Source: Telopea speciosissima (lineage: Eukaryota > Streptophyta > Magnoliopsida > Proteales > Proteaceae). From it: 64,000 nt of DNA. Shown here in pieces: positions 1 through 64,000 of the stretch (the stretch's first letter is position 1; each line of letters begins with the position of its first letter). The stretch covers positions 9,821,001-9,885,000 of the forward strand of contig NC_057924.1 in assembly GCF_018873765.1 (NCBI RefSeq), in the 5' to 3' direction. The notes under the pieces are model-generated. The model saw only the letters and a program-made list of their open reading frames with translations. It searched no databases and was not told where the DNA came from. Made by a program: the position numbers and the translations under genes.

Positions 1-2097
1 AGCCATATTCTATTAATATAAATGTGCAAAGTGTATATTTACTTCCTGAACTTCTGTGTTAGTCAATTTGCACTAATGTAAAGTATGAAAACATAGTTTC
101 TGAAACCAAACCAGACATCGAATAAAAAAGGTGACCACTTGTGGTTCAATCTGGTTTGACCCCGCTTGACTGGTCAAAACCAAACATTGTCAAACAACTT
201 GAAACATGGTCCACTGTTTGGCCCTTCACCTTTTTTTTTAGAAACAGAATGGTGTCCTGGTCTTCGTCAATTCTGATCTTTTTCTCACCGAACCAAACAT
301 ATGTCCGGTTCTGGTCCAACCCAGTTCAAGTAATGCAGTCTGATATCCAAATCTTGGATCTCACACTGCTCACAGGCCTGAGGATAGGTTCAGATCTAAA
401 ATCAGAGAAAACAATAACAGAGATAAAATCTGAACAAGGCAGGAATATGAGCAGAAACAGAATAGAATTAGGAATTCAGAAACAGAACTGAATTGCGATC
501 AGATATGATAGCAGAGATGCTCCAGCAGGATGAAGGAGAAAGAAGAGAAGAAATAATAGAAGAAGGAAAAGAGGAATAAAGTAAGGAGAAAAAAAATTCC
601 AGGAGAGAGAGAATAGGGATCAGGAGATAAACAGTACTGTTCACGTGGGAGGAAGAAAGAGAGAGGAGGGAAATCTGGTTATGGGCAAGGAGAGAGATGA
701 TAGAGTTAATCCAACTCAACTTTCAAAACAAAACTCATTCTTTTCATGCATCTAAATTCGTGTTGGATTACAACACTATTAAAAAAAAAAACTGACTTTA
801 GCCTAAACAAAAACTAACTTAAAATGACCAAATACTTGCTATAGAAGACTCGAAACAACATAAACTACTGACTAACTATAAGACATAAGATACTTAACTA
901 AAAAATAATCTTTTTAGAATAATCTCACTTAGCAGTACGTGGGACCCACACAATCTATCTATATACTTTTCCCCTTGTATAGAATTAAGACCTCAAATAT
1001 GGGCTCATAAAACAGGCCCAATACATCAATAAACCCAAAAATAAAATCCAAGGCTCATAAAACCCATCCATGGGCCAAAATAAAGTCTTTCTAGGTCCAG
1101 TTGAACACTCTAAGTCTGAACTGCTTCATCAATCATTTGGTTTGGTCCATTTTTTATAACTGTGCTGAAACATTTACATAGTTACATGTGATAATGAAAA
1201 TTTGATGAGGGTATGAAACTTGGAAACAGCCTCTCCTGCAAAGCAGGGGTGGGGGGTAAGGCTGCGTACATTTGCTCCTCCCAGACCCTGCAGTAGTGGG
1301 AGCCTCGTGCACTGGGACGCTCTTAATGAAAATTTGATGAGGGCTTGAATTACTTTATAGTTAAGTTGTTGCTTCATAAATAATGTCTGGAAAGATTTGA
1401 TTCCCTGAGGTAATTTGAATTAATAAATCTCAATTTCTTCTCTAAAAGACCTCTGTCTTACTCATATATCCATGCCTCACGTCCCTTTTTAAATGGCTCA
1501 GTATATCCTCACTGGTGATTGGTGAATGCTGAACAACTATGTGTCAATGTCCAAGTTGATATTTGCCTCACAAAGAAACAAGCATTCGTTGATAGTGTTA
1601 CTGTTGAAATGTCAATATAAATAATTGCAGTAGTTTCTATGCCCAATATTTTACTGCAAGTTGGGACTGGAATACCTCAGGGCCATTGTTCTGATTGATT
1701 ACCTGATCCCACTGTAGGATAGGCTGGAAAATATGGGTTTACTCCTATGTCTTTATTATGGAAATCTAATTCTACACTTCTGTTCTTCACCGGTGAAAAC
1801 AATACTATGCCATTCTTTGTTACTCAAAAATGTTAACTGCTTTTCCTTTCGATGATCTTTTATCACTTGGACTAATGCGGCAAGATTCAACCCTTACAGC
1901 ATTCCCTATACACTTTTCTTTAAGTTGATATTGGTTATTTTCCTAGTGCTTTCCTGAATGGGTACTTTTTTCTTATTTTTCTGTATTACAGAAAAGTTTG
2001 TGGCACCTACTAAATTTATTTGCTAGATGAATGTTTTCTTACACCATTGTGCTATGCTCTTGGTCATTTGATTACTGATATTATCATTGCATTCCAG
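1..2097 (+). other. Intron of the DGK5-like gene (partial)
   Basis: No coding exon was found. The stretch ends in a normal acceptor (TTGCATTCCAG) before the exon at 2098. It contains low-complexity purine-rich DNA (about 500-680) and one Au-type SINE at 1212-1323. The short open frames here look like chance. Confidence 0.7.
1212..1323 (+). mobile_element. Au-type SINE, 5'-truncated, with 20-bp target duplication
   Basis: The body carries plant Au-SINE landmarks: AAACAGCCTCTC, GGTAAGGCTGCGTACAT, GGGAGCCTCGTGCACTGGG. It is bracketed by direct repeats at 1192-1211 and 1324-1343 (TAATGAAAATTTGATGAGGG), a perfect 20-bp target-site duplication. The intact duplication implies a fairly young insertion into the DGK5 intron. 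The tRNA-like 5' half is missing. Confidence 0.88.
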
Positions 2098-5000
2098 CTG
2101 GCATATTCTCATGAGGATGAGAGCTCCCAAGGAAGGTTCTTGTGATCCCATTGCACCTCTCGAACTACCACATTCTTTGCACGCATTTCATCGTGTCTCC
2201 AGTACAGACTCACTGAACATGGTAACAGATCTTTAGAACCATCTCCATTGCTAGGAAATGAAGAGAATAGTTTCTAGACAGGAAATATTATATTTCTAGG
2301 AGATCTGCTTGCAATCTTTGTTCTTGATAATTTTGCTTGATTCTATATTAATTTGATCTGTACTTATAGTAGATACCATCAGTTGTATCTGTTGGTCCCT
2401 TCCCCCCCCCCCCCCAAAAAAAAAAAAAAAGGAAACAAAAAGACTTGCAACAAAAGTGTTTCTAGTCTACATACTGATCTGGGGAACAAAGTTCATTTGA
2501 CATCAAATTTATATTCAAATCAACATGTTAAAATTCAAAAAACAAGAACCCTTCCATTCATACCTCATGTGGCACTCTTACAATAGTTTCTTTTCATCTG
2601 TGTTAAATGTTTGTTGATGGAGGTTTGTTGAGTGGATCATTTGTCAATGATCATGATTCCAAGATGATATGGTTGAGTATTAACTGACTGGGTAAAAGAT
2701 ATAAACCTCGGTGTGCTAGTAAAAGCTTGCTAGTGATGGCTCAAATGGAGAAGGTTTAAGAGTAACTGCAAACTCAGTTAGATCAGGATACATACATGAT
2801 ACAGCTCATATGATGTCCATTCTACCCCAGGCCCTCAGCTGATCCTCTTTAAATCATGTCTTCTCATCAGTTCAGATTTTCTTGGTTCCAAACAGATACT
2901 AATGGCTTTATTCCGAAGAATCATTCTTACTCAAAACTTCCTACCACCGAAAAGAAAAAGGGAATATAGTCAATTAACCTACATTAAGAGTTATCTCATG
3001 TTCTCTCTTCTTGTTTTTGTTTTCCATGCTAGTCATCCTGCCTCAAGTGCAATTATGCATACGACATTGAAGGAATCGGTAACTGAAATTTTTTTTGTGT
3101 GACTTCTCTTCAGGAAGGTTGCCACACATTCCGTGGGGGATTTTGGAACTACTTCAGCATGGGTAAGTTTCTCCTTGTAGAATTATCCTATTATTTACTT
3201 CCACTGTCTTCCCCCCGTTGATAAGTTTTCCATAATTACTTTTCATTGTGAATGTTTCTAGTTCAGGTTGATCTCTTCTAGATTTTCCTTTTCATTTATC
3301 TCGTTTTTTTTTTCTATGGAGCAAGAGAAATTCAAATAACTATTTCTCTGACCTCTTGGGGAATATTAAGTGCCAAACCTGTGCCCTCATTGTCAAAACA
3401 CTTGGATTTCAACCATAATAACTCAAGGCTGAACTTCTACCTTATGGATGTGTATGAGGATTTTAGGTGACACAGTAGCAATCTCATGATTGGACCATTA
3501 TGGATACCCATATCAAGGAGAACTGGGTCTAAACCTGGATTTTGGACCAATAGGGTATTTAGGGTATCTCCTTTTAATATTGAGTTATTTTTTGCTATTT
3601 GAATTTTATTTCATTGGAGTTTAGATGACGATAGTATCAATAGGAGATTGAGTCCAACTTAATTTCAATTTCTATGTACGTAGGGGAGTAGTTCTGGTAG
3701 TCTTGATTGCAACTTAATTGATAGTTATATGCTCTAACTATCACAATTAGAATTAGTTGAATGAATTGAAAAAAAAGTTATTTCTGAGTTCCTTTGCAGC
3801 TGTGTGCTGAGGTTACGTGACTGGATTCTCACTTCTTCCTCTCTGTTTGATCCCGACTGGCCTTTCTCAGGTCAGACTTCCTTTTCTTCCCTTCTCAGAT
3901 TCTCTCTTCTTCCTTCTTTTCTGTTTCTAATTCTGTTCCGCCTCTCGAATCCCTTTCTTCTATTGTTTAATATTATTTACGTTACTGGTTCTTCTCTGTT
4001 GAGAGAAACTGTTGAGCTGAGGAAAAAAGCTCTACGACTCCATCATCCATATCCAGCCTGACCTGATATTTTTGACGTTGGTTGTTCTTGCAACGCAAAA
4101 CCTAAGTCCTCAAGTCCTAAGCCCCATCCTACTAAGAGAAACCATCAATCTGCAACTAGGGCTGGTTCTCTCTTTTCCACTAGCTCTTGTTTCAGAGAAT
4201 TTTAATTAATTCTCAGGCTGTTGGTTCGAAGGATTGTTGTTTGGAATTCATAGGATTGTGGGTTAGTGCTCCTGTCCTGAAATCTCAGATTGTTTGAACT
4301 CCATATGGGTGAGTTTCTCACCTGCAACCAAGCATTCTCACTGCTTGTTTGCCGCTGTCAAGAGGTAGGAGATGAGTAACTTTCGTAATTGTAAACATGG
4401 ATTATTTTCTTATAAATTTACACAAAAACCCTTTCACCCTTAATTTTCTTTTTTACACATAGTCTGAATTTGAATTCAATAAACCTCCTTCCCTCAACTT
4501 TATTCACTATCTTTCCCAAATCTGTTTTCTTACCCAAAAAGGGTCCTGAAATTCAATATATGTACAGAATTGCCATTGTCCCTTAGATTTGTTACTTGTA
4601 TAACGACCCAATTTTAGGGTTTTGTAACCTGGGGTCGTGCCCTGCGCCTTGTCCACTTGGATAGTACTTGGTGTATACTTTACAGACTGCCACATATTAG
4701 AGCTGCTGCAATCTTTATAAGTCTTGTTTACTGTGGTAAAATTTCTTGCAAAATGCTGAAACTTTATAGGTTAATTCACCAAACTGATAGTTGTGATTTT
4801 TTGAAATTCCAGCAACTGTTATATGTCTTGTTTTCTATATTCTGCTTTCCTCTGTATTTTTACTACAGTAAATGATCTGATCTACATAGTGTTACTACAG
4901 TAAATGATGAGACTTTGCTGAGCAAACTATGAATATATAAGTTAATAAATGATGGGTTTTTGGCTGCTTCACCATCAAGGTTGTGTTGAGTGGATGCTAT

Positions 5001-8000
5001 GAAATGTTCTGTGGAGAATTATTCTCTTCAAAATCAAATTTCAATTTGAACAAATTATAAAGAAGCACAAAGAATTGCACCAAAAGTTTAGCAAGGCGTT
5101 ATAAATGTGTACTGTGAATGATCTTACAAACTGCAGGCTACCTCATCCTGTTAAAACGAGACCAGAATGATTTTGAATCCTTTAAATATCTATTTTAGTG
5201 TTGTAATTTTTGTTTATGGGGCAAATTATTCATAAGACTTTCTAGACCAATCAACCAAACTGGTTTCCTATACCCTTTTTACCAAGTAAATAATTAAAGC
5301 CAAACTCGTTTCTCTCTCTCTTGTGTGCATGCTTTCAAAATTTGCCAAGCAGTATGCTAGATAGTTGGGCTGCATATGGTATTTCTAATTTTCTAGCGTG
5401 GTTCTTCTGGGAAGCACTTCTTTGATTCTGAATATAAACAAAACTCACTGTAAATGATCCCGACCAAAAAGAGCAAAATAAAGTTAGGAAGTGACTTTTG
5501 AATGAGAAGCAATAGTGTTTCACTTCAGAAGAACTTATCCAAAGCTAAAACATAAAATAGAAATTACTATTAGAAAATCAAATTTGTGCTGAATGTTATT
5601 CTAGTCAGAATCACTCAAATGAATCAAAACACCCTCATACTCACCCTGGAGAAGTGGTACCAAAACATCCATGAATATCTCTTGATTAGTGTTATACTCC
5701 ACAGCTATCCAGCATCAAAATAAATACGCTATGAGAGGAATGTTGGATACACGAAAAACAAACCTGAAAATTAAGCTGAGATTGACATTCTTGTTGGGTC
5801 CTCATACACTTTTTAGGAGTTGTGTTTTCTGTAACTTGTGATGCAAAAAACTTAAAAATTTTATTTTTTAAAATTTTCCTGTATTTTAGTGCATTAGATT
5901 GTATTTCATTAGTTTTTATTCCTGAAGCAGTGTAGTGTATCACTGGAAATGAATGCATCTTTGGTAATTTAAAATTTTTTTTTTTTTTTGTTTTCCTGTT
6001 CTGTACAGGAATGGATGCTCAAGTATCGTATGCATTTCATTCTGAAAGGAAGTTGCATCCAGAAAAATTTAAAAATCAGTTAGTCAATCAGGTATGCAAT
6101 TTTACTTTCCCTGATATTTGGAGTTAACTAGTGACAGGATTGATAATAAGCAGGATTAATATTGCTAATTTATTTACCTAGTGAATTTTCTAAATGCACC
6201 ACCATTGGAGATCTTAGTAATCTATGCAGATCAATTTTGAGTTGTTCAATGTATGGACTTTGAATAAGATTATCCAATGTCAAATTATGAGGAAATAGAT
6301 TTATAATACTTTTATTAGTTTTTTTTCTTCATGTTTGCAAGGATCCATGTAGCCGACCCCATTTTGTTGAGGTTGTCTCATTAAAATACAGATGGGAGTT
6401 GTGTAACTTGCCTTACTAAGCTCTATCACATTTGAAGTACATGTACCAAGCATATATGAGTGATTATATCAATACTTGGGTTGGGTAAAATATATTTTGA
6501 GGGGAGAACATCCTGCAATGTTGATGTCACCTTCCTTCCCTGGTAGAAAGAATTTTCATAGTGTCTTAAACTTCCATCCAAGTGTGGGTATTTGGGAAGT
6601 TCTATCTTAATTTGATGGTATGCCATATAAAGAAATATGTCAAGAATCTGCTTAGGTTAAAATTCTATTTTAGTTTTAGATCATATTTTATTATTTGTTG
6701 TAGTTTACTGTGACATAGAAGGTGGGATTTGATTTCAGGCTCATTTTAGGACTGCATATAATTATTCACTAGTTGTGTGCGTAGTTCAATTAAGCAGAAG
6801 CGGCAATGGAATGGTCCATGTTGATTCCAATTCCAATTCATCCGGAATGACCTGAAGCTTAAAAATCAAGTACAAATTAGCTGGAATCTGAATCAGCGTT
6901 ACGATTCAAATTCCTTAAACCATGGTTGTGTACTTGTGTGAGTACCTAGATGCACATAATTTTTTTCATTTCCATTTGTTTCATGAGGGTGTAGACCTAA
7001 AAAAATGCTTTCATATTCTGTACAAAATCCAGCATACTAAAATAGCAGGATTGCATTAGCAAGAATAATGATTAAATTTTGGTTGCCATCCTGGTGGAAT
7101 TTGGAGTTTGACCTCTGAAAGACATACTCAGAGAACTTACGCAGAATTTGTTAACTATGTTATGGTGCCTCTAATCTTTTCAAGCTTTATATGGTTCTTC
7201 AAAATACGTGATCGTCCAATTTGCCATCAATTGAGTTTTTCCATTCCCATTCTTGCGTGAGTACCTTAGCTCTATCATATTGGAAACATTTGTTATGAAT
7301 TATATTTTCTTATCTTGTTCTTAAAATTATACATTTGCACTCTGGATCAGTCTAGTGAGTTACATGTAAATTCATTTTACTATAAGCGTGGTGTTTCTGT
7401 GACGCTACATCAAATCAAACACCTTTAGGAAATTTTGCTAACTTATGTTTTCTTTTTTATCAGAGTACTTATGCGAAGCTTGGATGTACACAAGGATGGT
7501 TTTGTGCTTCTCTGTTCCACCCTTCTTCACGGTGAGTATTTTAGTTGATGGTTTCATATGATGGTCATGTCTGTAAGACATGGTATTGCTCTTATTTTCT
7601 TTATCTTTTTATGATCTTAATGGTCGTAAGAGAAAGTCTTTGATTCTACTCATTATGATTTAAGTGTGAATTTGTTTTTATTTATTATGTTTAGACTTTG
7701 ATTTTTTTATTGCATTGAGGATATATGATCAAGCAGAGCTCCGGTTTATGTATAATGAACTATGTGATTTTTGTTGGAGCTTAAGTTCTGTATTGAATCT
7801 TTTAGGCAGTAATTTTTTTTATCCCTTTCATTCTATGGGAGCCTTTGCAGCCAGCAGTCTATTAGCATTTGTAGATCATTAATTGGATCAAGTAGTGGCA
7901 AGATCTAATTTTTTTCATTCTGGGGAAATTTGATAGGGCACTGTACTAAGGCAGAAACCTGTTTCATAGAAAAGAGAAGTGGGCACTCTTTATTTTCTTA

Positions 8001-11000
8001 ACGGAACAAGAGAGAGAGGATGGTGAAGGCAAGTCTTGATCCCAGATCTCTGCCACGACAAGGGAGAGACCTTACTAGCTGAGCCAGCTGGCACCTTCAC
8101 ATAACACATCAGTTGAGTGGGTGACTTTTGGGAGCATTAATCAACTAGATGGACTAAACAGGACACACAAAAAATGCTGATGTTTCACACGAGAACAATA
8201 ATTATAAGACATGTTATAAACAATACTCATTTTACCAATAAAAGAACATAAGCACAAAAGTGGTGTTCATTGTTCAGGCTACAATGATTGTTCTACTAGT
8301 CATGTTTCATAGCTTACGCATGAACATTTATAATGTCGGTGCAAAATGGTACAGTAATGTCAGCAGGTTGCTTTACAGAAAAGCTGTGTCCACTAGCGAT
8401 TCAAGGTTCTTCTATACTTCTCAGTATAATATGCTTGTTACTGGGTATTGCATACTTTATGACTAGATTCACTCTTTATGGGAAATAAAGGAGTTTTAAA
8501 TTAAAGGGATGGGATATCCCTAGCTGTCTATACATGGTGCAGAGGAGGATATATTCTTTTTAATACTGGAAGAGGATGTATTAAAAGGCCTTGATGAAAA
8601 GGAAGGAGCAGACAATGAGGATGTTTCAGTTAATATTATTATACCCAGCCCATGAATATTAAATGTACACGAAGTCCAAAACCTCTGTCAAATTCCAATG
8701 TTTTCCAGTCACCCCTTCTTTTTCACTTATTCTCCAATTCTTTAAGCGCCTTCCGTAGTACAATCGTATTCCTAGTTCCCCAAATTATAATGAACTTGAA
8801 ATCATATTTTTAGCCTACTACTTCATTCTGATCATAATCTTGTCTTTTTTTCTTCCCTAAGAAACCCAATTTTTTACCCGACTGAAACCCCCAACTCTTG
8901 CTAAATTCTTCACAGTTGAGCTCCAGTTTAGCTATTACCTAGCTGTCCTATATCAATTATCAACCTCTTACCTGCTTCCTTCAAGCAAATTGTCCTTCAA
9001 CTTGATCTCATCGGCTGTTCATTGATGTACCTTTTATTTGTCTCGACCTTGTGCTGTTAGGATGCTTCTCCGAACACTGGAGAATTCAAAGTAATCAAGG
9101 AACAATACCAAGAGGGAAAAGAGGATGGAAAGAGACAGAGAATAAATTTCTCTCCTGACTTGAAATAACATGTAAGATTACATCAATACCCCCCACTACA
9201 TAAGAATACCGAGGGAGGTAAAAAGACAAGGTTATTATTTACCAAAGTACCCATAATACCCTTACTATATGAACTCTAACATGGAGCTCTCTATACTTGA
9301 TAGCCAAAGCTAGCTGTACAATGAAGCTTTATTCTGTTACAACCGCTTATCCCAAAAGTTCGAGCTAACAATGTATATCAACACCTCCTGCATGTGCAGG
9401 CCTATACACACACGGCCCTGCATGTGACACACTCGCATGGAAACACCATCTCATGGCACCATGGGTAAAAAGTGTCGGAAACCCCTTTGCACTTCCCAAG
9501 GATTGAATACTTGACCTTCCTGCTCTGATACCGTGTTATAACCGTTTAACCCAAATGCTTGAGCTATTAAGTAAGGGAAACAACAGTCAACATTCATCGC
9601 AGTTAGTTCTTTCAATATCAATCCTCCCAGCCTCTTGTGCTTGTGTACAAGATCCGGATCCATGATTTTAAAGCCTCTTTCCAATCCACCCAAAGGAAAT
9701 CATGCTGCAGTTGACATGCCTCTTTGCACTGGATATTGGAATAGTAGGATAAGAGAGAATTAGTTCGGATTCTAGGTAGAGTAACCTAAGTCTGTGCTAA
9801 ACCCTTTGGAAAGATAGCCTGCTTTATGAGCTGATAAATTCCTCTCAAATTTTCAGATCATCTGTTTACACATGGACATTATCTTGTCACCTGCTTTCAA
9901 GGGTAGACCATTGTAACGGTTAGGAAAGATGTCATGGAACATTGAAGGAACTTGAATTCACCTATGTTGAAAACAGCACGAAGCACTTATCCAGCAGTCT
10001 CTATGCAACATCAATGGTGTGTTTATCATGTGCAAAACCTTGAGGCCAAAAGTTCAAGGCTTGGTACCGACAGAGAAAACATCATTTATCCTATTGACCT
10101 CACTTTTGGCAAGGTTGATGTGAAGTCTGAAGGCAGTTTAGAAGTACCTGAGTGCACCTTAACATTTAGTAGCCTCAACTGACAACAGAAATTAACTTCT
10201 CATGCACAATTGAAGGTGCAAAATTTTCAGCACTTGAAAGCCCCGAGTACTTCCAATTTCAGTGCTCTAAGGATGAGCATCATAATAGCCTTTTTAAGTG
10301 AGTGACAAGGGCGATGTAGGGCTCCCTTGCTTAAATCCCTTCAAAGCTTGGTCAGAAACCAGCCAGGATCCTTTCTTTACGAATGGAAGAAGATGAAGAA
10401 CAATAGCGTCCAAGCTCACCGTTTGAGAGCAATCTCATTCTTATGATCACATAATCCAAGAAAGCCTAATTATCTTGTTCTGAAACTTCTTCCATGTTTA
10501 ATTTGGAAAATGAACATAGATTATTACTTCTGGATCTTGATTGAATATTCATTATCCTATAGTGAATTGCATCTATAATTCACAAATCTTTCTTGGTATT
10601 TTTAGTGGCTAGATTATTAGTGGATTTAAGTGGTTAGATTGTTAGAGGATCAAAGCCACTCAGTCTGGCTGCCCAAACCATGATAATTAGTGAGCATCTT
10701 GCATGGAAAGCAACACTTAGAGTTCATTCAGGACTTTAGATGTATTTGGGTGGATGGCTGCATGAATCATATGCATTTTCAAGTTTCCTTAGTTTGAACT
10801 TTGTATCGCTCCGGTTTAGACGGCCCAGTATGAAAATTTATTATTGCTTTTCAATTTTCATGCTATGTTACGTGATTGAAACAATGTTTTTTCAATTTCG
10901 ATTTTCTATCATTACTGCTTGAGATTTTCCTGTATGATTTACTTCTCATATACAGTAATATCTCCCTGATTATTATTCGTAGTTTCAAAATACCTTCTTC

Positions 11001-14000
11001 AGTGTGATATTTTTTCAACTTGTAAAAACTAACTGATATCTATTGAGATTTCTAAACGATGTTCCTGGTTGATATATCTAATAAAAAGAAAAAGAGTTTT
11101 CTGAGAGAAATTGGATGACTTTCATTTGTTCCCTTGCTATTACTATGACCAACTTCAAGCCAAGCCTATTGCAATGAAAAGACCTTTACTTGGCTATGTA
11201 ACCGGAAAGCATCTTGGGAAACTATGGAATTGTTTTGATCCTTTAGTTTTGCATACCCTTTTTGAGGTCTTGCTTAAGAATTTTTTGCTGGTTATAATGA
11301 TTGATCAGGTTGCTGAAAAAAATGCCTTAATTTCAATACAGGAATATTGCCCAACTTGCAAAGATTAAGATTATGAAGAGACAAGGTCAGTGGGAAGATC
11401 TCGCTGTGCCTCGCAGGTAAGATCCCTGAATTGGTTTTCTTATAATTTGAGTTGATTTTGTTTGCATATCTCAGCTCGCATTTTGGTCATTATTGATGCA
11501 TAATCATACTGTGGGTGTTTTGAAGGAACAAAATGCATGCTGAGTACTGAGTTTTGTTATTTGTTATGGTAGTTCTACCAATTATTTGATGCAACATGTC
11601 ATCAGCAAAGCTTTTTTTATTATTATATCTGGGGAAAAGGAGTGGTTAGAACCTATTTGTGGTTGATCAAGTAGATCATTGTGCAAGTTTTGTAAAGAAT
11701 TTGAGTAGGTTAGTGTTGAGAACCATGGGGTTAGTATTTTCTCTCTTTACATTAGGGGTTTATATTATTTTTTTTTCCCTTTTCCCTCTTTTGTCCTCTT
11801 GGGTTGTAATCTCATTATAAATAAGAGGGCCTCTGTCATTAATGACAAGTCAATTCATTCTCTCACCTCTGATTCCGAACTTGGTATCGGAGCCCGAAAC
11901 CATAATGTTTTTGTTGTAATATTTCATTTCTTATACATTAATTAGGTAACACATTTTGATTGGTAATAATATTTGAGAAAAAGGTCATATTCTATGTTCT
12001 GTTGTTGCCACAACAATTTAATACAGTTTTCCACCAATCTCTTTACCACCTTACACTTGCAAAATTTGATGAAAACTATTTTTCTGTCCCATACTTTTAT
12101 AACTATATAACTATATATATATTTATATATATATATATATATATACATATTTATTCATTGTAGCTCAATTCAGTATTCATGTTAAATTCTTTTGTTGTGA
12201 TCATTGATTCCTCTCATTCAATTTTCAAAGAGTTGAACAGTGAGAAATATTTGTGTACAGAGAATTTTCTAGTGTTTGAGAGCAGGCATAAAGACTTTTT
12301 TACATTGTAGATATATTATTTTCATGACTAAATTTGTTTACACCATACAAGTCTTCATAGTGAAATTATCAAATTTCTAGTATCCGTGAGTCATATCCTT
12401 GATTTATGTACCTCTATTTTAATAAGGATTGAGATGATATTTTTATTCGTTGGAACACTCATGTTAGAGAGACAGCTTTACTATTGCATTCCCACATTCC
12501 ATCTATTTTGTATATCTTTCCATATTCTATTTTACCATCGTAGTTACTTCAGTACACTGAAGGTTCTAATGGTGGTTTCATCCTCATCCATTCAGTGGAC
12601 CTCTTATCTGTTAAGAATAGAGCCACTTTTGATAGGCAAAAGAAGAGAGAAAGATGGGAGTCTATTTATTCCATTAAAAAAAGGTGTTAAGACCATTATC
12701 TTGATAGGCGTAGCAACGCAACACACTTCTACTGAGCCACATGGAGGCTAAGGTGGCTTAATTTGACTATAGATAGATCAGGCACTCTATGGATTGACCA
12801 CATGTCAAATTTCACCTTGTATTTCATCAGTCATGCTGTTTTTCAGAACATTAACTTATCAGCGAAAACCTATGTGGATTGAGATTTGACAATAAGAGAG
12901 CAGGGTGCGGCCTACCTGTGCAACAATATGGGTGCTATCTAGGCTGCTAAATGGCAAAAATAACCTTCCCGGCCAATCCCTCCTAATATATTCTGCCAAC
13001 TTGTATTTGTTGCTTTTGAGTTTCTTCCTGGTGCACATATACATGCAAATTCTTTAGCAGAAAGATAAACTAAAAAAGTCAATTTTTTTTTCCAATAATT
13101 TCCTATTGTTGTTCATTAGATACTTTTTAGCATCTAATGCCTTCCTGTATTTTATGTGTTAGACTACTCATTTCTTCTCTCTATAATATGCAGCATCAGG
13201 TCAATTGTTTGCCTTAATTTACCAAGCTTTTCTGGTGGATTTAATCCATGGGGAACTCCAAATAAGAGGAAAGAGCATGATGTGAGTTCTGATGTGCCTT
13301 TCTTATACCCATTTTTGAAGATTTATGTAGGGAAAAATATGCTCTGACCCACTGGAGGATGAAATTTCCATCTTCAGATATTTGAAACATTAAAAAGTGT
13401 ATACTGGAAAGTGTGTAGCCTGTTTGACCAGTTTGTCTACAAGGGCTATAACCTTTATTCTTTTACACAAATGTTCCTTGTCTACTATTGTGGGTGTTGG
13501 GCACAAGGAAGATGAAAATTTCATTTTGTCGTGGGTCATAACACAACTCTTTTCTTGCGACTCTATCATGTTCAGTTTCTTTCTGTCCCAATGATCTTCA
13601 TTGGAAAATTCCTGATCGATTATGATATGCAGAGAGATCTGACCCCACCATTTGTAGATGATGGCCTTATTGAGGTCGTCGGTTTTAGAGATGCTTGGCA
13701 TGGTCTTATTTTGCTTGCTCCAAAAGGACATGGAACTCGTCTTGCACAGGTTAGTAATTGGGTTATTTGCATACTGCTTATGTTAACAATGTTATTGTCT
13801 TTAGGAGTCATATTGGAACAAACATGCATAATCATTCATGTGTGAGATCATTGTAAAAAAGAAAAATCAGACACAAGTAATAGTTATGGCCTTGAAAACA
13901 TAAGCAGCCTCTACCTACAATTCAATGTCAACTCTTCAATTGGTTAGTCACTTTTTGGAAGAGACAAATCAAGGGGAAAAAAAGCAATGGTTTGACTATG

Positions 14001-15203
14001 TTACCGTGGACCTTGGTCACGGGTTCATGTCTCAGGAAACAACCTCTCCACGAAGCAGGGATAAGGCTGCTTACATTATGACCCTCCCCAGATCCCGCAG
14101 TGACGGGAGCCTCGTGCACTGGGTACACCCCATATATTATTATATTGTATAATTTGGTGGCTCATAAATCAGCTGAGGTCAATTCTGGACCTGTATACCA
14201 TGTTCTATCTTGGAGTTCTTGCAATTGACTGCACACAGAAATACTTCCTACATATTGCTTCTTAATTTGTTTAGATATAAAAGGATGTATCCTGATGAAT
14301 AAAACCCTGCTTATTTTTAAGAAATAGTATTATGTAATAAACACAAATAAACTTTCATCATCCCTTTGATTATGTGCTTGGGATGAAGCTACCCTCTGTT
14401 ACATTGGTGGAAAGCCAGGGTTGGGCTACTGCTCTGAACATATAGACATGGTATCACTGTATCAGAGATGGAAATCTCAGGTGTTCTCAACAATGGTCCA
14501 TGGTGGTTGAGAGTTGGGAGGACCGGGCACTTTTTCCTGTTGTCATTGTCTCTCGACTTATATACATATTGGTTGCATCATGGCATGTTGGAGCACATCA
14601 CTGCTTGACCTACCAGGAATTTCTAGAGAAAAGATGGACCCAATGAACAAAATGCAGTAATTGACTTCCAAGCATGAAGTTAATATCCATAAGAATAGAT
14701 CATGTTGGAGAGTGAGGATTGGTCAATTGGCTCAACTTGTCTATTAGATTTCCTATGTGGAATCCATTAACAGTGGGCCTCCAGTCCCAATAAAGTTATT
14801 GGTCCCATTCAATTCTCTTGTTAAGTCTAAAAATCCAAATTAACTGGGAGGTGCATTTTGTTTACTTTCCACATAGGCACATCGCATCCGCTTTGAGTTC
14901 CACAAGGGTGCAGCTGACCACACATTCATGAGGATTGATGGGGAGCCATGGAAACAGCCCCTGCCTGTTGATGATGACACAGTTGTGGTCGAGATCTCTC
15001 ACCTTGGTCAAGTGAACATGCTTGCTGTACCAGGTTGCCGATCCAAAAGTTTCCAAGATCCCATATCGCACTCCGGTCATCATGATGAAGAGGGTGATAG
15101 TAACGAAGACGACTCTGAAGAGGACACCGAAGAACGGAGAAAGTTTGGCGCAGCTGACACTTTCAGACTTCCAGATGGGGTTGACATTAGTCACCTCAGT
15201 TAA
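2098..15203 (+). CDS. DGK5: Diacylglycerol kinase, DGK5-like; 3' eight exons (5' part off window)
   Basis: Visible coding exons: 2098-2221, 3114-3162, 6009-6091, 7464-7531, 11342-11416, 13194-13281, 13633-13749, 14877-15203. All have AG/GT borders and the reading phase is kept across every junction. The joined product starts in the middle of the protein ([20 protein letters not shown]), runs through the diacylglycerol kinase accessory domain ([57 protein letters not shown]) and ends in an acidic tail ([15 protein letters not shown]) before SHLS and TAA. The N-terminal catalytic half with the GGDGT loop must lie left of base 1, because I found no upstream exon in 1-2097. The enzyme phosphorylates diacylglycerol to phosphatidic acid, a membrane lipid signal. 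Assignment to the DGK5 (cluster III) type rests on remembered family sequence. Some relatives make calmodulin-binding isoforms by alternative last exons; I see no such exon here. Confidence 0.93.
2402..2431 (+). repeat. Poly-C / poly-A low-complexity tract
   Basis: A run of C is followed directly by a run of A, just inside the intron after the exon ending at 2221. No function is visible. The open frame running through it is not a gene. Confidence 0.8.
3163..6008 (+). other. DGK5 intron, no gene seen
   Basis: A long AT-rich intron between the exons ending at 3162 and starting at 6009. I see no recognisable coding or structural RNA. A T-rich tract at about 5970-5990 is the polypyrimidine region before the acceptor CTGTACAG. 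Confidence 0.6.
6346..6382 (+). repeat. Possible retroposon tail signature
   Basis: The string CATGTAGCCGACCCCATTTT resembles a common 3' tail of plant retroposons. It is short and no partner repeats were found, so it is only a hint. Confidence 0.3.
8028..8097 (-). repeat. tRNA-like SINE head (degenerate)
   Basis: Read on the minus strand it shows an A-box-like GCTGGCTCAGCTAGTAAGG and about 35 bases later a weak B-box-like GGGATCAAGAC. It does not fold into a convincing tRNA. Likely the head of an old SINE. Confidence 0.4.
9055..9281 (-). mobile_element. Small solo LTR, fossil
   Basis: On the minus strand it begins TGTTAGAG and ends CCTAACA, giving short inverted ends typical of an LTR. No purine tract or primer-binding site lies at either edge and no coding domain is adjacent, so it reads as a solo LTR of about 227 bp. 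The flanking 5-mers do not match well, so it is old or the edges are slightly off. Confidence 0.5.
11714..11894 (+). mobile_element. LTR/TRIM-like fragment with primer-binding site, fossil
   Basis: It starts TGTTGAGAACC and contains a TATA-like TATAAATAAGAGGG about 100 bp in. It is followed by TGGTATCGGAGCC (11882-11894), which matches the initiator-Met tRNA primer-binding site used by many plant LTR elements. The short terminal repeat (about 165 bp) suggests a TRIM or small copia element. No coding part follows. Confidence 0.6.
12101..12150 (+). repeat. TA-rich microsatellite
   Basis: An interrupted (TA)n run in a DGK5 intron. The tyrosine/isoleucine-rich open frames on both strands here are products of the repeat, not genes. 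Confidence 0.85.
13985..14133 (+). mobile_element. Au-type SINE
   Basis: Contains a B-box-like GTCACGGGTTCATGTCTC, then GGAAACAACCTCTCC, GGATAAGGCTGCTTACATTA, CCTCCCCAGATCCCGCAG and GGGAGCCTCGTGCACTGGG. It lies in the last DGK5 intron, in the same sense as the gene. More complete than the copy at 1.2 kb because part of the tRNA-like head remains. Left edge approximate. Confidence 0.8.
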
Positions 15204-16735
15204 GCTCTATAATATTTAACTCTCTTTATGTAATTGTCTCCAAACAATTCTTGTCCATCTTATTTGAACTTTTCATGGTTCATATTTTTTACCAGTAACG
15301 TATTGCGGTTAAGCTTGGTGGTTACCATGTTGCTGCCAGTTGTAAATTTTCCCTTGTTGAATATTTGATTGTGTGATCAAATTAGATGGGAATGCATGCT
15401 GATCTTACAGGCAAATAATGTAGCTGACTTGACAATATTCTTGTATGTAGAGTATATCTGAAATCTAATCTTTAAACATTGCAAGGTGGATCATGCTAGT
15501 AGCAGAAGTGTCAGATGTGAAAACATAGTAAACTGGGGGTTGGGAGTGGTGCGAGCGCAAGGGGTATCACCAACCACAGCATTAAACATGGGAGATCTGC
15601 TACGTCAACCTGGGAGTAATGGATTCTCTCTCTTCTACTGGGAAGAACTCTCCTAAGAAACATGGTACTCAGTTTATCCAGATAATTCATATCATTCTTT
15701 CCAGAAGCAATAGTTTATCCAGATAATTCATATCATTCTTTCCAGAAGCAATTTCCTTCTGTCTGGATATTTTTGATTCAACAGATGTGAATCAGTTATA
15801 AAATTGATTCACTCGTGCTTGATTAAGATGCCAATCATTAATCTCCTTTGAATTGCTATTATGAACTCTGAAGAAACTTATAAAAGCGGTTACCTTTCTT
15901 CTGGAGAATCTTGAATCAGCAGATCTGAGCTGTAAATATGTAATGATCCAGATTAGTGTTGGTATAATGACTCAAGACTTTTTAGTAGGCAAGTGGATAT
16001 TTTGGCACATCCATCCATTTAATTACATTAATGTTTAGACCATAATGATCAAAAGCACCTTTCCACCGGTGTGTTTGAACATGCAACTAAACAAAATTAA
16101 TCAAATAAAAAATGCCAGTTGAAAATGTGGAACAATCAAGTGCATTTGCTAAAGATGCTTGGTCACATAATGACTGGCAATTGCCAAGGAAACTGCTTGG
16201 TCATATCCCTATGGATTCGCCATATTTGAATTCTTATGATGCATTAACAGTACTCATCTTTCCTGTACAGCCCAGAATACTTGCTTCATATTATAGGCTG
16301 TACCAGCTGCTTCTGTTTCCTTGTCAGAAGTGGAAAGCACCTCACGCTCCAAGGGTTAAGCTTTGATAAAGATCTTTTTACACAGTTGCATTCATGGATC
16401 TTTTTTTTTTTTTTTTTTTTTTTTTTGTTCCTGGAATACATGGATCTTAACTGAGGGGAAAATACCTTGGAAGGAAAGTTAAGATAATTTTTCTTTTGTC
16501 TGAACAAGGGAAAGTGCTTATGATCTTAAAGTGCATTAAGTAGACCTCTAAATATTGACATTTGACTGGAGAATGATGGTCCATATGAAGTATATGCTTT
16601 GTAGCTGACATTGGTTAAACATGTCAGAAACAAAGTAAGACACCCCTGGGGTGCGGTGGAAAACACAAAGGTAAGTGATTACAGAGAATGCATTTGGATC
16701 ACTATGGCTGAGTTTGGTAACACTCTCTGCACGTG
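15204..16735 (+). other. DGK5 3' flank / intergenic
   Basis: Holds the presumed DGK5 3'-UTR, a 41-bp tandem duplication at 15671-15752 and a poly-T run near 16400-16425. No convincing gene. Confidence 0.6.
15671..15752 (+). repeat. 41-bp direct tandem duplication (two copies)
   Basis: The 41-bp unit starting AGTTTATCCAGATAATTC at 15671 is repeated exactly from 15712. Exact identity points to a recent slippage or duplication event. Confidence 0.95.
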
Positions 16736-17495
16736 ATTTCATCGGCGATAATATCCAGATTCCAACAGTACCTTCAAATCAACACAGAGCAACCTAAACC
16801 TGACCACACCAGAGCTGTAGATTTCATCATCTCTCAGGCCAAAACAATCGGCATTGAATCCCAAACCCTCGAGTTATTAAAGGGCAAGCTTCTTGTTCTC
16901 CTCAAATGGCTTGGTACAAATCCCTGATCTTCCTACACTGATGTAGTACCTGCAAAGCACCATAAATGGACTCACCGTCCTTTTGATGCTCACATCCTTC
17001 AGGCTGGAGATATCTATCTATGCCAGAGGATTGTATATCATTAAGCGTGTTGGGATGCAGTACCTTGAGGCCATCTGCCAATTGAAAAACTCTGGGTTCT
17101 AGCCAGTTAGGACGCTCTACGTTTCATTCGTTCTCGGCCAGGAAATCGGTGGCCATGATGGGGCTAGGAAGTTCACAGAGTTGGAAGAATTCAAGAAAAT
17201 GAATGTTGGGACTGTCCTCGATGAAAGTAACATCCCATATTATTTCCAAGTTGATTGATTTTCAGAATTACAGTACACTGACAAAATTTTCAGTGTGGAG
17301 AAGTGCCCTTAGTGGCTTGTGATTAAGGCTATTGGTGTCCCCTGGACATGGGTCAAAGCTCTACAAAGTTCAATGGAGAACCTGCTGAAGAGCATAGAGA
17401 GTGTGAGGATGTTCTGTGTTGCTCAATTTGACATGGTAAAGACGGGTTTGAAGGTAAAAAGCAGGCACACCATCTCCGATTGTAATTTCTTGAAT
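16736..17495 (+). pseudogene. Processed pseudogene of aminoacylase-1
   Basis: An intron-free stretch translates in pieces to plant aminoacylase-1 (N-acyl-L-amino-acid amidohydrolase, M20 metallopeptidase family): ISRFQQYLQINTEQPKPDHT, AVDFIISQAKTIGIESQTLE, then in other frames TDVVPAKHHKWTH, QYLEAICQLKNSG, GGHDGARKF and KAGTPSP. The first open piece stops at 16927. Frame changes, further stops and a deletion near 17453 follow, so no working enzyme is possible. Lack of introns plus an AATAAA-like string at about 17575 suggest a retrocopy of an mRNA. No target duplication or poly-A tract was identified. It lies in the gap between DGK5 and THF1. Confidence 0.85.
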
Positions 17496-18038
17496 TAGTT
17501 ATCTGTGTGCTTGGCCTGATAGTTCACCAGTCATTGCTTTGGTTCTTCAAATGATCCTTGTATAATTCAGTTTTGAATAAAAGCTGTGTAGAAGTATCAG
17601 ACAGATTTTAATAGATCAGTTAAATTGGTCGATTTCTAACATCAATTCCAGATCAAGAGCTCATTAGAAGTCTCAGAAACATTTTAATATGGTTTAAGGT
17701 CCCAACTAATGGATCTTGCTTTGGTTTGGTAGCAAATACAAGGATTTGTTTTTCTATTCCGGAAGCACTTTTTTCATTTAATTACCAAATGCCAATCTAC
17801 TCCCTGTAATTACTCTCTATGAACAGAATTAGGAAAAAAATACTTATGGGTCAAAAGTACTTTCTAAGAGCAGAATTGTTATCAAACACAGCCTATAAGT
17901 AAGACATTTGGAATACAAGCTAGTATCCGGACAGGTGATGCCTGTAACTGGGAGGCCATGCTCTGTCTCAGAAGACATGAAAGAATCAGAGAGTTGAACT
18001 TTCTTGGAGTTCACTGCAGAGCTAATAGAATGCTTGAC
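17496..18038 (-). other. THF1 3' flank
   Basis: Between the aminoacylase pseudogene and the THF1 stop codon. Presumed 3'-UTR and AT-rich spacer; no gene seen. Confidence 0.5.
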
Positions 18039-21000
18039 TTACTGGCCTGCATATTTGAATTCTCCCAAACATTTTGTAATGGCCTCATTAGCCTTCTGTG
18101 ATTCTACTACCCTTTCTTCTCTTTTCTTCTTTTCCCTGTGAAATAATTCAGAAGGGATTAGTTTTATTAACTACAAAACGAGGTTCAGAAGTGCATATTG
18201 AAACAACTAAAAGGTACATATACCAATGCTTATCCATGTTGCGAATATGCTACTAATGAATCTTGGAAGCTTAAAAACAAAATTTCAATGAAGATGGAAG
18301 TTCTAAAAGGCTATCGGGATGTTCTCATCCCGGACTTGTTACATGCAATACGGGTGAAACAGACATGAAACAGATGAGTGGTGACTCAGAAATCTCCCAA
18401 CTTCAAGTTTTATGGTTCTATAGTTGGAATCTTGCACAAGGTTTGGATCAGAGGTATATACATACTCGTGATGTAGTTTATACTTAAAATGCATGAATTG
18501 GATGTAGCAATTCTCAAATAAGATCAGGAAGGAAAATGTTTGTTACCTATCCACATACTCCTTCAGGAGTTCCTTTGCTTGAACTAACTTGGATAGTAGA
18601 TTGCGGTACACATCAAGGTCCCGATCAACACTTCTTTTGTCTATGTTTAAGACTGCACAGAGCTGTTAGACAGCAACAAAGACTCAATGTCAAGCTATTA
18701 TTCAGAAACATCAATTTTGTTTTGTCTATAAAACATAGAAAGGCAGAAGAAACAAGCATTGCCTTTGTTCTTCTTTGACCTAGACAGTACACATAAAGCA
18801 CTTTTGATAAATCATCACCACATCAAGAAAAGAAAAGGCTCATAAAAGTTTTTAGGCTCCTCCTCATGTTTCTCTCCCCCACATATAGCCCACATGCAGA
18901 CAAAGCATTGCCTACGATTTTTATATTTGTAAGAATTGTATCCCTTATCCTTATGTCAGAACTTGTAGATTATAAAGGAACAAGAATCGTATATTTTTCA
19001 AACAGTTTACCTCCATGAGCTCTATGGGCATTTTATCCCCAGTTTTAGTTTGGGTAGGGCTTTATGTTGATTGGTGGTGCCTAGTTCTACGTTTTGAGTT
19101 TTATTTTTGCCACACAACAGCAATGTATAGCTCTCAATTACATAGGGTTTGTTGGTCATCGCATCTTTGGGGTGTTTCACTCCTTTCTCCTGATAAAGTG
19201 TTGTGCTTTCGGCAACCTATATAGAAGAGGCAGAAAACTGTCCCTATGGTAAGACAGAGGTGACCATACGTATAGAGTTTTATTATTACTTTAGAGAGGC
19301 AATATAACCAAAGCCTTAATGCTTTTCCAAGGCATAAACAGATTTTATTTTGTTGACTTAGAAGTAAAGATTGCACCATTGCGCGGTTCGAGTCAGGAAA
19401 CAGCCTCTCCGTAAAATGGGGGTAAGGCTGAATACATTATTTCCCTACCCAGACCCAGCAGTGGTGGGAGCCTCGTGCACTACGTGCACCCTTTTTTTCA
19501 GAAGTAAAGATAAATCCAGTAGTTCTTTGAGGTGGGCATCAAATGATAATAATTCTTGGAGAACAATAAACATCCATTTAAAAACATTTAGGACTTGATG
19601 GCTTCTTTCTCGAGGATATGAAGATAAACAGCACAAGCTGATGAATCTGGGAACACTTTAGCAAGGGGTGGGGCTCTTTTTTAGGTAGGTATTCTATGGT
19701 TAAAACACTATACTATCATTCCCTTTTTTAAATAAAATTTCTCTTCTTCAAACAGAAAGTGGGTGAACACAATGAACGGCCAATTCAGACCCCAATGAAT
19801 GTGTGCTACACATTTGCTTGCTCACTGGCAGAATTATTCTTAGTAGGTTAAAAATTCACAATGCATATTGGAAATGAAGTCTATTGACTCATCAGTCCCA
19901 CACTCCCACCAACCATCAACCCCTGGCACCAAAAACAAAAAGGGGGAGACACACACAGAAACTTACCCCAACTCATAGTAGATTATTAAATTAATACATG
20001 ATTTAGGCTCATTAGACAGGAGGGGGCAAAGACTGACAACATTGTCAAGAATGTAATAGCAAGAAGGTGTGTAATTGGCCAACTGCAAGGGAGGAGACTC
20101 TCAGGACAAAATCAATAACAATAGCTTCTACCCAGTCTAGCCATGGATTTGGGGGTGAAGGAAAAATCAAACAAGAAGACCAATATGAAAGAAGAAAATC
20201 AGGACTTGGAGGTTGTGTAATTAAGAACCTTCAGTTTGTCTGAACGGATTCTCTAAGGTACCCAGTCAAACAAGAACAATGTGTCTTTCAAAAATGCTAA
20301 AGAGGGTGGCAAGAGGCCTTACCTTTTCTAATATTGTTGGCTCCATTGCATTTGCCAACTCCAAAAGACGAAACAACCCAACGGCAAAGAAACGACTATA
20401 GCTGAAACTCCCCTTGCCACCAGCCCGTTCTGAAATATCTTTTAGAATCCCTTCAACTTCTCCTTCTCTGGATGGAAACTCAACCAATGAACTGGCATTC
20501 TGTGCACGGGCCCAGTTTTCCAACTTTTTTGCATCATTTCTATAGAAAAAAAAATACTATCAGAAACTTTCTGGTGTAGAATTCTTTGAAGATTCTACTC
20601 TATAGGTGAAAGGATCTATTGGAGTTTAACAAAAGGGGCTCAAAGGAAAGTCCTTAAAATTCCCCAACATGATTGGATAATTCACTCCCTGACATTAATA
20701 TTGCAACATCATATGGTCACCAAAGACCAGCATAATAGATTCATGGATGCATTGGAGGAGCTTCATGATTATTATCTACTCTACAAATAAGCAACATTTC
20801 AAGTTTCCAACACAGCAACCTCCAGGAAAATGATTAGATCTCTTTTACAGTTATGCTTAAATTCACACAGAGGCTGATCAAATCTAGAATGCTTCTTCTA
20901 TCTAGTCACAAGTGTTAGAAAAGCAACACCCAGAAAATGGGATTTTGCAGAAGAAAGCGAAGATATAGAGAAGATCAAACACACAACCACACAACACCAA

Positions 21001-23385
21001 GGATTTTACGTGGTTCATCGCCAAGAAGGTAAGTAGGCTACATCCAGGGCCGGCGATAGAAACTGGTTTCACTACTTCTCTGAAGAAGAATTACAAACCC
21101 TCAGATCTCTTACACACTCTCACAAAGATAAGAACACTTTATAAGAGAACCCTAACCTAGAAAAGTACAGAAATGCCCCTGGAAGCCCAAAAGACCCACC
21201 CGGTTTGGTTCGGACCTGAACCTAACATATGTCGATATACATATCATTTCGAAGTCTCAACGAGCTCTATAGGGGTTGGCGTTGATGAATGCACTTTTAG
21301 GCCTTTCTGGCACGTTTCGAAGATAAAACGGCCCTCCGAAGATTCCCCACAACACTTTCTGGACCGAGATCAGGCTTCACCGATAACAACAAGGTAGGTG
21401 ATTTAAAGGGCTGATCACCTGGCTAGAAGTATCAAAAGTCTGCTTCTTTTATGTCATTGCATTTGTAACTCTTTCGACCCGTTTGCATTCTTGCTCTTCC
21501 TTACACTGGGTTTTGAAAATTTTCTGTTTTCAAGAGCCCATTTTTTCTTTCTAAGTGTATTATCTGCTACTTCTCAACTTTAATTGTAGTTGTTTATTTC
21601 TCAAATTGCTAAAATTCACTTTTTGTTGTGCTGAAAATTCTTCTGTTTGCAACTTCCAGATTTGTTTCTATTCTTGTTCTTTCTATTTGAATAAAAAAGT
21701 TTTCTTATAGATAATCTAAAAGTTTTCTGTTTTTTTTCAAATTGAAAATCAACAGATTTTCACCTATTCTGTTTTCCTCTTCCTTTCTAATTTCAGTAGC
21801 AAGAGCTCCAACTTGGGAATTCCCAATCAAAGCTGATTTTTTAATACATTTTTGTTTTCTCCTGTCAAAAAGACATCTTCAGAATGAATACTTTCAGAAT
21901 ATATTGCAGATTTTTAACTCAAAACTGTAAGCCGAAGAGACCAGTTTTATACTACACGAAATGGCTCTCTTATATCAAGAAATTCTGTCTAGTGTCATTT
22001 GTTAACAGAATCCATTGATGACAGGCATGTGAATGACTTGTTTTTTTTTTTTTTTTTTCAATTGGAAGAGAGTTGCTTTATTGTTTTAGTTCCCCTGTTT
22101 AATCTTTGCAGCATAAATTTGGGGTCTGGTGGCATGGTATTAGAGCCATTTACACAATTTTAATACAAAATTATTGAACAGCTCCAAATGGCTGGTCCCC
22201 CCGAGTTGGATAGTTCATATTTTCCTAAGTAGAATGGCATAATGTTTGTAATCCTTGCACTGAAAAAGTGTACATCTATATTTTAAAACAGATGGAATCA
22301 ACAGAATGAAACCAACATCGGAACCATCATGTCTCAGGCTCCTAAAGCTCAAAAGTTGGACAAACAAGGGGTACGAACTATCTACAAGTATCAGTTCAAC
22401 TGATTCACCAATGTTTAGTTATTATTTTACACAAAATTGAGATAATCATGAGGAGATAATGCCAACGGACCTGTATTGTTCAGGTTCCTCCTTCAGTGCC
22501 TGGATGTATGCCCTATAAATGGCTTCTCGATCGTCGTCACTTGGATAACCTTCCATCAGCTGATCATACACTGTGACAAAGCCGAGAGCAAACACAGGAT
22601 CATAACGGTATGTCCTCTTGTACCTCATCAAATGCTGTTGAACAATCAGCTCCTGCAGCACTGTGTTGTATATACTCGGGATTGGCCGTTTGTATGCCTT
22701 GAGAAAATTTAACTTTGTTTCGGCCACCGTGGCCACATCTGTTGGGACATTAAAATAAGTAACCAAGTACTTTAAATACTTAAGTTTGCTTCTGAGTTCT
22801 GACCACAACAGGCTAAAAAGAAAAAAGAAAAAGGAAAAGAAATTCTTCATTTCAAATCATCTTCTCGATAGTGCTAATACAACAATAGCTGGGAAATTCA
22901 ATAAATTTTTAAGTTGGTTAAAACTGGGTATCGATTTTAGATTCCCTTACTTCATCATCATTGGTGAACATTTGAATTGGTAAAATAAATATAAAGAGAA
23001 ATAACTTGTTCAATATCTAATTTTCTGCTCTCCTGAAAAATTATCCAACCATTTGAGCCTGTTGACCAATCAAGCATCAAGGATTTCTGTTTTTCGATAG
23101 TTCCCTCAAAATTTTACAGAAAAATCATAACTTCCAATCCAAAAAATGCATATCTTCCGAAGAATCGCATAAGAAGACGAAAATACCTGATGCAGCTGAC
23201 ATGCATTGAATAACCACTCTAGCACTGGAATTCTGGGAGCGAACAGCAATCGAATCAGAGGTAAAGTTCGATCGAAATCGGAAACCATAGAAAGAAGAAG
23301 CAAATGAACTAGCCGCTGAAACAGTTAGTCTCCTATCCGAAGCTTGACCTAATGCAGTGAAAGATAAAGAAGAAACGGTCGCCAT
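18039..23385 (-). CDS. THF1: THYLAKOID FORMATION 1 / Psb29, chloroplast precursor
   Basis: Five exons on the minus strand: 23385-23187, 22738-22471, 20539-20323, 18662-18547, 18135-18039. All GT-AG borders and phases agree, giving 298 aa, close to the about 300 aa usual for the family. Residues 1 to about 64 are Ser/Arg-rich and acid-poor, fitting a chloroplast transit peptide. The core follows (ETKLNFLKAYKRPIPSIYNT, RYDPVFALGFVTVYDQLMEG, SYSRFFAVGLFRLLELANAM, DKRSVDRDLDVYRNLLSKLV). The C-terminus is a charged probable coiled coil (LVQAKELLKEYVDREKKKRE). THF1 acts in chloroplasts in thylakoid biogenesis, photosystem II/FtsH dynamics and leaf-colour and sugar-signalling phenotypes. The gene looks intact; its introns carry an LTR remnant (intron 2) and a SINE (intron 3). 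Confidence 0.96.
19372..19499 (+). mobile_element. Au-type SINE with 12-bp target duplication
   Basis: Shows GGTTCGAGTCAGGAAACAGC, GGGGGTAAGGCTGAATACAT and GTGGGAGCCTCGTGCACTA, ending in a T-run. The flanks AGAAGTAAAGAT at 19360-19371 and 19500-19511 are identical. Inserted in THF1 intron 3, antisense to the gene. Confidence 0.88.
20913..22205 (+). mobile_element. LTR-retrotransposon remnant in THF1 intron 2, fossil
   Basis: Begins TGTTAGAAAAGCAACACCC and carries the LTR-like phrase GGATTTTACGTGGTTC common in plant copia-type repeats. A primer-binding-like TGGTATTAGAGCC lies at 22135-22147. No coding domains were found, so only a leader portion or non-autonomous relic is present. It is antisense to THF1. 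The right edge is approximate. Confidence 0.55.
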
Positions 23386-24145
23386 TAGATATAAGGTTTC
23401 CTAAGCAGAGGATTTGGGAAGGTCAATCGAAACGATCGCAGAGATTTCAGTTTTGGAAAATCCAAAGCAAAGATTGCATATTTCGTCCCTTTTCCTTTCA
23501 ATTCGTGGGAGAAAGCATAGTAGGTAGAGAGAAGAGAAGAGAGCCCAAAAAACCAAGGAAGACTTAACCCTTTTATGAAACTCGAAATTCCTGCAAATAT
23601 CGGAAACCCACTTAGCTAGTATAAATTTAAACGTGTCCGATCTCTAGTGATGCTGCCCTTTTCGCCGGTTAAAAAATCTCGGTTTTACAGTTCTTGGCTC
23701 AGATCTCTGCTTCCTAATGGAAATGGAATGAACTTTTGGACTATGTAAAAGGATACAAACAAACCGTTAAGGACCTAGTTTTTGTGAATGGGAAAATATC
23801 TTCTCTCACGGGACCTGACCCTGTGGAATGGAGAATGACATTTTTTATTTTTGGTGAAGATGGAGAATGACATTTCAGACATTAAACAAAGGGAGAGACA
23901 ATGATATGAGAAAAAAAAAAAGTTATCTGATCGCTTGACTTCTGTGTCAGATACAAGAGCACGTACTCTCATTGGTCCTCATGCTGGTGCAGGGTTATAT
24001 GACTAGGAAGCGGTCTCTTGCCCTAATGATATTTTCTCTTTCTAGAATCCAATGATATTTCCTCATTCTAGAATCCAATCATAACATTAAACCAGTAGTA
24101 TCAAATCAAAAGTATGTGTTTAATCCATTGGAGGTTATGGTGCAT

Positions 24146-24149
<4 letters not shown>

Positions 24150-24202
<53 letters not shown>
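24150..24202 (+). repeat. (GA)n microsatellite
   Basis: About 26 uninterrupted GA dinucleotides. The Arg-Glu repeat frame across it is an artefact of the repeat. Confidence 0.97.
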
Positions 24203-24204
<2 letters not shown>

Positions 24205-25804
24205 ACTTGAAAGTTTTCCACTACACTAATGTACTATCATACTCTCATGTGAAGAAATATAAATCTTCAAGCGAACAAAGAAGATGCCACTCATTTGAAG
24301 TCTTTGCTAGCATTGACATCTCAGGCTCTGGGGAGTGAGAAGAAACAACATAATGAAAAAGAACAAGGGTGGTTGTAGATCAACTTGATGCATTCTAAAA
24401 CAAGAAAATAAAGAAGAATTGAGTTTCAAAATGCATTCTAGACCCAGAATCTATTCCAAGAATACACACCAAACATAGTCTTAGACTCATTTATATTAAC
24501 ATCCATAAATACATGTAGACACACTATGAACATGCTGATCTCATCTTTAGTTAAGGGAAAATTATCATTTCATGTCTGAACCAAATAAGCTGGCAAGATA
24601 ATATGGTGACTCCAACTATTAGATAAAAAAAGCAACGTCTAGATTGGCCATGTGTCAAATGTTTCAAATTCATCTTCCCATGTAGGCTCATACATCAATT
24701 AATGTTTGACCATCCATGTATTAACATACACCCTCTCATAGTCGTCTTGTCGTTATAGATTTGTATAACTTTATTTTGTCACTCGACCAACTTAATTGGG
24801 CTTAAACTTGACATGTGAGTAACGACTGTTCGGCTTAGTGTTACAAAATATGGTCTCTTCCCATGTGTCAGATTTTTGCATTTACAAATATGGACGATTT
24901 TACACCCAGAAATTCTGATACCATTTTTTTTTACTATTTTACCCCCCACAATTTTGATATGGATCGACCCTTATCAATTCCTAAATCCATGAAGTACAAC
25001 GTGTACTTTAAGACATCTTGTTCCATTTCCACTCCGTGGCTGTCTGATTATTGTAATTCGGATGCCATGTGCTGGTCACGTTTTAATAAATAGTCTTCTT
25101 CTTACCCCAAAAAAAAAAAAAAAAATACTTCATTTGAAATCTTTTATTGTGACATGTGGGTTATTGGTTGCTATACAATTAGATAGAAGATATGTTTTTT
25201 TTGTCGATCCTTTCAAGAATGTTCCGGCTACAAGGCTGGCAGCTAAGAAAATGTAATAACTCACTTCCCCTTTGGGTTCATAAATAACCTCCTAGGTTTT
25301 TGTATTTTCTAAAATACCGTTTAACATCCCACCATGCTTGCATCCTCCATTAAACAAATTTGGAACCTCAAATCGCTAAGATGACAGCTCTGCTCTGCTA
25401 TGCTAATCTCTCTGTTTATACATATATTTGCAAGTGCAATTTGAAACTATTTTAGTATTCATTCATGGTTTTGATATACTCTAGTTTTTAGTAGCTACTG
25501 GAGTTTTATATATATTAAGTTAAGTAATGAACAGATATATGCTGTTTGCTCAGAAAGTTGTGGACAGGAACTTGCTAAGAAGGTCTACATAGGATTAACA
25601 ATCGATACTTAAAAAGATTTGATTGAATCCGTCAATGGAAGTCTAAAGAATCCATAAATATGGATGGATAAGTAAGAACAAACAATTTCTGTTTATCTTA
25701 CGTGGATCTGACTATTTTTAGAATTTATTACATGTTAATCTGTAGACTTTAGTGGAAGAATATATACCCCTTCAGTCGGTTAATTATCTTTACCTGTCCC
25801 TCTC

Positions 25805-25812
25805 TATATGTA
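25805..25812 (+). promoter_or_regulatory. Candidate TATA box of the WIP-like gene
   Basis: TATATGTA lies about 130 bp upstream of the ATG at 25938, a plausible spacing for a short 5'-UTR. Judged by position only. Confidence 0.4.
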
Positions 25813-25937
25813 TGTGTGATCAACCATCCACCTGGGCTCTCACGAACCAAAGAGATTCAATAAGCTCAGCAGTTCACCTTAATTTCCTTTTTATTTCAAG
25901 TTCCAGTTGCAGAGATCTATAGTCTTAAGAGTTGGAG

Positions 25938-26213
25938 ATGAGCTTCAGGTACACAAGCAGAGTACTGTTATACCAAGCTGAGATGCGAGACCAAGCCTAC
26001 TACATCTGCAAGTGCGATTCCGGTGCCGTTAAGTCCCTTAAGGACTCCACCTGTACCTGTTCTTCTTCTTCTTCTTCGAAACAGGCGAGGATTTTCGCCG
26101 GTGCCGTCGATTCCCCTGCCTTCAAGACAGCCAAGAACAGGGATCTCAAGCTTAGACAGGCAGAGGAATCCCTTCGGACGGTCATGTACTTGAGTTGTTG
26201 GGGTCCCAATTGA
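25938..26213 (+). CDS. Divergent wound-induced protein (DUF3774)
   Basis: An intronless 91-aa frame from the ATG at 25938 (MSFRYTSRVLLYQAEMRDQA) to TGA. The C-terminus LRQAEESLRTVMYLSCWGPN is the diagnostic end of the plant wound-induced protein (WIP, DUF3774) family. The N-terminal half differs from the array genes further right: it lacks the AWIVAAS/KDQG block and has a Cys/Ser-rich middle (CTCSSSSSSKQ). Family members are small, intronless and induced by wounding or other stress; their biochemical role is not settled. It stands alone, about 7 kb left of the array and in the opposite orientation, suggesting an old paralogue. A TTG two codons upstream is in frame but not a plausible start. 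Confidence 0.85.
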   Translation: MSFRYTSRVLLYQAEMRDQAYYICKCDSGAVKSLKDSTCTCSSSSSSKQARIFAGAVDSPAFKTAKNRDLKLRQAEESLRTVMYLSCWGPN

Positions 26214-26407
26214 TTGATAATTGTGATTATTCTGTTGGATCTAAATTATACTATATGTATCCAAATAATTAAGACTAGATCCTAGATCCTCATACAGTTT
26301 CGAACGAAGATCGAATTCGCCATTGTAGTACTCTGCCTGCCTCTTGTACATACCAGATTGATGTATATATAAGAGTTGCATATGTTAGTATCTTTTTTTA
26401 TCCAGTG

Positions 26408-26490
26408 TATCAGACTGCCGCCACTATGGGTTTTGGAGAGAATCATAATGTACGCAGCCTTACCTTGCTTTCAAAGAGAAGCTGTTTCTA
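26408..26490 (-). mobile_element. Truncated Au-type SINE
   Basis: The reverse complement reads GAAACAGC-like start, GGTAAGGCTGCGTACATTAT and a degraded CCAAAACCCATAGTGGCGGC. It lies just downstream of the WIP-like gene. Only the middle of the SINE is recognisable. Confidence 0.65.
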
Positions 26491-26837
26491 GTTTTTTTTA
26501 ATTTTTTTCTTTTCTTTTTTCCCTATTTCAATAATTGGATCTGGCAGTTCGGAGAAACTGGTGTGTTTCTAATGATCATATCCATTAAAGAAGCTTCAAA
26601 AGATATTAAGAAACCCTATTACCTGTGTCTAAGTGTGAACAACGAGATCGTGAGACCGATGCTTCCAGTTTTGTGTTTCTTCTTCTTTGGTAGAATTGTG
26701 TACGGGTCAAAGATTGAGCATATTCGTCTCCAAACAAAATACGTGGCTTCGGAGTAGCCCGAGTCTTTGACGTATAGAACTGTTTAGCCTTGGTACGTGA
26801 TTTATATCTCACGGATGCCATGTGTACTACACATGAG

Positions 26838-26925
26838 GATGGATCAGGTTCTCTTACATTCTTGTACACTTGCAAGCCGTCCACATGGAATCCACTCCAT
26901 GTGAATGGTTGGAGGCGTACAAGAA
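26838..26925. repeat. Small inverted-repeat (MITE-like) element
   Basis: Left GATCAGGTTCT and TTGTAC match right GTACAAGAACCTGATC in inverted orientation, and the inner CCACATGGA/TCCATGTG also pairs. Foldback organisation without coding capacity fits a MITE. No clear target duplication was seen. Confidence 0.5.
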
Positions 26926-26989
26926 CCTGATCAGGCCTCCACGTCCCCAATAATAGACTTTCACTCGGCGAAAACAGCCTCAGGTCAAA

Positions 26990-28241
26990 ACTAGGGTTTT
27001 AGTAATCGGTATGGGTATCAGGTGATACTGATTCGAATTGGTCCATATCGGTTGGGATCGAACAGATTTACCATTGTTTCCTTAATATAATATTTTTTTT
27101 GAACATTTTACCTCCTGTCCATACTAATCCACGAATACGAGATCGATCAGGAATTGGTACGGTCTTCACTGATAGAGATACGAATCGACTGATCCAATCG
27201 ATTTATCATTTATATTGATTTTTTACTGGATCAATCGAAGTCGAAAAAAAATCGATAAAACTTTAACATATTTTACACTTTTTTTATTAAATATTTTTTC
27301 GATATTAGACCATTAAAGTCAGTAGCTTTGGTTTTTGTAGACTGAACACCTTATCAGTCCAATTTTTTAATTGACTTGATATCAGGGATTTCGGACTCGG
27401 TATAGAATATGGTATCAATCTCAGTCGATACCAGTTCAATATCGATTCGGATTGACCCTTATTGGAAGGATTTGCCTTTAGTTTCATTTAAAATTATTTT
27501 TTTACCATTTTACTCGTGGTCCGTACTGATTCATCGATATGGGATTGACCAGGTATTGATATTGGCCCGTGCCAATGTTAGAACGAATTAAATTGGCCAA
27601 ATTCGATTCCGATTCCTTGAACCATGCTTGGTATATGTAGCAAACTGTAAAAAACAACCGAAACCAGATCAAACTCCGACTGTTTGACACCCTTGCATGT
27701 AGTATTAAGAAAATGTAAAGGGTGATTCCATGGATACGTGTTTTTTAAGGGGTGACAATTTAAAACCGAAATCAAAATCTTCCATTTAAAATAGAACCAA
27801 ATCGAAGTAAATCAGTTCGATTGTGGTTTCAAAAGCTGGAATCTTTTCTTGATTCAGTTTGATTTCAGTTTAAGAACTAAAATCGTTGAACCATATCGAA
27901 TTACTTATTTTCAAACTGAATAAGAAATCAGGTAAAATTATATTCTTTTTAATATTTCAATCAATGTGAATAATAAATTCTATTCCTTTTTATTGTTTGG
28001 AAAATGCTTGGTGGATCCTGATCCTAACAAACAAGGGGTTTTTTAGTTGGTGAAGATATAAAAAGTTAGCCTAGAGACCTAAAATATATGGGACCTAAAC
28101 CAAACAAGGAACCAAAAATGCTTAATTCGGTTTTGAAAATGTGTTTCTCATCTCGGTTTAGTTTGGTTTTGATTTCTACATTTATATCTTGGACCGAATT
28201 AAAACCAAACTGAATAATTGAAACCAAACCGATGAACTCCC
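26990..28241. repeat. Degenerate dispersed repeat rich in GATCGGTAT-like words
   Basis: Begins near CTAGGGTTTTAGTAATCGG and is made of diverged GATACCGATT/AATCGGTATC words and AAACCGAA-type runs. The same edge motif recurs in reverse at about 49830, so this is a dispersed family rather than unique DNA. No coding content. Confidence 0.5.
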
Positions 28242-28410
28242 TTAGGCTGCATTTGATAGCGTTTATGTTCTGGGAACACTATTTTTTTTTTCCGGGGGGG
28301 GGGGTGGAATCATCTTTTTCCATTTCTATGCTGGAACTGTGTTCATTTTGCGTTTAATGACTTTTGGTAAACTTGTTCTGGGACTAGTTTTAGAACACAA
28401 GTAGAGCACC

Positions 28411-28640
28411 CACTACAAGAAAAGGCGTTTTTTAAATGTCGTCGTAGCTTAAAAAACGCCGCTATATGATTCAGCGGCGTTTATTACAAACGCCGCACAT
28501 ATGTCGTCAAATGTACCGCCGGAAATGTATCGCGACGTTTATGCCGTATGCCCGTGTAAGTATACTTTCACCGGCGTTTGTTAACAAATATCGCCATATA
28601 TACTTTATAACGGCGTTTTTTTGAAATGTCGTTATATATT
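28411..28640 (+). mobile_element. CACTA (En/Spm) transposon terminus
   Basis: Starts with CACTACAAGAAAA, the canonical plant CACTA terminal inverted repeat. It is followed by subterminal copies of the word AACGCCGC and its complement GCGGCGTTT. I found no matching right terminus, so this is one end only, nested in the Harbinger-like element. Confidence 0.75.
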
Positions 28641-28916
28641 GGAATAAGTTATTAACACTGTTACCAATAATTACAATACGTATTATAAACACCATAACCC
28701 AACTAATTATGTAATTGTCATTACCACTCAAGCCAACATAACCAAAAGAACATAAAATCCAACCATACATCCATTATATCTTTTGAGAACTTCAAGTGGT
28801 AAAAATCCATTGGATGAGCATATGATTATTTGATTCAATTGCTTTGTTTTTCCCCGTAGGGTGGGCAATAACCTAAATGCATACAAATAGAGCTTTTTAT
28901 TTTTTTAATAATACTT

Positions 28917-28999
28917 GTCAGAAGTGGGATTTGAACCCACGCCCTCTCACGAGGACCAGAACTTGACTCTGGCGCCTTAGACCACTCGGCCATCCTGAC
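28917..28999 (-). tRNA. tRNA-Leu (anticodon CAA)
   Basis: The minus strand starts GTCAGGATGGCCGAGTGGTC and ends CCCACTTCTGAC. The 7-bp acceptor stem pairs (one G-T). The anticodon stem CCAGA/TCTGG encloses loop GTCAAGT with CAA. There is a type-II variable arm (TCCTCGTGAGAGGGC) and the T-arm is GTGGGTTCAAATCCCAC. 83 nt, no intron, no encoded CCA, as expected of a nuclear gene; it does not resemble plastid trnL. I see no clean oligo-T terminator just 3', so expression is uncertain. It lies inside the transposon-like 28.2-29.6 kb interval. Confidence 0.93.
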
Positions 29000-29039
29000 T
29001 TGATGGAGATGGAGCTTATATACTATTGTTATTACTACT

Positions 29040-29158
29040 AGAGGGGAGGGGAGGGGAGGGGATGAGGGAAAGTAACAGTCAAGAGGTTTAAACTCGAAAC
29101 TTCCTAGTGAGCATGGGCATCAAGCGCATCACAACTCACCAACTGCGCTAGGCAACTA
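29040..29158 (-). repeat. tRNA-derived SINE head
   Basis: On the minus strand a strong A box (TAGCGCAGTTGG, about 29136-29153) and B box (GTTTCGAGTTTAAACC, 29085-29100) are correctly ordered and spaced. The acceptor stem does not pair, so it is a SINE head rather than a tRNA. It is followed by a GGGGA repeat tract (29041-29061 on the plus strand). Confidence 0.6.
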
Positions 29159-29614
29159 TTGTTAAGTACAAAAGGGATGTGGAAAATTCTTCAGCGAGAA
29201 TGGAGATTTCTCTTTGTTGGAGTCTCTGGAGCTCGAGATAGAATTCTCTTAGTTGGAGTTCGTGGACCAAGGGTTGAGAGCGACCGAAGGAGCACTGACG
29301 ATGTTGAAGAGGAGTTGAGACATTGAGAGGGATGGCAATGTTGAAGAAGAGACGAGAGAGATTGGGTTGGGTTTAGGTTTTTTTATCGTGTACACATTCT
29401 ATTTTCCTCTACTTTGGATTCCCTCAATTTGGTCTTTGGATCACAAAAACATGTATAGGTTGTTTGTCAAAGATGGCCTTTTGACCTTTTTTTGTGGATT
29501 CGTTGCGCAGGAACACAAAAACAAATCGAATTTACCAAACACTTTTCTAGGTATTTTTGTGTTTGCGGAACACAAAAGAATTGATCTTGGAGATGGTTAT
29601 CAAACGCAGCCTTA

Positions 29615-30021
29615 GTGTTTCGAATGCTCAACTATAATTATCTCAACTATTATGGGTATTTTGGTGGATAAGCAGGTAGGTATATACACAAAGGTCTATT
29701 GCTCATATGTTAAGTCTTGGTTCAAACAAACGAAGAGGGCCAAGTAGAGAGATTTGGAGCTCAATCAAATAAAGCTGATTACAGGACCAAAAACAAAAGA
29801 TGATAAGAATGATGTAAGAACTTTTTACTTTGTCCTCTAGAATCAATGTTCTCTTCATCAGTATTTACAGAATCGATAAAATAGGAGTAATAAAGCTTTG
29901 GAGTGGCATACGTAGGGATGTAAACGGATTGAATTCTGCTCGGATAGTGCTATGCAATAGAGAGATTTAATTAAACGGTCCCATTTGAACCAAACGTCGT
30001 GACAAAGGCCGAGTAGAGAGA
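29615..30021. other. Spacer between two DNA transposons
   Basis: No gene. It contains two near copies of GAGATTTAATTAA (about 29959-29972 and 30018-30030); the second is the target site of the Mutator-like element. Confidence 0.5.
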
Positions 30022-30030
30022 TTTAATTAA

Positions 30031-31323
30031 GGTTTTTGTACAAATGCTTCTCTGAAAATTCCCATTTTTCTAAATGCCCCCTTACAACATTTTTAATTGC
30101 AAATTTTCCCTACTTACAAAACAGTGTAGCACTTTGGTCTAGTCCGATAATCTGGGATGTTAGACGTTAGTTTCAAGGAATCTCATGACCAAAATGCCCT
30201 TATGATAAAAACCCATTAAAATTAAAGAATAAAATGATCAAATTGCCCTCATCATCCCCAAATCGTTTAAGGTTTGAAACTGAAAATCAAATAAAATTCC
30301 TCGAAACTGAAAATGAAAAAAATTACATGAATTTGGTTAATGAGATTTGGCTTCAGCCTGTTTTTATTGTTCTATGGAAATTCATAACTTGGTACTATGG
30401 TATTCAGTTCCAGGCTTCCAGCCCCAACTGTGGTGTTTCAGTAGGTTGATTGGTGGTGATTCCAATCGAGGCCTTTGGTGGTGATTCCAGGTCTTATAGC
30501 CTCCTCTTCTTTATTCCTTCAATCAGAATATCAAGTAAGTATAACCTAAGCACCAATCTTCTATTTCAGTTTCTGAATAATCTTTCAATCGACTGTTCTG
30601 CTATCCCTCTGATTCCTCTGTTTTCTGTTCTCAGTTTCATTCTTAAGGTCTGAATTAAAAAATTCATATAAAAATTCAGTCTAGCATCAATTTCAGTTTT
30701 CCTGTTCTGAGTAGGATTTCTAAAAATTCCAAGCTTTTAATCTCTGATTTCTATTATGTTTTCAGAACCTTCCATTGGTTTGAATTCTCTTTTGTTTTGT
30801 GATTTCAAAATCCCATCTTTCTTCAGTTTTCTCAGAATCCTAATCTCACTCTGTTTCTAGAAATCTTAATTTCCGAGTTAGAATTCTGGATCTGTTGCTG
30901 GTTGCTGTTTGGACCTTCATTACTGATATTTCTTGCATATATGATTGCTAAATGCACCTGATTGATTGCTTACTTTTCTGTGATCGATTGCTGGCTCCCA
31001 ACTGAGTCAACTTCATCCTTTCTGATCTCTTGATTTCTAGATTGGTTCAAACCCTAACAAGGGAAAAAATTTTCAATTTCAAACCCTAAATGATTTGAGG
31101 AAGATGAGGGTAATTTGATAATTTTATTCTTTTATTTTACTAGGTTTTTATCCAGGCATTTTGATCATTAGATTCTTGAAACTAACGTCTAACATCCCAA
31201 ATTAATGGGCTACACCAAAGTGCTACACTGTTTTAAAAATAGCAAAGAATTTACAATTAAAAAAATTGTAAGACGACATTTGAACAAATGGACATTTTCA
31301 GAGGGGGCATTTGTAAAAAACCC
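30031..31323. mobile_element. Mutator-like (MULE) non-autonomous element, long TIRs
   Basis: The two ends are inverted repeats over roughly 260-270 bp, including the shared block ACAGTGTAGCACTTTGG and GGGATGTTAGACGTTAGTTT. They are flanked by a perfect 9-bp duplication TTTAATTAA (30022-30030 and 31324-31332). Long terminal inverted repeats with a 9-bp duplication define Mutator-like elements. The 0.7-kb interior has no transposase. Whether it holds a captured host fragment cannot be told from the sequence alone. Confidence 0.88.
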
Positions 31324-31386
31324 TTTAATTAAACGGCCCCATTTGATCTGAGCGGAAGTCCCTGATTCCGATATGGGTTTCCCACT

Positions 31387-31518
31387 ATGGAACTTGAATC
31401 CACTCATCGTTCCTTGAGATCTCCGGTCTTTCAGGCGTTGAAGAGCTCTGATGCAGATTCTGTTCGCACACCTCGAACTCAGCAATCGGTACTCTCTCGT
31501 CTCCTGTTCGAAAATTAA
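31387..31518 (+). other. Short unassigned ORF
   Basis: A 43-aa frame, MELESTHRSLRSPVFQALKS through RTPRTQQSVLSRLLFEN. It has a protein-like composition and a potential donor (TCG/GTACTC) inside, so it may be a stray exon. No family was recognised and no partner exon found. Very uncertain. Confidence 0.2.
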
Positions 31519-32011
31519 AACTATAGAAGAAGAAGTGAGAAACCAATTAAACACGATTGATAGCAAAAGAAATTGGTTTCGTGGAATCGATAGCTTTTAT
31601 GTAGTGGGGATTTTAGTTCAGGTATATTTCACTTTCTTGACAGCACCAGGAAAATGAAACGAAACTAACCTAAACAATGGCTGAAAAGCTCCTAGACTCT
31701 TGCGCAGTGGTTTTCTTCAATTAATTCGGATATCCATAAAAATACTTTTTACGCGGTCTTGATTTCCATAATATTCATTTTATCGAGTGATTACCGAACT
31801 TGGAAACCCAGAATTGGATAGGGCATAGGGTAATTGATCGAAAGGCCTGAACCCTAGAAATAGGAATAGAGAAGAAAGACAAAAAATTTCATACAGACAT
31901 GATCAATGATGCGGGTTGGAAATAAACCAGAAATTGAGCACAGCATAAATGCAATGGAAAGAAACAAATGATAGGAATGATGTAAGATCTATTAACTTTG
32001 TCCTCTAGAAT

Positions 32012-32757
32012 TGATGAGGCATAAAACACCCCACCTATTAGAGGCTGCCACAGGGCCGACCCGACTTCAGTCCGAGAACTGAGTTGGGCCGAGCAGGAAA
32101 TCGGGCTGACCCCATCTCCACTATAAGTCACTTGACAGAGTCAGACTCGTGCAAGCTAGCCGGTGGCTAAGGTCGAGCTCATACAGGTCAACCGTAAACT
32201 CCTGGCCGAGCTTACTGCCGAGACAGACCTCTCGGGCCGACCTCCTAGGCCGAGGTGACGGCCAAGGCCGACCCATCGGGCCGCCCTCCTAAGCCGACCT
32301 CCGAGGCCTCCTCCTCCTCCTCTGAAGCCGACATAACGCCCCACCGGAGATCTCCTGGCCACGTCAGGAGATCCCGAGAATCACGGGATAAGGATCAAGC
32401 CACGATCCCAGCGCAACACGGAATCGCACTCTACATGGACTCTTACCTTAATAAGAGTCCGACCCCGAAAATGGCTCTCCACTCCGCTCTACGCGAGAGA
32501 ACCTTCCGAAAGAAGGATTCCTACCATACTGGGACTCTCCCAACCGCCTCATCTCCTCCTCACTCTATAAATACCCAGGTATGGAGCACCATTCCTCATC
32601 TGGCTTTTTACTAGCTGTTACGCTGTTGCATTGGAGACCTGACTTGAGCATCGGAGAGTCCTAGGCTGGAGCCACACCAGCTCTCTTGTGCTCATCGCTT
32701 GATTTTTGCAGGCTCATCCGTGGACGAACCGGGCATCGGAGATTTTCACACGCAACA
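32012..32757 (+). mobile_element. Ty3-gypsy-type solo LTR, fossil
   Basis: Runs from TGATGAGGCATAAAA to ACGCAACA (746 bp) and is flanked by identical 5-bp duplications AGAAT (32007-32011, 32758-32762). The GC-rich body with GGCCGA words, a TATA region (CTATAAATACCCAGG) and an end of the form GCAGGCTCATCCG...ACGCAACA match plant gypsy LTRs. No internal domain remains, so it is a solo LTR left by recombination. It sits just 3' of WIP1. Confidence 0.88.
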
Positions 32758-32863
32758 AGAATCAAATCAATATTCTCTCAATCAGTATTTACAGAATGGA
32801 TGAAATAGGAGTAATAAAGCTCTGGAGTGGCAATAAGTCGTGAGCAGTAGAGAGATTTGGAGC

Positions 32864-33139
32864 TCAATTGGGACCCCAACAACTCAAGTACATTACTTTT
32901 CTGAGAGATTCTTCTGATTGTTTCATCTTTTCATCGCTTGGAACCATCTTCTTAGTCATCGCCATTGAAGAAGATGAAGAGGGAAGTCTGTTGGCTTGAG
33001 AAAGAGATCCGCAATTGTTCTTGGCGTGTTGATGGAGGGATCTAATGGTGTAATTCCATCTACAAAACCCTTGATCCTTCAGTGCTTCTACAGTCCCAAC
33101 ACTTGCAGCCACGATCCAAGCTCTGCTCGTAGAACTCAT
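32864..33139 (-). CDS. Wound-induced protein WIP1 of the array (DUF3774)
   Basis: An intronless 91-aa protein from the ATG at 33139. N-terminal AWIVAASVGTVEALKDQG, then FCRWNYTIRSLHQHAKNN, a Ser-rich linker (LPSSSSSMAMTKK) and C-terminal SEESLRKVMYLSCWGPN, the complete WIP/DUF3774 layout with about the normal length. The open frame extends upstream of this ATG, but the array alignment and the TATA box at 33281 support the 33139 start. Arabidopsis relatives respond to wounding and low oxygen. No signal peptide is obvious; the N-terminal hydrophobic patch is short. First of six near-copies on this strand; a gypsy solo LTR lies 106 bp 3' of its stop. Confidence 0.93.
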   Translation of the reverse strand: MSSTSRAWIVAASVGTVEALKDQGFCRWNYTIRSLHQHAKNNCGSLSQANRLPSSSSSMAMTKKMVPSDEKMKQSEESLRKVMYLSCWGPN

Positions 33140-33280
33140 TTTCTGTTCTTTGCTACTGTTGTTGCTTCTCTTCGAATCTCGAGAATCAATTAGAGTTGAG
33201 AGTTTATGGATTGTGAACCTGTGAATAAGAAGTTTGAACTTTGAATTGAGCTTGAGAGAGTAAGGTAGACACACAAACCT

Positions 33281-33286
33281 TAAATA
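33281..33286 (-). promoter_or_regulatory. TATA box of WIP1
   Basis: TATTTA on the minus strand in the context TTATTTAAGG, about 145 bp upstream of the ATG. The same TATTTAAGG context recurs in WIP2, WIP3 and WIP5. Confidence 0.65.
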
Positions 33287-33333
33287 AGAAGAACGAGAGA
33301 GCGAGAAGATCACTGAAACTGTGTTAGTCATTA

Positions 33334-33360
33334 GAACCTGTGGGCTGTCTTGCCCAATGG
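33334..33360 (-). promoter_or_regulatory. WIP1 conserved promoter block (CCAAT + GCCCAC)
   Basis: The minus strand reads CCATTGGGC then AGACAGCCCACAGG. This is the most diverged copy of a block shared by WIP1-5. The CCAAT box (inverted) is intact, but the AAACCGCCCAC core of the other copies is altered. Confidence 0.55.
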
Positions 33361-35419
33361 TTTGGGAATTAGGAGAACCATTGCTTCGTCTCCACATAAC
33401 ATCCAGATTGTCTATCTTACCCATCCAGGTAGATGCACTGAACCAGATAATGAAGGGGTAAAATCGGTAATCCAAATTGAAAATACTATCAGTAACCTCT
33501 TGGTTTATCAGAAATTCAGATTTGAAGATAAAAGTATAAAACCAGTGAAGAGCCCATGGTCGAGGGACCATGCAAGTGGGATGACAAAACTTGGTGCCCA
33601 CCCACTTTCCCACTTTCCCACTTTCCCACTTCCTATGATATGCAAGAAATGCTTACATTTAATACTTTTTTAAACCCACTTTTAAGTTTTAACTTGGATC
33701 ATGGGAGATCAGTAATTGGAGTCGCTAAATACATAATCAGATTCATTGAAGGTACCATTCTTTATTAAATTCCTAGTCTTTTAAAAAATATTATCTGTCT
33801 CTATTAAAACTCTTCCCAAAGCAACCATTATTTTGAATATTTTGTGGAAAGATTCTGATACAACTATTTTTTCTTTTTAAGGGAAAACAACACTAACCGG
33901 TTGTGTAGCTCCTGCGTCCTGATCTACGAGCATGCAAAGAAATTGAAAATTGAAAATCTTATTCATATTGATGTTTGTGCACATGTCCTCATTGGCCCCA
34001 CACTAGTGCAAAGGCTACACACCTAGATAGCGATCTCTTACCTTTAAAGTAAAAGTATGGGTCTACTAATTGGTATCAAATAGGTGGAATCCATCAATTT
34101 GGATTAGAATCGAATCAATGGAATTGGACGAGCCCAATTTGGATGCCTACATATACAAAGTGGTTGATTTGTGCTGGATTTCTAGGGTTTAGGTTGATTC
34201 TTGACCAACTCTGGCTGAATCGAAATTGGTTGAGGCCAATCCATTGTCAAGTCCACATATTTGAATCTTGGGCAAAAGTTATGTGAGAGAGAGAGAGGAA
34301 GTTTGTAGAGTGTGAGGACTTCTTATGTATTAAATTGTTCCATTGCACCTTATTTGTGCGTTCATATATGCCATTTGTTCAAAGAACTTTTTTTCTTTTC
34401 TGTTTTTAGCTCTTTTAAATAGGAGAGAAGGTTCTCTTTGAGCAAGTGGCATAGAGGAGCACATCAACGAGAGGTGACAAAATAATACTATATATTAAAG
34501 GGCAACGAGATCATTTTATATGAAAAAAAAAAGATAAGTATAGAAAAGTGCTAACGTATCCTACCCCAACAACTCAGAGAAACCATGAGATATAGACATA
34601 TAGATAGAGATCAATAAGAGTATATAGATGCATTAAGGAAATATTGGTGAGGGGGGTCTCCACATTGTGAAATGTTTAGTTTGGTGGGGCTAGGGTAGAG
34701 TGCACTGTATATCTATCATACAATGTTCCAATAGTCATATGGATGGGCTCCTCCAAATGCAGATAATGATTCCAAAAAGGAATATCATGAGAACGGATAA
34801 GATTAATGGATAAAGGATTACGAAGTGGGGACAATGATGTGGCACCTTTTCTTCATGAGTTCGACATATAAGTGGGATTGGAATTTTTTTTCTTTCTTTA
34901 AATCTATCCTATTCAAGGGCCTATACGCCAACCACAAGTTAAGGGGGAAGGCTAAGACAAACCAATAATCTTACAACCAAGGGAAGGGATGAGAGGAGTG
35001 CCAACAAAGAAAATCGATCCTTGGAAAAAAAAACATCCTCTACAGGGTCCTAATCTGGCGGTACACTACAGTGCGGACCTAAGAGCTCGACAAGTGGAAG
35101 ATGCGATATCCAACGATATCGAGCTCGAGACGAAAGAAAAGGGGGGAAAAAAAACTGTCTTGCTTCAAGCTCGCATTGTTGGATGAAGCTTCTTCGATGT
35201 GTCAAGCTCTCAGGGCCGCACTGCAAAGGATTTTAAGCCCGGTCCCTTGATCTTAACATCTAACTGAGGTATCGAGAACAAAGAAAGATAAATTGGTAAA
35301 AAGATCTGAGTTTAGTTCCTCTGCATGTACATACAGGTGCATGTACACGTGAGAGGTAACCACCTGTCCGATTTTCACCATTTACAAGGAGAGGAGGGGT
35401 AATTATAGAAATAAATTAT

Positions 35420-35515
35420 AGAAGGTGCCATGTGTGTCATGTGGGGCCCGCTATGCACACATGGCACCTGCAGCATCACACGATGAGTACAGCAGCGCTG
35501 CAGTTACAGCAGCGG
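35420..35515. repeat. MITE-like hairpin, GTGGGGCCC family
   Basis: Inverted arms GGTGCCATGTGTG and CACACATGGCACC enclose TCATGTGGGGCCCGCTATG. It is followed by CAGCGCTGCAGTTACAGCAG. Related sequence occurs at 55010-55140 and 62593-62660. Absent from the same place in unit 2. Confidence 0.65.
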
Positions 35516-35817
35516 ATTAAAGTCCGGTGAGACCCATCCCTATTTTTGCTGTCGTTTAGCGCGGCTGGACACTCCAGCTCCCGCAACGGCTGGACAGAAT
35601 CCTTTTCCTTAGATATTGATATTTTAAAGGGCAAAATAGTCAGACCGGTAGAAATACCGATGGCGGTAACTAATTAGTCCAATTGTAGTGAAACAACGAG
35701 TTTCGACTTTCGACAAAAATAAAAACTGAAGGCGGTATTATTAGAATTTAGTGGTTTCGCCAAAACTTTGGGATCGGATAGTTGAGTAGTTCCGAACTTG
35801 CGGCAGGTTCGGATCAT

Positions 35818-35993
35818 TATCACCTACAATTCTGACACCCTCCAATTCCCTACAATCCCTCACATGCGAGTGAAATGACCACTTACCCACTGCCTTGGGA
35901 AGTGTGTCCAGGCAGTGGATAAGTGGTCATTTCAGCTTCCATGTGAGGGAATATTGTAGGGGAATTGGAGGGTGTCAGAATTGTAGGAGATAA
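35818..35993. repeat. Foldback MITE with long inverted ends
   Basis: Left CCTACAATTCTGACACCCTC and the right end as reverse complement are the same. Pairing continues inward (AATGACCACTTA, CACTGCCT), so nearly the entire 176 bp folds on itself. Unit 2 lacks it at the matching position (about 44940), so it inserted after the units duplicated. Confidence 0.85.
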
Positions 35994-36289
35994 AAATTCG
36001 TTTCAGAAGCTTCGCTTTAATTCCTCCTTCCTTCCTCTTTCTAGCCTAGACACATCGTCTCGCGTAATATCCGTCTTATCCCTGCCCGAGCAGGGTAAGG
36101 CGGACATTACGTACAACGATATGTCTGGGCCGCTATGGTCTCTACGGGCAGCACGCCGTAGAAGATCTGAATTGCTTTCTTACTTGCATAGAAAAAAGAT
36201 TAAACGATTCAAGAATCTTCCATAATAATTGAAAAAAGGAGAGAGTCTTTTAGCAAAAGAGAAAGCACAGAATCGTCAATTATCAATTT

Positions 36290-36500
36290 TAACCTTTATT
36301 TAAGCCCAATCAAACTTGTAACGAGAGTTAAGGGTTCGACAGCCTATTGACCAAGGGTTACAGTTTCTGGTTTGTTAAAAGTTTTACTAACAACAAGACA
36401 AAGGATTTAGTGATTGGAGACATTGGCATGTAATTTTCCGTTTCATTAATAAAGCCCTGGCTACAATAGTGAAAGTTTGATCCATTTTTGCAGATGACAC
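36290..36500 (+). pseudogene. Deletion scar of a LICWGPK gene (unit 1)
   Basis: The 5' side (CGTCAATTATCAATTTTAAC, TTTATTTAAGCCC, TCAAACTTGT) matches the promoter of the intact gene at 58247. The 3' side (TTCGACAGCC, GGGTTACAGTTTCTGG) matches its 3' region. The coding sequence between is missing, a loss of roughly 400 bp. The TATA-like TATTTAAG survives here. Confidence 0.7.
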
Positions 36501-36964
36501 CCGAGTTTGTTTGTTTGTTTTTTTTGTTAAAATAAATGTAGAGCTTCAGGTTCAACAAGCAAATTTCAAGCACAAACCTTTATGTAACGCCCAAGAACAA
36601 AAGATGGTTTAGTACCAGGGTTTGGGAGATTAGGAGGGTGCAAAATTAATCTCACATCAGTTGAAGAGGAAGATCTTGAGCTTATTTGATATAACGCGTT
36701 TTAAAATCATGAGACCCATTAGACCAAAGCGGACAATATCATGCTAAGAGAAGAATTAGAGATACAAAGTCCTTTTCAAGTATTTAATCCCAGCTACAGA
36801 ATATGTTGCTTAATTCTTCTGATCAAATAGGAAGGAAAATATTTTTGTAGCAAGGAAAAATGGACGGTCTCGTATCTGGAACTTATTCGGAGATTATGAT
36901 CGATGATTCGAGTGCTAGATTTGCAATCAATAAGAAATCGAGCACAAAATAAAAGGAATAGAAA

Positions 36965-39900
36965 TGATAGAATTTGAATTTCAAAGTATTTGAAATTGTG
37001 TTGTATTTCCCCTTGTCATCTCTATCGACTTTGGGGTTTGCTTTATAGCAGTTTGAGAATGCACAACGTTACAGTAGATCTGTTACAGGAGATAGAGTTT
37101 GAACTCATGTAGAACTTCCTAAGTTGTAGGGATAGTTCTTATCCTTATCTACTGGAACAACCCCAACGCCTCTTGACTGGTTCAATTGGATATTCAAATT
37201 TTGAATATTTGAATATTCCGTTACACACCCCCTCAAGCGAAATGGTCGTTGGGTCACATTGAGCTTGTCCCTTAGAGCTTTGAACCGTGGTCCAGGGAGG
37301 CCTTTTGTAAACAAATCTGCTACCTGATCACTGCTGGGCACGAAACGGACACAGAGACGATTGGAGGCCACTTGTTCTCTTACAAAGTGGTAGTCAATCT
37401 CTATGTGTTTAGTTCGTGCGTGAAATAATGGGTTGGCAGCCAAATAAGTGGCCCCAATATTATCACAATATAGCAGTGGTGCTTGGGCCGGAATATCAAG
37501 ATCTTGGAGCAGCTGACGTAGCCATAATAATTCTGCCGCCGCATTTGCCACACCTTTGTATTCCGACTCTGTAGATGACCTAGCCTCCGTGTGCTGCTTC
37601 TTGGAGCTCCAGGAGACCAGGTTGTCACCAAGGTAGACACAGTAGCCACTTGTCGACCGTCGATCGTATGGGCAGCCTGCCCAGTCCGCATCTGTATAGG
37701 CAATCAGCTGCAACGAATTGGACAGTTTGATTTGGATCCCCAATGCTAGTGTATCCTTTAGGTAGCGAAGTATCCTCTTCACGGCGGCCCAGTGTGTTAC
37801 AGTTGGGCTATGCATGAACTGGCATACTCTATTTACGGAGAACGCGATATCCGGACGAGTGAGTGTCAAATACTGCAGTGCCCCAACAATGCTCCTATAG
37901 AGAGTGGGATCATCAAAACACTTTTCCATATCACGATCAAGTGAGCCGGTTGAGCTTGGCGTAGGCATTGGTTTGGCCATATCCATGTTGGCCTTTTGAA
38001 GCAGATCCAAAATATACTTCATTTGGGATAGATGTAGGCCTTGAGAATCACGAAGAGCCTCAATCCCAAGGAAAAAACTCAATTCACCAAGGTCTTTAAT
38101 AGCAAATTCAGTGCCAAGGGTGGTGATGAGATCCTGGATCTGACTAGAGCTTGAGCCAGTGATTATGATGTCATCGACATAGACCAATAGATACATCATG
38201 GTTGACTTTGCCTTGTGGACAAAGAGAGCCGAGTCTGACCCTGCTGATTGAAAGCCAATGGACATGAGGAATGTGCCAAGTCTGTGATTCCAGGCCCTGG
38301 GTGCCTGTTTTAAACCGTATAGGGCACGTTTTAAGTGGCAAACATGATTGGGATAGTTGGGGTCGACAAAGCCCTGTGGTTGTGTCATATAGACATCTTC
38401 TTGGAGTGCGCCATTGAGAAAGGCATTTTGCACATCCAATTGCCGAAGTGGCCACCCCCTTGATACTGCGACAAACAGAACCGTCCTTATTGTAGTGGGC
38501 TTTACCACAGGGCTGAATGTATCAAAATAATCTAGCCCTTCTCTTTGATGAAAGCCCTTGGCTACGAGGCGCGCCTTATAGCGTGAGATGGACCCATCAG
38601 AATTCCTCTTGATTCGGTAAACCCACTTATTTCCCACCAAATTCATTGATGGTTGTGAAGGTACTAGTTGCCAGGTCCCATTTCTTAGAAGCGCATTGAA
38701 CTCTTCACTCATGGCCTCTCTCCATTTTTTACTTTTGCTAGCCTCAGTGAAGGAGGTGGGCTCCACTTTAGTAGGGTCTTTTTGGGTAAGGAGGGATTCA
38801 GGAATCGGGTAGCGAGTAGCCATCAAGTTTAGCCGTGAAATCGGCTTTGCAACTCCTGATTTTGAGCGGGTTACCATTGAGTGTTGCATCGATGGTGGGG
38901 CTACAGGAGCCAATGGAACAGTGGGTTGTGGTAGAGGCTCGGTTGGTGGACTTTGTGGAAGTGGAAGTGGGCCTTGAGGTGCTGGACTTAGTGGTTGCAT
39001 TGATTGAGCTTGGTTCGGCAGTGGTGGTATTAGGCCAATGGATAATGGTATTTGGTTAGTGGAAACAATGTTGTCATTTGTAATGACTAATGGTGAATGG
39101 GTGGGTGGGTTATTTGTGATTGAAGTGGAGTGTAGCAGAGTGGCCAATGGGAAACGCGCCTCATCAAAGGTCACATGGCGTGAGATATAAGTACGCCCCA
39201 CCGTAGGGTCAAAACACTTGTACCCTTTATGCGCATTACTGTATCCAAGAAACACACACTGCTTCGATCGAAACTCCAGTTTATGCTTGTTGAATGGCCG
39301 CAGCCAAGGATAACAAGCACAGCCGTATGTTCTTAATATTAGATAATCCGGCTCTTTGTTGAACAGTATTTCATATGGTGACTTTTCTTCCAACACTGGA
39401 GTAGGTAGTCTATTTATTAAATAGACTGCTGTTTCAAAAGCAGTCACCCAAAAAGTCATGGGAACAGATGCCCTTGCCATTAGAGTGAGGCCCATTTCAA
39501 CTATGTGCCGGTGCTTTCTTTCTGCTCTCCCATTTTGCTCTGATGTGTGCGGACATGAATATCGATGCACAATGCCATGCTGCCTAAAGTGCTTATCAAA
39601 AGACTGGTACTCTCTTGCTCCATCTGATTGAAAAACTTTGAGATTACAGTTGAAGAAATTTTGAACATATGCATTAAATTGTAGAAAAATGGGTAGAGCT
39701 TCAGATCGGGATACAAGTGGAAAAGTCCAACAATACCGGCTGAAATCATCAATAAATGAAATGTAATATTTAAACCCTTGCAATGAAGGAGAGGGTGCAG
39801 GTCCCCATATATCGGAGTGCACTAGTTCAAACGGAGCAGACGCTGTTGCTTTATTTAAGCCAAAAGGAAGTTTGTGAGCCTTTCCCAATTGACATGAACT

Positions 39901-41728
39901 GCAAACTGAAGAAGACATTGATGCTTGAAAAGGTAAAAGCGAGCGGTGTATTACTGACTTCATACACTTGGATGATGGATGGCCAAGTCGGTCATGCCAA
40001 ACCGACGTCGAAACTCGTTCACCAACATGAACGGTGGGCAGCAATGGTGGTGTGGTGGAAGCTGATGGGTGTGGAAGACGGTATAGCCCATCTTTAATCA
40101 TGCCTTGGAGTAGTCTGTTCCCCGTGCGTGGGTCCTTCACATAACAACACTTTGGGTGAAATTCCAAGATTACATTGTTATCTGCAGTAAACTTGCTGAC
40201 TGATAAGAGATTTTTTGTAATCTTAGGAACATGTAAGACATCATTAAGAGTAAAGTGCTGTAAAAGAGACTTAATATAAGAAATTCCAGTATTTTTAATA
40301 TGCAAACCTGCACCATTTCCAACTCGCACTTGATCAGATCCTGTATAAGGGGAACTAATATTTAGGTTGCCCAGGTCAGATGTAACATGATGCGTGGCAC
40401 CCGAATCGGGGTACCATGCTGAATCAAAGGACGCAGATGGTGTCGCCAGTAAAGCCTCTGATTGGGATGAGCCAGATGTTGGAGCAGTGGTGTGATAGTT
40501 GGGATTAAACCTATTATAACAGGTTGCTGCTGTGTGATTTGTTCTGTGACAAATCTGACATCCAGAACCAACAGGGTATTGCATTTGACTGGGCTGCTGG
40601 TTGTTACTACGGCCACCAGTGTAGTAAGACTTGCGGCCACCACGACGTCCCCCATTATTGCTGTAGTAGCCTCGGCCACGGGTGAGATTGTTGCTTGTGT
40701 TTTTGGTGGTGATGTTGGCCTCCACGGTGGGTAGATCAAGCTGAGAAGTACGCTGATCTTTCAATATCTCTTGACTTAGAAGCATACCTGTGAAGTCCTC
40801 CAATGCTAATGGTTCAATCCTGGTTGTAACCGATGTAGCAAAAGCCTCATAGTCTGGGCCTAGGCCTTTGAGAGTACTGAGAATAATATCTGAATCTGAA
40901 ACTGGGTTGGCGGCTGCAGCGAGGTTGTCGACCAAGCTTTTAATACGTTGAAGGTATTCCGCCATGGTGAGTGTTCCCTTCTTTAGTTGAAGGAGTTGAT
41001 ACTTCAGTTGCATTACGCGTGCCTGCGACTGAGACGCATAAGTGCGTTCAAGAATCTTCCAAGCAGCATGGGGGGATGTTGCGCCAATTATCTGACCAAG
41101 AGCGCTTTCAGTTAATGAAGAAATAATCCAACTTAGGATTATTTGATCCTGCCTTCTCCAGGTGAGATAGGCTGGATTGACTGTGGCTGGTTCGGTTGAG
41201 GAAGAGATAGGTGAAGGAGAGAGAGTTTGAGGTGGAGAAAGGTGGGCTCCATCTACATATCCATAGAGATCATAGGCATGCAGGAGTGGAACGAACTGAG
41301 ATTTCCATAGTAAGTAGTTCATACGATCCAGCTTTACTGGAAGAAGAGAGACAATATTGGTTGGGGAGATGGTGGTAGGCTGAGCATCAGTGGCTTGAGT
41401 AACAGTGGCTGAGTCACCGGAATTTGTCATTGTGATGAGAGACGTATGTCAAAGGCGAGTGATACCACGATAGAATTTGAATTTCAAAGTATTTGAAATT
41501 GTGTTGTATTTCCCCTTGTCATCTCTATCGACTTTGGGGTTTGCTTTATAGCAGTTTGAGAATGCACAACGTTACAGTAGATCTGTTACAGGAGATAGAG
41601 TTTGAACTCATGTAGAACTTCCTAAGTTGTAGGGATAGTTCTTATCCTTATCTACTGGAACAACCCCAACGCCTCTTGACTGGTTCAATTGGATATTCAA
41701 ATTTTGAATATTTGAATATTCCGTTACA
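36965..41728 (-). mobile_element. Ty1-copia retrotransposon, looks whole and very young
   Basis: A complete element of 4764 bp, probably Ale/Retrofit-type by its short LTRs, small size and gag style (lineage inferred). Terminal repeats lie at 36965-37225 and 41468-41728 (261 bp, near-identical by eye). The 5-bp target duplication AGAAA is at 36960-36964 and 41729-41733. The primer-binding site adjoins the right LTR and a G-rich polypurine tract adjoins the left LTR, as expected for a minus-strand element. It inserted in the 3' flank of WIP2 after the array formed. Confidence 0.96.
37105..41430 (-). CDS. Ty1-copia gag-pol polyprotein
   Basis: A single 1441-aa frame with, in order, gag, a CCHC zinc knuckle (CQICHRTNHTAATC, around residue 290), aspartic protease (WYPDSGATHHV), integrase zinc and core regions (WHDRLGHPSSKC), reverse transcriptase (LLVYVDDIIITGSS) and RNase H (YTDADWAGCP, SSTESEYKG). 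Copia order (integrase before reverse transcriptase) is clear. The last residues run into the 3' LTR. It is a mobile-element gene unrelated to the host genes around it. Confidence 0.96.
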   Translation of the reverse strand: MTNSGDSATVTQATDAQPTTISPTNIVSLLPVKLDRMNYLLWKSQFVPLLHAYDLYGYVDGAHLSPPQTLSPSPISSSTEPATVNPAYLTWRRQDQIILSWIISSLTESALGQIIGATSPHAAWKILERTYASQSQARVMQLKYQLLQLKKGTLTMAEYLQRIKSLVDNLAAAANPVSDSDIILSTLKGLGPDYEAFATSVTTRIEPLALEDFTGMLLSQEILKDQRTSQLDLPTVEANITTKNTSNNLTRGRGYYSNNGGRRGGRKSYYTGGRSNNQQPSQMQYPVGSGCQICHRTNHTAATCYNRFNPNYHTTAPTSGSSQSEALLATPSASFDSAWYPDSGATHHVTSDLGNLNISSPYTGSDQVRVGNGAGLHIKNTGISYIKSLLQHFTLNDVLHVPKITKNLLSVSKFTADNNVILEFHPKCCYVKDPRTGNRLLQGMIKDGLYRLPHPSASTTPPLLPTVHVGERVSTSVWHDRLGHPSSKCMKSVIHRSLLPFQASMSSSVCSSCQLGKAHKLPFGLNKATASAPFELVHSDIWGPAPSPSLQGFKYYISFIDDFSRYCWTFPLVSRSEALPIFLQFNAYVQNFFNCNLKVFQSDGAREYQSFDKHFRQHGIVHRYSCPHTSEQNGRAERKHRHIVEMGLTLMARASVPMTFWVTAFETAVYLINRLPTPVLEEKSPYEILFNKEPDYLILRTYGCACYPWLRPFNKHKLEFRSKQCVFLGYSNAHKGYKCFDPTVGRTYISRHVTFDEARFPLATLLHSTSITNNPPTHSPLVITNDNIVSTNQIPLSIGLIPPLPNQAQSMQPLSPAPQGPLPLPQSPPTEPLPQPTVPLAPVAPPSMQHSMVTRSKSGVAKPISRLNLMATRYPIPESLLTQKDPTKVEPTSFTEASKSKKWREAMSEEFNALLRNGTWQLVPSQPSMNLVGNKWVYRIKRNSDGSISRYKARLVAKGFHQREGLDYFDTFSPVVKPTTIRTVLFVAVSRGWPLRQLDVQNAFLNGALQEDVYMTQPQGFVDPNYPNHVCHLKRALYGLKQAPRAWNHRLGTFLMSIGFQSAGSDSALFVHKAKSTMMYLLVYVDDIIITGSSSSQIQDLITTLGTEFAIKDLGELSFFLGIEALRDSQGLHLSQMKYILDLLQKANMDMAKPMPTPSSTGSLDRDMEKCFDDPTLYRSIVGALQYLTLTRPDIAFSVNRVCQFMHSPTVTHWAAVKRILRYLKDTLALGIQIKLSNSLQLIAYTDADWAGCPYDRRSTSGYCVYLGDNLVSWSSKKQHTEARSSTESEYKGVANAAAELLWLRQLLQDLDIPAQAPLLYCDNIGATYLAANPLFHARTKHIEIDYHFVREQVASNRLCVRFVPSSDQVADLFTKGLPGPRFKALRDKLNVTQRPFRLRGCVTEYSNIQNLNIQLNQSRGVGVVPVDKDKNYPYNLGSST

Positions 41729-41885
41729 AGAAAGAAACAAATGATAGAGGAATGGTGTATGATCTTTTACTTTGTCCTCTAGAACCAATTAATGTTCTCT
41801 CAATCAGTATTTACAGAATGGACGAAACAGATGTAACACAGCTCTAGAGTGGTACATCGTGAGCAGTAAAGAGATTTGGAACTCA

Positions 41886-42164
41886 TCAATTGGGACCCCA
41901 ACAGCTCAAGTACATAACTTTTCTGAGAGATTCTTCTGATTGTTTCATCTTCTCATCGCTTGGAACCATCTTCTTAGTCATCGCCATTGAAGAAGAGGAA
42001 GAGGGAAGTCTGTTGGTTCGAGAAAGAGATCCGCAATTGTTCTTCGCGTGTTGATGGAGAGATCTAATGGTGTAATTCCATCTGCAAAACCCTCCTTGAT
42101 CCTTCAGTGCTTCTACAGCCCCAACGCTTGCAGCCACGATCCAAGCTCTGCTAGTAGAACTCAT
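41886..42164 (-). CDS. Wound-induced protein WIP2 of the array (DUF3774)
   Basis: An intronless 92-aa protein, nearly identical to WIP1. It has the same AWIVAASVGAVEALKDQG start region and SEESLRKVMYLSCWGPN end. One extra Gly (KDQGGFCRWNY) comes from a 3-base insertion, unique in the array. The copia element ends 157 bp from its stop codon. The promoter has the conserved block and TATA box, but a GA microsatellite separates them. Confidence 0.93.
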   Translation of the reverse strand: MSSTSRAWIVAASVGAVEALKDQGGFCRWNYTIRSLHQHAKNNCGSLSRTNRLPSSSSSMAMTKKMVPSDEKMKQSEESLRKVMYLSCWGPN

Positions 42165-42307
42165 TTTCTGTTCTCTTCTCTACTGTTGTTGCTTTCTCTT
42201 TGAATCTCGAGAATCAATTAGAGTGAGAGTTTATGGAATGTGAACTTGTGAATAAGCAGTTTAAACTTCGAATTGAGCTTGAGAGGGTAAGGTATACCCA
42301 GAAACCT

Positions 42308-42313
42308 TAAATA
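42308..42313 (-). promoter_or_regulatory. TATA box of WIP2
   Basis: TATTTA in context CTATTTAAGG on the minus strand, about 145 bp 5' of the ATG. Confidence 0.65.
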
Positions 42314-42321
42314 GGAAGAGC

Positions 42322-42328
<7 letters not shown>

Positions 42329-42362
<34 letters not shown>
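42329..42362 (+). repeat. (GA)n microsatellite in the WIP2 promoter
   Basis: About 16 GA units lie between the TATA box (42308) and the CCAAT/GCCCAC block (42390). WIP1, 3 and 5 have only a few scattered GA pairs in the same place. Confidence 0.95.
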
Positions 42363-42366
<4 letters not shown>

Positions 42367-42389
42367 CACTGAAACTGTGTTAGTCATTA

Positions 42390-42416
42390 GAACCTGTGGG
42401 CGGTTTTGCCCAATGG
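42390..42416 (-). promoter_or_regulatory. WIP2 conserved promoter block
   Basis: The minus strand reads CCATTGGGC followed by AAAACCGCCCACAGG. It carries an inverted CCAAT box and AAACCGCCCAC, which agrees at 9 of 11 positions with the hypoxia-responsive promoter element as I recall it (AAACCA, three G/C, GC). Confidence 0.6.
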
Positions 42417-45400
42417 TTTGGGAACTAGGATAGCTGATCAAATTTGGATCCTCTACTGTCGAGTTGCCCGACAGGACCATGCTGCCCAGTCACAGAGTTG
42501 TGCGCAATGCCCACCTTACCTCTGCCCAAACACCTTGCCCGATAAAAAAAGGGGCAAAATCGGTAATCCAAATCGAGAATACTATCAGTGACCAGATTGT
42601 TTATCAGAAATTAAGAATTGAAGATAAAAATATAAAACCACTGAAGAGCCCATAGTCCACGGACCATGCAAGTGGGATGACAAAGAAATGCTTACATTTA
42701 ATACTTTTTTAAACCCACTTTTAAGTTTTAACTTGGATTATGGGAGATCAATAATTGGAGTAGCTAAATACATAATCAGATTCATTGAAGGTACCTTTCT
42801 TTATTATAATCCCAGTCTTTTAAAAAATATAATCTGTCTCTATTAATACCCTTCCCAAAGCAACCATTATTTTGAATATGTTGGGAAAAGATTCTGTTCC
42901 AATTATCTTTTCTTTAATGGAAAAAGAATGCTAATTGAATGTGTAGCTCCTGCGTCCTAACCTAAGAGCACATAAAGATATTGAAAATCGAAAATCTTAT
43001 TCATATTGATGCTTGTGCACATGTCCTCACTGGCCCCACATTAGTGCAAAGGCTACATGCCTAGATAGCGATCTCTTACCCTTAAAGTAAAAGCACGGTT
43101 CTACGAATTGGTACCAAATAGGTGGAATCCATCAATTCGGATTAGAATCGAATCAATGGAATTAGTCGAGCCCAATCTGGATTCCTACATATACAAAGCG
43201 GTTGATCTGTGCTGGATTTCTAGGGTTTAGGTCGATTCTCGACCAACTTTGCTTGAATCGAAATTGGTTGAGGTCAATCCATTGTCAAGTCCACATATTT
43301 GAATCTTGGGCAAAAGTTATTAGAGCGAACATTTACAAAATGAGAGAGGGAGAGAGAGAGAGAGGAGGAAGTTTGTAGAGTGTGAGGACTTCCTATGTAT
43401 TAAATTGTTCCATTGCACCTTATTTATGCGTTCATATATGCCATTTGCTCAAAGAACCTTTTCTTCTTTTTGTTTTTAGCTCTTTTAGATAGGAGAAACG
43501 GTTCTCTCTGAACAAGTGGCATAGAAGAGCACATCAACAAGAGGTGACAAAATAATGCTGTATATTAGAGGGGCAATGAGGTCATTTTATATGAAAAAAA
43601 AAGAGGAGATGAGTATAGAATGCTAACGTATCCTACCCCAACAACTCACAAAATCCTTTCCCCTATGAGATATAGACATATAGATAGAGAAGGACAAGGG
43701 TATGTAGATGCGTTAAGAAAATATTGGTGAGGGGGGTCTCCACATTGTGAAATGTTTAGATTGGTGGGGGTAGAGTAGAGTGCACTTTTTATCTATCATA
43801 TTATGTCCCATATGGATTTTGATGGGCTCCTCCAAATGCAGATAATGACTCCAAAAAGGAATATCATGAGAATGGATAAAGGATTACGAAGTGGGGACAA
43901 TGACGTGGCATCGTGTCTTCATGAGTTCGACATATAAGTGGGATTAGATTTTTTTTCTTTAAATCTATCCAATTCAAGGGCCTATAGGCCAACTGCAAGG
44001 TAAGGGGGAAGGTTAAGACAAGCTAATACTCTTACAACTAGGGGAAGGGATGAGAAGGGTGCCAACCAAGAAAGCCGGTCTTTGGGAAAAAACATCCTCC
44101 ACAAGGCCCTAATCTGGCGGTACATTATAGTGCGGACATGAGAGCTCGACACGTGGAAGATGCGATATCCAATGATATCGAGCTCGAGATGAAAGAAAAG
44201 GGGAAAAGTGCCTTGCATCGAACTCGTACCGTTGGATGAAGCTTCTTCCACGTGTCGATCTCTCAAGACTGCACTGCAAAGGATTTTAATCCCGGTCCCT
44301 TGATCTTAACATCTAACTGAGGTATCGAGAACAAGGAAAGATAAATTGATAAAAAGATCTGGGTTCGATTCCTTTGCATGTACGTACAGGTGCATGTACA
44401 TGTGAGAGGTAACCATATGTCCGATTTTTACCATTCACAAGGAGAAGAGGGGTAATTATGGAAACAAATTGTATGGGTGGTTGACTCTCAAATGTACATT
44501 CACCAATCCATTCTCAAAAGCGACCTGGCTCCTGTCCAATCGTGGTGGGAACTGGATGGCCCAGCACTTGAAAACAACCCCAAAAAAAAGAGTGATCATT
44601 TCACATGTGGGCTCAGGTGGGACCCATCCCTATTTTTGTTATCATATAGTACGGCTAGACGCTCCAGCTCCCGCCACGGCTCGACAAAATCCTTTTCCTT
44701 AAATATTGATATTTTGAAAGGTAAAATAATCAAACCGGAAAAAGTACCGATGGCGGTACGAAATAAGTCCAATTGTAGTGAAATTGTAAAACAGCGAGTT
44801 CCACAAAAAGAAAACTGGAGGCGGTATTATTATTGGAGGAATTAGTGGTTTCGCCAAAACTTGGGATTGGTAGTATTTTTTTTTTTTTTTGGTAAAGTTG
44901 GGATTGGGCTGTTGAGTAGTTCCGAACTTGCGGCAGGTTCCCATGGTTTTAGTTTAATTTTTTTTATTCCGTCCCAGTATCAGAAGCTTCTCTTCAATTC
45001 CTCATTCCGCCCTCTTTCTTACTTGCATAGGAAAATGATTAAACCACTCAAGAATCTTCCATAATAATTGGAAAAAAAAATAGAATCTTTTATCAAAAAT
45101 AGAAAGCACAGAATCGTCAATTATTGATTTTAGCGAGAATTGTGTCTTAAATTCTTAATGGTTCCACAGCCTATAGACCAAGTGTTACAGTTTCTGGTTT
45201 GTTAAAAGTAATGCTGACAACAAGATAAGAATTTAGTGATTGGAGACAATTGGCATTTAATTTTCCGTTTCATTAGTGAAACCCTGCCAGTACTTGAGAA
45301 AGTTTGATCCATTTTTGCAGATGACACCTGAGTTGGGTGTTTTTTTTTTTGTAAAATAAATGTAGGACTTCAGGTTCAGCAAGCAAATTTCAAGCACAAA

Positions 45401-45700
45401 TCTTTCTCTAATGCTCAAGAACAGATAAGAAGGGAGATTTTGAGCTATGAATAAATGGTGGTTTCTTTTAAGCGTATTAAAGCCGTGGGACCTATTAGAC
45501 TATAGCGGACAATATCATTTTAAGAGGGGTTGGAGATACAAAATCCTAATCCCATCTACGGAAATGTTCGAATTGAGGATAAATTATACTATTGGTCTCA
45601 TATATCTGGAACTAATTGGGAGATTATGATCGATGATGCGAGTACTAGATTTGCAATCAACAAGAAATCGAGCACAAAATAAATGGAATAGAAGGAAACA
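42417..45700. repeat. Duplicated unit 2 (upstream of WIP2)
   Basis: The direct counterpart of 33361-36964 with few changes. It lacks the two MITEs of unit 1 and has its own 44470-44600 segment. The minus-strand frame at 43982-44266 crosses the duplicated region without a family match and is not a gene. Confidence 0.8.
45095..45300 (+). pseudogene. Deletion scar of a LICWGPK gene (unit 2)
   Basis: Left flank CGTCAATTATTGATTTTAG joins directly to GAATTGTGTCTTA and GGTTCCACAGCCTATAGACC, which lie 5' and 3' of the coding region at 58247. The whole gene, including the TATA region, is missing. The left breakpoint differs from unit 1. Confidence 0.7.
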
Positions 45701-45849
45701 AATGATAAGAATGGTGTGTATATCTTTTTTACTTTGTCCTCTAGAACCAATTAATGTTCTCTCAATCAGTATTTACAGAATGGACGAAATAGAAGTAATA
45801 CAGCTCTAGAGTGGTACGCATCGTGAGCAGTAAAGAGATTCGGAGCTCA

Positions 45850-46119
45850 TCAATTGGGACCCCAACAGGTCAAGTACATAACTTTTCTGAGAGATTCTTC
45901 TGATTGCTTCATCTTTTCATCACTCAGAACCACCTTCTTAGACATCGCCATTGCAGAAGAGGGAAATCTGTTGGTTTGAGAAAGAGAACCGTAGTTGTTC
46001 TTGGCGTGTTGATGGAGGGATCTGAAGGTGTAATTCCATCTACAAAACCCTTGATCCTTCAGTGCTTCCACAACCCCAACACTTGCAGCCACAATCCAAG
46101 CTCTGCTTGTAGAACTCAT
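45850..46119 (-). CDS. Wound-induced protein WIP3 of the array (DUF3774)
   Basis: An intronless 89-aa protein with the same layout. It has VGVVEALKDQG, NNYGSLSQTNRFPSS, a shortened Ser linker and the end SEESLRKVMYLTCWGPN (Thr in place of the usual Ser before CWGPN). The TATA box (46328) and promoter block (46388) are intact. About 30 bp of its 5' leader is duplicated (TACTATTGTTGCTTCTCTTT at about 46139 and 46178), which pushes the TATA box further from the ATG. Confidence 0.92.
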   Translation of the reverse strand: MSSTSRAWIVAASVGVVEALKDQGFCRWNYTFRSLHQHAKNNYGSLSQTNRFPSSAMAMSKKVVLSDEKMKQSEESLRKVMYLTCWGPN

Positions 46120-46327
46120 TTTCAGTACTTCTTTTCTCTACTATTGTTGCTTCTCTTTAAATTTCTAGAATCAAGTACTATTGTTGCTTCTCTTTGAATC
46201 TCTAGAATCAAGTTGAGTGAGAGTCTTGGTAAAAAGTAAAAAAAAAAAAGACAAGGATTGTGAACTTGGAAAATTAAAGCAGTTTTGAATTGAGTTTGAG
46301 AGCTAAGGTGTATAACACAGAAACCTT

Positions 46328-46413
46328 AAATAGGAAGAATGAGAGGTGTGTGTGTTGATAAGATCATTGAAACTGTGCAAGTTATTAGAACCCGTGGGCG
46401 GTTTTGCCAATGG
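46328..46413 (-). promoter_or_regulatory. WIP3 promoter: TATA and CCAAT/GCCCAC block
   Basis: TATTTAAGG at 46326-46333 and the block at 46388-46413 reading CCATTGGCAAAACCGCCCAC on the minus strand. Spacing of about 55 bp between block and TATA. Confidence 0.6.
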
Positions 46414-46612
46414 TTTTGGAGTTCGGATAGCCATGGACCACACAGACCATGCAAGTGGTTAGTGGGATGACACAAAACTTGGTGCCCATCATGATCTGCA
46501 CATGTTCTTCCATTTAATTAAGACTTTTTAAGACCCACTTCTAAACAGATCATGGTAGGTCACTAATGAGGGAGGGGAAGCTGCTTACTTGAAATGTGTC
46601 AAGAGGATGAAT

Positions 46613-46760
46613 AAAAAAACAGGAGAATGTTCTTTGTGTCGGGGTGCAGGCTGTGCCTAAATATATTAGGATGGGTGCAATGACCACCTTGCCCTTCTTA
46701 GTGGCAGACCATATGTCTGGGCACAGCCTGCGCTGCAGCACAGAGAATATGAACCCATAA
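46613..46760. repeat. MITE, GCAGGCTGTGCC family, copy 1
   Basis: Left GTGCAGGCTGTGCC and right GGCACAGCCTGCGCTG are inverted, with ends TTCTTTGTG/CACAGAGAA. Related copies lie at 53092-53245 and 55148-55265. No coding content. Confidence 0.7.
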
Positions 46761-46769
46761 AAAATTGAG

Positions 46770-48098
46770 CAAATTACTTGTACCACTCCTGACTCCTGAC
46801 TCCTGTGGGTTGGTACTTTAGTCGAGTTACAAGTACTTTTTGTTTGAACAATTACATCTGTACCCAGGAAGATCGATGGTCTTAGGGAGATGTTAGTTCT
46901 GAAAGGAAAAAGACAATTTTACCTTTATTATATTTTGAACCAAAATGATAAAATCGAAATACTATTTTTACCCTTATTACATTTTTTTGTTTTGTTTTTT
47001 TAGGGTGTTTCTTTTGTTCTGTCATTCATATCATCTCCCTGAGATTTAATGCAACCTCTAGGAGAGGAGATCAACTGGTCTGCACGTTGGATAATAATAG
47101 ACGTTTTGGGTCATCCTCAGATTTTGGGGATTATTTCTGTGGATTGAAAGCTACATTCGACCAGAATTTTTATTACATCTGAGTTGTGGATTTTGATATA
47201 TTTAATTTCTCTGTATTCTGTTTCTTTTTGGTTTTGCGATCTGGAGCAATTGTGATTTGGCTTCTCTTTCTCCTGCAAGTTCTTGTTCTGGCTCTGCGTT
47301 ATATCTTTGGTTATTGTTCTTTTTCTTTGGGCTAATTCTACTTATTATTTGGCTTCTCTTTCTCCAATGGCAAGTTGAAATACTTGACATCTGCACGTAA
47401 GTCCAAATCTGAGTATTATGAACCGGGGTATCGCATAAGTCCAAATCCAAGCATTATGGACCGGGGTATCCCCAAGGTCCAAATCCGAGCATTATATACC
47501 CCAATCTAGGTCCAAATCCAGGCATTACAGACCGCAGTATCCCTAAGTCTAAATCCGGGGACCGAGCATAAAACCTATATACCTTGAGGTCTAGCCCCCC
47601 CCAAAAAAAAATGGGAGAGGGGAAACCGTCAAACTTTACTTTCTCGCACTCATTTTGTGTCCGAGGAAGTAGGAGGCATCTGTTATACATTAAAACACCC
47701 TTCCAGTACACGATTGACACATCCCAAACGACTACTCAAACTCTCAACCGTCAAAGGATTCAAAACTTTCTCATCACACATTTTTTATTGAGAGAGCAAC
47801 CCATTAGAAGGAAAGGGATTCCTCCACCGTTGCTCCTCTTAAAAATATGAAGGCAAACCTTAAAATAAAGGATTGGACAATATCCAAACGACTTAAACGC
47901 TCTGTTCGTACTTCCTCTATAAATGATTATATGTTGTTTAGGTCTTACTTACGCATTGAAGAGTCCCCTCTCAGAATTTGCTCCGGGCCTCTTCAGTGTC
48001 TTTAACCATTTTGCAGGACCTCAACGTTATCGGATCAGATTTCAGCTGCAACACAAAGAAATCTCTAATAATTGAAAAAACGAGAGCGAGGGACAAAG
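46770..48098. other. Spacer between WIP3 and the first LICWGPK gene
   Basis: Contains a minisatellite (47401-47580) and otherwise AT-rich DNA. The frame at 47584-47850 is a chance read-through of a C/A-rich stretch. The 150 bp before 48099 is presumed promoter and leader, with a possible splice acceptor (CATTTTGCAG at 48009-48018). Confidence 0.5.
47401..47580. repeat. About 38-bp minisatellite, five copies
   Basis: Units starting GTCCAAATC at 47401, 47439, 47477, 47510 and GTCTAAATCC at 47547. Each runs through a GAGCATTATGGACC-like and GGGGTATCCC-like part. Copies are diverged and one is shortened. Confidence 0.88.
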
Positions 48099-48317
48099 AT
48101 GACTGGCAATGCAAGGATTTGCAAATTCGAGTCAGCCTTCAAAGCAATGCAGAGAAGCAATCTAACAGACAAATCCAACAAAATTAGGCGGTTTTCCTCC
48201 GGAGGCAAAATCCAACAAGAGATATCTAAGAATAGCAGCAGCGATGAGACGAAGGGGAGACGAGAAAAAGTGAAGACAGAGGCTCTCCTGCACTTAATCT
48301 GCTGGGGTCCCAAGTAA
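48099..48317 (+). CDS. Small CWGP-ending protein, LICWGPK family copy 1
   Basis: An intronless 72-aa protein from the only in-frame ATG (48099): MTGNARICKFESAFKAMQRS, then a basic Ser/Lys-rich middle (NKIRRFSSGG) and a C-terminal helix-like segment TEALLHLICWGPK. I do not recognise the family by name. Its last residues (L-x-L-x-CWGP) mirror the WIP C-terminus (YLSCWGPN), so it may be a distant DUF3774 relative. No signal peptide or membrane segment. It converges with WIP4, whose stop is 460 bp away. Three aligned copies and conserved ends argue that it is a real gene. Confidence 0.78.
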   Translation: MTGNARICKFESAFKAMQRSNLTDKSNKIRRFSSGGKIQQEISKNSSSDETKGRREKVKTEALLHLICWGPK

Positions 48318-48776
48318 AAATTCGGTGTTCTGCTTATAGAATTTGTTCGATGTGTTTAGAAAGGAATTTCTGTTTAAACAAAAATTTTAGTAACGAGTGT
48401 TGTACAAAAGCATTCCACCTCCCACCATTGGATCGAAGCTCCAATAAATCCGAAGAGCCTTCCATCTCTGTAATTATACAGAACTCAGGTAATTTAAAAA
48501 AAAAAAATAAAACTACAGTGATCTTGGGTGGAATCCTATGTACAGAATCCTTTATCTTTAAGTTCTACAATTGGTCTTGTATCTGGAACTAATTGGGAGA
48601 TTTTGATCGAGCAAATCATAAATGGAGTAGAAAAGAAACAAATAATTGAAATGATGTAAGATCTTTTTACTTTGTCTTCAAGAATCAAATCAATGTTCTC
48701 TCAATTAGTATTTACAGAATCGACGAAATAGAAGTAATACAGCTCTGGAGTCTGGAGTGGAGAGATTTGGAGCGCC

Positions 48777-49055
48777 TCAATTGGGACCCCAACAACTCAA
48801 GTACATAACTTTTCTGAGAGATTCTTCCGATTGCTTCATTTTTTCATCGCTCGGAACCACCTTCGTAGACATCGTTATTGTAGAAGAGGAAGAAGGGGGA
48901 AATCTGTTGGCTTGAGAAAGAGATCCGCAATTGTTTCTGGCGTGTTGATGGAGGGATCTGAAGGTGTAATTCCATCTACAGAACCCTTGATCCTTCAGTG
49001 CTTCTACAGCCCCAACGCTTGCAGCCACGATCCAAGCTCTGCTCGTAGAACTCAT
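48777..49055 (-). CDS. Wound-induced protein WIP4 of the array (DUF3774)
   Basis: A 92-aa intronless protein: AWIVAASVGAVEALKDQG, FCRWNYTFRSLHQHARNN, linker FPPSSSSTITMSTKV, end SEESLRKVMYLSCWGPN. All family-diagnostic blocks are present, so probably functional. Promoter: TATTTATA box (49214-49221) and conserved block (49255-49280). Convergent with the LICWGPK copy at 48099. Confidence 0.93.
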   Translation of the reverse strand: MSSTSRAWIVAASVGAVEALKDQGFCRWNYTFRSLHQHARNNCGSLSQANRFPPSSSSTITMSTKVVPSDEKMKQSEESLRKVMYLSCWGPN

Positions 49056-49213
49056 TTTCAGTAGTTCTCTTCGCTACTATTGGTGCTTCTCTTTGAATCT
49101 CAAGAATCAAATGGAGTGAGAACTTTTGGTAGAATAATAACAAAGAGAAGGATTGTGAACCTGTGAAATAGCAGATTGAATTGAAATTGAGAGAGTAAGG
49201 TAGACACAGAAAC

Positions 49214-49280
49214 TATAAATAGGACAGGATCATTGAAACTGCGTTAAGTCATTAGAACCCGGGGGCGGTTTGGCCAATGG
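49214..49280 (-). promoter_or_regulatory. WIP4 promoter: TATA and CCAAT/GCCCCC block
   Basis: TATTTATAG at 49213-49221. The block at 49255-49280 reads CCATTGGCCAAACCGCCCCC. One base differs from the WIP3/WIP5 core. The two modules are only about 35 bp apart. Confidence 0.6.
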
Positions 49281-49317
49281 TTACGGAATTCGGATAAAAT
49301 ATTATCCTCTCTTGTTA

Positions 49318-49380
49318 TAATACGGTGTTGTAACAGCATCGCACGATGCATTACAACACCATGCTGTAACAGGAGACAGC
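49318..49380. repeat. Short GTTGTAACAGCATCG inverted repeat
   Basis: GGTGTTGTAACAGCATCG and CGATGCATTACAACACC face each other. A small hairpin related to the CAGTTACAG ends of the GTGGGGCCC MITE family. Confidence 0.5.
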
Positions 49381-49539
49381 CATTGCTTCGTTTTACACCC
49401 TTAACCATCCAATTAGAGTAGTATACCATGGCCCACACACCATGCAAGTGCGGATGGCAAAACTTGGTGTCCACTGCTCACCATGATATGCAGATGTTCT
49501 TGAATCGGGCTACTCTCCAATGTGGAGCCCAGGTGTTGG

Positions 49540-49832
49540 ATGCTCATTGGGCATGATCCGTGGTTTGAGGAATTGGGATCCGATTGACTGATTCATATCC
49601 TTATTGATGGATCGGTATGGATTAGGGCTAAATCGATCCTGCATTGGTGGATTAGTATGGATAGGAATAAACTGATTTTTGACCGATCCCCTATCGCTAG
49701 ATCGGTATGGACAGGGTAAAATTGTAAAAAAAAATTTCATTTTTTTCAAAGGAAACAAGGATATATCTACCCAATTCCGATCGGTATTGGCCGAGACCGA
49801 TATTGATACCGATTACTAAAACCCTACTACTA
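49540..49832 (-). repeat. Degenerate GATCGGTAT-type repeat, second copy
   Basis: Ends at the right with GATTACTAAAACCCTAC, the inverse of the left edge at 26990. The interior repeats GATCGGTATGGA words. The same dispersed family as 26990-28241. Confidence 0.55.
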
Positions 49833-50626
49833 AGACCCACTTTTATTTTACCAAAAAAAAAGGAGAAAGAATATTAACCAGTGCACGCCCAAACACAGGC
49901 CGACGCATCCCCTTGGAAAGGCAGAAAGTTCCAAGGGTGCATTAGTATTTTCGTGTTGAGCGTGTCTGAGTGCAGGTACACACCCAAATACAACACCAGA
50001 TAACGTTCCTTTTTCCCAAAAAATAAAAGACCCACTTTAAACTTTTAACCAGATTATGGGAGGTCACTCAGGGTGTCAAGAAACAAGAATTAGATCGGTG
50101 AATTCGCAGATTCGGATCGAACTTTCACTATTCCTAATTGTTACTGTTTGAATCACAATTGAATCGATCGAGTGAGTAAATTCAGTCATTATCTTTGTAA
50201 TTCACCATAAATCAGACCGATTCATAGGCCGATTCTTGATTCCCAATTCCTGAGCTGATTCTATATTTACCGCAAAATATCTTTAAGAAAACTTAATGGT
50301 TATCAAAATCTTTTTTTAATTCAATGTTCGAGCCCCAAAATGATAACTAAATGTCTTAATACTCATTAGTATTTAGTGATAATAATTAAAAAATAATTGA
50401 TAATCCTTAGTTTTTCTTTGTAATTCTATTTGTACCACTAAAAATTTGGTCACTGACTAGCCAACACATGTCAAGATCCAAAAGCAAATTCATAAATATC
50501 ACAATTCAAAAGCCAATATCTCACATAGGTGTTTGGACGAGACAGACATTAATCATTTGTTATTGAAAAATGGGAACGAACTTCCATTGTCTTCTTTCAG
50601 TTTTTTCCCTCCTAAGATCTTATATT
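49833..50626. other. Spacer upstream of LICWGPK copy 2
   Basis: AT-rich, with GATTC-rich words (50090-50260). No promoter similarity to the other LICWGPK copies was found, and no gene. Confidence 0.5.
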
Positions 50627-50857
50627 ATGACCTGGAATCTTGTACATAACTTTTTTGTTTGCAAAATCGATTCTTCCTTCAAAGCAATGCAGAGAAGCAA
50701 TTTGTCGGAGTCTGCCAAGTCCAACCAAATTAGGAGCTTCTCCGGAGACTTGAGCAAACAGGAGATATCTACGAATAGCCGCGACGAGATGAAGAGGAGA
50801 CGAGAAAAAGAGAAGGCCGAGATTCTCCTGAATTTAATCTGTTGGGGTCCCAAGTAA
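50627..50857 (+). CDS. LICWGPK family copy 2, with altered N-terminus
   Basis: From KIDSSFKAMQRSNL onward it aligns with copies 1 and 3 and ends EILLNLICWGPK. The first residues differ: the usual GSSRICKFES is replaced by MTWNLVHNFFVCKIDS, so similarity begins inside the coding sequence. The ATG at 50627 gives 76 aa; an earlier ATG at 50570 gives 95 aa. Since the promoter-side homology is also missing, the copy was probably duplicated without its 5' end. It may be a pseudogene, or expressed from a new promoter. Confidence 0.6.
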   Translation: MTWNLVHNFFVCKIDSSFKAMQRSNLSESAKSNQIRSFSGDLSKQEISTNSRDEMKRRREKEKAEILLNLICWGPK

Positions 50858-51111
50858 TCAATCTGTTTTGCTTCTGGATTTTGTCGATGTGTTTAGAACT
50901 TTAAGAATTTCTGTTGAAACAAAAATCAAAGTAATTGAGTGTTATACAAGACTTGTCTTAATAGATCAGATCGAAGGGTTACAGTTTATGTAAATGCTTG
51001 TTTCTGGTTTGATGAACGCTTTAGTGACAACAAATATAAGGATGTAGTAGTGATTGAAGAATGAAGACATAAGCATGTAATTTTCTGTTTCATTAATGGA
51101 GTCCTTTATCT

Positions 51112-51830
51112 TTTTTTTTTTTTTTTTTTTTGATGAAAAGCAAAAAACATAAGATTAATCAGCAGAGGGTACAAAACTTGGAATACAAGCATTCTTAGCC
51201 AAGTTCTAAGCTATTGCCATACAAAGGCAACCCGTAGTAAACCTAAACTGTATATTTTGAGATCTATCAGATATATACATAAAGTGGTGGAACAAGGTCC
51301 AAGGCCATTGACATTTGGTAGGAGATGGAATGTCTTGGATGACTCGTTCCTCATCACACCAAACTTCTTTAATCTCCAACTCAATACAGGCAGCATGTTC
51401 CAACCCCTTACGCAAAGCAAAACAGTAATATTTAGCCAAGTCAGCAGTAAGTTGTGATTTTCCTGCATCAAAAAACCTAAATGTGCCATACACCAAAATG
51501 AGATAGAACTAGCCAGCCTCAATTAGTTCGGAATCAATGAACCCTGCACATATTAAGATAGGAAAATCATACTATGATAAAGTAAAAGTGGGAGAAGCAA
51601 TAGAAATTTCTATATCATGTGTTTTATCCCCCTGTGAAGTAATAGGGAAAGGTGATTATTGTAGATCCACTATCCATGTCGACACAGCCTTTAATATCCA
51701 TAAAGGGTTAGGTTGTTCAGAACCCATGACTGCCTTGTTCCTACTCAGCCAAATATAATAGCAAGTAATTATAAAAATACTAAAATACCAAGTTAACAAA
51801 GTTTTGTTTGACCGAAACTGGAATAGAGAA
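51112..51830 (-). mobile_element. 5'-truncated LINE with poly-A tail, degenerate RNase H
   Basis: A long T-run at 51112-51131 is the poly-A tail of a minus-strand element. Upstream pieces read LSRNKAVMGSEQPNPLWILK and then, in other frames, RNase H-like VWCDEERVIQDI, matching the C-terminal part of plant L1-type LINEs. Stops and shifts interrupt it. It split a module that is continuous elsewhere: TTTCATTAATGGAGTCC on the left and GAAAGTTTCATCCATTTTTG on the right are neighbours in unit 1 (about 36450-36490). Confidence 0.75.
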
Positions 51831-52172
51831 AGTTTCATCCATTTTTGCAGATGACGCGCCCGAGCTTCCCTTTTTTTCTGAATAAATGTACAACTTCAGG
51901 TTCAGAAAGCAAACTTTGCAAGAACCATCGTCAGTTCATGTTATTGGTGAATCCTGATCTTAGTCCTAATCTAGAAAGTATTGTGGTGATTCTTTGGTGA
52001 GAAGCTTCACCTTCAAAATGCACCAAAAGCACAAAAAATGCATACATCAAGGCCATAGGCGATGACTCCTGGAGAGCTCATCGAGAGCTTCGTTTTGATA
52101 TGTATTTCGCCTTATATTGATTCGGTCAGGACTGGGTGTGTTTCTGGGGACAGTTTTGTACTTCTTGGAGTT
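51831..52172. other. Spacer, duplicated-module remainder
   Basis: Starts with TCATCCATTTTTGCAGATGA, shared with 36480 and 45310, then unique DNA up to the gypsy solo LTR. No gene. Confidence 0.5.
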
Positions 52173-53065
52173 TGATGAACCATAAAATAACCACCAATCA
52201 AAGGATGACACATGGTAGACCTGGAACTGAATGGAAGAACCCGGTCCAAGAGAACCAAGCGTAAACCATGTCGAGTCGAACGGGTCGGATAGAAGAGTAC
52301 CAACACCCAGCTGGTAGAGCCGACCCATGAATGTCAGCTAAGGCAAGCCGCTGCGAAGCCGAGCCTTGTAAGAACATCTGAGGAGTGGAACCGACCCATG
52401 AAGGTCGGGTAAGGCGAGTCGCCACGGGGCTAAGCCTTGAAAGCTTAGGAACCTGTACGAGCCCTCTATGCTCGGATGTCAGGCCGAGCCCTGTTAACTC
52501 GGTTGCAAGGCCGAGTCTTACTAGCTCGGGCATAAAGCCAAGCTCTACACACTCGATCGCAGGTTGCCAACCGTAGTTGGCATGCTGGAGCGCCGAGATG
52601 CCCAAGGTATGAGGGTTGAATGCCCTCAACCGAGTCATGAGTCGAGGTGATAACCGAGAACCCCGCAAGTCACGGAGCCACATAAGCGAATCCCTATATT
52701 CTCGGAAGAAGCTGAGTCAGCCAAATCAGGCAGTTATCAATCAGCAAAACCGTATCACACTGAAATGAGGACTATTACCAAACGTGGAGTCACTTCCCTA
52801 CTATAACTCCTCTGAGAAGTCTCCTATCCAAACAGGACTCTTGCGATACAAGGACTCTCCCCATGTCACCAAAGTTACCTTATAAATACCCAGGTATGTG
52901 GCCTGAACAGGATGGATTTTTGCTAAGTTGAACTGCTGCTACTTTGGAGACCTGACTTAAGCATCGAAGAGTCCTCAGTTGGTGTCACACTGGCTCTCTT
53001 GTGCTAACCTGGTTTTTTGCAGGCTCATCCGTGATCGGACTGGGTGAAGGTTTCCAGACGCAACA
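52173..53065 (+). mobile_element. Ty3-gypsy-type solo LTR, second copy, fossil
   Basis: Begins TGATGAACCATAAAATA and ends CAGACGCAACA (893 bp), related to the LTR at 32012: same start, TATAAATACCCAGGTATG promoter region, GGAGACCTGACTT and GCAGGCTCATCCG near the end. An internal stretch near 52318-52370 is repeated at about 52390-52440. Flanking 5-mers (GAGTT / AGGTT) match only partly, so it is older than the 32-kb copy. The frames across it are not genes. Confidence 0.8.
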
Positions 53066-53091
53066 AGGTTAAGTGTTTTTCATATATATTA

Positions 53092-53245
53092 TTGGGCCAA
53101 AAGTTCTTTGCGCCGGCGGCGCATGCTGTGCCCAGACACATGGGGGTGGGCGAAATAACCACTCTGCCTCCCTGAATGGCAGGCCCATGTGTCTGAGGCG
53201 TAGGTTGCGCTGCGGCAGAGAGAACATCAACCCATATTGTTGCTA
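53092..53245. repeat. MITE, GCAGGCTGTGCC family, copy 2
   Basis: Left TTCTTTGCGCCGGCGG and GCTGTGCCCAGACACATGG face right CCATGTGTCTGAGGCG and CTGCGGCAGAGAGAA. The same family as 46613-46760. Confidence 0.7.
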
Positions 53246-53397
53246 TCTCTTTGAAAGATATTAGTGATAGTTTATATTTGCTTCACATAAATAATGAATT
53301 CGTACTATCGCTTGGCAGTGGATGAATCCTTCCTTCTTAGGGGTAGATACAGAAGAACTCAGACAATTTAGATCCATAGTCTATTTCAAGTATTGGT

Positions 53398-53500
53398 AAC
53401 GGTGTAATCCCATCTACAGAATCCTTGATCTTTCAGTGCTTGCAACGCTGGGACGCTTGCTATCACGATTCAACCACTGCGCGTCGAACATTTGGGGTCT
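53398..53500 (-). pseudogene. Truncated WIP copy (5' half only)
   Basis: The plus strand shows GGTGTAATCCCATCTACAGA, CCTTGATCTTTCAGTGCTT and CTTGCTATCACGATTC, matching the complement of the WIP region from about codon 1 to codon 32. The ATG region is mutated (CGTCGAACATTT in place of GTAGAACTCATTT) and the second half, including CWGPN, is gone. A dead relic next to WIP5. Confidence 0.78.
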
Positions 53501-53830
53501 TGCTGGTGTTGCTTAATTCTTCTGATTTGATTGAAAGGAAAATATTTTGGTGGCAAGGAAAAATGGAATGAAATGTGCCAACTTGTGATAAATTATACTA
53601 TTGGTCTCGTATCTGAAACATATTGGGAGATTGTTATGGATGATGCGAGTATTAGATTTGCAATTAATCAACCAGAAATCGAGCAAATCACAAATGGAAT
53701 AGAAAGAAAGAAATGATTGAAATTATGTATGATCGTTTTACTTTCTTCTTTAGACTCAACATTCTCAATCAATATTTACAGAATCGACGAATTAGGAGAA
53801 ATACATCTCTGGAGTAGAGAGATTTGGAGA

Positions 53831-54109
53831 TCAATTAGGACCCCAACAGCTCAAGTACATAACTTTTCTGAGAGATTCTTCCGATTGCTTCATCTTTTCA
53901 TCACTCGGAATCACCTTATTAGACATCGCCATTGCAGAAGAGGAAGAAGAGGGAAATCTGTTGGCTTGAGATAGAGATCTGCAATTGTTCTTGGCGTGTT
54001 GATGGAGAGATCTGAAGGCATAATTCCATCTACAGAACCCTTGATCCTTCAGTGCTTCGACAGCCCCAACGCTTGCAGCCACGATCCAAGCTCTGCTCGT
54101 CGAACTCAT
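53831..54109 (-). CDS. Wound-induced protein WIP5 of the array (DUF3774)
   Basis: A 92-aa intronless protein from the ATG at 54109; a longer frame to 54193 runs into the leader. Layout AWIVAASVGAVEALKDQG, FCRWNYAFRSLHQHAKNN, linker SSSSSAMAMSNKV, end SEESLRKVMYLSCWGPN. All conserved blocks are intact. TATTTAAGG at 54232-54239 and promoter block at 54292-54317. Paired (across a LINE and a solo LTR) with LICWGPK copy 2. Confidence 0.93.
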   Translation of the reverse strand: MSSTSRAWIVAASVGAVEALKDQGFCRWNYAFRSLHQHAKNNCRSLSQANRFPSSSSSAMAMSNKVIPSDEKMKQSEESLRKVMYLSCWGPN

Positions 54110-54233
54110 TTTCAGTTCTTCGCTACTGTTGTTGCCTCTTAATTTGGTAGAATAATAAGAAATAGATGAGACTGTGAACCTGTGAAAAAGCAATTTGAAT
54201 TGAGCTTGAGAGGTAAGGTAGACACATAAACCT

Positions 54234-54317
54234 TAAATAGGCAGAGTGAGAGAGGAATGATAAGATCATTGAAAGACTGTGTTATTCATTAGAACCCGTG
54301 GGCGGTTTTGCCAATGG
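54234..54317 (-). promoter_or_regulatory. WIP5 promoter: TATA and CCAAT/GCCCAC block
   Basis: TATTTAAGG about 125 bp 5' of the ATG, and the block CCATTGGCAAAACCGCCCAC at 54292-54317, identical in core to WIP3. Confidence 0.6.
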
Positions 54318-55009
54318 TTTCGGAATTCGGATAGCGGATAGCCATCGTTTTCGGAAATCAGATCCATTGGATGTACCATTCTGAAATGTGGCAATTTGAT
54401 TGGCCTTTAAATTTAAAAAGACATTTTACCCCAAAAAAAAAAAATTAAATAAATAAAAGACATAACAATGTCCTCATCTAGTCATGGCCTCATGGGTTAG
54501 CTAAATGTTTTAAAAATAAATAAATAAAGGCAAATGGTAATCGTTCAACCATTTCTCTATCTATATTTAAATACATATATAGTTGTTTTATAATTTAAAG
54601 GAAAAAAAAAACTTTGCCTAGAATTTGGCCAATACCAACACTCTCATGAGTCTATCTCTTTCCTCCTTATATGAAAAGACACCTCTACCCTCTTATTTTG
54701 AAGAGGAGAGAGAGAGAGAGAGAGAGACATGGGAGTGTTGGCGTAAGCCACACTCTCGGAAAAAAAAATACTCCTTCCATAATTTAAAATTGCATATTCA
54801 TATTACATTTCCATTTTCCATTTCTCTCTTCGAGTGCTCAGTCACAAAGTCTCTTGATCCAAGATTTAGCAACTCCATTAATGAAGGCGATTGTGAAAGG
54901 CTAGGGTTATAACCCTAATTTACAAAGGTTGGTGTTACAACCCTAATTTAAACAAGAAATAAAGTTCTATGCACTTGGGGCGTAGGTTGAATTTTTATCT
55001 TATGCAGTA
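54318..55009. other. Spacer with short GA repeat
   Basis: AT-rich; (GA)n at about 54707-54727. The open frame 54625-54912 has no family features and is probably chance. Confidence 0.5.
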
Positions 55010-55140
55010 ACTAAACCGGTGTTGTACTGCATCGTGTGACGGCTGTAGAGGCCATGTGTACCATGTTGGGCCCATTGTGCCGCATGGCCTCTGCTGCGCC
55101 GCACAATGCAGTACTGCATCGTGCAGTTACAGGAGAGGAT
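55010..55140. repeat. MITE-like hairpin, GTGGGGCCC family
   Basis: The perfect inverted pair AGAGGCCATG / CATGGCCTCT encloses TGTACCATGTTGGGCCC. Outer words TGTTGTACTGCATCGTG and CACAATGCAGTACTGCA extend the foldback. It ends with CAGTTACAGGAGAGG. Confidence 0.65.
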
Positions 55141-55147
55141 AACGATT

Positions 55148-55265
55148 CGGCATAGGTTGCACCCAGGCACATGGGGTGGGCAAAATGACCTGACTGCCCT
55201 TGGATGATCCAAACCTCGCCCATGTCCCACCCCATGTGTCTGGGCACAGCCTGCGCCCAGATGCA
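55148..55265. repeat. MITE, GCAGGCTGTGCC family, copy 3
   Basis: Inverted arms TAGGTTGCACCCAGGCACAT and ATGTGTCTGGGCACAGCC. The same family as copies at 46.6 and 53.1 kb, and directly adjacent to the previous MITE. Confidence 0.7.
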
Positions 55266-56068
55266 TTTCCGGACTGCATCCTTCAAACAATCCCATGTAA
55301 TTTACCCTAATTACAAGCTTAATACAAATGTAAATCCCTCCAATATGAAGCAAATATTGACTCCGATAATTTTCCAAAGACCTAGCGTACAATCAAATAC
55401 AATAGAAGGGGATTGCAGTAAAAAATGGCTTAGGCCAATTTGTTTTTTGCTTTACTTAACCTTGGGCTCATGGTTTCAGGTATTGGTATTAGATCAATGA
55501 TATCGATTGATTCGTACCACTACCAGATTAGACCGATATCAATACATGTGTTAGGTACTTGACTTGCAAAATATGCTAGATTGCTTGGTATTCTCGGTTA
55601 GAATTTTATTGATAATCCAATGAGGAATATATATACAAAAGATACAACCAAATGGAATATGAAAGAAGTAAAATGGAAATGAGATAAGAATAGAAATCAT
55701 ATCACATGTGATATAAAGTTTCTATATAATTTACCAAAAAAAAAAAAAAAGTTTCTATACAAAAGTGATTCTACATCACATGTATGGAAGACTTGTGCAA
55801 GGGGACTCTTTCTAGTGGTTTGGTGAAAATGTCAGACAGATGCATGCGAGAAGGAATGTGAGCTGTAGTGAGGCAACCGGATTGAATGTGCTCGCGTACA
55901 ATATGACAATCAATTTCGATATTCTTGGTACGCTCATGGTAAACTAAATTGACTACAATATGTAAGGCAGCTTGGCTGTCACAATAGAACCGCATAGGGA
56001 GTGCAGGAGAAATGTCAAGATCTTGGACTAGGGTTCGAAGTCAGATCAGTTCACAAGTCGTAGCGGCT

Positions 56069-57009
56069 AAGGGTGTCAAAACCTAGTCCGAACCGTTAAG
56101 ACCGATTGAAACCGACCCAAAAAACCCGGACCGATCCTTATTGGATTGGTTTTGGACTGGGGTATGACGGGACCGGCTGAAAACCAAACCGCATTGGACC
56201 GACCAATAGCAAACAAAAATCCGAACCGAATGAAACCGATAAAAAAAATAATTGAGTATAAGATTATGAATAGGTGAATTGATAAAGAAAAATCATTGAG
56301 TTAGTGAACAAATTTCTGGTTATAAGGGGAATTGTTACAAATCAATGAGTATGAGGTTATGAAAAAATGAAATTTCATTTCAACAATGCTTCTTCCATTA
56401 ATCTCCTTGTCTACTATACAAAATTAGTTGGTTGTCAAATAAATGATTTGAAAGTAGGGTTTATTCTGTGGTTTCAATATTAATTATTTTCTCAGTGACT
56501 ATTCTTTGATTTCAATTTTAATTATCTTCTCAGTGACTATTCTTTGATTTCAATTTTAATTATCTTCTCCTTACAATTAATGATAAATAATTATATGATT
56601 TGTAACAACAATTATCCATTGATTTGAATATATCTTCCATTCTTCCCCACATAATTTATTCTTCTTTATTTGAATTACAACATGAACATATTTAATCAAT
56701 TTTCTTGTTTATGGTTGTATACTTGTTTTGACTTGGGGAAGGAGAATGAAGGTGTTTTTATCGAATCTTTCTTCACTATAAATTTGAATTTAAGATTTCA
56801 TTATGCCTCAAATCCGAAAACATATTGATCTAAACCGGTAATAACCCAATATTGAAAAATCGAAATAAACTGAAACCGTGTCGGATTGAAATTGAGACCG
56901 ACCGAAAACCGAAGTTTCTTAATGGTTTAATTTTGGTCTCACCATTCCAAGACCGAAACCAATTCAGCCCGACCGAAATCGAGCTGAACCAACCGTTTAA
57001 CACCCCTAA
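56069..57009. mobile_element. hAT-like non-autonomous element
   Basis: Ends AAGGGTGTCAAAAC and (as reverse complement) TTAGGGGTGTTAAACGG are inverted. The flanks TAGCGGCT (56061-56068) and TAGCGGCC (57010-57017) are an 8-bp target duplication with one change. The 8-bp size fits hAT. The site is inside the copia RNase H region. The interior is AT-rich with a roughly 39-bp duplicated block near 56490-56570 and no transposase. Confidence 0.75.
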
Positions 57010-57044
57010 TAGCGGCCATAGAGCGATATTCGGTCTCAACCACT

Positions 57045-57571
57045 GTTGGCAAAAATGCGTTTAAAACTCCGCTTTAAATACATTCCCGTTTTTTACCGTT
57101 TTAAATACGTTTTGCCATATATTTTCCAAACATACGGTAAAAAACAGCAAACGGCAAGTATTCCCATTTTAAACATGTTTCCTCTTTTTTTGGTCTTTTT
57201 TAAGACCTTGGACTTAACTGACCATATCTCTCTCTCTCGAACTCTGATCGGCTTGATTCTTTCACCGACGTAAAGATGATTTGAAGTGCTACATTTTTCA
57301 TGATATCACCTTCAACTGAAAGTCAATGCATGGATACTGGAAATAGAAGCATGTATTTCAAATAAAAATTCCTCAATTTATATGAGAATAGTGATATTTT
57401 TTTTGTTCTCTTTTTTTGAAATATAAATGTTTAAAATCTGTACAGTCTGTTTTTCGTTTTTTACTATTCACTATTTTTTTTATCATTTTATTTGATCGTT
57501 CATTTATAATTTTTTACCGTTTAAAATCTATATCGTAAAACTCTATTTTATTACCGCTCTCATTTTTGCTA
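57045..57571. mobile_element. MITE with GTTRGCAAAAATG ends
   Basis: Left GTTGGCAAAAATGCG and right (inverted) GTTAGCAAAAATGAG match. The interior pairs ACCGTTTTAAA-type words. It interrupts the copia remnant between its WKSKKQ and EYRSMA parts. No clear target duplication, so the superfamily is unknown. Confidence 0.55.
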
Positions 57572-57947
57572 ACTATGATGTCAATTGAAGAATGAACGAG
57601 AGTGCTTTGTTTCTTGGACTTCCAAGAAAGAGGATTCCCACCAAAAAAAAAAGTAATAATATTGCTAATAACAAAACACGACGTACAGTGGGTCAGGCAG
57701 CCCATTTGGAGAAAGTAGTGCCAGTAGAGAGCTTTGTGCAGAAACAAGAAAACTTTAGATAATCAATGTTTTAAGGGTTGAAACAGTTTGATAATATTTG
57801 ACAGAATCGATATCTGACCGTCTGATGAAGCCACCGATTCGTGCATAATTGTGCCATCCAGTGAGGAGACAGCGAATTCCTTTTTTTTATTTTTTGTTAA
57901 AAAGATGACAGCGAATTCGAATAAAAGAAAACTAGAGGCGGTATGAT

Positions 57948-58246
57948 TGGAGGAGTTGGTGGTTTCGCCAAAACTTGGATTAGGAAAACCGAATCCCAAG
58001 TTCCGAACTTGAGGTAGACTCCCATAGTTTTTATATTTTATTCCTTTCTCTTCTTGCATACGATTCATGAAACTTCCTTAATAAATATTGAAAAAATAAA
58101 ATCGTCAATTATCGATTTTAACCTCTATTTAAGCCCTGTCAAACTTGTCACTGGATATCAGTAAGCTTTCCTTTAATTGAAGATTCATTCGGCAAATAGT
58201 TCTTCACCCTAATCTCCCGTTTCAAAGAAATCACAAAAAACGAAAG
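57948..58246 (+). promoter_or_regulatory. Promoter and leader of LICWGPK copy 3
   Basis: Shares GTGGTTTCGCCAAAACTT, TTCCGAACTTG, CGTCAATTATCGATTTTAAC and CTCTATTTAAGCCC with units 1 and 2. TATTTAAG (58132-58139) is the likely TATA box, about 110 bp from the ATG. It is conserved across copies in which the gene itself was lost. Confidence 0.6.
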
Positions 58247-58468
58247 ATGAGTGGCAGCAGTTCACGGATTTGCAAATTCGAGTCCGCCTTCAAAACAATG
58301 CAGAGAAGCAATTTGGCGGCGGCTGACAAGTCCAACCAAATTAGGCGTTTCTCCAGAGGCGTGAACGAACAAGAGATATCTAAGAATAGCAGCGAAGAGA
58401 TGAAGAGGAGACGAGAAAAAGAGAAGGTAGAGACTCTCCTGCACTTAATCTGCTGGGGTCCCAAGTAA
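58247..58468 (+). CDS. LICWGPK family copy 3
   Basis: A 73-aa intronless protein: MSGSSSRICKFESAFKTMQR, SNLAAADKSNQIRRFSRG, a charged KRRREKEKVE segment and the end TLLHLICWGPK. It has the best-preserved context of the three: shared promoter, normal N-terminus and shared 3' region. Function unknown. The Lys/Arg-rich centre plus conserved C-terminus suggests a short protein that binds a partner through its C-terminal peptide (inference). Convergent with WIP6, 2.6 kb away. Confidence 0.8.
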   Translation: MSGSSSRICKFESAFKTMQRSNLAAADKSNQIRRFSRGVNEQEISKNSSEEMKRRREKEKVETLLHLICWGPK

Positions 58469-59080
58469 TCATTCTGTTTTGGTTCTGGATTTTGTTCGGT
58501 GTGTCTAGAAACTTAAGAATTTCTTCTGTTCACACATAAGTTTTTGTAAGTAACTGAGAGTGTTGTACAAGAGTTGTGTCTTAGTGGTTCCACAGCCGAT
58601 AGAGATCAGTTCAAAGGGTTGCAGTTCTGGATTGATGAAATCTTTAGTGACAAGAAGTCTAAGGATGTAGTGATGCTAATGTATCTTTTCTGTTTCATGG
58701 GTGATCAGTAATTGGAATTTTGGACTTGAGAAGCTTAAGGTATCTTTCTTTATTAAAATCTAAATCTTTTAAAAATGGTGAACATTTTCAAAGGATTAAA
58801 TGCCGGCTGGCACAGGGGGGGTTAAAAGTGTATCTGAAGCCATGGAAATGATCGCCGGTAACCTAAAGTTTCTCCCCCATGTAATAACACAATTTGCAAG
58901 AGTGATGGGATCTCTGTAGTTGCAATATTGTTGCTAGGATAAAGACCAACCACATATAATTTTAGGCCTCCTAACCCTTGAGGAAGGTAATCTATCATAA
59001 TATTTGAACATATGCACAATATACTTTTAAGTCATGAAAGTTAGGAGACTTTCCCCGACTATGGATTTCCTTATTAAACT
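58469..59080. other. 3' flank of LICWGPK copy 3
   Basis: The first 230 bp match the 3' flanks of copy 2 and of the deletion scars. The rest is unique DNA with no supported gene. Confidence 0.5.
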
Positions 59081-59579
59081 TGTTGCGTCCACAAACCGTT
59101 GATGGATCCCTCTCGGGTTAAACCTGCAAAAGGGAGTCAGATAATTAAGGGAGAGTCGGTCTTCTCCAGCGGGTACTCTCCGATGCCTTAAGTCTCTGAT
59201 TGCAGCAGATAAGTTGCTAGAATTCAAGATGATCGTTGTGAGTATAGTGTGGGCTGTAAGTAGAGGCAGTGATAGAGATTTCCGCAATAGTAAATCTTTC
59301 ATCCCTAATAGGAGATCTTGTCGTAGAATCCTTTTGAGAAAGTGTTTCCCTCTTTGGTAGGAGTCCATTCATATTAGGAGTTTCCACACTGCTGTTCAAC
59401 AGCCATGATAAATGATTGCAATATATTAGGAATTGAGATATATATGCTGCCCGTTACATGAGGATCTTATCCTCTAATGACTTGGTTTCCCGATCCTAGT
59501 TGATCGGGTGTCATGTGGGCTTGACCCGATGAGCTTATCCATCAGACCTAGCATTGATTGGCCATAAGTAGGTATATCA
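59081..59579 (-). mobile_element. Ty3-gypsy-type solo LTR, third copy, fossil
   Basis: On the minus strand it runs TGATATACC to GACGCAACA (499 bp), with GGCATCGGAGAGT and TTTTGCAGG near the end as in the LTRs at 32 and 52 kb. It is flanked by a perfect AAACT duplication (59076-59080, 59580-59584). Solo, no internal domains. Confidence 0.8.
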
Positions 59580-59687
59580 AAACTAAAGAACAAAAGTTGC
59601 GTCTCTTTTATAATGGTTCTAGTGCCCTTTAGATCAGTTTGAAGGGTTGTTGTTTCAGTAAATATAGCCCATGCTTTTCTTTTATGG

Positions 59688-59888
59688 ATGACCATATCTA
59701 GAGAGATAAGACCATGGACAGCGTGATGGCATAGAAATCATAGTGTGAATGAAGAAAGACAGAAAGACATGACCATATCTAGAGAGATAAGACCATGATA
59801 GAAAAAGACACAAAAAGGGTCTATTGTACAAGGAAAAACAGCAAAAGGGCTAACTTTTCATGACCATATTTAGAGAGATATGACCATG
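59688..59888. repeat. Three spaced copies of a 29-bp motif
   Basis: Copies at 59688-59716, 59769-59797 and 59860-59888, each starting ATGACCATAT and ending GACCATG around AGAGAGATA. The first two are identical; the third has two changes. Spacers differ (about 52 and 62 bp). Each copy is loosely palindromic (ATGACCAT / GACCATG). Confidence 0.9.
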
Positions 59889-59944
59889 GGAAGCAAGATC
59901 AATGTTACTATCATCCATAGGGATGTGATAATACCCATTTGCAT

Positions 59945-60135
59945 CTAATTAGCTTTACGCCTTGAGGTGGATCTTCAAAAGTCCAGAAGTGGTTGGAGTT
60001 CATAGAGTTCATTTCAGAGCGTATAGCTTCCAATCATTTAGTTGAATCAACATCCTTTATAGCCTTAGAGTAAATATAGGGATCTGTGTCAAAAACATCG
60101 GACACCATGTGAAACTCTTCCACTTTTTAATCTTT
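59945..60135 (-). mobile_element. Ty1-copia reverse-transcriptase fragment, fossil
   Basis: The minus strand translates to EAIRSEMNSMNSNHFWTFED and PPQGVKL, the start of the copia reverse-transcriptase region. A short isolated relic from a different copia lineage than the one at 37 kb. Confidence 0.6.
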
Positions 60136-61060
60136 TTCAATATAAGTGTTCTACCAATTTGAACTAAAGACCCATCAAGTACTCAATGAATTAATACAAC
60201 AAATTGAACCAAATAATATTCTCCATTTTTTTTTTGAATTAATTTGAAATGAATGAATTTCAACTGTTACACCAAAAAAAATCACTCAACGAAACTATGG
60301 AAAGAGAAAGCGTTTTTACATTCATGTCTCACATAATTCAGCTATTTAATTGAAAGCAAATAAAACCGTCTCTCTTCAATAAAATTTAAAAAAGAAAAAA
60401 AAAATCTTAAATGTTTTACCTTTAATCACTCGGCAGAGTCGGGTAAAACATCCCAATATTGGAAGCTCCAAGAAATCCGAAGAAACTTGCATCTTTGTAA
60501 GGATACAAGACTCAGGTAATTTAGATCCAAAGTCAATTTCAAGTATTGGTAACTGAACCAGTACAAAAAGGCGGATGATTAGAATAGATTCTTGGTCAGA
60601 AACTGTTTATCAAAACGAAAATGGAGACCAAATACAGGGAGGCCCTTAGCATATAGTAAATTTTCTCCCTGCTTCTAGATCCAGGATTTTTGAGCTTGAT
60701 GAACCACCGTTCCTCTTAAGATCGCAGATTAAGATAAGAAATTAGAGTAAGAATTAACAACTTGGTCCAAACCTGTATGAAACAATTAGGATTTATGCTA
60801 GAAGAAACACAAATAAACTTAAAAAAAGGGCAAGACAAGATAAGGTATGTAACAAAACAAAGCTTGTATATTTCATCTCATTCCACAAACAATTTGGAAT
60901 ATTTTTGTATTTACAATTCTGGAAACTTTCTACTCAAAACCCGTCCATCGATCCATCGGGACCTGTATTTCTACTAGGGTTTACGATCCGATACTCATCA
61001 AGGAATCCCTGGTCGAAAGAAGAAAGAGAAAAAAAAAAAGGGGGTTTAATAGTATTTATT
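60136..61060. other. Spacer 3' of WIP6
   Basis: AT-rich. AAGCTCCAAGAAATCCGAAG (about 60468) and the following 90 bp resemble 48430-48500 and 53340-53400, so part of the duplicated module. No gene was supported. Confidence 0.5.
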
Positions 61061-61348
61061 TCAGTTGGGACCCCAACAGCTGAGGTACATAACTTTCCTG
61101 AGAGACTCCTCCGATTGCTTCAAGTTCTCGTCACCAACCTTCTTAGCCGTTTTCACCATTGAAGTCGTCGCCGCCGGAGAAGAAGAAGAAGAAGCCTTTT
61201 TAGCCTGGGAGAAGGATCTCATATTGCCCTTGGCGTGCTGATGCAGCGACCTCAAGACATAATTCCATCTACAGATACCTTGATCTTTCAATACCTCCAC
61301 TGCTCCAACGCTCGCAGCCACGATCCAAGCTCTGCTTACCGAACTCAT
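61061..61348 (-). CDS. Wound-induced protein WIP6 (DUF3774), most diverged array member
   Basis: A 95-aa intronless protein from the ATG at 61348; a longer frame upstream is a Tyr/His run from a TAATGG repeat in the leader. AWIVAASVGAVEVLKDQG, ICRWNYVLRSLHQHAKGN, a long Ser/Ala linker (KKASSSSSPAATTSMVK), end SEESLRKVMYLSCWGPN. It differs from WIP1-5 across the linker and flanks, so it is an older paralogue, perhaps near the founder of the array. TATA candidate at 61458-61463. A GTGGGGCG element near 61494-61503 may correspond to the promoter block of the others. Confidence 0.93.
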   Translation of the reverse strand: MSSVSRAWIVAASVGAVEVLKDQGICRWNYVLRSLHQHAKGNMRSFSQAKKASSSSSPAATTSMVKTAKKVGDENLKQSEESLRKVMYLSCWGPN

Positions 61349-61382
61349 CTCTGTTTCGTAATGGTAATGGTAATGGTAATAG
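61349..61382. repeat. TAATGG short repeat in the WIP6 leader
   Basis: GGTAATGGTAATGGTAATAG, a hexanucleotide repeat directly 5' of the ATG on the minus strand. Confidence 0.85.
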
Positions 61383-61457
61383 TAATGTATTTCTCTCACT
61401 CGAACTCGATTGATGTTTGAATGAATGATATTAATTTGTGGATCTGAGCTCTGATAT

Positions 61458-61503
61458 TATATAGTGGTGAGCGTGGGAGTAGAAAACCAAACCGTGGGGC
61501 GTT
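61458..61503 (-). promoter_or_regulatory. WIP6 promoter elements
   Basis: TATATA at 61458-61463 is about 110 bp 5' of the ATG. About 30 bp further lies AACGCCCCACGGTTTGGTTT (minus strand). It shares GCCC(C)AC with the WIP1-5 block but lacks their CCAAT box. Confidence 0.45.
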
Positions 61504-62592
61504 TTCTTTCCTTTGGGGGCGCCACTGGTTTTCGTTTTCCTGGAAACATGGGACTCGATTGTCTTTCCCTCTATTCTCTCTTTCTTTACCCAAAATATAT
61601 ATAAATGTCACGTGTTACGTTTGTTTTGTTTTTTTATATTTTTGGACAATAATGATCATACAGTTGACTACCCTCGATCTCAATGGGATGCATAAAACTT
61701 TGGAGTATTTGGTGATTTTGAGTTCGGATAAGAAAACTCCATTCATTTCGGTCCTATGGGCACTCATTCTTATAAAAAGTGGAAAGTATCTATGGGCACG
61801 TACGGATCGTTATCTCCTTTAATTCGTTGTCTTTTTTAATTCTTCCAATTCCTCATATGGGGCAGGAATGACCACCCTACCTCCTGCTCAAAAACAGCCC
61901 AAGGTAAGATCCACTCCCCCATATTAGAGGAATTAAAGGAATTGAAGGCACGGACTCTTTACTTATAAACTAGTGGAAAGTAAACAATTTGCAACTGGGA
62001 ATGGCGCTTCATACTAAAGTGGAAAACCATGTGTAGTTTCATTCTATGATCAACGGTTTTTGAACTGGGTTCTCTAGGTGGGTTTTAGTTCTACCACTCG
62101 TTAGACCAGAAAGAACCCATGTACAACCTTAGCCATATGAACCCAATGATTGAAGGAAAGACACATTTTATGAATGATTTAAAAAAAAAATGTAACCATT
62201 GCACAAGGTTCCACTCCAGTGGGGTCTAGGGAGGTTCATAATATATGTAACTTTACCCTTACTTTCCAAATAAATAAGGGAAAATACCATCCCCTCCCCT
62301 CTAAGTATCCATAATATCAAATCCCACCCCCAAGTTTTGAATAATGATAATGCCCTCCCCTACTTTTGAAAGATTCTATCAAATATACCCTAAATGTTAA
62401 AAAACGCCATTAAGTGATGACGTGGGCATGTCCAATTTTTTTAAAACCCCAGATTACCCTTAATATAATTTAATTCCAATTTTACCCTCTTTAATCCCAA
62501 AACCCCTTTTTTCATCTTTTTCACCCAAAAACCCTTTTTCGTTTCTTCGTCTTCTTTTTCCCCTCATGCTCCACCAATTTTTATCTTCTCAT
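61504..62592. other. Intergenic, no gene seen
   Basis: AT-rich DNA. The piece 62285-62470 (CCATCCCCTCCCCTCTAAG to GATGACGTGGGCATG) looks like one end of a MULE/MITE-type element, but no partner end was found. Confidence 0.5.
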
Positions 62593-62660
62593 GTTACAGC
62601 ACGTTTCTGTAACGCATTGTGCGGTAGTTACAGAGACCATGTACACCATGTGGGGCCCTT
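62593..62660. repeat. MITE fragment, GTGGGGCCC family
   Basis: TGTTACAGCACG, CTGTAACGCATTGTGCGG, GTTACAGAGACCATG and ATGTGGGGCCC are shared with 35.4 and 55.0 kb. It abuts the 3' end of the kinase fragment and appears to have cut it. Confidence 0.6.
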
Positions 62661-62974
62661 AATGTTTTTGCTGGGATGTTGTTAGCGTTGTTGTCTTGAA
62701 CCGTCGAAGTTGTTGCGGCAGTGGTTGTCTTTTTAACGGCGATGATAAGGTTTTCGCCATCCATGACAGCTCTGTAAACGATGCAATGGCTTCCTTTACC
62801 AAGAAAGCTCACAGGGGAGAAGCCACTAGTGGCGGACTCTAGTTCAGTATAGGAGAATTTTCGAACATTGTTATGCCGCCGGCCGATACTGTTGCTGCTG
62901 CTTCTTCTTTTTAGGGTTCCAGTTATAAGAATCGCAGACGGCAATGGCGGACTCTGTTTTACAAGAGAAGCCAT
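62660..62974 (-). pseudogene. N-terminal piece of a receptor-like (CR4-related) protein kinase
   Basis: From the ATG at 62974: MASLVKQSPPLPSAIL, then KFSYTELESATSGFSP, the ATP-binding glycine loop LGKGSHCIVYRA and the catalytic Lys in LIIAVKKTT. The sequence ends after NNANNIPAKT where MITE sequence begins. Everything after the beta-3 region (catalytic loop, activation segment) is missing, so it cannot be an active kinase. In the glycine loop the residue usually G is C (SHCIV). The style resembles plant cytoplasmic kinases related to CRINKLY4; the exact family is uncertain. Confidence 0.72.
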
Positions 62975-63193
62975 GATAACCCATTTGGAGGTTCTATCTA
63001 AGTCAAATTCTACAATGGTGAGGGGAAAGGAGAGTGAAAAGGGCAAATATTAAATCGAGAGAGGCAAGAGCCATTAATGTGGGAACGAACCATGGGATAA
63101 GAATCAAAGTCTCCAAACAGTACTCCCTATAGTGTCTGCTTTATAGCTTTTTAACCTTTTTAGACTTTAGGAAGGGGAGAGGGAAAGGATTTT

Positions 63194-63763
63194 TTTTTTG
63201 TTTTTGGCACGAAAAACCCTGCAAGCGGGGCAATATATTAGGCTTCGGAGAGCAAAAAGGAAGTTACAATATTGAGGAGGTCCTCCGGAAAGGAAGACTT
63301 CCACAAACCCAGATAAAGGTAGCACAACGCCCACTTAGAGATAGTGTGGGCACAAGCATTGTCATCTCTGCCAACAAAAGAGAAAGAGATAGACTCAAAG
63401 CATGAAGAGAGAAGTCCTAAATCCATCATAATGATGGAGACTTCAATCGGGGGGTGGAATAAGGGGTCCAGCAAACACTTTACAAGAACTTGACAGTCGG
63501 AATGGAGAACAACTCGACGAAGCCCATCATTAACTGCCGTTTGCAACCCCATACAGATTGCTCTAGCTTCCCCAATAATAGCTGAGCTGGAAAAGTCGTG
63601 CTCAATAGACATCATGTACAGGCGTCTAAGATAAGTAGTGATAACCACCCCCATACCCATAACCCTAGGCCTATCGGATAGGGAAGCGTCAGTAAAAATG
63701 TGTAAAGCCCCCACCACTAGGCAAGGATAGGGCCGGGGAAAAGGGGGGGTGGCAGGGGAGCAA
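63194..63763 (-). mobile_element. 5'-truncated LINE, recent, RNase H frame open
   Basis: The T-run at about 63190-63201 is the poly-A tail of a minus-strand insertion. Flanks AGAGGGAAAGGATTTT (63178-63193) and AGAGGGAAAGATTTT (63764-63778) form the target duplication. The body is the 3' end of an L1-type LINE. The fresh duplication and open frame suggest a recent event. Confidence 0.78.
63238..63717 (-). CDS. LINE RNase H-like domain (truncated ORF2 end)
   Basis: A 159-aa open frame: LHIFTDASLSD (first Asp), AIIGEARAICMGLQTA (Glu), RRVVLHSDCQVLVKCL (second Asp), SFVGRDDNACAHTISKWAL (RN-like/His region). These are the landmarks of the plant-type RNase H domain fused to LINE reverse transcriptases. 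It has no proper start codon of its own; it is the tail of a longer protein. Confidence 0.8.
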   Translation of the reverse strand: MVGALHIFTDASLSDRPRVMGMGVVITTYLRRLYMMSIEHDFSSSAIIGEARAICMGLQTAVNDGLRRVVLHSDCQVLVKCLLDPLFHPPIEVSIIMMDLGLLSSCFESISFSFVGRDDNACAHTISKWALCYLYLGLWKSSFPEDLLNIVTSFLLSEA

Positions 63764-63778
63764 AGAGGGAAAGATTTT

Positions 63779-64000
63779 CAACTCTCAAGTCTCAAGTAGA
63801 AATTAATTCTGTGTCTACCAAAAATAAATAAATTAATACCTTCTCAGTTAATATTTTAATAACAAGAGAAGACTTTGAGGAGATGATTTGGTAAAAATAG
63901 AGGTCTGGAATCAAAGCTGAAGTGGCCGGATAAGCTAACTAATGAGGATACCATCTCAGCATTACACATCAGCCGAATACAAGGGCCCACCATGACTACA
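63779..64000. other. End of window, nothing recognised
   Basis: AT-rich DNA with no supported feature. Confidence 0.5.

What the first reader, a model, noticed from the sequence alone, without database searches (positions are those of the whole stretch)
32864..61348. Array of convergent small-gene pairs: WIP (CWGPN) facing a second family ending LICWGPK
Six - strand WIP genes and three + strand LICWGPK genes (plus two deletion scars) alternate in the order LICWGPK then WIP, each pair pointing inward. The two families differ over most of their length yet both end in a Leu-rich helix plus CWGP. Repeated pairing suggests that the duplicated unit was the pair, not the single gene, and that the shared terminal CWGP may be a common functional tag. 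I know of no description of such a paired array.
Basis: partly seen in the sequence, partly recalled or inferred. Interest (0 to 1): 0.85.

Follow-up and report, generated by a model that had tools for sequence, protein, structure and literature searches.

The report
Plant wound-induced gene tandem array
A stretch of plant chromosome holds a cluster of copied small wound-response genes of two related types facing opposite ways; it looks like ordinary local gene copying within one known family, not a new kind of paired system.

Summary
In detail: six minus-strand WIP genes (W1-W6), three plus-strand LICWGPK genes (L1-L3) and two L-less scars lie at the stated places.

(1) The LICWGPK proteins are probably not a second family. 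They match the WIP family Pfam PF12609 (DUF3774): L3 above the cut-off (33.1 vs 27.3 bits), L2 and L1 just below (25.8, 23.8). The match of L to W rests on the last ~15 residues.

(2) A segment with one W and one L was duplicated, but the inward-facing pair was not the unit: L3 is close to L1 and L2 (dS 0.30, 0.18), as W3-W5 are to each other (0.20-0.26), while W6, the inward neighbour of L3, is far from W4 and W5 (1.36, 1.02). A head-to-head W-L unit fits better.

(3) L genes look weakly constrained (pooled dN/dS 0.44, 0.21-0.92).

Hypoxia-element-like sites lie upstream of four of six W and no L. Likely meaning: dosage expansion of a known stress-induced family.

The parts
25938..26213 (+). 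M0: third type of DUF3774 gene, ends YLSCWGPN; links the W and L types
   Evidence: Pfam PF12609 55.3 bits, cut-off 27.3 (scanned from 25941); tblastn L2-M0 7e-9, W2-M0 1e-10
29791..29906 (-). remnant of a W 3' flank with no W coding sequence next to it (a lost W copy)
   Evidence: self-comparison, 76-91% to the 3' flanks of W1-W5; alignment
32864..33139 (-). W1, WIP gene
   Evidence: DUF3774 122.3 bits, scanned in the longer ORF 32867-33571; coordinates
36322..36353 (+). scar 1: flanks of L3 present, L gene absent
36966..41728 (-). Copia LTR retrotransposon inserted in the W1-W2 interval, 260-nt terminal repeats identical
   Evidence: repeat D7; Pfam RVT_2, rve, gag
41886..42164 (-). W2, WIP gene
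   Evidence: DUF3774 124.1 bits
45132..45153 (+). scar 2: flanks of L3 present, L gene absent
   Evidence: left match weak
45850..46119 (-). W3, WIP gene
   Evidence: DUF3774 123.8 bits
46406..46417 (+). HRPE-like site upstream of W3, one mismatch
48099..48317 (+). L1, LICWGPK gene
   Evidence: DUF3774 23.8 bits, below the cut-off of 27.3
48435..48496 (.). spacer piece shared with 60462-60523 (L3-W6 interval)
   Evidence: alignment
48527..48566 (-). short W pseudogene piece between L1 and W4
48777..49055 (-). W4, WIP gene
   Evidence: DUF3774 126 bits
49255..49266 (-). HRPE-like site upstream of W4, one mismatch; opposite orientation to those of W3, W5 and W6, so not the same site
50627..50857 (+). 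L2, LICWGPK gene; start uncertain (ATG 50627 or 50570), likeness to L1 and L3 begins only at 50658
   Evidence: DUF3774 25.8 bits for 50654-50854, below the cut-off
53357..53400 (.). spacer piece shared with 60510-60553 (L3-W6 interval)
   Evidence: alignment
53398..53487 (-). W pseudogene piece with a stop, 5' part only, between L2 and W5
53831..54109 (-). W5, WIP gene
   Evidence: DUF3774 129.3 bits
54310..54321 (+). HRPE-like site upstream of W5, one mismatch
58247..58468 (+). L3, LICWGPK gene
   Evidence: DUF3774 33.1 bits, above the cut-off of 27.3
60462..60553 (.). spacer piece shared with the L1-W4 and L2-W5 intervals
61061..61348 (-). W6, WIP gene of an older lineage
   Evidence: DUF3774 122.7 bits; dS 1.0-2.0 to W1-W5
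61521..61532 (+). exact HRPE match upstream of W6, the only exact match in the window
   Evidence: consensus from a passage of PMC11660084

Best explanation
This is a plant tandem array of one known small-protein family, DUF3774 (wound-induced proteins, WIPs). Shown by sequence: nine open genes of two divergent types on opposite strands, a tenth of a third type beside them, two scars, pseudogene pieces and an inserted Copia element. Inferred: a chromosome segment carrying one W gene and one L gene head to head (W leftward, L rightward) was repeatedly duplicated, probably by unequal crossing-over; W6 belongs to an older split; L was lost from two neighbouring units. Inferred function: the W copies raise the dose of a wound- or low-oxygen-induced small protein, plausibly through the group VII ERF factors that bind HRPE sites; the L copies are faster-changing relatives whose upstream regions share nothing detectable with each other or with W, so probably not driven together with the W genes. 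The Leu-rich C-terminal helix and CWGP end is the conserved working part of the family, perhaps a docking end, rather than a tag joining two families.
For: All six W and M0 pass the DUF3774 cut-off, L3 passes, L1 and L2 come close. Full-length L1, L2 and L3 each beat all 300 of their shuffles against a W profile; an L profile scores M0 above all 300 shuffles even without the last 15 residues (11.7 vs best 9.9). dS: L1-L3 0.30, L2-L3 0.18, L1-L2 0.50; W3-W5 0.26, W4-W5 0.20, W3-W4 0.24; but W4-W6 1.36 and W5-W6 1.02, reached by the matching L pair in 0 of 1000 bootstraps. The W1-scar, W2-scar and W5-L3 spacers share pieces (36271-36322 with 58100-58151 at 90%; 44791-44864 with 57908-57978 at 85%; 35709-35806 with 57916-58017 at 74%). 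HRPE-like sites: 5 in the window with up to one mismatch (1.48 expected; 2 of 100 shuffles reach 5), 4 of them upstream of W3, W4, W5, W6. W dN/dS 0.08-0.26 in 15 of 15 pairs. Literature passages: four WIP family members among up-regulated hypoxia core genes of Brachypodium (PMC10218231); AT4G10265/AT4G10270 named WIP3/WIP4 (PMC7490348) and listed in a hypoxia meta-analysis table (PMC9317734).
Against: The L-W likeness lies in the last ~15 residues; without them 0 of 3 L, and not M0 either, match DUF3774, and L scores against W fall among the shuffles. The W3-L1 and W4-L2 spacers share no piece near L with the other head-to-head spacers, so the unit rests on dS and on three of five intervals. 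Spacer pieces are shared among the L1-W4, L2-W5 and L3-W6 intervals, so the duplicated segment reached beyond L and its ends are unknown. Gene conversion could distort dS; the genes are short. The HRPE-like sites are in paralogues, W1 and W2 have none, that of W4 is in the other orientation, and under a recalled consensus L3 had a 10-of-11 site as good as that of W6. Pairwise upstream comparison of W6 with W1-W5 is at chance in four of five pairs and weak in the fifth (10 of 300, and elsewhere than the HRPE site). No expression data.
Confidence: 0.68

Rival explanations
1. One reading: the inward-facing L-W pair is a functional module of two families with a common CWGP tag, and was copied as a pair.
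For: L-W order repeated three times; spacer pieces shared in all three L-W intervals; CWGP invariant in all 10 proteins; L-W likeness confined to the C-terminus.
Against: L3 passes the DUF3774 cut-off; M0 links the types; W6 is much older than the L3 split; inward gaps vary from 459 to 2973 bp; no likeness found between L upstream regions, or between L and W3, W5, W6 upstream regions beyond one weak case (L3-W3, 20 of 300).
Confidence: 0.12
2. The L genes are decaying copies with no function; open frames survive by recency.
For: L2 lacks the start region shared by L1 and L3; L2-L3 dN/dS 0.79 (0.32-3.01) and L1-L3 0.36 (0.13-1.10) do not exclude 1; two units have lost L.
Against: Pooled dN/dS 0.44 (0.21-0.92); gaps in the DNA alignment of the coding part are 6, 3 and 3 nt while 3'-flank gaps include 1, 2, 4 and 7; simulated neutral copies leave all three frames open in at most 0.056 of cases, under rates that I chose; the LICWGPK end is identical in all three.
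Confidence: 0.15
3. W and L are unrelated and converged on a CWGP C-terminus.
For: Only the last ~15 residues match between L and W; the match of M0 to DUF3774 also needs them.
Against: The L profile finds M0 even without the last 15 residues, 0 of 300 shuffles as high; full-length M0 is DUF3774 at 55.3 bits; the genes are neighbours.
Confidence: 0.07

Closest known systems
DUF3774 / wound-induced polypeptides (WIP), Pfam PF12609
   Same: All six W, M0 and L3 pass the family cut-off; CWGP at the C-terminus of all ten
   Different: L1 and L2 fall just below the cut-off; L proteins are 72-76 aa against 89-95 for W and lack the N-terminal AWIVAASVG..EALKDQG part
Arabidopsis WIP3/WIP4 (AT4G10265, AT4G10270)
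   Same: Names and wounding category from PMC7490348 (passage); adjacent locus numbers suggest a small tandem pair (inference)
   Different: No Arabidopsis sequence was compared here; an opposite-strand L partner there was not looked for
Brachypodium WIR/WIP hypoxia core genes
   Same: Same named family, four members more expressed in the submergence-tolerant ecotype (PMC10218231, passages)
   Different: Sequences and positions not compared

Membership tests
DUF3774 (W genes) | Match to PF12609 above the curated score | tested here: met
   6 of 6, 122-129 bits vs 27.3
DUF3774 (M0) | Match to PF12609 above the curated score | tested here: met
   55.3 bits; no match once the last 15 residues are removed
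DUF3774 (L genes) | Match to PF12609 above the curated score | tested here: inconclusive
   1 of 3 met (L3 33.1); L2 25.8 and L1 23.8 miss 27.3
DUF3774 (L genes) | Likeness beyond the C-terminal 15 residues | tested here: inconclusive
   Not found against Pfam (0 of 3) or W; found between the L profile and M0, 0 of 300 shuffles as high
Wound- or hypoxia-induced expression | Induction of transcript | not testable with these tools
   No RNA data; HRPE-like sites upstream of 4 of 6 W, 0 of 3 L
Co-duplicated inward L-W pair | Matching divergence of L and its inward W | tested here: not met
   L1-L3 0.30 vs W4-W6 1.36; L2-L3 0.18 vs W5-W6 1.02; 0 of 1000 bootstraps reversed either. L1-L2 0.50 vs W4-W5 0.20, the third inward comparison, was not bootstrapped against each other

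The most novel reading that the evidence does not exclude
L is a distinct, still functional subclass of DUF3774 kept next to W in a head-to-head unit through repeated duplication, the two proteins acting as partners or competitors through the same C-terminal helix and CWGP end.
Probability: 0.12. Interest if true: 0.5.

Novelty: new member of a known kind. Interest (0 to 1): 0.3.

Why it matters
It documents a local expansion of a poorly understood stress-induced plant family and points to a short, divergent member class (L) that the Pfam cut-off partly misses. The CWGP end, invariant across W, M0 and L, narrows the search for what the family binds.

Tried and rejected
Own-genome search: no genome is held for this window, so copies elsewhere in the genome and synteny could not be examined. 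Search for L3 in viral contigs and for W4 in bacterial and archaeal genome contigs: no relatives, as expected for a plant gene. Structure prediction gave low confidence: W4 mean pLDDT 52.1, L3 64.1, pTM 0.23 and 0.30, helices only, the best part the C-terminal helix of L3 (ten-residue blocks of 87 and 93); no fold search was made. A first HRPE scan with a consensus recalled from memory was uninformative: 768 of 2000 random 600-bp stretches had a best score of 9 or 10 of 11, and L3 scored 10 like W6; it was replaced by the consensus printed in PMC11660084. A common upstream block of W6 and W1-W5, which the multiple alignment seemed to show, was not upheld by pairwise tests. Paper searches (9 of 10 used) showed no title or abstract start describing a W-L array; the six papers naming DUF3774 were not opened; of the 65 papers holding the letters CWGP only 40 were listed; the one genome-wide WIP survey seen cited (soybean, Agronomy 2025, seen only as a reference in PMC12825991) is not held and may describe clusters. 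Of nine papers opened I saw passages only (one search found none of the terms). Whether the two scars are one deletion later duplicated or two deletions was not settled: the W1-W2 and W2-W3 intervals are duplicates but the break-points differ. Whether the W pseudogene pieces belong to the W6 lineage was not settled: 53398-53487 is 74-79% like W1, W2, W4 and W5, 89% like W3 over 44 bases, and 75% like W6 over 76 bases. The tblastn listing was cut in the middle, and one search showed 20 of 31 repeat families, so values there are those seen.
Full report
What is there. The window is plant-like DNA (38.6% G+C) with a Copia element and an exon of a thylakoid formation gene. Both L-less scars exist: around 36.3 and 45.1 kb sequence that flanks L3 on both sides is present and the gene is not, the left match of the second being weak. 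This is beyond chance: the W genes score 122-129 bits against PF12609, and W1-W5 repeat with flanks at 75-88% identity, with W6 alike over the coding part only at 71-74%.

A tenth gene, M0, lies on the plus strand at 25938-26213 and matches DUF3774 at 55.3 bits. L2 finds it at E 7e-9, L3 at 3e-8 and L1 at 1e-4, while L against the W genes gives about 2e-4 to 0.1 in the part of the listing seen, so for L1 the difference is slight; W2 finds M0 at 1e-10. There are W pseudogene pieces between L1 and W4 and between L2 and W5, a lost W at 29.8 kb, and a Copia element with identical 260-nt ends in the W1-W2 interval.

One family or two. L3 passes the DUF3774 cut-off; L2 and L1 miss it by 1.5 and 3.5 bits; the matches run over profile positions 16-80. 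All three full-length L beat all 300 of their own shuffles against a W profile. But with the last 15 residues removed, 0 of 3 L match any Pfam family, M0 no longer matches DUF3774 either, and L scores against W fall within the shuffles (30, 55 and 53 of 300 as high for L1, L2, L3). Direct profile comparison of L with W aligns 15 columns, probability 75.9. The link is M0: without its last 15 residues it still scores 11.7 against the L profile, 0 of 300 shuffles as high (best 9.9), though against the W profile it does not stand out as clearly (10 of 300 as high). I conclude that common descent is likely, with the C-terminal helix the part preserved; it is not proven for the N-terminal part. Seven columns are invariant in all ten proteins: Met1, one Cys, and Leu, Cys, Trp, Gly, Pro at the end.

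What was duplicated. In an alternating tandem array the phase is arbitrary, so divergence must decide. Using codons from the conserved Cys on, L1-L3 dS is 0.30 (0.11-0.62), L2-L3 0.18 (0.05-0.38), L1-L2 0.50 (0.24-1.03); over the whole frames it is 0.30, 0.31 and 0.59. For the W on the 5' side of each L (W3, W4, W5) dS is 0.20-0.26, and the L-minus-W intervals include zero in three of three comparisons. For the W on the 3' side (W4, W5, W6), W4-W6 is 1.36 (0.83-3.24) and W5-W6 1.02 (0.61-2.36); in 0 of 1000 bootstraps did the L distance reach these. So L3 and W6 were not copied together with L1-W4 or L2-W5, unless gene conversion has reset the L genes. The W5-L3 spacer shares pieces with both scar intervals, which fits a head-to-head W-L unit. 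Against a simple unit: the W3-L1 and W4-L2 spacers share no piece near L with those, and spacer pieces on the L-W side are also shared among the three inward intervals, so the segment extended some way past L and its ends are unknown.

Are the L genes alive. Pooled dN/dS is 0.44 (0.21-0.92; 1.25% of 2000 bootstraps at or above 1). By pair it is 0.37 (L1-L2), 0.36 (L1-L3) and 0.79 (L2-L3), and only L1-L2 excludes 1. In the plain DNA alignment the coding gaps are 6, 3 and 3 nt (the codon alignment gives multiples of three by construction); the 3' flanks have gaps of 1, 2, 3, 4, 6 and 7 nt. A neutral simulation with 10% substitutions per copy keeps all three frames open with probability 0.056 without indels and 0.0014 or 0.0001 with indel rates of 1 or 2% per site, rates that I chose, copies taken as independent. 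W genes are under stronger constraint: dN/dS 0.08-0.26 in 15 of 15 pairs. So L is probably coding but loosely held.

Regulation. With the HRPE consensus printed in PMC11660084 (GCCVCYGGTTTY; passage) the window has five matches with up to one mismatch where 1.48 are expected (2 of 100 shuffles reach five). The only exact match is upstream of W6; three one-mismatch matches are upstream of W3, W4 and W5, that of W4 in the other orientation; the fifth is at 17142, far from the array. W1, W2, M0 and the three L have none. The W sites are in paralogues and count for less than four independent hits. With a different, recalled consensus L3 had a 10-of-11 site, but so did 95 of 2000 random stretches. 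Upstream regions (400 bp) of L1, L2 and L3 show no likeness to each other (62 to 119 of 300 shuffles as high); of nine L-W comparisons (W3, W5 and W6 only) the best was L3-W3, 20 of 300.

How it most likely works. Shown: array anatomy and, for W, M0 and L3, the family match. From literature passages: four WIP members are among up-regulated hypoxia core genes in Brachypodium (PMC10218231); AT4G10265 and AT4G10270 are WIP3 and WIP4 in a wounding category (PMC7490348) and appear in a hypoxia meta-analysis table (PMC9317734); [quoted passage not shown] tomato DC3000 in Arabidopsis' was seen only as a reference. Inferred: more W copies give more of a stress-induced small protein; L copies drift with other upstream regions; the C-terminal helix with CWGP is the working end. 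Structure models are too weak to add more than helix content.

Verdict. A real tandem array of a known family, with an uncommon but explicable mixture of two divergent types on opposite strands. The claim of two families joined by a tag, copied as inward pairs, is not upheld. No such array appeared in the listings of nine paper searches, but those searches are narrow and the one family-wide survey seen cited is not held.

Noticed in passing
36966-41728: Copia element with a long open frame (1441 aa) and identical 260-nt terminal repeats, so probably a recent insertion.
   Followed up: partly
22449-22856: Exon matching thylakoid formation protein PF11264 (131.1 bits), a useful anchor for synteny. 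An open stretch at 14877-15200 reminded me of a plant diacylglycerol kinase (recalled; no Pfam match).
   Followed up: partly
30022-30287 and 31069-31333: Inverted repeat, 83% alike over 269 aligned bases, between the lost W remnant and W1; possibly a transposon.
   Followed up: no
63241-63777: Reverse-transcriptase-like domain (PF13456, 52.9 bits) beyond the right end of the array.
   Followed up: no
50567-50657: L2 has an upstream stretch, unlike L1 and L3, in frame with its coding part; its true start is unclear.
   Followed up: partly
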